Shown: positions 1-20,825 of the stretch, piece after piece
Position numbering within the stretch: the first letter of the stretch is position 1
How the letters are laid out: every line of letters begins with the position of its first letter
IMG/VR virus record: IMGVR_UViG_3300032322_003167
Span: 1 to 20,825 of that record
Length of the DNA: 20,825 nucleotides
Origin: a virus
Reading direction: 5' to 3' (one strand)
The notes under the pieces: model-generated
The model's database searches: none
Told to the model about the DNA's origin: nothing
What the model saw: the letters and a program-made list of their open reading frames with translations, nothing else
Translations under genes and position numbers: made by a program

Positions 1-2
1 AA

Positions 3-107
3 TTGTATGCATCACGTCCAACTATTGTTGAAGTTCCAGAAAACATCGAAGATTTTGGGAAAGGCTACACGTGGGATGGAGAAAACTTCAATCCCCCAAC
101 TGAATAA
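3..107 (+). CDS. 3' end of a phage structural-type protein (partial)
   Basis: An open frame enters from the left edge and ends at a TAA whose last A starts the next gene (TAATG). Only the last 34 residues are visible. They end in a YTWDGENFNPP segment, a Trp-Asp-Gly pattern that recurs at the ends of small tail-associated proteins in T4-like marine phages. The 1-nt overlap with the following ATG indicates translational coupling and supports a real gene. The function cannot be read from this fragment; a tail or fibre-accessory protein is a guess from the motif and the neighbourhood. Confidence 0.6.
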   Translation: MYASRPTIVEVPENIEDFGKGYTWDGENFNPPTE

Positions 108-334
108 TGACGCCTTGGCAGGAATATAAAAAGAAACTTGGCACGACTCGACCGTGGGATGTGGTTAACCCAACTATCAAGAATGTTTCGGAAGAAACAT
201 CAGCAGCACGATACGCAATATGTGAATCGTGTCCGAGTTTGCTCAAACTTACGCATCAATGCAAAGAGTGTGGCTGTTTCATGAAGCTCAAAGTAAAGCT
301 GCCAGCAGCAACATGTCCTCTCAGTAAATGGTGA
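107..334 (+). CDS. Small zinc-ribbon-like protein (DUF6171-like)
   Basis: This 75-residue protein has a Cys-rich C-terminal half: C39-x2-C42, then C52-x2-C55-x-C57, and a final C70 in a CPLSKW ending. The spacing suggests one structural zinc site. The CKECGCFMKLK block is characteristic of a small uncharacterised family in marine phages (DUF6171-like, assigned from memory of the motif, not a search). The N-terminal 35 residues are polar and contain no recognisable domain. The start is fixed by the TAATG overlap with the upstream gene, and the end overlaps the start of the DUF6445 oxygenase, so all three are probably co-translated. The role is unknown; a nucleic-acid or protein-binding adaptor is possible. 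Confidence 0.75.
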   Translation: MTPWQEYKKKLGTTRPWDVVNPTIKNVSEETSAARYAICESCPSLLKLTHQCKECGCFMKLKVKLPAATCPLSKW

Positions 335-984
335 TGTTCAACTTTGAAGATAAAAACACCAATGAGTATTTTGATACGAGGGTTTTTGATAATTTCTTTG
401 CAAACCCAGATGAGATTGCAGATATTGCAAACACCCAGTCATTCGCTCTAAGCAGCGGCAGTTTTCCTGGAAGAAGAACGACAGAGTTGGGGGTTTGCTG
501 TAGTGAGCTTAATCAAATCTTATTGCGAGAAATAGTAAAAAAGAATGCTGAACTTACCGGCTTGTCGCTAACTGCATATTTTCAAAAAATTCCGAATCTT
601 TCATTTGATGAATCACATATATCTATTGAGAATTCTGGCTGGATACACACCGATAATGCTATTTATTCTGGTGTTCTATATTTGAATAAAGATAGTCATA
701 ACTATGGTGGGACTTCATTCTACGAGCCACTAAAACTCACAAAAAATCCAGACATAGACATTAATCATTTCAAAAAGCAACACTACACGAATACTGAAGA
801 CGTAAACATTCAGGAGTACCGAGACTCAAAACTTAGATATTCTGCCTTGTTTGAAAAAACTGAGTCAATTGAGAATATCTATAATCGTCTAGTTCTGTTT
901 GATTCTAAAAAATGGCACAGCAACGACACGTTCGTAAAAGATGGAAGCGGTGAACGTCTTACCTTAATATTTTTTATGGGATGA
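328..984 (+). CDS. DUF6445-type putative 2OG-Fe(II) oxygenase
   Basis: The N-terminal part, with DNFFANPDEI followed by a SGSFPGRRT segment, matches the DUF6445 family pattern known in T4-like marine phages and some bacteria. The double-stranded beta-helix core has a plausible facial triad, H107-x-D109 (WIHTDN) and H197 (KWHSND), with R210 in RLTLIFF as the likely 2-oxoglutarate carboxylate ligand. A GGTSFYEP segment lies between them. It is therefore probably an iron- and 2-oxoglutarate-dependent hydroxylase of unknown substrate. The start is ambiguous: ATG at 328 overlaps the upstream gene by 7 nt, while a second ATG at 334 forms a TGATG junction with its stop. Its 3' end overlaps the convergent gene by 11 nt. 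Confidence 0.82.
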   Translation: MVMFNFEDKNTNEYFDTRVFDNFFANPDEIADIANTQSFALSSGSFPGRRTTELGVCCSELNQILLREIVKKNAELTGLSLTAYFQKIPNLSFDESHISIENSGWIHTDNAIYSGVLYLNKDSHNYGGTSFYEPLKLTKNPDIDINHFKKQHYTNTEDVNIQEYRDSKLRYSALFEKTESIENIYNRLVLFDSKKWHSNDTFVKDGSGERLTLIFFMG

Positions 985-1561
985 GATATTCTGGTACAAC
1001 ATCAAATATTAAATGAACCCTGTCCGTATCCCCATCATTAAATGCACCATGAGTTCTTAGGTTTGAAATCTCCCAACATTCACCAGCATTCATGAATACC
1101 TCACTTCCAGCAACCACGACAGAGCATTTATTATTGGTTGTGATGGGGATATGAAAACGCCTGCTTATTTCAAATAGGCGACCACTGTCTTTGTGTGGAT
1201 GGACGGTTGATTTGGCTGGGAGCCTCGCAAGCATCGCGCGTGCGACAAGTCCGTTTATTTTTTGTTCCATCATTTTTAGAATTGGAAGTATTAAATTGTT
1301 TGCTTCATGATTTTCACTTACTGTGTGAACAGAAAATGGTGGATTGAATAACGGAGCGGCTAAATCAATAACCCAAAAAACATTTGTCTCAGATTGTGCT
1401 AAACCAGAATTCTGGCGAGCATTATCAATATTCCACTCATCAGTGAATTTGTTAACAAGTATGGACAGTTCTGAAATATCAAAGTCATCAAAATGCACAA
1501 AATTAAAAGAGTCGTCTATTTTTTGTTGAAGTTTTGGGTATGCAGATTCAATCTTTTCCAT
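974..1561 (-). CDS. Aspartyl/asparaginyl beta-hydroxylase-like protein
   Basis: The C-terminal half matches the Asp/Asn beta-hydroxylase fold (PF05118-type): HPHKD supplies H123-x-D125, followed by RRFHIPI, then GECWEISNLRTHGAFN with H171 as distal iron ligand, and DRVHLIFDVV with R181 as probable 2-oxoglutarate ligand. Family members hydroxylate Asp or Asn side chains in proteins, or act on small molecules. At 195 residues it is close to a minimal catalytic domain with no membrane segment or signal peptide, so it should act in the cytoplasm. It is the last gene of the leftward series, 11 nt after its upstream neighbour, and its stop lies inside the end of the convergent DUF6445 gene. A paralogue with the same motifs lies at 8248-8829. 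Confidence 0.85.
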   Translation of the reverse strand: MEKIESAYPKLQQKIDDSFNFVHFDDFDISELSILVNKFTDEWNIDNARQNSGLAQSETNVFWVIDLAAPLFNPPFSVHTVSENHEANNLILPILKMMEQKINGLVARAMLARLPAKSTVHPHKDSGRLFEISRRFHIPITTNNKCSVVVAGSEVFMNAGECWEISNLRTHGAFNDGDTDRVHLIFDVVPEYLIP

Positions 1562-1572
1562 AAATATAAGTT

Positions 1573-2361
1573 CTAGTCAATAACCCCAAGTGTCCCAACC
1601 GGTACAAATTTTTGATATAAATTTTCCAATCCAACATCATTTACTAGACCCCTCAACCATGAGTACTCTTGTTCAATACTGGTGCTGTGACTGTCTACAT
1701 CAAGCATTGATATTGTCCCATGTCCAAACCAAGAAAGATACGCATATCTGATTCCGTCCGTAATTTCAGTAACTTCATGACACCCAGCAAAAGAAGATGG
1801 ATAGATTATTGCTGTTCCGTACTTTCTTGGAGCAGTGACACCCCACGGTCTGAACATTAAATCCCCTCCACTGAAATCATCGCTCAAAATAATGCCAGAT
1901 GTCAGCGTATTGTGCAGTGGGAATGTGTTAAGTGGAACATAGGAGTCGCCATCATAAGGGAGATTCGTATCACAATGTGGACCTATTGCTTGACCTCTCT
2001 CGTATTTAATGACATATCCCCTAGTTCTCCATTTTACCGTTTCCAGCACTGATGGGAATAGTTTGCAGTATTCAACCAAGCACCTATAAATAGAAGACTC
2101 AAGTTTCTTAACGATTTCCTTATCGCTTTCATTCATTTCTGGATAAACTAGATTTGAATAACGAGTGGGTGCTTTTTTATAATTACTCATGTCATATCTG
2201 TATCCACCGTCGCTTAAAAGAATATCGTCTTCCAGTTGCTGATAACTTTGTGGATTTGTTTTGCTTTGAAGATTTCCTAGATATGACGCAATATCATTTT
2301 TTTCAATATCTATTGCATCACTGAAAGCAACGATACCGTTTCCGAGATGCGTGATGTTCAT
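1573..2361 (-). CDS. 2OG-Fe(II) oxygenase, prolyl-hydroxylase-like (paralogue A)
   Basis: The protein starts with a HLGNGIVAFSDAIDI module shared with four neighbouring oxygenases. Next come a KWRTRGYVIKY segment, the iron motif H129-x-D131 (GPHCDTN), a SGGDLMF strand, the distal ligand H195 in CHEVTEI, and R205 in GIRYAYLSWF. This is the layout of the prolyl-4-hydroxylase-like branch (2OG-FeII_Oxy superfamily). The usual YLND motif before the GG strand reads ILSDD here, a small departure from its relatives. Its ATG overlaps the stop of the upstream paralogue (ATGA), so translation is coupled. The substrate is unknown. A C-terminal tail of about 45 residues after the barrel is not shared with the other paralogues. 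Confidence 0.88.
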   Translation of the reverse strand: MNITHLGNGIVAFSDAIDIEKNDIASYLGNLQSKTNPQSYQQLEDDILLSDGGYRYDMSNYKKAPTRYSNLVYPEMNESDKEIVKKLESSIYRCLVEYCKLFPSVLETVKWRTRGYVIKYERGQAIGPHCDTNLPYDGDSYVPLNTFPLHNTLTSGIILSDDFSGGDLMFRPWGVTAPRKYGTAIIYPSSFAGCHEVTEITDGIRYAYLSWFGHGTISMLDVDSHSTSIEQEYSWLRGLVNDVGLENLYQKFVPVGTLGVID

Positions 2362-3233
2362 GAGTGCATTGTCTTTACGAGCATGTATATGTGGCTGTTT
2401 TGTCCAATACCGACTTCATCAAGATAGTTTTTTAAATCCTGTCTAAGTGTTGGCATGTAGACATTTGTTGCAGTTCGCGCAACATCGGGGAATTTTGCTG
2501 GGTCGACTACATTCTCGTTAAAATTCTCATTAGGAGAACCATGTGAATACCAACCAAGGTAACTGTATCTACTTCCGCTTGTTACCGGAGTGACCTCATG
2601 GGCTGCAATAAAATTAGATGGGAACATCAATATGTCTCCAGTGTTTGGTTTGTAGTCAATGTCAAGATAGTTGAAGTAATGATGCCCACCTTCAAAATCA
2701 TCGTTCAGATATACAACACATGACAAGGTATTCTTTGTTGCAAGTTGGTCGCTTGGCTCTTCGTATCCATAAGCCCAATCGGCACTCGTGTCTGAGTGCG
2801 CTCCAAGGTATTTTCCACCGTGCTCAACAGAGTAACTAACTAGATGGCCTTTTACTTTCCACCACACGTTTTTGTACGCTAATGGAAACATTACGAAGTA
2901 TTTGAGAAGGTAGGAGTCCTTTGCTTCTTCTACTGAATTTAGAAAACTGCGTATTTCTGGGTCGTCTGTTCTGTGTATTTGAGAACCCCTTCTTGGCATT
3001 TCTTTCACTCCTGATTCGCCAAATATATATCCGCTTCTATTGATGTAAGCTGGTTTTCCTGATTCTGGGTCAATTGTCGGAGTGTACATTTCTGACCATT
3101 CGTTGCTTATTTGTTTTTCTGAAAAATCAACAACCCATGAGCAGTCAAAAGAAATAGCTTTTTCAAACAGAACTACACCTCCGCCAAGATGTCTTCCTGT
3201 CACGTTGTTAAATATTGCGTTTTTGCTGCTCAT
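2358..3233 (-). CDS. 2OG-Fe(II) oxygenase, prolyl-hydroxylase-like (paralogue B)
   Basis: After a short leader comes the shared HLGGGVVLFEKAI module (about residues 15-27). Then follow VWWKVKGHLVSY, H146-x-D148 (GAHSDTS), VVYLNDDFEGGHHYF, GDILMFPSNFIAAHEV with H212 as distal ligand, and R222 in SRYSYLGW. All residues expected for iron and 2-oxoglutarate binding are present, so an active dioxygenase is likely. The start lies 26 nt inside the end of the upstream paralogue and is preceded by a purine-rich AGAAGAGAAAG Shine-Dalgarno-like stretch. The stop overlaps the next ATG. A C-terminal extension of about 60 residues follows the barrel. The target is unknown; tail-fibre or host protein side chains are possibilities. 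Confidence 0.88.
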   Translation of the reverse strand: MSSKNAIFNNVTGRHLGGGVVLFEKAISFDCSWVVDFSEKQISNEWSEMYTPTIDPESGKPAYINRSGYIFGESGVKEMPRRGSQIHRTDDPEIRSFLNSVEEAKDSYLLKYFVMFPLAYKNVWWKVKGHLVSYSVEHGGKYLGAHSDTSADWAYGYEEPSDQLATKNTLSCVVYLNDDFEGGHHYFNYLDIDYKPNTGDILMFPSNFIAAHEVTPVTSGSRYSYLGWYSHGSPNENFNENVVDPAKFPDVARTATNVYMPTLRQDLKNYLDEVGIGQNSHIYMLVKTMHS

Positions 3234-4125
3234 TGTCTTTCTCTTCTATAGTCCCATTGCTTTTGTTTACCCTACCAAGCGGAAGTGTACAGTGAGTCTG
3301 ACTGTCATAGGATTCTTTATACTTATTTTTCAAATATTTTTTATAATCATCAAATATTTCAGGAATCCAAACCTGACCAGACATAGGGCTATCCAGTTTC
3401 TGAGCAGGAGATATCCCCCTGTTTAGGTCCTCTGAGCCATGAGAAAAATAAGAAATATAAGCAAAACGGAAGCCACTTTTAATCTCTAAAACCTCATGGG
3501 TTGCTAGATAATTTGACGGAAAAATAAGTAAATCACCAGCTTTTGGCTTATGACATATCCCAAGATACGCAAAATTTAATTCACCGCCGACAAAATCATA
3601 GCTATTTTCGTCAAACTCATCCCCTTCTATGGAATCATTTAAATACAAAATACACCCAACAACATGTCTAGTTGCTAGCTGCAGGTCTGGAATCGCACCT
3701 GGCTGATAGTTGACGTCATTGTCTGAATGAAAACCCATTGCGCTTCCAGGGCTGTATGAAACAACGTGTCCCTGCTCCTTCCACCATAGAGACGGAAGAA
3801 TCATTGGATACTTCTCTATATATTCGAGGAGTGAGTTGTAAATTGACTTTTCGCAATCTTGGAAGAACTTTTCATAAGTGCCAGCCACGTCGTTTTCAAT
3901 TAATTTATTGATTCTATTGACATGGTTTATTCTCTCCACCTCGTACCGGTGTCCGGAGCGATTTATTGCATGCAATGGTGTTCCGTTTTCATCATGGATT
4001 ACTGTGAAATCCTCAGAAACCACATTTTTCCTTAGCTTCATCAGGTATGGGACTAGAATAGATTTGTTAATTTTGATTGAATCCCTAAATAGAAGGACGC
4101 CACCACCAAGGTCTTCATGTGCCAT
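3208..4125 (-). CDS. 2OG-Fe(II) oxygenase, prolyl-hydroxylase-like (paralogue C)
   Basis: This 305-residue paralogue has the N-terminal DLGGGVLLFRDSI module, the LWWKEQGHVVSY segment, H133-x-D135 (GFHSDND), YLNDSIEGDE, a GGELNF strand, GDLLIFPSNYLATHEV with H210, and R220 in FRFAYISYF. An acidic insertion (about residues 166-178) separates the YLND strand from the GG strand, as in the paralogues at 4130 and 5753. Its hydrophilic end, rich in Glu, Lys and Asn, overlaps the start of the next paralogue by 26 nt. Translation begins 4 nt after the previous stop, with a weak AGAGTG ribosome-binding stretch. A cytoplasmic Fe(II)/2-oxoglutarate hydroxylase is the confident class; the substrate is unknown. 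Confidence 0.88.
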   Translation of the reverse strand: MAHEDLGGGVLLFRDSIKINKSILVPYLMKLRKNVVSEDFTVIHDENGTPLHAINRSGHRYEVERINHVNRINKLIENDVAGTYEKFFQDCEKSIYNSLLEYIEKYPMILPSLWWKEQGHVVSYSPGSAMGFHSDNDVNYQPGAIPDLQLATRHVVGCILYLNDSIEGDEFDENSYDFVGGELNFAYLGICHKPKAGDLLIFPSNYLATHEVLEIKSGFRFAYISYFSHGSEDLNRGISPAQKLDSPMSGQVWIPEIFDDYKKYLKNKYKESYDSQTHCTLPLGRVNKSNGTIEEKDNEQQKRNI

Positions 4126-4129
4126 ATTT

Positions 4130-5101
4130 TCACTCTATTGTATGGGTCGTTCCGTATTGAGTGACGCATCTATTTTGGAATACTGGATTCACACCTTGGT
4201 CCATGCCTTCAGGTTTTGCCCATAGGGAGTATTCAGAACGACAATAGCTTTCGTAGTCATCAAATATGTTTTCAAACCAAACAGGAGGACACCATTCTTC
4301 GCTCTTGTCAGCATCAGATATAACTATTCCGACCTTTTCATCAGAGCCACCTTGGCCAAAAAAAGTAAGATATGCGTACCTTATTCCGCCATCCATCCTT
4401 GAAACGCTATGCGCGCAGATATAGTTGGTGGGAAAGAATATTATGTCCCCAGCTTTTGGTGCGTAATCAATTCCAAGGTGATAAAACAGTAAATGGCCAC
4501 CTGCGAAGTTGCTTCCGTCAAGCTCGGTCTTTTCAACTGAATCATTAAAATAAACAAGAGCACCCATTGTCTGCCTAAGAGCGACCTGTCCTTTTGGCAT
4601 ATACCTGACACCACCAGTAACTTTGTAATTTGTGTCATTGTCTTGGTGCCAGCCGAGTTTTCCCTCGTCGTCATACCTGAGCACATGGCCCCTTGTTTTC
4701 CACCACAAGCTTCCAATTACAAGCGGAAACATATCAATGTATCGCAATAGGCATTTATAGATTGTGTCCTCAAGTTCGATGAAGTATTTTGCTACAAAAT
4801 CTGGAGTATCAGGATTTACTGGTGCAAGGAGCCTAACTGGAACACCAGGAATATCTGCTTCCCTATACCTAAAACCATCCTCATTGACGCCGTACTTGAC
4901 TCCATCTTCCTCATCAACAACGTACGACCACCTATCGGTGCTTGCTTGCTTTGCTTTTGAATCAATGTGACTTAGGATATCCTGACTGACTTTCGCAGCG
5001 CCTCTGAAAACAATAATCCCGTTTCCAAGGTCGTCAATTCTGTAGGATGAAATTTCTTTGAATTCATCTACTCCAATTTTTGGTGTTCCTGGAAATGCCA
5101 T
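4130..5101 (-). CDS. 2OG-Fe(II) oxygenase, prolyl-hydroxylase-like (paralogue D)
   Basis: This is the longest of the five close paralogues (323 residues from ATG at 5101). I prefer that ATG to an in-frame TTG two codons earlier because it is canonical and has GGTGG upstream. An extra N-terminal segment of about 24 residues precedes the DLGNGIIVFRGAA module. Then come LWWKTRGHVLRY, H152-x-D154 (GWHQDND), LVYFNDSVEK, GGHLLFYHLGIDY, GDIIFFPTNYICAHSV with H231, and R241 in GIRYAYLTFFGQG. All metal and co-substrate ligands are present. It follows the glutathione-peroxidase-like gene by 2 nt, so the two are probably translated together. The substrate is unknown. Confidence 0.87.
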   Translation of the reverse strand: MAFPGTPKIGVDEFKEISSYRIDDLGNGIIVFRGAAKVSQDILSHIDSKAKQASTDRWSYVVDEEDGVKYGVNEDGFRYREADIPGVPVRLLAPVNPDTPDFVAKYFIELEDTIYKCLLRYIDMFPLVIGSLWWKTRGHVLRYDDEGKLGWHQDNDTNYKVTGGVRYMPKGQVALRQTMGALVYFNDSVEKTELDGSNFAGGHLLFYHLGIDYAPKAGDIIFFPTNYICAHSVSRMDGGIRYAYLTFFGQGGSDEKVGIVISDADKSEEWCPPVWFENIFDDYESYCRSEYSLWAKPEGMDQGVNPVFQNRCVTQYGTTHTIE

Positions 5102-5103
5102 AA

Positions 5104-5736
5104 TCAAATCACCACCGAACGTACAGCTTCACTTATTGTCCATGGAGAACCAATTGTCAGTGGCTCTTTAGCCATTGGCCACTCCTGCCAGCTAAATCTT
5201 CCTATATTTTCTCCTGATGAGCTAACCAAGAATTTTTCCCAATTATGAGGAATTCGTGCCATTGCCTGATTGGCTAAGTTTTGTCCTGCTTTCGCCGACT
5301 CGCTCATATCGGCCATGTTGTCGTTATTCCTTCTGAGCCATGGGCCCTTGAGATGTGTGTATAACGGGTGCTCATTTTCGCCATTTACATCAATTTTTTC
5401 TGTTATTGGAAAATTTACAAACGAATAGTTGGTTTTTATAAAATCATAAATATCTGGATTTTGCAGTGGCTCCATTCCGCCAAACTGGTTGCATGGAACA
5501 CCTATTACAGAAAAGTTTTTATTCTTAAACATGTCGTGGAGCTGTTGTAATTCCCAAAGCTGTCTGCTCGTTCTTGCAAAAGACCAAATACTACTGCATT
5601 GTGGGACGTAGCCAGCTTTGCTGCATATATTTACAATTAGACATGTTTTCCCCTGCATGTCTCCAAGGAGGTTTGGCCTGCCATCAATATATGAGATATT
5701 TATGTCAAAAATTGAACTAGTTGAAGAATCCTGCAT
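5104..5736 (-). CDS. Glutathione-peroxidase-fold protein lacking the peroxidatic Cys
   Basis: The thioredoxin-fold peroxidase pattern is clear: an N-terminal FDINISYIDG strand, a TCLIVNICSKAGYVPQC block equivalent to the GPx NVASxCG motif, GVPCNQFGGMEP (GPx FPCNQFG, Gln84 kept), KIDVNGENEHPLY, and HNWEKFLV in place of WNFxKF (Asn165 kept, Trp replaced by His164). The residue aligning with the peroxidatic Cys/Sec is Ala41; a Cys appears three residues earlier (C38) and another at C47. It is therefore probably not a standard peroxidase. It may be a re-wired thiol protein, a disulfide carrier or a binding protein. It lies between oxygenase genes, so a link to oxidative chemistry or iron redox state is plausible but unproven. 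Length (210) is slightly above the usual 160-200. Confidence 0.82.
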   Translation of the reverse strand: MQDSSTSSIFDINISYIDGRPNLLGDMQGKTCLIVNICSKAGYVPQCSSIWSFARTSRQLWELQQLHDMFKNKNFSVIGVPCNQFGGMEPLQNPDIYDFIKTNYSFVNFPITEKIDVNGENEHPLYTHLKGPWLRRNNDNMADMSESAKAGQNLANQAMARIPHNWEKFLVSSSGENIGRFSWQEWPMAKEPLTIGSPWTISEAVRSVVI

Positions 5737-5752
5737 GACGCGAGTATACCAG

Positions 5753-6607
5753 TTACTGCGTATGGTCTTTGTCGCGACGTTTGAAATTCAACATATTTGC
5801 TTTACGTTCACTTGGGTCTGGGTATTTTTTTAAGATATGTGATTCATAGTCTTCAATTATTGAAGGCAGCCACCATTGGCCGCTTGTATCAATCCATTCA
5901 TTTTGCACCCTTGGGCTTATGCCCCTTCCCTCATCTGGGGAGCCCTGCGCAAACCAGGTTAAATAGGAGTAACGACAACCTCGAGTAACTTCTTTTATTT
6001 CATGGGCTCCTATGTAATTTGCTGGCATCATCACTATTGTTCCTTTTTGTGGTTTTACATCAATACCAAAATATGGAATTGTCATGTGTCCACCTGAAAA
6101 AGAGAAGTCAACGTCGTCTTCGTCTTCCTCAATACAGTCATTTAGATAGATTAATGCCGATACAACATTTCTTGTTGCGTGCTCTGTCTGTGGCGAGGAG
6201 CCATAACGGTAATTAATGTCATTGTCGCAGTGAAACCCAAGTCTTCCGCCCTTTTCGTAACAGAGGACATGCCCTCCACTCTTCCACCACAGACACTGAA
6301 GAATTGCTGGAAACATTTCTATATATTCAAGAAGTGCGGCATATATTGCGTCATCACATTTTTTGAAAAAAGGGTGATTTAGGTCTTGAACCCTAATCGG
6401 AGCAGCAGCAGCTAATTCAAGACTGTAAATAAATCCACCATTATTAATCGCATGGATAGGGTTGCCATCATCGTCATACACATATGTGAAATTTTGTTTT
6501 TTCCACCGTTCCTTGAGTTTGTCTACATATCCAATCACTTCAGTCTGTGGAATATCTATTGCATTTTCGAATACAACAGTTCCGCCTCCAAGATGTATTC
6601 CGTTCAT
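5753..6607 (-). CDS. 2OG-Fe(II) oxygenase, prolyl-hydroxylase-like (paralogue E)
   Basis: The ATG at 6607 is chosen over an in-frame GTG three codons upstream because it overlaps the previous stop as ATGA, as elsewhere in this operon, and places HLGGGTVVFENAIDI at the extreme N-terminus like its relatives. Motifs in order: LWWKSGGHVLCY, H126-x-D128 (GFHCDND), LIYLNDCIEED with a strongly acidic loop, SGGHMTIPYFGID, GTIVMMPANYIGAHEI with H202, and R212 in CRYSYLTWFAQG. All iron and 2-oxoglutarate ligands are intact. It is closest in layout to the paralogues at 3208 and 4130, which also carry the acidic insertion. It should be a cytoplasmic hydroxylase of unknown target. Confidence 0.88.
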   Translation of the reverse strand: MNGIHLGGGTVVFENAIDIPQTEVIGYVDKLKERWKKQNFTYVYDDDGNPIHAINNGGFIYSLELAAAAPIRVQDLNHPFFKKCDDAIYAALLEYIEMFPAILQCLWWKSGGHVLCYEKGGRLGFHCDNDINYRYGSSPQTEHATRNVVSALIYLNDCIEEDEDDVDFSFSGGHMTIPYFGIDVKPQKGTIVMMPANYIGAHEIKEVTRGCRYSYLTWFAQGSPDEGRGISPRVQNEWIDTSGQWWLPSIIEDYESHILKKYPDPSERKANMLNFKRRDKDHTQ

Positions 6608-7146
6608 TTGACGCACCAGAATTGAGGGACTATATATCTGTAGCCTTTTTCAACTTTTTCAACTAGATGAGTATATTTTTCTGACGATGGAAAGATTATA
6701 AGACATCCAGCTGGTGGTTTTATTGATAGATTTAGATGTGGAAATCTAAGCAGACCACCCAGGTAGTCATCATTGAGATAGAGAACACTACTGATGTCTC
6801 TTGATTCATGACCATTTGGGGTTTTGTTTTTAAAATGGTCATCTGGCATTGCATCAAAGTGCGGGTTTAGAAGCTCCCCCTCGGAATATACGGTCACACT
6901 GTAGTTTGGTTCATAATAGACTTTTGTCAGGAAACGAGATTCCACCTCGGAATGAATTGAATTCACGTATTTGCTGATTATTTTAAATATATCTGGATTA
7001 ATATTCTCGTCTAGTATTTTTGACGGTGTTCTATATTTGTGATTATTTTCTGAATGGTCCAAATCGGTTAATTGAGCATTGCCAATGAGCAGTGATAACT
7101 CCTTAACATCACCATCGTTGATGAAGTTATTACATATTGCAATCAT
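6604..7146 (-). CDS. Small 2OG-Fe(II) oxygenase (180 aa)
   Basis: This is a compact prolyl-hydroxylase-like domain without the LGGG or WWK modules of its neighbours. It has NYSVTVYSEGELLNPHFDA with H96-x-D98, SSVLYLNDDYLGGLLRFP, then CLIIFPSSEKYTHLVEKV with H160, and R170 in GYRYIVPQFW. The ATG at 7146 is preferred: it is preceded by a GGTGGATGGG stretch, whereas in-frame TTG (7161) and GTG (7158) codons would place the start only a few bases after the upstream stop. The stop overlaps the next ATG. The sequence type (YLNDD, GG strand, FPS) is the standard phage 2OG-FeII_Oxy_3 form. The substrate is unknown. Confidence 0.85.
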   Translation of the reverse strand: MIAICNNFINDGDVKELSLLIGNAQLTDLDHSENNHKYRTPSKILDENINPDIFKIISKYVNSIHSEVESRFLTKVYYEPNYSVTVYSEGELLNPHFDAMPDDHFKNKTPNGHESRDISSVLYLNDDYLGGLLRFPHLNLSIKPPAGCLIIFPSSEKYTHLVEKVEKGYRYIVPQFWCVK

Positions 7147-7169
7147 CGTCCCATCCACCAAAATACTAT

Positions 7170-8246
7170 TTACTGTTTTATCTTTCCATTTACATTGACC
7201 GTGGAAAAATCGCCTATTTTTGCAGTTCCAGTTACACGGCCGGAACCAGAGTTGATAAATAAGGACAACTGAACGGTCGTTGTCATTGGGACGTCTGTTT
7301 CAAAAAATGCATCCAAATTCTGTGAATAAACAGAACCAGTAGAAACTATTGAGGATTTTTTTGACTTCATTCTCGCGTACTCCACCCCACCACGCATATA
7401 TACCAAGTCAACAGATTTATCTTTGTTTAAAATAAGCACATGAGATTCCTGTCCTAGTGGAGTTGAGAAATTTAACTCAAATTTGTAGTCATCTGTTCCG
7501 TTTAACAGAAAGTCGGTAGAGAATGTTGATTTTGGCTCAATATCTCCTGGTTCAGGGAGTTTTGGGAGACCCCTGAATGGTTCGCCTATTTGCTTACCAT
7601 CCGCATCAACACCTGTTTTTATTCCTTTTGTCCATTCCCATGGCTTGTCACGCATATTTTGCATTTTTAGGTCGCTGTAATTCATCCTTGACTGAAGCAG
7701 TTCTTTATCTTCCCAAAGATGTTTCACTTCTATTTCAACATCTTGCATTGACCTATTGTCGTAGATATTAAAAAAGCAAAACGGGTCACCTGCTGCAAAA
7801 ACCACCGGTTCACCTATTTTTGTAATCTTCCAGTTCATTTGGGTTTCGTCTGGCCACCACGAAGTTGGCAGTGTTGCGGAAAGCGGAATTGCTCCATCGT
7901 GAAAATAATTTGGTGAACCCGTAAACCAAGTGCTGTAATTTTCTTCGGTGTTTATTGCCCATCCAACATTTATTGAAATCATCCCAATAATTGAAGAGAC
8001 AGCTTGCCGTCTGCCGGATGACGTGTATTCTCCAGAAATTATTCTTGGTGGATTTGGTCCTCCGTCCCACTGGACGACTATATCTTCTTCAATTTGGACT
8101 TCCCAACCGTAAACATTCGCAAGAGTCATTGGCATGCATTGATACGCATGCTTATTATGGGTTGCGTCCATCCAGTCTCTTTTGAGTCTGGACTGTTTTA
8201 TTTCTGTTGTTTTTTGGTGAGTTTTTGTAAGTGTGAGTTTGGTCAT
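7170..8246 (-). CDS. DUF6065-like protein with extra C-terminal beta-rich domain
   Basis: Residues about 30-240 match the DUF6065 pattern as I recall it: an early YQCMPMTLANVYGWEV block, a VVQWDGG strand, a GWAINT and TGSPNYFHDG region resembling the family's GPxN motif, TSWWPDETQMNWKIT, and VVFAAGDPFCFF. The family is uncharacterised and often found beside oxygenase or glycan-related genes in marine phages. Residues about 245-358 form a Ser/Thr/Gly-rich, beta-predicted extension (STFSTDFLLNGTDDYKFE onward) that looks like a small beta-sandwich, for example a carbohydrate- or fibre-binding module. No catalytic motif is recognised. It lies 1 nt after the Asp/Asn-hydroxylase-like gene, so it belongs to the same operon. 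Confidence 0.75.
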   Translation of the reverse strand: MTKLTLTKTHQKTTEIKQSRLKRDWMDATHNKHAYQCMPMTLANVYGWEVQIEEDIVVQWDGGPNPPRIISGEYTSSGRRQAVSSIIGMISINVGWAINTEENYSTWFTGSPNYFHDGAIPLSATLPTSWWPDETQMNWKITKIGEPVVFAAGDPFCFFNIYDNRSMQDVEIEVKHLWEDKELLQSRMNYSDLKMQNMRDKPWEWTKGIKTGVDADGKQIGEPFRGLPKLPEPGDIEPKSTFSTDFLLNGTDDYKFELNFSTPLGQESHVLILNKDKSVDLVYMRGGVEYARMKSKKSSIVSTGSVYSQNLDAFFETDVPMTTTVQLSLFINSGSGRVTGTAKIGDFSTVNVNGKIKQ

Positions 8247-8247
8247 T

Positions 8248-8829
8248 TTATCCGAGTAGTTCGTTGGGGATGATGTCTATGATGAGATGAACTCTATCAG
8301 ACTCCCCATTGTTAACCACCCTGTGAACCTTGCTATTGTTTATTTCCCAAATCTCACCAGCTGCCATATTTATTGTCTCGTCACCTACGAAGAAATCAAC
8401 ATTTGCATTTGTGATGATAGGAATATGATGCCTCCTGCAAACCAGTAAATACTCTTGCCAATCTGAATGGGCAGAAATTTCCTCGCCTGCTGGCAGCTTG
8501 GCGAAAAAAGTTCTTGCATATTTTCCGTCGTGAATATTCTCAAGTTGAGTGATTAATGGCTCGATTAAATTGAATGCTTCGCGGTTATCTGTCCTTGAGC
8601 GCCATGGTTCGCCAGGAACCCACTGAAGCCTGAAGTTGGTGACAAAATGAGCCTGAGTATGCTTCTGGGGATTTTGAGCCTGCTCTTCATCTGGCCTAAG
8701 ATTCGCATCTTGACGAGAGGTGTCTATTGTCCACTCGTGTTCCCAGCCTTCTACCATTTGAGCTATTGGGGCTATGTTAAAATTTCCGTGATTGCGGAAA
8801 TTAAAACTATCCTGTCTTTTGTCTGTCAT
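8248..8829 (-). CDS. Aspartyl/asparaginyl beta-hydroxylase-like protein
   Basis: This is the second member of this type in the window. The N-terminal WEHEWTIDTSRQ block parallels TDEWNIDNARQ in the copy at 974-1561, showing common descent. Catalytic motifs: H121-x-D123 (SAHSDW), CRRHHIPIITN, GEIWEINNSKVHRVVNN with H169, and DRVHLIIDIIP with R179. The family hydroxylates Asp or Asn in proteins or related small substrates using Fe(II) and 2-oxoglutarate. A strong GAGG ribosome-binding site lies 6 nt before the ATG. The 38-nt gap to the upstream oxygenase is one of the larger gaps in this operon and is AT-rich, but I see no convincing promoter or terminator in it. Confidence 0.87.
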   Translation of the reverse strand: MTDKRQDSFNFRNHGNFNIAPIAQMVEGWEHEWTIDTSRQDANLRPDEEQAQNPQKHTQAHFVTNFRLQWVPGEPWRSRTDNREAFNLIEPLITQLENIHDGKYARTFFAKLPAGEEISAHSDWQEYLLVCRRHHIPIITNANVDFFVGDETINMAAGEIWEINNSKVHRVVNNGESDRVHLIIDIIPNELLG

Positions 8830-8867
8830 TTGTTTTCCTCACGATTTAATTAGCACTATTTTACAGC

Positions 8868-9578
8868 CTAGAAGCCACCATTCCCGTAAGAGTCACCACC
8901 GATTTTTGGGATACCTGCCTGCCTGTCAACAGGTGTTCCATCGTTTGCCAAACCCTGAGGGTACCTATGGTTGTTGTCATTATAGTCAAACATCGTTACA
9001 GCGGCGTACTTTGTGCCCTCGGTAACCGCAAGAGCAGCGTGAGCATAAATATACGTTGACGGGAAAAACATGATGTCGCCAGCTTCTGGTTTATGTTTTA
9101 TATCAAAATAAGGGAACCATAGTTCTCCACCGGAGTAATCGTCATTAAAATAAGCTATTGACGAGATGGTGCACGTATAGGAAAAACCGTGGTCAGAATG
9201 AACCTGAAAGTGTTGCCCAGGCTTATACCGAACGAAATTGATTGCCTCCATATACTCCATAGAAACGTTGTACATTGATTGATAGCGAACAAGGCATTCT
9301 TTAATGTGCTTTTCAGTATCTTCGTAGCAGTTTCTTATGTCCAGAAATCTTGGTTCAAGGTATTGCCAGTGCATCGGGCTCATCTTCAAGTCAACACAGT
9401 CTCTGTATTCTGGCATTTTCTGGTTATAGCCAACATACGCTTCTTTCCAAGAAAACAGCTGGTGGTTGCTATCTTTCAAAGCTGACTCCAGGCGTTCTGG
9501 GATGTTAAGGCTGTGTGGCATAGCATTTTTGAAAAGAACTATCCCAAGCTTCTTGTCTCCGATAAACTCAAAATTCAC
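8868..9578 (-). CDS. 2OG-Fe(II) oxygenase, prolyl-4-hydroxylase-like, first gene of leftward operon
   Basis: The N-terminal IGDKKLGIVLFKNAM segment is a diverged form of the module in the five close paralogues. The barrel has INFVRYKPGQHFQVHSDHG with H127-x-D129, SSIAYFNDDYSGGELWFP, GDIMFFPSTYIYAHAA with H180, and TKYAAVTMF. The position that is Arg in the other oxygenases is Lys190 here; Lys is also the 2-oxoglutarate ligand of collagen-type prolyl 4-hydroxylases, so activity is still likely. The start is a GTG, supported by a strong AGGGGAG ribosome-binding site six bases upstream. The only internal ATG codons, the first at residue 20, would cut into the fold. It opens the long leftward operon behind the divergent regulatory region. 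Confidence 0.88.
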   Translation of the reverse strand: MNFEFIGDKKLGIVLFKNAMPHSLNIPERLESALKDSNHQLFSWKEAYVGYNQKMPEYRDCVDLKMSPMHWQYLEPRFLDIRNCYEDTEKHIKECLVRYQSMYNVSMEYMEAINFVRYKPGQHFQVHSDHGFSYTCTISSIAYFNDDYSGGELWFPYFDIKHKPEAGDIMFFPSTYIYAHAALAVTEGTKYAAVTMFDYNDNNHRYPQGLANDGTPVDRQAGIPKIGGDSYGNGGF

Positions 9579-9584
9579 TGTTTT

Positions 9585-9591
9585 CTCCCCT
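9585..9591 (-). promoter_or_regulatory. Shine-Dalgarno site setting a GTG start
   Basis: AGGGGAG on the - strand, six bases before the GTG at 9578. It is among the strongest ribosome-binding sites in the window and decides the GTG start of the first oxygenase of the leftward operon. Confidence 0.75.
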
Positions 9592-9617
9592 ATTTGAGAT
9601 GATTGTTGCCTTAAAGC

Positions 9618-9623
9618 ATTATC
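9618..9623 (-). promoter_or_regulatory. Possible -10 element of the leftward oxygenase operon
   Basis: GATAAT on the - strand, about 40 bases before the GTG start, lies in the mirror-image arm of the inverted repeat. No good -35 hexamer is seen 16-18 bases upstream, so this rests on the -10 match and the symmetry with the + strand arm. If used, it would drive the eleven-gene leftward series. Confidence 0.3.
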
Positions 9624-9653
9624 CTATCAGCAAAATACCAAACATATCACTCA

Positions 9654-9683
9654 ATGACTACAAAGTGCTATCATGATGATAAT
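9654..9683 (+). promoter_or_regulatory. Possible sigma70-type promoter for the + strand oxygenase
   Basis: ATGACT (9654-9659, 4 of 6 to TTGACA) and GATAAT (9678-9683, 5 of 6 to TATAAT) are separated by 18 bases. Initiation would fall about 25 bases before the ATG at 9715. AGG at 9706-9708 is a suitable ribosome-binding core. The gene is alone on its strand, so it needs its own promoter in this interval. Confidence 0.35.
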
Positions 9684-9714
9684 GCTTGAATCACATTCTA
9701 AAAATAGGTAAAAA

Positions 9715-10380
9715 ATGAACAACCTAGAAGAAGACAGCTTCCTTGAATCACTTGTTGAGCCGGGTCATTTTGGAAAAACCGTTGACAATATAAAGGTGTT
9801 CAAGAACTTTGTTGAGCCAGAAGACCTAAAAACAATTCAGCAATTTCTGCCAACCATCAATGAATGGATGGATTCTGGTGAAGATGTATTCTCCGAAGAC
9901 GGAACCTGTCTATACAGTGCCTCATACTGGGCTAATAGGCAGCTTAATTCACCATTAATAAAAAAATTAAGTCCGGAAATACATAAACTCATACAAAAAT
10001 ATATTTATAAAATGAGAGATGAAATAGAGTCTCATTTCAACCTAAAAGTTAAGTGTCGACCACCAGTAATAATATGCTGGAGACCCGGAACAGAGCAAAG
10101 ACCACATGCAGACAAACAGCTAAATGATGGTAGGCCAAACCCATTCCCCACATACGATATAAATTCGCTTATTTACTATAATGATGAATTCACTGGTGGT
10201 GAATTGTATTATCCAGATTTTGACTTAGAAATCAAACCGGAACCTGGTTTGGCTGTTTTCCATCCTGGCGACGTGAATTATTTACACGGCGTTAAAATGA
10301 TTCAATCTGGCCTTAGGTACACAACACCTTCATTTTACACAATTACCGAACTCGGTTCAACCGAAGCTGAAAATAGCTGA
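9715..10380 (+). CDS. 2OG-Fe(II) oxygenase (strand-reversed member of the cluster)
   Basis: This 221-residue protein has the phage-type 2OG-FeII_Oxy layout: IICWRPGTEQRPHADK with H131-x-D133, NSLIYYNDEFTGGELYYP, the IKPEPGLAVFHPGDVNYLHGV segment with H191 as distal ligand, and R201 in LRYTTPSFYTI. All iron and 2-oxoglutarate ligands are present. It lacks the LGGG/WWK modules, so it belongs to a different subgroup from the five paralogues to its left. AGG lies 6 nt upstream of the ATG. It is the only + strand gene between 985 and the right edge, and its end overlaps the convergent sulfotransferase by 46 nt. It is probably an independently acquired, self-promoted unit. The substrate is unknown. 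Confidence 0.87.
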   Translation: MNNLEEDSFLESLVEPGHFGKTVDNIKVFKNFVEPEDLKTIQQFLPTINEWMDSGEDVFSEDGTCLYSASYWANRQLNSPLIKKLSPEIHKLIQKYIYKMRDEIESHFNLKVKCRPPVIICWRPGTEQRPHADKQLNDGRPNPFPTYDINSLIYYNDEFTGGELYYPDFDLEIKPEPGLAVFHPGDVNYLHGVKMIQSGLRYTTPSFYTITELGSTEAENS

Positions 10381-11162
10381 TTATTTTTCACGTGTCTATA
10401 CACTTCATAATCAATTATGTTGTTTTCAATTATTCTTTTTAGTTCGTAGCTGCTTAACTGTTCAACAAGTATGTCTGTGGTGATTAATTGATTCTCTGTA
10501 TTAAGTTCAGACTTTAATGCGTGTTCGTAATCTTCTTCAAGCACTGATATACCAAGATTTGATTCCATCCATATAGATATTGATTTCATAAATTCTTTAT
10601 GACAATCTGTTGTTCCAACTAATTCAAATTTATTAACATTTCGTATTGCCAATTTTGCAGAAATGGGAAAGTTTTCGATAAACCATGTTTTTGAATATTC
10701 TTCATACTTGAATGAAAAGTTTTCAGAAAATACCGAATCAGAAACTGGATTGCATATAAATTTTGATTGTATGTTTTGATGAAATAAATAATCTTCATCT
10801 TCAAAAAGAAAATATCTTAATCTGTCTGATATTTTTTCAATTGTTTTATATCTTATATTTTTTGACAATACAGAGTCATGAATCCAAAGAAAATTGCTTA
10901 CCGCTCTATCAATTGGATTTCTTACTAGGCATGCCACTTCTGTGTTTTTTGAAATTATTCTTGACGAATTTCCTAAGTGCGCGTCAATAAAAATAAAGTC
11001 TGAGAAATCGTAGTTATGTGGAGGTCTTGCATTTTTGTGCCAAATTAGGTCTCTGCTGCTTAGAGCGTGCCTAAGTGTTGCGCTAACTGATGTTCCACCA
11101 GTTTTTGGTATATGCAATAAATAAAGCTGTTTGCTATTTGTTTGATTCCAGTTTTTTTGCAT
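10335..11162 (-). CDS. Sulfotransferase family protein (copy 1)
   Basis: The PAPS-binding signature is clear: LYLLHIPKTGGTSVSATL (residues 13-30; 5'-phosphosulfate loop K20-S25) and ACLVRNPIDRAVSNFLW (3'-phosphate site with R81 and S89). These are hallmarks of the Sulfotransfer_2/HS2ST-like class, which transfers sulfate from PAPS to sugar or protein hydroxyls. No signal peptide or membrane segment is visible, so it should act in the infected cell's cytoplasm. The C-terminal half is Asn/Ile/Lys-rich and not recognisable, as usual for acceptor-binding regions. It is a tandem paralogue of the next gene, overlapping its end by 29 nt. Base composition is clearly more AT-rich than the fibre genes, consistent with separate acquisition. 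The acceptor is unknown. Confidence 0.85.
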   Translation of the reverse strand: MQKNWNQTNSKQLYLLHIPKTGGTSVSATLRHALSSRDLIWHKNARPPHNYDFSDFIFIDAHLGNSSRIISKNTEVACLVRNPIDRAVSNFLWIHDSVLSKNIRYKTIEKISDRLRYFLFEDEDYLFHQNIQSKFICNPVSDSVFSENFSFKYEEYSKTWFIENFPISAKLAIRNVNKFELVGTTDCHKEFMKSISIWMESNLGISVLEEDYEHALKSELNTENQLITTDILVEQLSSYELKRIIENNIIDYEVYRHVKNNQLFSASVEPSSVIV

Positions 11163-11934
11163 ATTCGTATATTTCTTGGTCGAGTCGATTGTTTTCGCGA
11201 ACTCTATCTATCTCTGAATTAGGCAGCATTGATAAAATTTGCTTAGATGTGTATTTCTTGCCGTCATATTCAATGCAACTGACATTCTCTCTAATGTCTT
11301 TATTCGTGTCAAATTTTAAGCCATAATTTTCACCAAACCAATCATGGACTTTATGTAGAAAACTATTATGGTTTTCAATAGTTCCGACAATATTGAAAGC
11401 AGAAAGATTATATTTTGCCAGGTTTATGTCAGTAAATGTGTCTGGTATGAATCCACTGTTTGTTTTTTTGTTTTTGTGATACTCACCTGGTCCGCAGTTG
11501 AATAAGTCATAGAAAAGTTCATCTGATATTGAGTTGCAAACAAATCGTGTTTGCATGTTATTTTGTGGCCTATGGTCCTGGTCTTCAAAAAGATAAAATC
11601 GAAGTTTTTCGTCTATCTGGTGAATATCTAAATATTTTGGATTATCTCTAACAAATGCTTTAAAAGACCATGCAAAATTACTGACAATTCTTTCAACTGG
11701 GTCTCTTAAGATGCATGCAATTGATAAATTATCAGTTTTCCCAATTGGATAAAGTCCGATATGGCGCTGTATGTAGGCGAATCTATTGAAGTCGCTTATC
11801 ATTTGCTGTGGCACTTCTGGTTTTGGATACCAAGGAAGACCGTTTTCATCTAATGTATCTTTAATACTGTGAAGGACTGATGTTCCACCAGTTTTATTTA
11901 TGTGCAGTAAGTACAGCCTGTTGTGAACTTCCAT
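11134..11934 (-). CDS. Sulfotransferase family protein (copy 2)
   Basis: This has the same architecture as the neighbouring copy: LYLLHINKTGGTSVLHSI (K14-S19 phosphosulfate loop) and IACILRDPVERIVSNFAW (R77, S85), plus a shared LRFYLFEDQDH and RFVCN(S)ISD region matching LRYFLFEDEDY and KFICNPVSD in copy 1. The two clearly arose by duplication and have diverged strongly in the C-terminal half, suggesting different acceptors. It starts 27 nt after the fibronectin/PPxF gene. The gap contains an AT-rich ATATAAAG on the - strand, which resembles a T4-type late -10 only weakly. The overlap with copy 1 (29 nt) indicates coupled translation. The likely reaction is PAPS-dependent sulfation of a glycan, Tyr or hydroxyl group. 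Confidence 0.85.
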   Translation of the reverse strand: MEVHNRLYLLHINKTGGTSVLHSIKDTLDENGLPWYPKPEVPQQMISDFNRFAYIQRHIGLYPIGKTDNLSIACILRDPVERIVSNFAWSFKAFVRDNPKYLDIHQIDEKLRFYLFEDQDHRPQNNMQTRFVCNSISDELFYDLFNCGPGEYHKNKKTNSGFIPDTFTDINLAKYNLSAFNIVGTIENHNSFLHKVHDWFGENYGLKFDTNKDIRENVSCIEYDGKKYTSKQILSMLPNSEIDRVRENNRLDQEIYEYAKKLESNK

Positions 11935-11961
11935 AGAAACTTTATATTAGTTTCTGTCAAA

Positions 11962-12690
11962 TCACGTATTAGAGAAATATGGTGGGAATCCCGGCGGGAA
12001 ATACGGTGGGAAGAATGGTGGGAAGAACGGAGGAAAGAATGGCGGAAAGAACGGCGGAAAGAACGGAGGGAAATAAGGAGGGAAGTATGGCGGGAAGTAA
12101 GGTGGGGCAACTGGTGTGACCGAGTTTGATGCCGCAGAGTTGGCACTGTTTCCATAAATGCTTTCTGCCCTTACGACGAATGTGTATGCAGTTCCGTTGG
12201 TTAATCCTGTAACTGCGATAGAGGAGATGTTGACCCCAGTCGCAACTATTGAACCAGGGGTTGATGTCACTCTATATGTCACTCCAGCAGCGCCTGCGGT
12301 ACCAGGTGCGCCCTGCGTCCATGACACAGTTGCTTGAGCGTTTCCAGCAGTTGCAGAAACAGAAGTTGGTGCTGACGGAGCAACACCCATCACCAAAGAG
12401 CTGCTGGATGCTGAAGGGTTTGATTCAACACCAGTGTTTGAGATTGCAACTACAGTGAAAGTTACAGTACTACCAGCCGTAAGTCCGCTTACAGTAATTG
12501 GACTCGAACTGCCTGTTCCTGTTTGACCAGAGCTGGCTGTTGCCCTATATGTAAGTGTCCCTTTTCCAGCATATGATGGAGCAGTAAATGCGATGGTCGC
12601 TGATGTTCCAGACACGAGCGTAGGGGCGCCAATTGTAGGAGCTCCCGGCTTTTTGCCACCGCTATCAAGTGATTGATTTACTGCACCCAT
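11962..12690 (-). CDS. Fibronectin type III protein with C-terminal PPxF repeats
   Basis: Two fibronectin-III-like domains are visible (about residues 16-103 and 105-193). Both have the alternating-strand pattern ending in TAGSTVTFTVVAISNTG and TNGTAYTFVVRAESIYG. From residue 196 to 239 come eleven uninterrupted four-residue units: three PPYF, five PPFF, one PPYF, one PPGF and one PPYF, then SNT. FN3 domains are common in phage tail and fibre proteins as surface adhesion modules. The proline-rich, strongly aromatic end could form an extended polyproline-like rod or a sticky tip. It lies 3 nt after the long fibre gene and immediately before the sulfotransferases, so it is a prime candidate substrate for hydroxylation or sulfation. 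That role is inference. Confidence 0.82.
   Translation of the reverse strand: MGAVNQSLDSGGKKPGAPTIGAPTLVSGTSATIAFTAPSYAGKGTLTYRATASSGQTGTGSSSPITVSGLTAGSTVTFTVVAISNTGVESNPSASSSSLVMGVAPSAPTSVSATAGNAQATVSWTQGAPGTAGAAGVTYRVTSTPGSIVATGVNISSIAVTGLTNGTAYTFVVRAESIYGNSANSAASNSVTPVAPPYFPPYFPPYFPPFFPPFFPPFFPPFFPPFFPPYFPPGFPPYFSNT
11974..12105 (-). repeat. 12-bp tandem repeat encoding PPxF, 11 units
   Basis: 132 bases of tandem 12-mers, seen on the + strand as variants of GGTGGGAAGAAC and GGCGGAAAGAAC. The central units, which encode PPFF, are nearly identical at DNA level; the outer ones vary in one or two positions. Repeats of this type change copy number by slippage or recombination while staying in frame. 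Confidence 0.93.
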
Positions 12691-12693
12691 ATT

Positions 12694-15171
12694 TTATGCC
12701 GAAAGGTCTCCAACTACTACCCAAGTATCTGTTGCTCTCTTTATGAGCGTAACATATGACCACTGCCCTCTGACTTTAAGTCCTGGTGTTCCGTTTACGG
12801 TTACACCAGAACCAGCGACAATCGTAGTCTGTCCGGAGCCAGTCTGGAGAACGTTGACCTGGGAGCCAACAGGGAAAGCAACAGAGCTGTTTGGTGGAAC
12901 TGTCAAGTTATTTGCAGAACCCACGTTCATTTCAACAATCTTGTTTTTATCAGCCAATACAAGTGTGTATGAGGCAGTTTGAGCATTTGTTGACACGTCG
13001 GCAAGTTTTGTGAGGTCAATGGCGGCTGACGAGCTAATATCACTGTTTGCAATTGTCCCATCTGCAATCATCGCGCTTGTAATAGTTCCAGATGGAGCAC
13101 TAAATGTTCCAGTAAATGAAGCATTATTTATTGGTGCATAGAACGAGCCATGCTGGCCGTCAAGAAGGTCGGCATTAAGGTTTGTAACTGCAGTGCTTGA
13201 TGAAACTGATAATGGAGCAGTGCCTGTTGCAATTGTGCTTTCAAATACTTCTGCAACTACTGGAGCTGCTGAGTAACTAGCATGACTAGTATTGATTGGG
13301 TCTTCTGGCTCTGGGGTGTATGAGTCAAAGAACTTAAACTTTCCATCAGTTGCGTCTCTAAAAAGACCGGCATGTCGATATGTTCCATCGTTGTAGTTTC
13401 CTACCCAACCAAGGTCTGGATTCGTAATCGTTGAACCATCGTTGAGGAAGATAAATGTATCTTCAATTGCGAGGACTGTTTCGTTGATTGTTGTCAATGT
13501 TCCATGAACACTGAGGTCCCCACCAACAATAAGGTCGCCAGTTGTTTCAACTCTTGCAAATGTGACCGATGAAGATGTTCCTACCGCCTGACCAATTGCA
13601 ATGGTCGGACTTGAACCTTCTGCTGGTGTGTGTGTAACCGTGATTCCAGTTCCAGCCGTTATGTCGTTTACATAGTTCCCAGTTGTATCGGTTCCTAGGT
13701 TGATTGGGTCATTAACCCATGCAGTTCCGTTCCACTTCAAGAAATCACCAGACGAAGGAGAAGGAACGGTTACGTTAAACAAACCATCAAGATTTGTCGC
13801 GGCAATAGCTGAATCCGCATATGACTGAGCTGCAGTTTGTGCAGACGATGCCGCACCATAGGCATCGTATGTATTCGCGGTTACGGCAATCGATGCCGTA
13901 GAGCCCTCACCTGGAGTATGGGTTATTGTTATCCCAGTACCAGCGGACACCCCAGACATGTAGTTTCCAGTTGTGTCTGTTCCAAGGACGACTGCGCTTT
14001 CTGCGATTGTTGCTGAAATATTGACATCTTGCGAGCCATTAAACGATACAGAGCCAGTAACATCGCCAGAAAGAGTTATTGTTCTTGTGTTTTGAAGTGT
14101 TGTTGCAGTGGATGCATTTCCAGTGACGTTGCCGGTCAGATTTGCATTTACCGATGTAAATGTTGGCGTTGCACTAGAAGAAACATCTTGTCCGATAGCA
14201 ATTGATGGTTGAGAGCCTTCTCCGCTGTTGTTGGTTATTGTAATACCAGTACCAGCGTACAGGCTTGCCACATAGTCGCCAGTTGTGTTTGCGCCAAGCT
14301 GGATTGCTGTTTCTTCCCAATTGCCGTTGTTGTACCTTAGGAAGGTGTTGCTTATTGGCGATGCGCTAACATTGACGTCATTAATGTCTATAAGATTTAC
14401 TGTGCCCATTGCGGTTGAATGGTCGTACGCATCATGTCGGGCATTTGTCATGTACTGTGTGTGGTCGTCGTGATTCAGGTCACTCAACGAACCATGGTCC
14501 ATTATGGTTAAATAATTTGTTCCATCATTAGTTAATTCCCAATTATCTGTTGACTCATTCCAACGAAGAGACACATTTGTAGAGGAACCGCGCTCAACTT
14601 CAATTCCTGCATTTTCTGTTGGCGCACCAGTTGCGTTGTTGTTGAGGACGATAATATTGTCGTCAACAGTGAGTGTTTCGGTGTTAATGGATGTAGTTGT
14701 GCCTGAAACAGTAAGGTTTCCACCTACAACAACGTCACCAGTTGTTGTAACTTTTCCAAAAGTTACAGAAGCGCTTGTTGCAACAGATTGACCAATTGCG
14801 ACAGTTGGTGTTGCTGCTTCGCCGCTGTTGTTGCTAAGGCTTACACCAGTTCCAGCTACCAGGGACTCAACATAATTTCCAATAGTGTCTGTTGCTAGGT
14901 TGATTGGGTCGTTAACCCATGCAGTTCCGTTCCATCGAAGAACATCGCCGTTTTGTGCTGATGTGATTGTCACATCACCAAGGTCATTTAAACTTGCATT
15001 ATCAATAGAGCCATAAAAATATGATAACGAGTTCCATGCTGTAGAGCCATCACCCAACTTTATCTTGTTTGTATTTGTCTCCAAGCCGATTTCTCCGCCA
15101 GCAAGAATTGGGTTTTGAGAGGTCCAATTAGATGACGTGTCTCTGCGGAATAATATTTTTTTATAAGCCAT
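12694..15171 (-). CDS. Long repetitive tail-fibre protein (825 aa)
   Basis: The N-terminus (about residues 8-52) carries a LFRRDTSSNWTS then LAGGEIGLETNTNKIKLGDG module. This is the N-terminal module common in cyanophage and other phage receptor-binding fibres (Mtd N-terminal-type). It is followed by four copies of a repeat around LGTDTTGNYV, AGTGITITHTPGEG and IAIGQ, a GNLTVSGTTT/ENAGIEVERG module (about 151-217), DLNHDDHTQY, a DGTYRHAGLFRDATDGKF module, and LNADLLDGQHGSFYAP. The last 100 residues, with NLTVPPNSSVAFPVG and IVAGSGVTVNG, are shared with the 1330-residue fibre and probably form a common tip or trimerisation domain. It is translationally coupled (TAATG) to the small protein upstream. 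A structural role in host recognition is likely. Confidence 0.88.
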   Translation of the reverse strand: MAYKKILFRRDTSSNWTSQNPILAGGEIGLETNTNKIKLGDGSTAWNSLSYFYGSIDNASLNDLGDVTITSAQNGDVLRWNGTAWVNDPINLATDTIGNYVESLVAGTGVSLSNNSGEAATPTVAIGQSVATSASVTFGKVTTTGDVVVGGNLTVSGTTTSINTETLTVDDNIIVLNNNATGAPTENAGIEVERGSSTNVSLRWNESTDNWELTNDGTNYLTIMDHGSLSDLNHDDHTQYMTNARHDAYDHSTAMGTVNLIDINDVNVSASPISNTFLRYNNGNWEETAIQLGANTTGDYVASLYAGTGITITNNSGEGSQPSIAIGQDVSSSATPTFTSVNANLTGNVTGNASTATTLQNTRTITLSGDVTGSVSFNGSQDVNISATIAESAVVLGTDTTGNYMSGVSAGTGITITHTPGEGSTASIAVTANTYDAYGAASSAQTAAQSYADSAIAATNLDGLFNVTVPSPSSGDFLKWNGTAWVNDPINLGTDTTGNYVNDITAGTGITVTHTPAEGSSPTIAIGQAVGTSSSVTFARVETTGDLIVGGDLSVHGTLTTINETVLAIEDTFIFLNDGSTITNPDLGWVGNYNDGTYRHAGLFRDATDGKFKFFDSYTPEPEDPINTSHASYSAAPVVAEVFESTIATGTAPLSVSSSTAVTNLNADLLDGQHGSFYAPINNASFTGTFSAPSGTITSAMIADGTIANSDISSSAAIDLTKLADVSTNAQTASYTLVLADKNKIVEMNVGSANNLTVPPNSSVAFPVGSQVNVLQTGSGQTTIVAGSGVTVNGTPGLKVRGQWSYVTLIKRATDTWVVVGDLSA
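13695..14934 (-). repeat. Direct repeat pair within the 825-residue fibre gene
   Basis: 40-base copies at 13695-13734 and 14895-14934 differ at one position (13711). They encode the same NGTAWVNDPINL segment. They are offset by exactly 1200 bases (400 codons), so an exchange between them would keep the reading frame. Confidence 0.85.
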
Positions 15172-15353
15172 TAGGCATCGCCTCCATCAGCTGTGAGAAC
15201 TTCTGCAGTCACTTCTGTGCCCGAGAAACCTGCATCAATTATTACATACTTTGTAGACCTGACCCATGAAGAACCAGTCCATACAAGCAGTTTTCCTGCA
15301 GCAAAAAACTCATCATTGATTGACGGGTTTGATGGCAAAGATATTCGTGACAT
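15171..15353 (-). CDS. Small fibre-associated protein (60 aa)
   Basis: This 60-residue protein opens with ISLPSNPSINDEF and contains KLLVWTGSSWVRS, the pattern (SxPSxN, then W-x-G-x-x-W) of short proteins or N-terminal modules that accompany phage tail fibres. It ends in TADGGDA. The start is preceded by AGGA with good spacing, and the stop shares a base with the ATG of the 825-residue fibre. A second gene with the same order (at 19354-19530) precedes the other fibre, so the small protein plus fibre pair looks like a duplicated cassette. A connector, chaperone or fibre-attachment role is plausible but unproven. Confidence 0.78.
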   Translation of the reverse strand: MSRISLPSNPSINDEFFAAGKLLVWTGSSWVRSTKYVIIDAGFSGTEVTAEVLTADGGDA

Positions 15354-15361
15354 ATTTTATC

Positions 15362-18300
15362 CTAACTACTAGACAGGTCTCCGTAGATATACCATTCATT
15401 TGTCGCTCGTTTTACTAACTTTGCCCATGAATATCGAGCAGCTAGATAATTTCCTGGTGTGTAACGAATAGTTACACCGTTTTGAGCAACAATTTGAGTT
15501 TTTCCTGTTCCATACTGAAGAACTGTTACTTCTGTTCCCACAGGGAAGGGCACTGAAGAATTTGTTGGAATTGTTACAGTATTTTCTGAGCTGACGCTCA
15601 TTTCAATTGTTTTTGACTTGTCAGACAAAACAAGTGTGTAATTTTCTGTTTTAATTGACAAATTAGCATTCAGTACGTCCTCAATGTCTGTTGATTCCCA
15701 CTCTGTTCCGTTGTACGCAAGAACCTGCAGTGGTGTCGCATCTTGAACAAGCACGTCAACGAGGTCACCAAGTCCCTCAACCGAAGAAGGTGGTGTATTT
15801 TGCTGCAACCAGCTTGAGTCATAGTAAATGTATGTATCAAGTGATGATGAATCAAACCACAGGTCTCCCTCGGCTGGCGAACCAGGAGCAGATGCTGATA
15901 CGGTTATTGCACTTGTTTCCAGAGATGCTGAAACCCAATTTGAACCATTGAACTTCAAGTAATCACCGGTAATTGGCGTTGAAACAAGAACGTTATTCAG
16001 GTCATCAAGTGTTGCGTTTATTGATATTGTTGGATTTGAGCCTTCTCCTGGAGTGTGTGAAACACTTATTCCAGTGCCAGCCGTAACATCGTTTAAGTAA
16101 TTACCTGTTGTATCCGTGCCCAAAGCTACGGAGTTTGGCTGAATCGTTGCAGTGATGCTTGCATTTGCAGAACCATCAAAAGAAACAGAACCAGAAACAT
16201 CTCCAGTCAACGAGATATTCCGTGCTGTTTGTAATGTTGAAGCCGTTGATGCATTACCAATCAGTGGCGCTGTGACCGCTGCAAACTGTACTGACGAAGA
16301 AGTCGCTACAGCTTGTCCGATAGCGATGGTTGCATTTGAACCTTCGCCGGGTGTGTGTGTAATCGTTACGCCAGTGCCTTGTGTAAGGTCTGACATATAG
16401 TTACCTACAGTGTCGGTGCCTAGATTGATTGGGTCATTAATCCATTCCGACCCATCGTATTTTAGGAAATCACCAGATTGAACTCCACCAGATACCGTGA
16501 ATGAACGAACTGGACGAACTCGGTTTGAAAAGTTCTTCCAAGTAGTGTTGGAGGCTCCATCATCAAAGTACTGCACCCATACCTGCGTCTCGTCGTATTC
16601 GGAGGAACTCCAGTAGTCACTAGTAGTAGTAAAACCACCAACTGCAGTCTTTTGCGTGTATAACTGATTTAGTTCATCTTTTGATGGTAGGAACCAATCA
16701 GAAAATCCACCGTATGTGTAATCTGCGCAGTAAGCGGCAGCAGAAGATGCAGCAATATTTCCTGCTTGGGCAACAATATCTATAGTGTTTTGTGCGCCAG
16801 TCCCAATTGCAGTTCCGTCTGCTCCAGAAACTGCTGTGGTTTGATTTGAATTAACATCCGTAGCCCAAGTTCTGTTTACATCAGGGTTTCCAGATGGGGC
16901 TGCCTCAAAGTATCTTCCAGTAGTATTTCCTGCCGTAGATGGCGTAATAAATATTTTCCCACCAGCAGGTCCAGTGTCGCCAATGGCATATGTAGGAGCG
17001 GTCTCAATTGTTACATCTGAAAGATTGTTCAACGTTGCATTTAGAGCAACAGAAGCAGATGAACCTTCACCTGGTGTATGGGTAACTGAGATTCCAGTTC
17101 CAGCTACTACGTTATTTACATAGTTTCCTGTCGTGTCTGTCCCAAGAGCAATGCTATTTGGTTGGATGATTGTTGATATAGAAACATCTTGTGAACCATC
17201 AAAAGAAACAGAACCAGAAACATCGCCAGTCAATGAGATAGCCCGTGCTGTTTGCAATGCTGAAGCTGTTGATGCATTTCCAACTAGTGGCCCAGTAACG
17301 GCCGCAAAGGTCACTGAAGAAGAAGTTCCTACAGCCTGACCGATAGCGATTGTTGGGCTTGAGCCCTCGGCAGGAGTGTGCGTGACAGTGACACCAGTAC
17401 CAGCAGTTATATCGTTAACATAGTTTCCAGTCGTGTCTGTTCCGAGTTCAATAGTCCCAAGTGCAGCGATTTCCCCGTATGTGGTGCCGTCGTTCGTGAA
17501 CTCCCATTGGTCGTTTGTTTCATTCCAGCGAACTGCAACATTTGCGGAATCGCCACGCTCTATTTCAATTCCAGCGTTTAGCGTTGGGATGCCAGTGGCG
17601 TTGCTATTAAGAACTACAGTGTTATCTTCAACAGACAGTGTCTGCGTATTGAGTGTCGTGGTGTCTCCATTTACCGTTAGGTTTCCACCAATTACGACAT
17701 TTCCAGTTGTTTCAAGTCTCGCAAAAGTAACAGAAGCAGATGTTGCTACATCTTGTCCGATAGAAATTGTTGGGGTAGCAGTCTCTCCGCTATTGTTCGC
17801 AAGGCTTACACCAGTTCCTGCAACCAATGACGATACATAGTCTCCGCTTGTGTCTGCGCCAAGCGACACGCTATTCGCGCCGATTGTTGTTGAGATGTCA
17901 ACATTGCCAGTTCCGTTAAAAGAAACCGAGCCTGAAACATCTCCGCTAAGCGCAATTACTCTTGCGGTCTGTAGTGCTGTCGCGGTGTCTGCGTTTCCAG
18001 TTACATTTCCAGTGACTGGAGCAAAGACATGGGCAAATGTTACCGATGCCGAAGTTCCAACTGCTTGACCAATGGCAATGGTCGGACTTGAACCCTCTCC
18101 TGGAGTATGCGTTACAGTAACGCCAGTTCCGCCGCTTACATCAGAAACATAGTTTCCTGTCGTCTGCGTACCAAGGGCAACTGTATTGCTCGGAAGACTT
18201 ACGATTCCAGTAAATGTCGGGCTGTCAATTGGCGCGTAGTACGAGCCATCTTGGCCATCAAGTTTGTCGGCGTTGAGGTTGGTTACGACTGTCGAAGAAG

Positions 18301-19354
18301 AAACCGACATTGGCGCAGTACCGGTTGTCTGAGTGAGTATCAGACTTTCTGCTTGGAATCTTGCATCACTATATGTTGCATCAGACGTATTAATTGGTGA
18401 TATTGGCTCTGGTTCGTAGCCTTCAAAAACCTTGAAGATTCCATCACTTGAATCTCGGAATAATCCAGCATGGCGATATGTTCCGTCGTCATAGTTGAAT
18501 GCAATACCCATGTCTGGGTTTGCGCTTGCGCTATTTGCGTTTAGGTAAATAAAAGCCGTATCAACATCTAGGTTTGTTTCATTGAGGCGAGTGATAGTTC
18601 CCTGAACCTCCATGTCGCCCTGAACAATAAGCCGAGCAAATGTCACCGACGCGCTAGTCGCAACATCCTGTCCAATTGCGATTGTTGCGTTTGAACCCTC
18701 TCCAGGTGTATGGGTGATAGTAACGCCAGTACCTTGGGTTAGGTCTGACATATAGTTGCCTGTTGTGTCGGTACCAAGGGCAACAGAATTTGGTTGGACT
18801 GTTGCAGTGATATTAATGTTCTGCGAACCATCAAATGAAGCAGAACCAGAAAGGTCGCCGCCAAGACTTATTGACCTAGCAGTTTGTAATGCAGAAGCGG
18901 TAGAAGCATTTCCAGTGAGCGATGAAGTTACATTGGCAAACGTTACAGATGAGCTTGTCCCAACAGCCTGACCAATAGCAACAGTCGGTGTGGCCGCTTC
19001 GCCGGTATTGTTCGTGAGTGTTACGCCAGTTCCTGCAACTAAACTTTCTACGTAGTTACCAACTGTGTCTGTAGCAAGGTTTACTGGGTCGTTAATCCAC
19101 ACTGAGGCAGAGCCGTTATAGCGCAGGAAATCGCCGTTTTGAACACTTGTAATTGTTACATCACCAATCGAATCAAGCGTTGCTCCAGGAAGGTTGCCAA
19201 CGAAGTACGACAAAGAGTTCCATGCAGTTGAACCTGTGCCGAGCTTAATCTTGCCAGTGTCTGTTTCGACACCAAGTTCACCTTGAGCGAGAGTTGGGTT
19301 AACGGATGTCCAGTTGGCAGCCGTGTCTCTCCTGAGTTGAATTTGTGATGCCAT
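15362..19354 (-). CDS. Very long repetitive tail-fibre protein (1330 aa) with an internal lectin-fold domain
   Basis: The N-terminus (IQLRRDTAANWTS, LAQGELGVETDTGKIKLG) matches the module of the 825-residue fibre. The body has eight copies of the TDTTGNYV, AGTGVTVTHTPGEG, IAIGQAVGTS unit, interleaved with LQTARAISLTGDVSGSVSFDGS units, a LNAGIEIERG module and a NYDDGTYRHAGLFRD module. Residues about 790-952 are different: GDTGPAGGKIF, SDWFLPSKDELNQLY, YWSSSEYDETQVWVQYF and NRVRPVRSF, a DUF1566-type C-type-lectin-like domain. A PGSPAEGDLWFD segment and the shared C-terminal tip follow. It starts on the TAA of the 58-residue gene (TAATG). It is probably the main receptor-binding fibre; the lectin domain is the best candidate for ligand contact. 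Confidence 0.88.
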   Translation of the reverse strand: MASQIQLRRDTAANWTSVNPTLAQGELGVETDTGKIKLGTGSTAWNSLSYFVGNLPGATLDSIGDVTITSVQNGDFLRYNGSASVWINDPVNLATDTVGNYVESLVAGTGVTLTNNTGEAATPTVAIGQAVGTSSSVTFANVTSSLTGNASTASALQTARSISLGGDLSGSASFDGSQNINITATVQPNSVALGTDTTGNYMSDLTQGTGVTITHTPGEGSNATIAIGQDVATSASVTFARLIVQGDMEVQGTITRLNETNLDVDTAFIYLNANSASANPDMGIAFNYDDGTYRHAGLFRDSSDGIFKVFEGYEPEPISPINTSDATYSDARFQAESLILTQTTGTAPMSVSSSTVVTNLNADKLDGQDGSYYAPIDSPTFTGIVSLPSNTVALGTQTTGNYVSDVSGGTGVTVTHTPGEGSSPTIAIGQAVGTSASVTFAHVFAPVTGNVTGNADTATALQTARVIALSGDVSGSVSFNGTGNVDISTTIGANSVSLGADTSGDYVSSLVAGTGVSLANNSGETATPTISIGQDVATSASVTFARLETTGNVVIGGNLTVNGDTTTLNTQTLSVEDNTVVLNSNATGIPTLNAGIEIERGDSANVAVRWNETNDQWEFTNDGTTYGEIAALGTIELGTDTTGNYVNDITAGTGVTVTHTPAEGSSPTIAIGQAVGTSSSVTFAAVTGPLVGNASTASALQTARAISLTGDVSGSVSFDGSQDVSISTIIQPNSIALGTDTTGNYVNNVVAGTGISVTHTPGEGSSASVALNATLNNLSDVTIETAPTYAIGDTGPAGGKIFITPSTAGNTTGRYFEAAPSGNPDVNRTWATDVNSNQTTAVSGADGTAIGTGAQNTIDIVAQAGNIAASSAAAYCADYTYGGFSDWFLPSKDELNQLYTQKTAVGGFTTTSDYWSSSEYDETQVWVQYFDDGASNTTWKNFSNRVRPVRSFTVSGGVQSGDFLKYDGSEWINDPINLGTDTVGNYMSDLTQGTGVTITHTPGEGSNATIAIGQAVATSSSVQFAAVTAPLIGNASTASTLQTARNISLTGDVSGSVSFDGSANASITATIQPNSVALGTDTTGNYLNDVTAGTGISVSHTPGEGSNPTISINATLDDLNNVLVSTPITGDYLKFNGSNWVSASLETSAITVSASAPGSPAEGDLWFDSSSLDTYIYYDSSWLQQNTPPSSVEGLGDLVDVLVQDATPLQVLAYNGTEWESTDIEDVLNANLSIKTENYTLVLSDKSKTIEMSVSSENTVTIPTNSSVPFPVGTEVTVLQYGTGKTQIVAQNGVTIRYTPGNYLAARYSWAKLVKRATNEWYIYGDLSSS
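16170..17224 (-). repeat. Direct repeat pair within the long fibre gene
   Basis: Exact 32-base copies at 16170-16201 and 17193-17224, embedded in longer blocks of strong similarity encoding the same TGDVSGSVSFDGS-type unit. The offset is 1023 bases, a whole number of codons, so recombination between them would delete or duplicate the intervening lectin domain in frame. Confidence 0.85.
16499..16989 (-). other. DUF1566/C-type-lectin-like domain inside the long fibre
   Basis: About 163 residues unlike the surrounding repeats. The order GGKIF, RYFEAAPSG, WATDV, TIDIVAQAG, GGFSDWFLPSKDELNQLY, DYWSSSEYD, RVRPVRSF is the standard DUF1566 (Lcl C-terminal) layout, a fold related to formylglycine-enzyme and C-type lectin domains. 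Related folds carry the variable regions of diversity-generating retroelement targets, but no reverse transcriptase or template repeat lies in this window. Confidence 0.82.
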
Positions 19355-19530
19355 TACGCAGAACCTCCGTCAATTGCTGGTATTCCACCATAAGTAGAAG
19401 ACGCCAGACCACCATCAATATTAACACTTGAATAAATAAGGACCCATTTTTCTCCGTCGTAGCGCCATGAACGGCCTACGGCTGAGTAACTCTGATTAAG
19501 AGTCGGTGAATCTGGAAAATTAATAGCCAT
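19354..19530 (-). CDS. Small fibre-associated protein (58 aa)
   Basis: I translated this short frame directly. It starts MAINFPDSPTLNQSYSAVGR, then SWRYDGEKWVLIYSSV, and ends PAIDGGSA. The FPxSPxxNQxY and W-x-Y-D-G-x-x-W patterns are typical of small phage tail-fibre accessory proteins. The ATG shares a base with the stop of the upstream fibre (TAATG), and its own TAA shares a base with the ATG of the 1330-residue fibre, so it is locked between two coupled genes. It has the same position, size and ending (DGGxA) as the 60-residue protein at 15171-15353, pointing to a duplicated two-gene cassette. Function is probably structural or assembly-related. Confidence 0.82.
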   Translation of the reverse strand: MAINFPDSPTLNQSYSAVGRSWRYDGEKWVLIYSSVNIDGGLASSTYGGIPAIDGGSA

Positions 19531-20825
19531 TATCTAACCTGCGTTACTGTAACTATGGATGAAGGAACTGCTGGGCGAGCAGGGTTTGATTGCTCACCAG
19601 AAGCAATTACTCTCATGTTTGTATCTGGAGACTGAAGCATGATTTGAACATAGTCATTAGCAGCAAGTGTCAGAACAAAGTTCCAGGAGGCAAGGTACTT
19701 TCCATTATTTCCAAGCACTGTAACTTGCGTGTTTGAATTTGGGATATTTGTTCCATTTTTAGCAAACCAAATGTTTACGAGGTCATTACTGCTGTCTGTT
19801 TTGTCTAACTGTGCAGAAAACTGAATGTTGTACACACCAGCATTTGCAACAGTAATTCGAGAGCCAGAGACAATTGAAACCCCAACCGCTTCTGCCGTTG
19901 TGTTAAGTGGGAGCGCATAAGCGGTCGTAGCGCTAGTCAGTAATAGGTCTGTGGTGTCATAGAAAGAACCGTAGTACCCACTGAAAGTAGAAGTTCCTTT
20001 ATAGGCGGTTGTCTGAACTGTGTTGTCATGAAAAGTTATTCCAGAACCAGATTGTTCTAGTTGAATACCAGAAGAGTCAATTACTGTGCTCAGCACACCT
20101 TCATACTGCCCGCTAGGCGTTGTGTAGAAACGAATTTCCGTTGGGGTATCGTTTGCTTCAAAGTCTTCTTTTGCATAAAAATCAACAAACACTGGAGGGT
20201 CATCTCCAGCAATCCCAAAGTCAGCGCCAGGTCTCCAGCCAGCGCCAGTGATTCTGAATAGTGGACCAGTTCTTGCAGCAGTTGGAGAAGCAGATGTTCC
20301 AGCAGCATGTCGTCCAGCCATCTGGCTGAAAACAGAATTTCCATAACTATCATTGACAATTCTACTTGTTAAGTTGTCATGACCTGTTATATGAACCATT
20401 CCACCATTGTTTACTGGAGGGGAAAAAGTTCCAACATTGTTTCCAATAATCGTCAATACTGATGATTTATTTGGATTCTGGTATGAAGATGTAATAAAAA
20501 GTTGACCTTCTGGGTCAACTCTTAAGATTCCACCAGTTGATACTGATGCTGTGCTTTCAACGATTAATCCACCAGATTGAACTCGCAGGAAGTCTTCTTG
20601 ATTACTCAATGTAATCGTTGGACCGCCATCTTGTGAAAGTATTTTTAATGATGATGCACCAACCCATACTTCGTTATATGGACTAGCAGAAGAGCCAAGA
20701 GATACTGATGAACTCAATGGAATCATGTCGCCCGCTAGATAAACAAGGCCTGTTCCTTGTGGGTCAAGATACAGGTCATCTCCAGTGTTATATACATCTG
20801 GTTTGTTTTCTATATAGTCAGCAGC
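19530..20825 (-). CDS. Tail-fibre protein with C1q-like C-terminus (5' end beyond the window)
   Basis: The frame stays open through the right edge: 33 codons precede the ATG at 20726 and read ENKPDVYNTGDDLYLDPQG and VYLAGDM, so that ATG is internal and the gene is truncated by the window. The visible 431 residues include PLSSSVSLGSSASPYNEVWVG, a segment frequent before fibre tips in T4-like cyanophages. A middle part contains GGILRVDPEG and IRFYTTPSGQYEG. The last 140 residues (LLLTSATTAYALPL, SRITVANAGVYNIQFSAQLD, NIWFAKNGTNIPN, YVQIMLQSP) form a C1q/TNF-like jelly-roll, a common trimeric phage receptor-binding tip. The gene is coupled by TAATG to the 58-residue gene. Confidence 0.82.
   Translation of the reverse strand, partial: AADYIENKPDVYNTGDDLYLDPQGTGLVYLAGDMIPLSSSVSLGSSASPYNEVWVGASSLKILSQDGGPTITLSNQEDFLRVQSGGLIVESTASVSTGGILRVDPEGQLFITSSYQNPNKSSVLTIIGNNVGTFSPPVNNGGMVHITGHDNLTSRIVNDSYGNSVFSQMAGRHAAGTSASPTAARTGPLFRITGAGWRPGADFGIAGDDPPVFVDFYAKEDFEANDTPTEIRFYTTPSGQYEGVLSTVIDSSGIQLEQSGSGITFHDNTVQTTAYKGTSTFSGYYGSFYDTTDLLLTSATTAYALPLNTTAEAVGVSIVSGSRITVANAGVYNIQFSAQLDKTDSSNDLVNIWFAKNGTNIPNSNTQVTVLGNNGKYLASWNFVLTLAANDYVQIMLQSPDTNMRVIASGEQSNPARPAVPSSIVTVTQVR

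Follow-up and report, generated by a model that had tools for sequence, protein, structure and literature searches.

A 20.8 kb fragment of a viral genome, comprising the entire IMG/VR record IMGVR_UViG_3300032322_003167 and hereafter called the window, probably carries a virion-modification cassette arranged around a fibre-associated PPxF-repeat protein, in which prolyl-hydroxylase-like (P4H-like) enzymes would hydroxylate the candidate PPxF tail (a probability of about two in three). Many uncultured water-dwelling phages encode a fibre-partner PPxF protein with P4H genes behind it, an arrangement that suggests decoration of the fibre tip. The cassette is conserved, with a consistent direction and specificity, and its enzymes carry prolyl-hydroxylase motifs and, where modelled, the corresponding fold; as a genomic prediction, prolyl hydroxylation of PPxF is well supported. 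The open-licence literature yielded no report of comparable prolyl hydroxylation in phages.

Profile searches of the window recovered the genes and positions given by an earlier, sequence-only reading. In the window, the 2OG-oxygenase superfamily accounts for 11 genes (eight P4H-like, two of Asp/Asn type and one DUF6445), which are accompanied by a glutathione-peroxidase-fold protein, a DUF6065 protein, two sulfotransferases, an FN3-PPxF protein and three fibres. That reading had recognised the prolyl-type hydroxylases but under-reported their number. Five of the eight P4H-like genes are tandem paralogues with pairwise identities of 28-41%, all on the minus strand: oxygenases D (1573-2361; PF13640 6.8e-06), E (2358-3233; 3.6e-13), F (3208-4125; 1.6e-07), G (4130-5107; 1.8e-08) and I (5753-6616; 2.8e-11). 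The TTG start of oxygenase G is a mechanical call, and an ATG is present slightly inside. Oxygenase I served as the query in the search for relatives, and the island is colinear in two further contigs (L009 and L010) in which this protein is 77-78% identical. The other three are oxygenase J (6604-7161, minus strand; PF13640 4.7e-12), oxygenase M, the core cassette enzyme (8868-9578, minus strand; PF13640 7.7e-11), and oxygenase N (9715-10380, plus strand; phrog_61 1.5e-13). What had been called a redox-fold protein is the glutathione-peroxidase-fold protein (5104-5736, minus strand; PF00255 1.7e-24), which recurs in the PPxF cassettes of relatives. The DUF6445 protein (328-984, plus strand; PF20043 4.8e-15) has weak similarity to 2OG-Fe(II) oxygenases (PF13640 5.1e-05); it lies outside the 974-20825 range of the sequence-only reading and matches phrog_1644 (4.3e-29), which PHROG labels 'minor coat protein'.

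The candidate hydroxylation substrate is the FN3 protein (11962-12690, minus strand; fn3 2.5e-11), which has exactly 11 C-terminal PPxF units, as previously counted. It is preceded by only 3 bp by a tail fibre gene (12694-15171, minus strand) with an Mtd_N N-terminus (PF18454 2.9e-11) and a shared C-terminal domain. A second tail fibre (15362-19354, minus strand) combines Mtd_N (PF18454 8.1e-16) with an Lcl_C domain (PF07603 1.4e-12), and a third fibre-like protein (19530-20825, minus strand), for which the only match was phrog_24754 (0.0087), runs off the contig end. Counting against the proposed cassette function, the two sulfotransferase genes separate the PPxF gene from the P4H genes in the window, oxygenase N is encoded on the other strand, and the P4H genes exceed the need of a single repeat class.

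The sequence-only reading had proposed looking for co-occurrence of the oxygenase families with PPxF proteins across phage genomes, and for P4H this was found. PPxF genes were collected from IMG/VR by DNA pattern alone, so counts refer to the matches listed. Among these, a P4H-like gene was present near PPxF at 72 of 93 loci of at least 5 kb, compared with 10 of 95 loci anchored on Mtd_N fibres, and DUF6065 at 52 of 93 compared with 5 of 95. The associated Fisher p values are about 5e-21 for P4H (a slightly conservative test, using 71/93) and about 4e-15 for DUF6065, for loci that are phylogenetically non-independent and control phages that partly come from other lineages. For C-terminal-type PPxF genes with at least 3 kb of downstream sequence, a P4H was found within 3 kb downstream in 41 of 50 cases versus 5 of 46 controls, and PPxF was present in 36 of 41 entire records of 30 kb or longer that carry P4H arrays, versus none of 19 control records. 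On contigs with a single P4H, this gene was within 1 kb downstream of PPxF in 13 of 18, where about 4.9 would be expected. The P4Hs adjoining PPxF form 7 clusters at 40% identity and 11 at 50%, which indicates that the pairing does not stem from one recent lineage. Of the PPxF loci among the matches listed that span 5 kb or more, about a fifth, chiefly those with mid-chain-repeat proteins, have no detectable P4H, so PPxF is able to exist without a P4H nearby.

Phage 2OG oxygenases might instead be auxiliary metabolic genes acting in host 2-oxoglutarate or nitrogen metabolism, as has been proposed for those of cyanophages (PMC3037559; PMC9602691), or might hydroxylate host proteins such as EF-Tu, with their proximity to fibres incidental to a variable-gene hotspot. 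In favour of this view, P. putida P4H with EF-Tu is one of the nearest folds of the oxygenase M model. Under a metabolic role, specific and directional adjacency to a single repeat class would not be expected, yet the nearest P4H lay downstream of PPxF 68 times and upstream twice (median distance 308 bp; among the matches listed), and P4H is rare beside ordinary fibres, at the 10 of 95 loci given above; we regard this explanation as unlikely. Loci anchored on P4H gave the same direction, with the P4H downstream of PPxF in 46 of 46.

The PPxF repeat itself is maintained at the protein level: between neighbouring units of the collected arrays, 42% of third codon positions differ, yet 1453 of 1465 internal units have Phe, Tyr, His or Trp as the unforced x residue. 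The lack of any difference at codon positions 1 and 2 is imposed by the search pattern and carries no weight here. Sites for trypsin are almost absent from the arrays. In relatives, the PPxF gene commonly comes right after a fibre gene, and the gene upstream bears the C-terminal domain of the window fibres at 57 of 79 and 22 of 25 loci. Since this upstream fibre gene is likewise conserved in the cassette and P4H paralogues outnumber PPxF genes, the hydroxylases could modify other virion proteins, such as the neighbouring long fibres or baseplate parts, with PPxF serving unmodified as an aromatic-proline rod or an assembly tag in the same fibre module. We consider this quite improbable, as Mtd_N fibres without PPxF seldom have a P4H, both in the overall comparison and within 3 kb, which argues that P4H follows PPxF rather than the fibre class. 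Pairing with P4H as a rule for any proline-rich fibre was also rejected, because collagen-like GPP phage fibres had a P4H at only 4 of 43 loci, so proline-rich fibres generally do not need one. All four of those P4H genes are on the same strand as the fibre, -14 to 718 bp downstream.

A search for (PP[YF]F)4 across 84,980 bacterial and archaeal genomes returned three stretches only. A bacterial origin was rejected, as the two of these stretches that were inspected both look viral. Neither DUF6065 nor the FN3-PPxF protein of the window had a match among 50,697 annotated phage records, and PPxF was absent near the P4H-like genes of the isolates S-H9-1, Melnitz-3 and S-CAM7 and of two single-cell viruses.

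Motif alignment showed that all eight P4H-like proteins of the window have an HxD motif, a distal His and a basic residue. For the M type, H127, D129 and H180 are invariant and K190 near-invariant across 65 homologues; the first three are the Fe ligands and Lys190 sits at the 2OG anchor. For the N type, H131, D133, H191 and R201 are invariant across 36 homologues. PDB sequence searches matched M to P4Hs and lysyl hydroxylase, and N to prolyl 3-hydroxylase 1 (P3H1, 1.5e-07) and Bacillus anthracis P4H. The N class is also the commonest nearest downstream P4H of PPxF genes in relatives. Of the eight proteins, the fold was modelled for M only: its AF2 model (pLDDT 89.2) predicts the double-stranded beta-helix fold of peptidyl prolyl hydroxylases, and M is closest to the collagen and peptidyl enzymes. 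The best fold matches are PBCV-1 collagen P4H (5c5t, Foldseek 6.4e-11), P. putida P4H with EF-Tu, Chlamydomonas P4H with (Ser-Pro)5 (3gze, VIA Z 19.8, 2.2 A over 172 residues) and PHD2. The closest relatives of known structure, for M and N alike, are peptidyl hydroxylases, which makes it very improbable that the substrates are sugars, nucleotides or phage DNA bases, the targets of some other 2OG oxygenases. That possibility was raised by the weak Tet_JBP similarity of one paralogue (0.015), by the nearby carbohydrate-family sulfotransferases and by DNA-endonuclease labels on some PHROG matches, but these labels fall on the 2OG domain and seem to be noise in the annotation.

Both sulfotransferases are on the minus strand: sulfotransferase 1 (10335-11162; PF03567 1.4e-05), with the motifs HIPKTGGTS and VRNPxxRxxS, and sulfotransferase 2 (11134-11934; PF03567 2.8e-06), immediately downstream of the PPxF gene. 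The pair display the 5'-PSB (HIPKTGGTS/HINKTGGTS) and 3'-PB (RNPxxRxxS/RDPxxRxxS) motifs for PAPS, and G17, R77 and S85 are invariant among 15 homologues. With Sulfotransfer_2 as best Pfam match and a heparan sulfate (HS) 6-O-sulfotransferase as nearest solved structure, their sequences resemble carbohydrate sulfotransferases. The sulfotransferase genes found in 17 PPxF loci among the matches listed are all on the same strand, 16 of them downstream. Gene order is thus compatible with the sulfation proposed by the sequence-only reading, and the carbohydrate-type family does not favour its suggestion of tyrosine sulfation.

The same reading had proposed Asp/Asn hydroxylation of fibre repeats. 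AspH1 (974-1561, minus strand; PF05118 5.8e-15, 55.9 bits) and AspH2 (8248-8829, minus strand; PF05118 7e-17, 62.2 bits) both score above the curated cut-off of 22.6 bits, but such genes are near PPxF at only 5 of 101 loci among the matches listed, and we found no specific support for either Asp/Asn hydroxylation or tyrosine sulfation of fibres. PDB sequence searches with AspH2 and the DUF6445 protein gave no matches. The DUF6065 protein (7170-8246, minus strand; PF19541 8.9e-44) is a conserved cassette member by co-occurrence, and its AF2 model predicts a dUTPase-like beta fold for the N-terminal domain (dUTPase matches, Z about 11); none of its conserved residues was assigned to a catalytic site, so we claim no function for it, and no report on it was found in the open-licence literature.

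The gene order in relatives runs from the fibre to the PPxF protein, then optional accessory enzymes (a glutathione-peroxidase-fold protein, a sulfotransferase or a GT60-type GlcNAc-transferase), then N- and/or M-type prolyl hydroxylases, DUF6065 and further P4H paralogues. Specific co-occurrence, directional adjacency, fibre context and fold lend strong independent support to the earlier proposal that the phage hydroxylates prolines of its own PPxF protein. In the late phase of gene expression, the P4Hs, drawing on O2, Fe(II) and 2-oxoglutarate, would convert prolines in the C-terminal PP(aromatic)F tail to hydroxyproline, either ahead of fibre assembly or while it proceeds. The resulting hydroxyproline may stabilise or stiffen the tail, or may anchor a sugar or sulfate added by a neighbouring transferase, which in the window would be the two sulfotransferases. 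The latter option leads to a more tentative reading, a phage-encoded hydroxyproline glyco/sulfo-protein pathway in which P4Hs would hydroxylate PPxF tails of fibre-associated proteins and the hydroxyprolines would be decorated by interchangeable transferases, some phages using a GT60 GlcNAc-transferase and others, the window phage among them, sulfotransferases; the result would be a tunable, non-genetic surface chemistry at the fibre tip. Five PPxF loci have a GT60/PF11397 gene on the same strand, 0.5-2.7 kb further downstream, and such genes occur in 16 of 50 related records versus 1 of 19 controls, and the acceptor of the characterised GT60 enzyme Gnt1 must be hydroxyproline (PMC6939170). 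PF11397 had no match among the 20 window proteins scanned. That fibre modification would alter receptor binding or allow immune escape is speculation.

Several known systems are comparable. In the Skp1 hydroxylation-glycosylation pathway of Dictyostelium and Toxoplasma, the prolyl hydroxylase PhyA acts before the GlcNAc-transferase Gnt1 (GT60), and both families adjoin PPxF genes in some related phage cassettes; however, the protein modified in these eukaryotes is a cytoplasmic ubiquitin-ligase subunit that serves oxygen sensing, whereas the phage candidate is a fibre-associated repeat protein, and the window has no GT60 gene. PBCV-1 viral collagen P4H and B. anthracis P4H are nearest to the M type in fold or sequence and share its Fe/2OG motif, but collagen P4Hs act on Gly-X-Y, and the candidate substrate of the window, (PPxF)11, is not collagen. 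Chlamydomonas P4H-1 likewise shares its fold with the M type and accepts short proline-rich repeats. Such repeats, hydroxylated by P4Hs and possibly decorated later, are typical of hydroxyproline-rich glycoproteins, which differ in that they belong to the eukaryotic secretory pathway and have Ser-Pro or Pro-rich motifs in place of PP-aromatic-F. Many divergent PF13640-type genes also occur within single T4-like cyanophages, such as S-SCSM1 with 24 2OG-Fe(II) oxygenase genes of unassigned function (PMC9602691), but sampled parts of the island's relatives contain no T4 hallmark proteins. A T4-like origin gained no support: only MazG matched T4 or cyanophage structural or replication proteins in sampled parts of two long related records, and the window has no homologues of T4 gp17, gp18, gp20 or gp23. 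PHROG matches in related records included a baseplate wedge, RNR, DnaB and a helicase.

P4H-like genes are common in phages and other targets are possible. Genes for 2OG-Fe(II) oxygenases rank with the most common unexplained genes in aquatic phages (up to 24 in an isolate) and are usually classed as metabolic; their conserved, directional pairing with one defined repeat as substrate candidate points to a concrete role in virion modification that can be tested. If phage fibres do carry hydroxyproline-linked sugar or sulfate, host recognition would have a post-translational layer that is invisible in the genome sequence, and phage adsorption would depend on oxygen and iron.

ORF calling and profile searches bore out and extended the gene list of the sequence-only reading, within a window that is a complete 20,825-base IMG/VR record, so the genome is seen in part only. 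The profile searches identified eight prolyl-4-hydroxylase (P4H)-like 2OG oxygenases of the PF13640 class, two Asp/Asn-type hydroxylases (PF05118) and a DUF6445 protein that weakly resembles 2OG oxygenases. Alongside them are a glutathione-peroxidase-fold protein, a DUF6065 protein, a pair of Sulfotransfer_2 proteins and three fibre-type proteins, of which two have an Mtd_N N-terminus. An FN3 protein (11962-12690, minus strand) has a C-terminal end of eleven units of the proline-rich repeat PPxF. Five of the P4H-like proteins (D, E, F, G and I) are tandem paralogues with 28-41% identity, and the HxD motif, distal histidine and basic residue align in all eight, so the island does not consist of decayed duplicates. 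The DUF6445 protein (328-984) is named 'minor coat protein' in PHROGs, which could point to one more virion-associated oxygenase or to a wrongly named family. The longest fibre (15362-19354) contains an internal Lcl_C domain (residues 865-950) that might serve in receptor binding or as a variable module.

The island is colinear in two other viral contigs, L009 and L010, in which the query P4H is 77-78% identical. One is flanked on the far side by a further fibre and a second PPxF protein. In the other, L010, the island is extended by a PhyH-like oxygenase and an additional P4H (11610-13193) as well as a third sulfotransferase, and an FN3 protein with a polyproline tail is encoded further on, at 13898-14728. 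With a profile built from the five paralogues, hundreds of relatives were matched, from which 80 loci were kept. DUF6065 (7170-8246 in the window) is a frequent cassette member whose N-terminal domain models as a dUTPase-like beta fold; in the lineage of the window it carries an extra C-terminal beta-barrel of ~120 residues that most homologues (233-240 aa) lack. Neither DUF6065 nor the FN3-PPxF protein matched anything in 50,697 annotated phage records, and DUF6065 was absent from the open-licence literature searched.

As a test of the link between the enzymes and PPxF, PPxF loci were collected from IMG/VR by a DNA pattern alone, with no use of the enzymes, and a Mtd_N fibre pattern served as control. 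With control anchors partly from other phage lineages and a P4H profile built from window proteins, P4H-like genes were present in 72 of 93 PPxF loci versus 10 of 95 in the control set (among the matches listed, for loci of 5 kb or longer; Fisher test p about 5e-21, run with 71/93 and thus slightly conservative). The corresponding figures for DUF6065 were 52/93 and 5/95 (same length and scope; p about 4e-15). PPxF occurred in 36 of 41 whole P4H-array records versus none of 19 long control records (at least 30 kb, among the matches listed). The enzymes thus go with the repeat and not with fibres as such.

Among the matches listed, 68 PPxF genes have their nearest P4H downstream and 2 have it upstream; the median distance is 308 bp, and the strands agree in 58/71. 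In P4H-anchored loci it was downstream in 46/46. Where at least 3 kb of downstream sequence was present, a P4H lay within 3 kb downstream of 41 of 50 C-terminal-repeat PPxF genes versus 5 of 46 controls, and of 18 contigs with a single P4H, 13 have it no more than 1 kb downstream (expected about 4.9), both among the matches listed. At 40% identity the adjacent P4Hs fall into seven clusters and at 50% into eleven, in loci that are still phylogenetically related, which argues against a single recently amplified lineage as the source of the pairing. Directly upstream of PPxF, a gene with the C-terminal domain of the window fibres was found in 57/79 and 22/25 loci (among the matches listed), so the cassette order is fibre, PPxF, modifying enzymes. 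PPxF without a nearby P4H does occur, mostly with the repeat in mid-protein (among the matches listed). Two such proteins (loci L111 and L152, where a P4H was searched for and none found) continue into a tail starting CIDQDTPI or CISPDG, resembling a Hint/intein start.

Although x was left free in the search, 1453 of the 1465 internal units have F, Y, H or W there (152 distinct arrays, 43 of them with an exact FK end, among the matches listed), and third codon positions of neighbouring units differ at 42% of sites. Judged from these arrays, the repeat is kept at the protein level. A stricter pattern gave only three stretches in 84,980 bacterial and archaeal genomes, and the two that were read both carry the viral cassette itself. 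Three contigs with PPxF arrays (L338, L339 and L340) are binned in bacterial MAGs (Verrucomicrobiales, Gammaproteobacteria); L338 and L339, with the viral cassette, look like phage sequence inside bacterial bins.

The M-type P4H (8868-9578, minus strand, in the window), a neighbour of DUF6065 in many loci, has sequence matches to prolyl 4-hydroxylases and a lysyl hydroxylase. Its AF2 model (pLDDT 89.2; one of the eight window P4Hs was modelled) best matches the folds of PBCV-1 collagen prolyl hydroxylase, Pseudomonas putida P4H with EF-Tu, Chlamydomonas P4H with a (Ser-Pro)5 peptide and HIF prolyl hydroxylases. Lysine occupies its 2OG-anchor position, as in collagen-type P4Hs. The N-type (9715-10380, plus strand) most frequently supplies the nearest P4H downstream of PPxF (62/112, among the matches listed) and is closest to prolyl 3-hydroxylase 1 and Bacillus anthracis P4H. 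All these relatives hydroxylate peptides, in keeping with a protein substrate; the D, E, F, G and I group has PKHD-type proteins as its nearest relatives, and what it acts on is less certain. Prolyl hydroxylation of the PPxF protein, a putative reaction, is well supported on genomic grounds, and this protein is a likely P4H substrate, with a probability of roughly two-thirds. The accompanying proposal of Asp/Asn hydroxylation of fibre repeats gained no specific support: AspH was present in only 5 of 101 PPxF loci (among the matches listed). Altered receptor binding or escape from the host would be a hypothetical consequence.

A second modification step is suggested by a PF11397 glycosyltransferase gene, of the GT60 family, directly after PPxF in contig L176, where a P4H was searched for and none detected. 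Relatives of this gene follow PPxF on its own strand at 0.5-2.7 kb in five PPxF-anchored loci, and occur in 16/50 cassette records versus 1/19 controls (both among the matches listed); some copies are 10-14 kb distant, and the arrangement is infrequent. Characterised Gnt1 enzymes of GT60 transfer GlcNAc onto hydroxyproline in Skp1, which requires prior prolyl hydroxylation (PMC6939170). A profile search of the window proteins found no GT60 gene. Sulfotransferases occupy a similar place in another cassette subset, which includes the window, and are on the same strand in 17/17 PPxF loci (among the matches listed). They retain PAPS motifs and are closest to heparan-sulfate 6-O-sulfotransferase, so that a sugar or hydroxyl acceptor appears more likely than tyrosine. 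The earlier idea of sulfation survives in that something in the cassette is plausibly sulfated, with tyrosine the less likely target; overall, sugar or sulfate decoration is a tentative proposal, somewhat below even odds.

Many 2OG oxygenases are found in marine phages, where a role in host nitrogen metabolism has been proposed (PMC3037559); S-SCSM1 carries 24 such genes of unassigned function (PMC9602691), and structural similarity to human EGLN3 is widespread among them (PMC12774648). No open-licence paper was found linking them to a PPxF fibre substrate. The lineage of the window is uncultured; a baseplate wedge in a related record indicates a contractile tail, and the parts of two related records that were sampled showed no T4 hallmark proteins. 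Collagen-like GPP phage fibres have a P4H in only 4/43 loci, always adjacent there (among the matches listed). In the single-cell marine virus AG-345-F15 (L368, 4461-6696), 47 bp separate the end of a collagen-like GPP gene from a P4H-like gene downstream, which suggests a similar pairing of the collagen type. The fibre-PPxF-enzyme cassette, apparently undescribed so far, is real and conserved.
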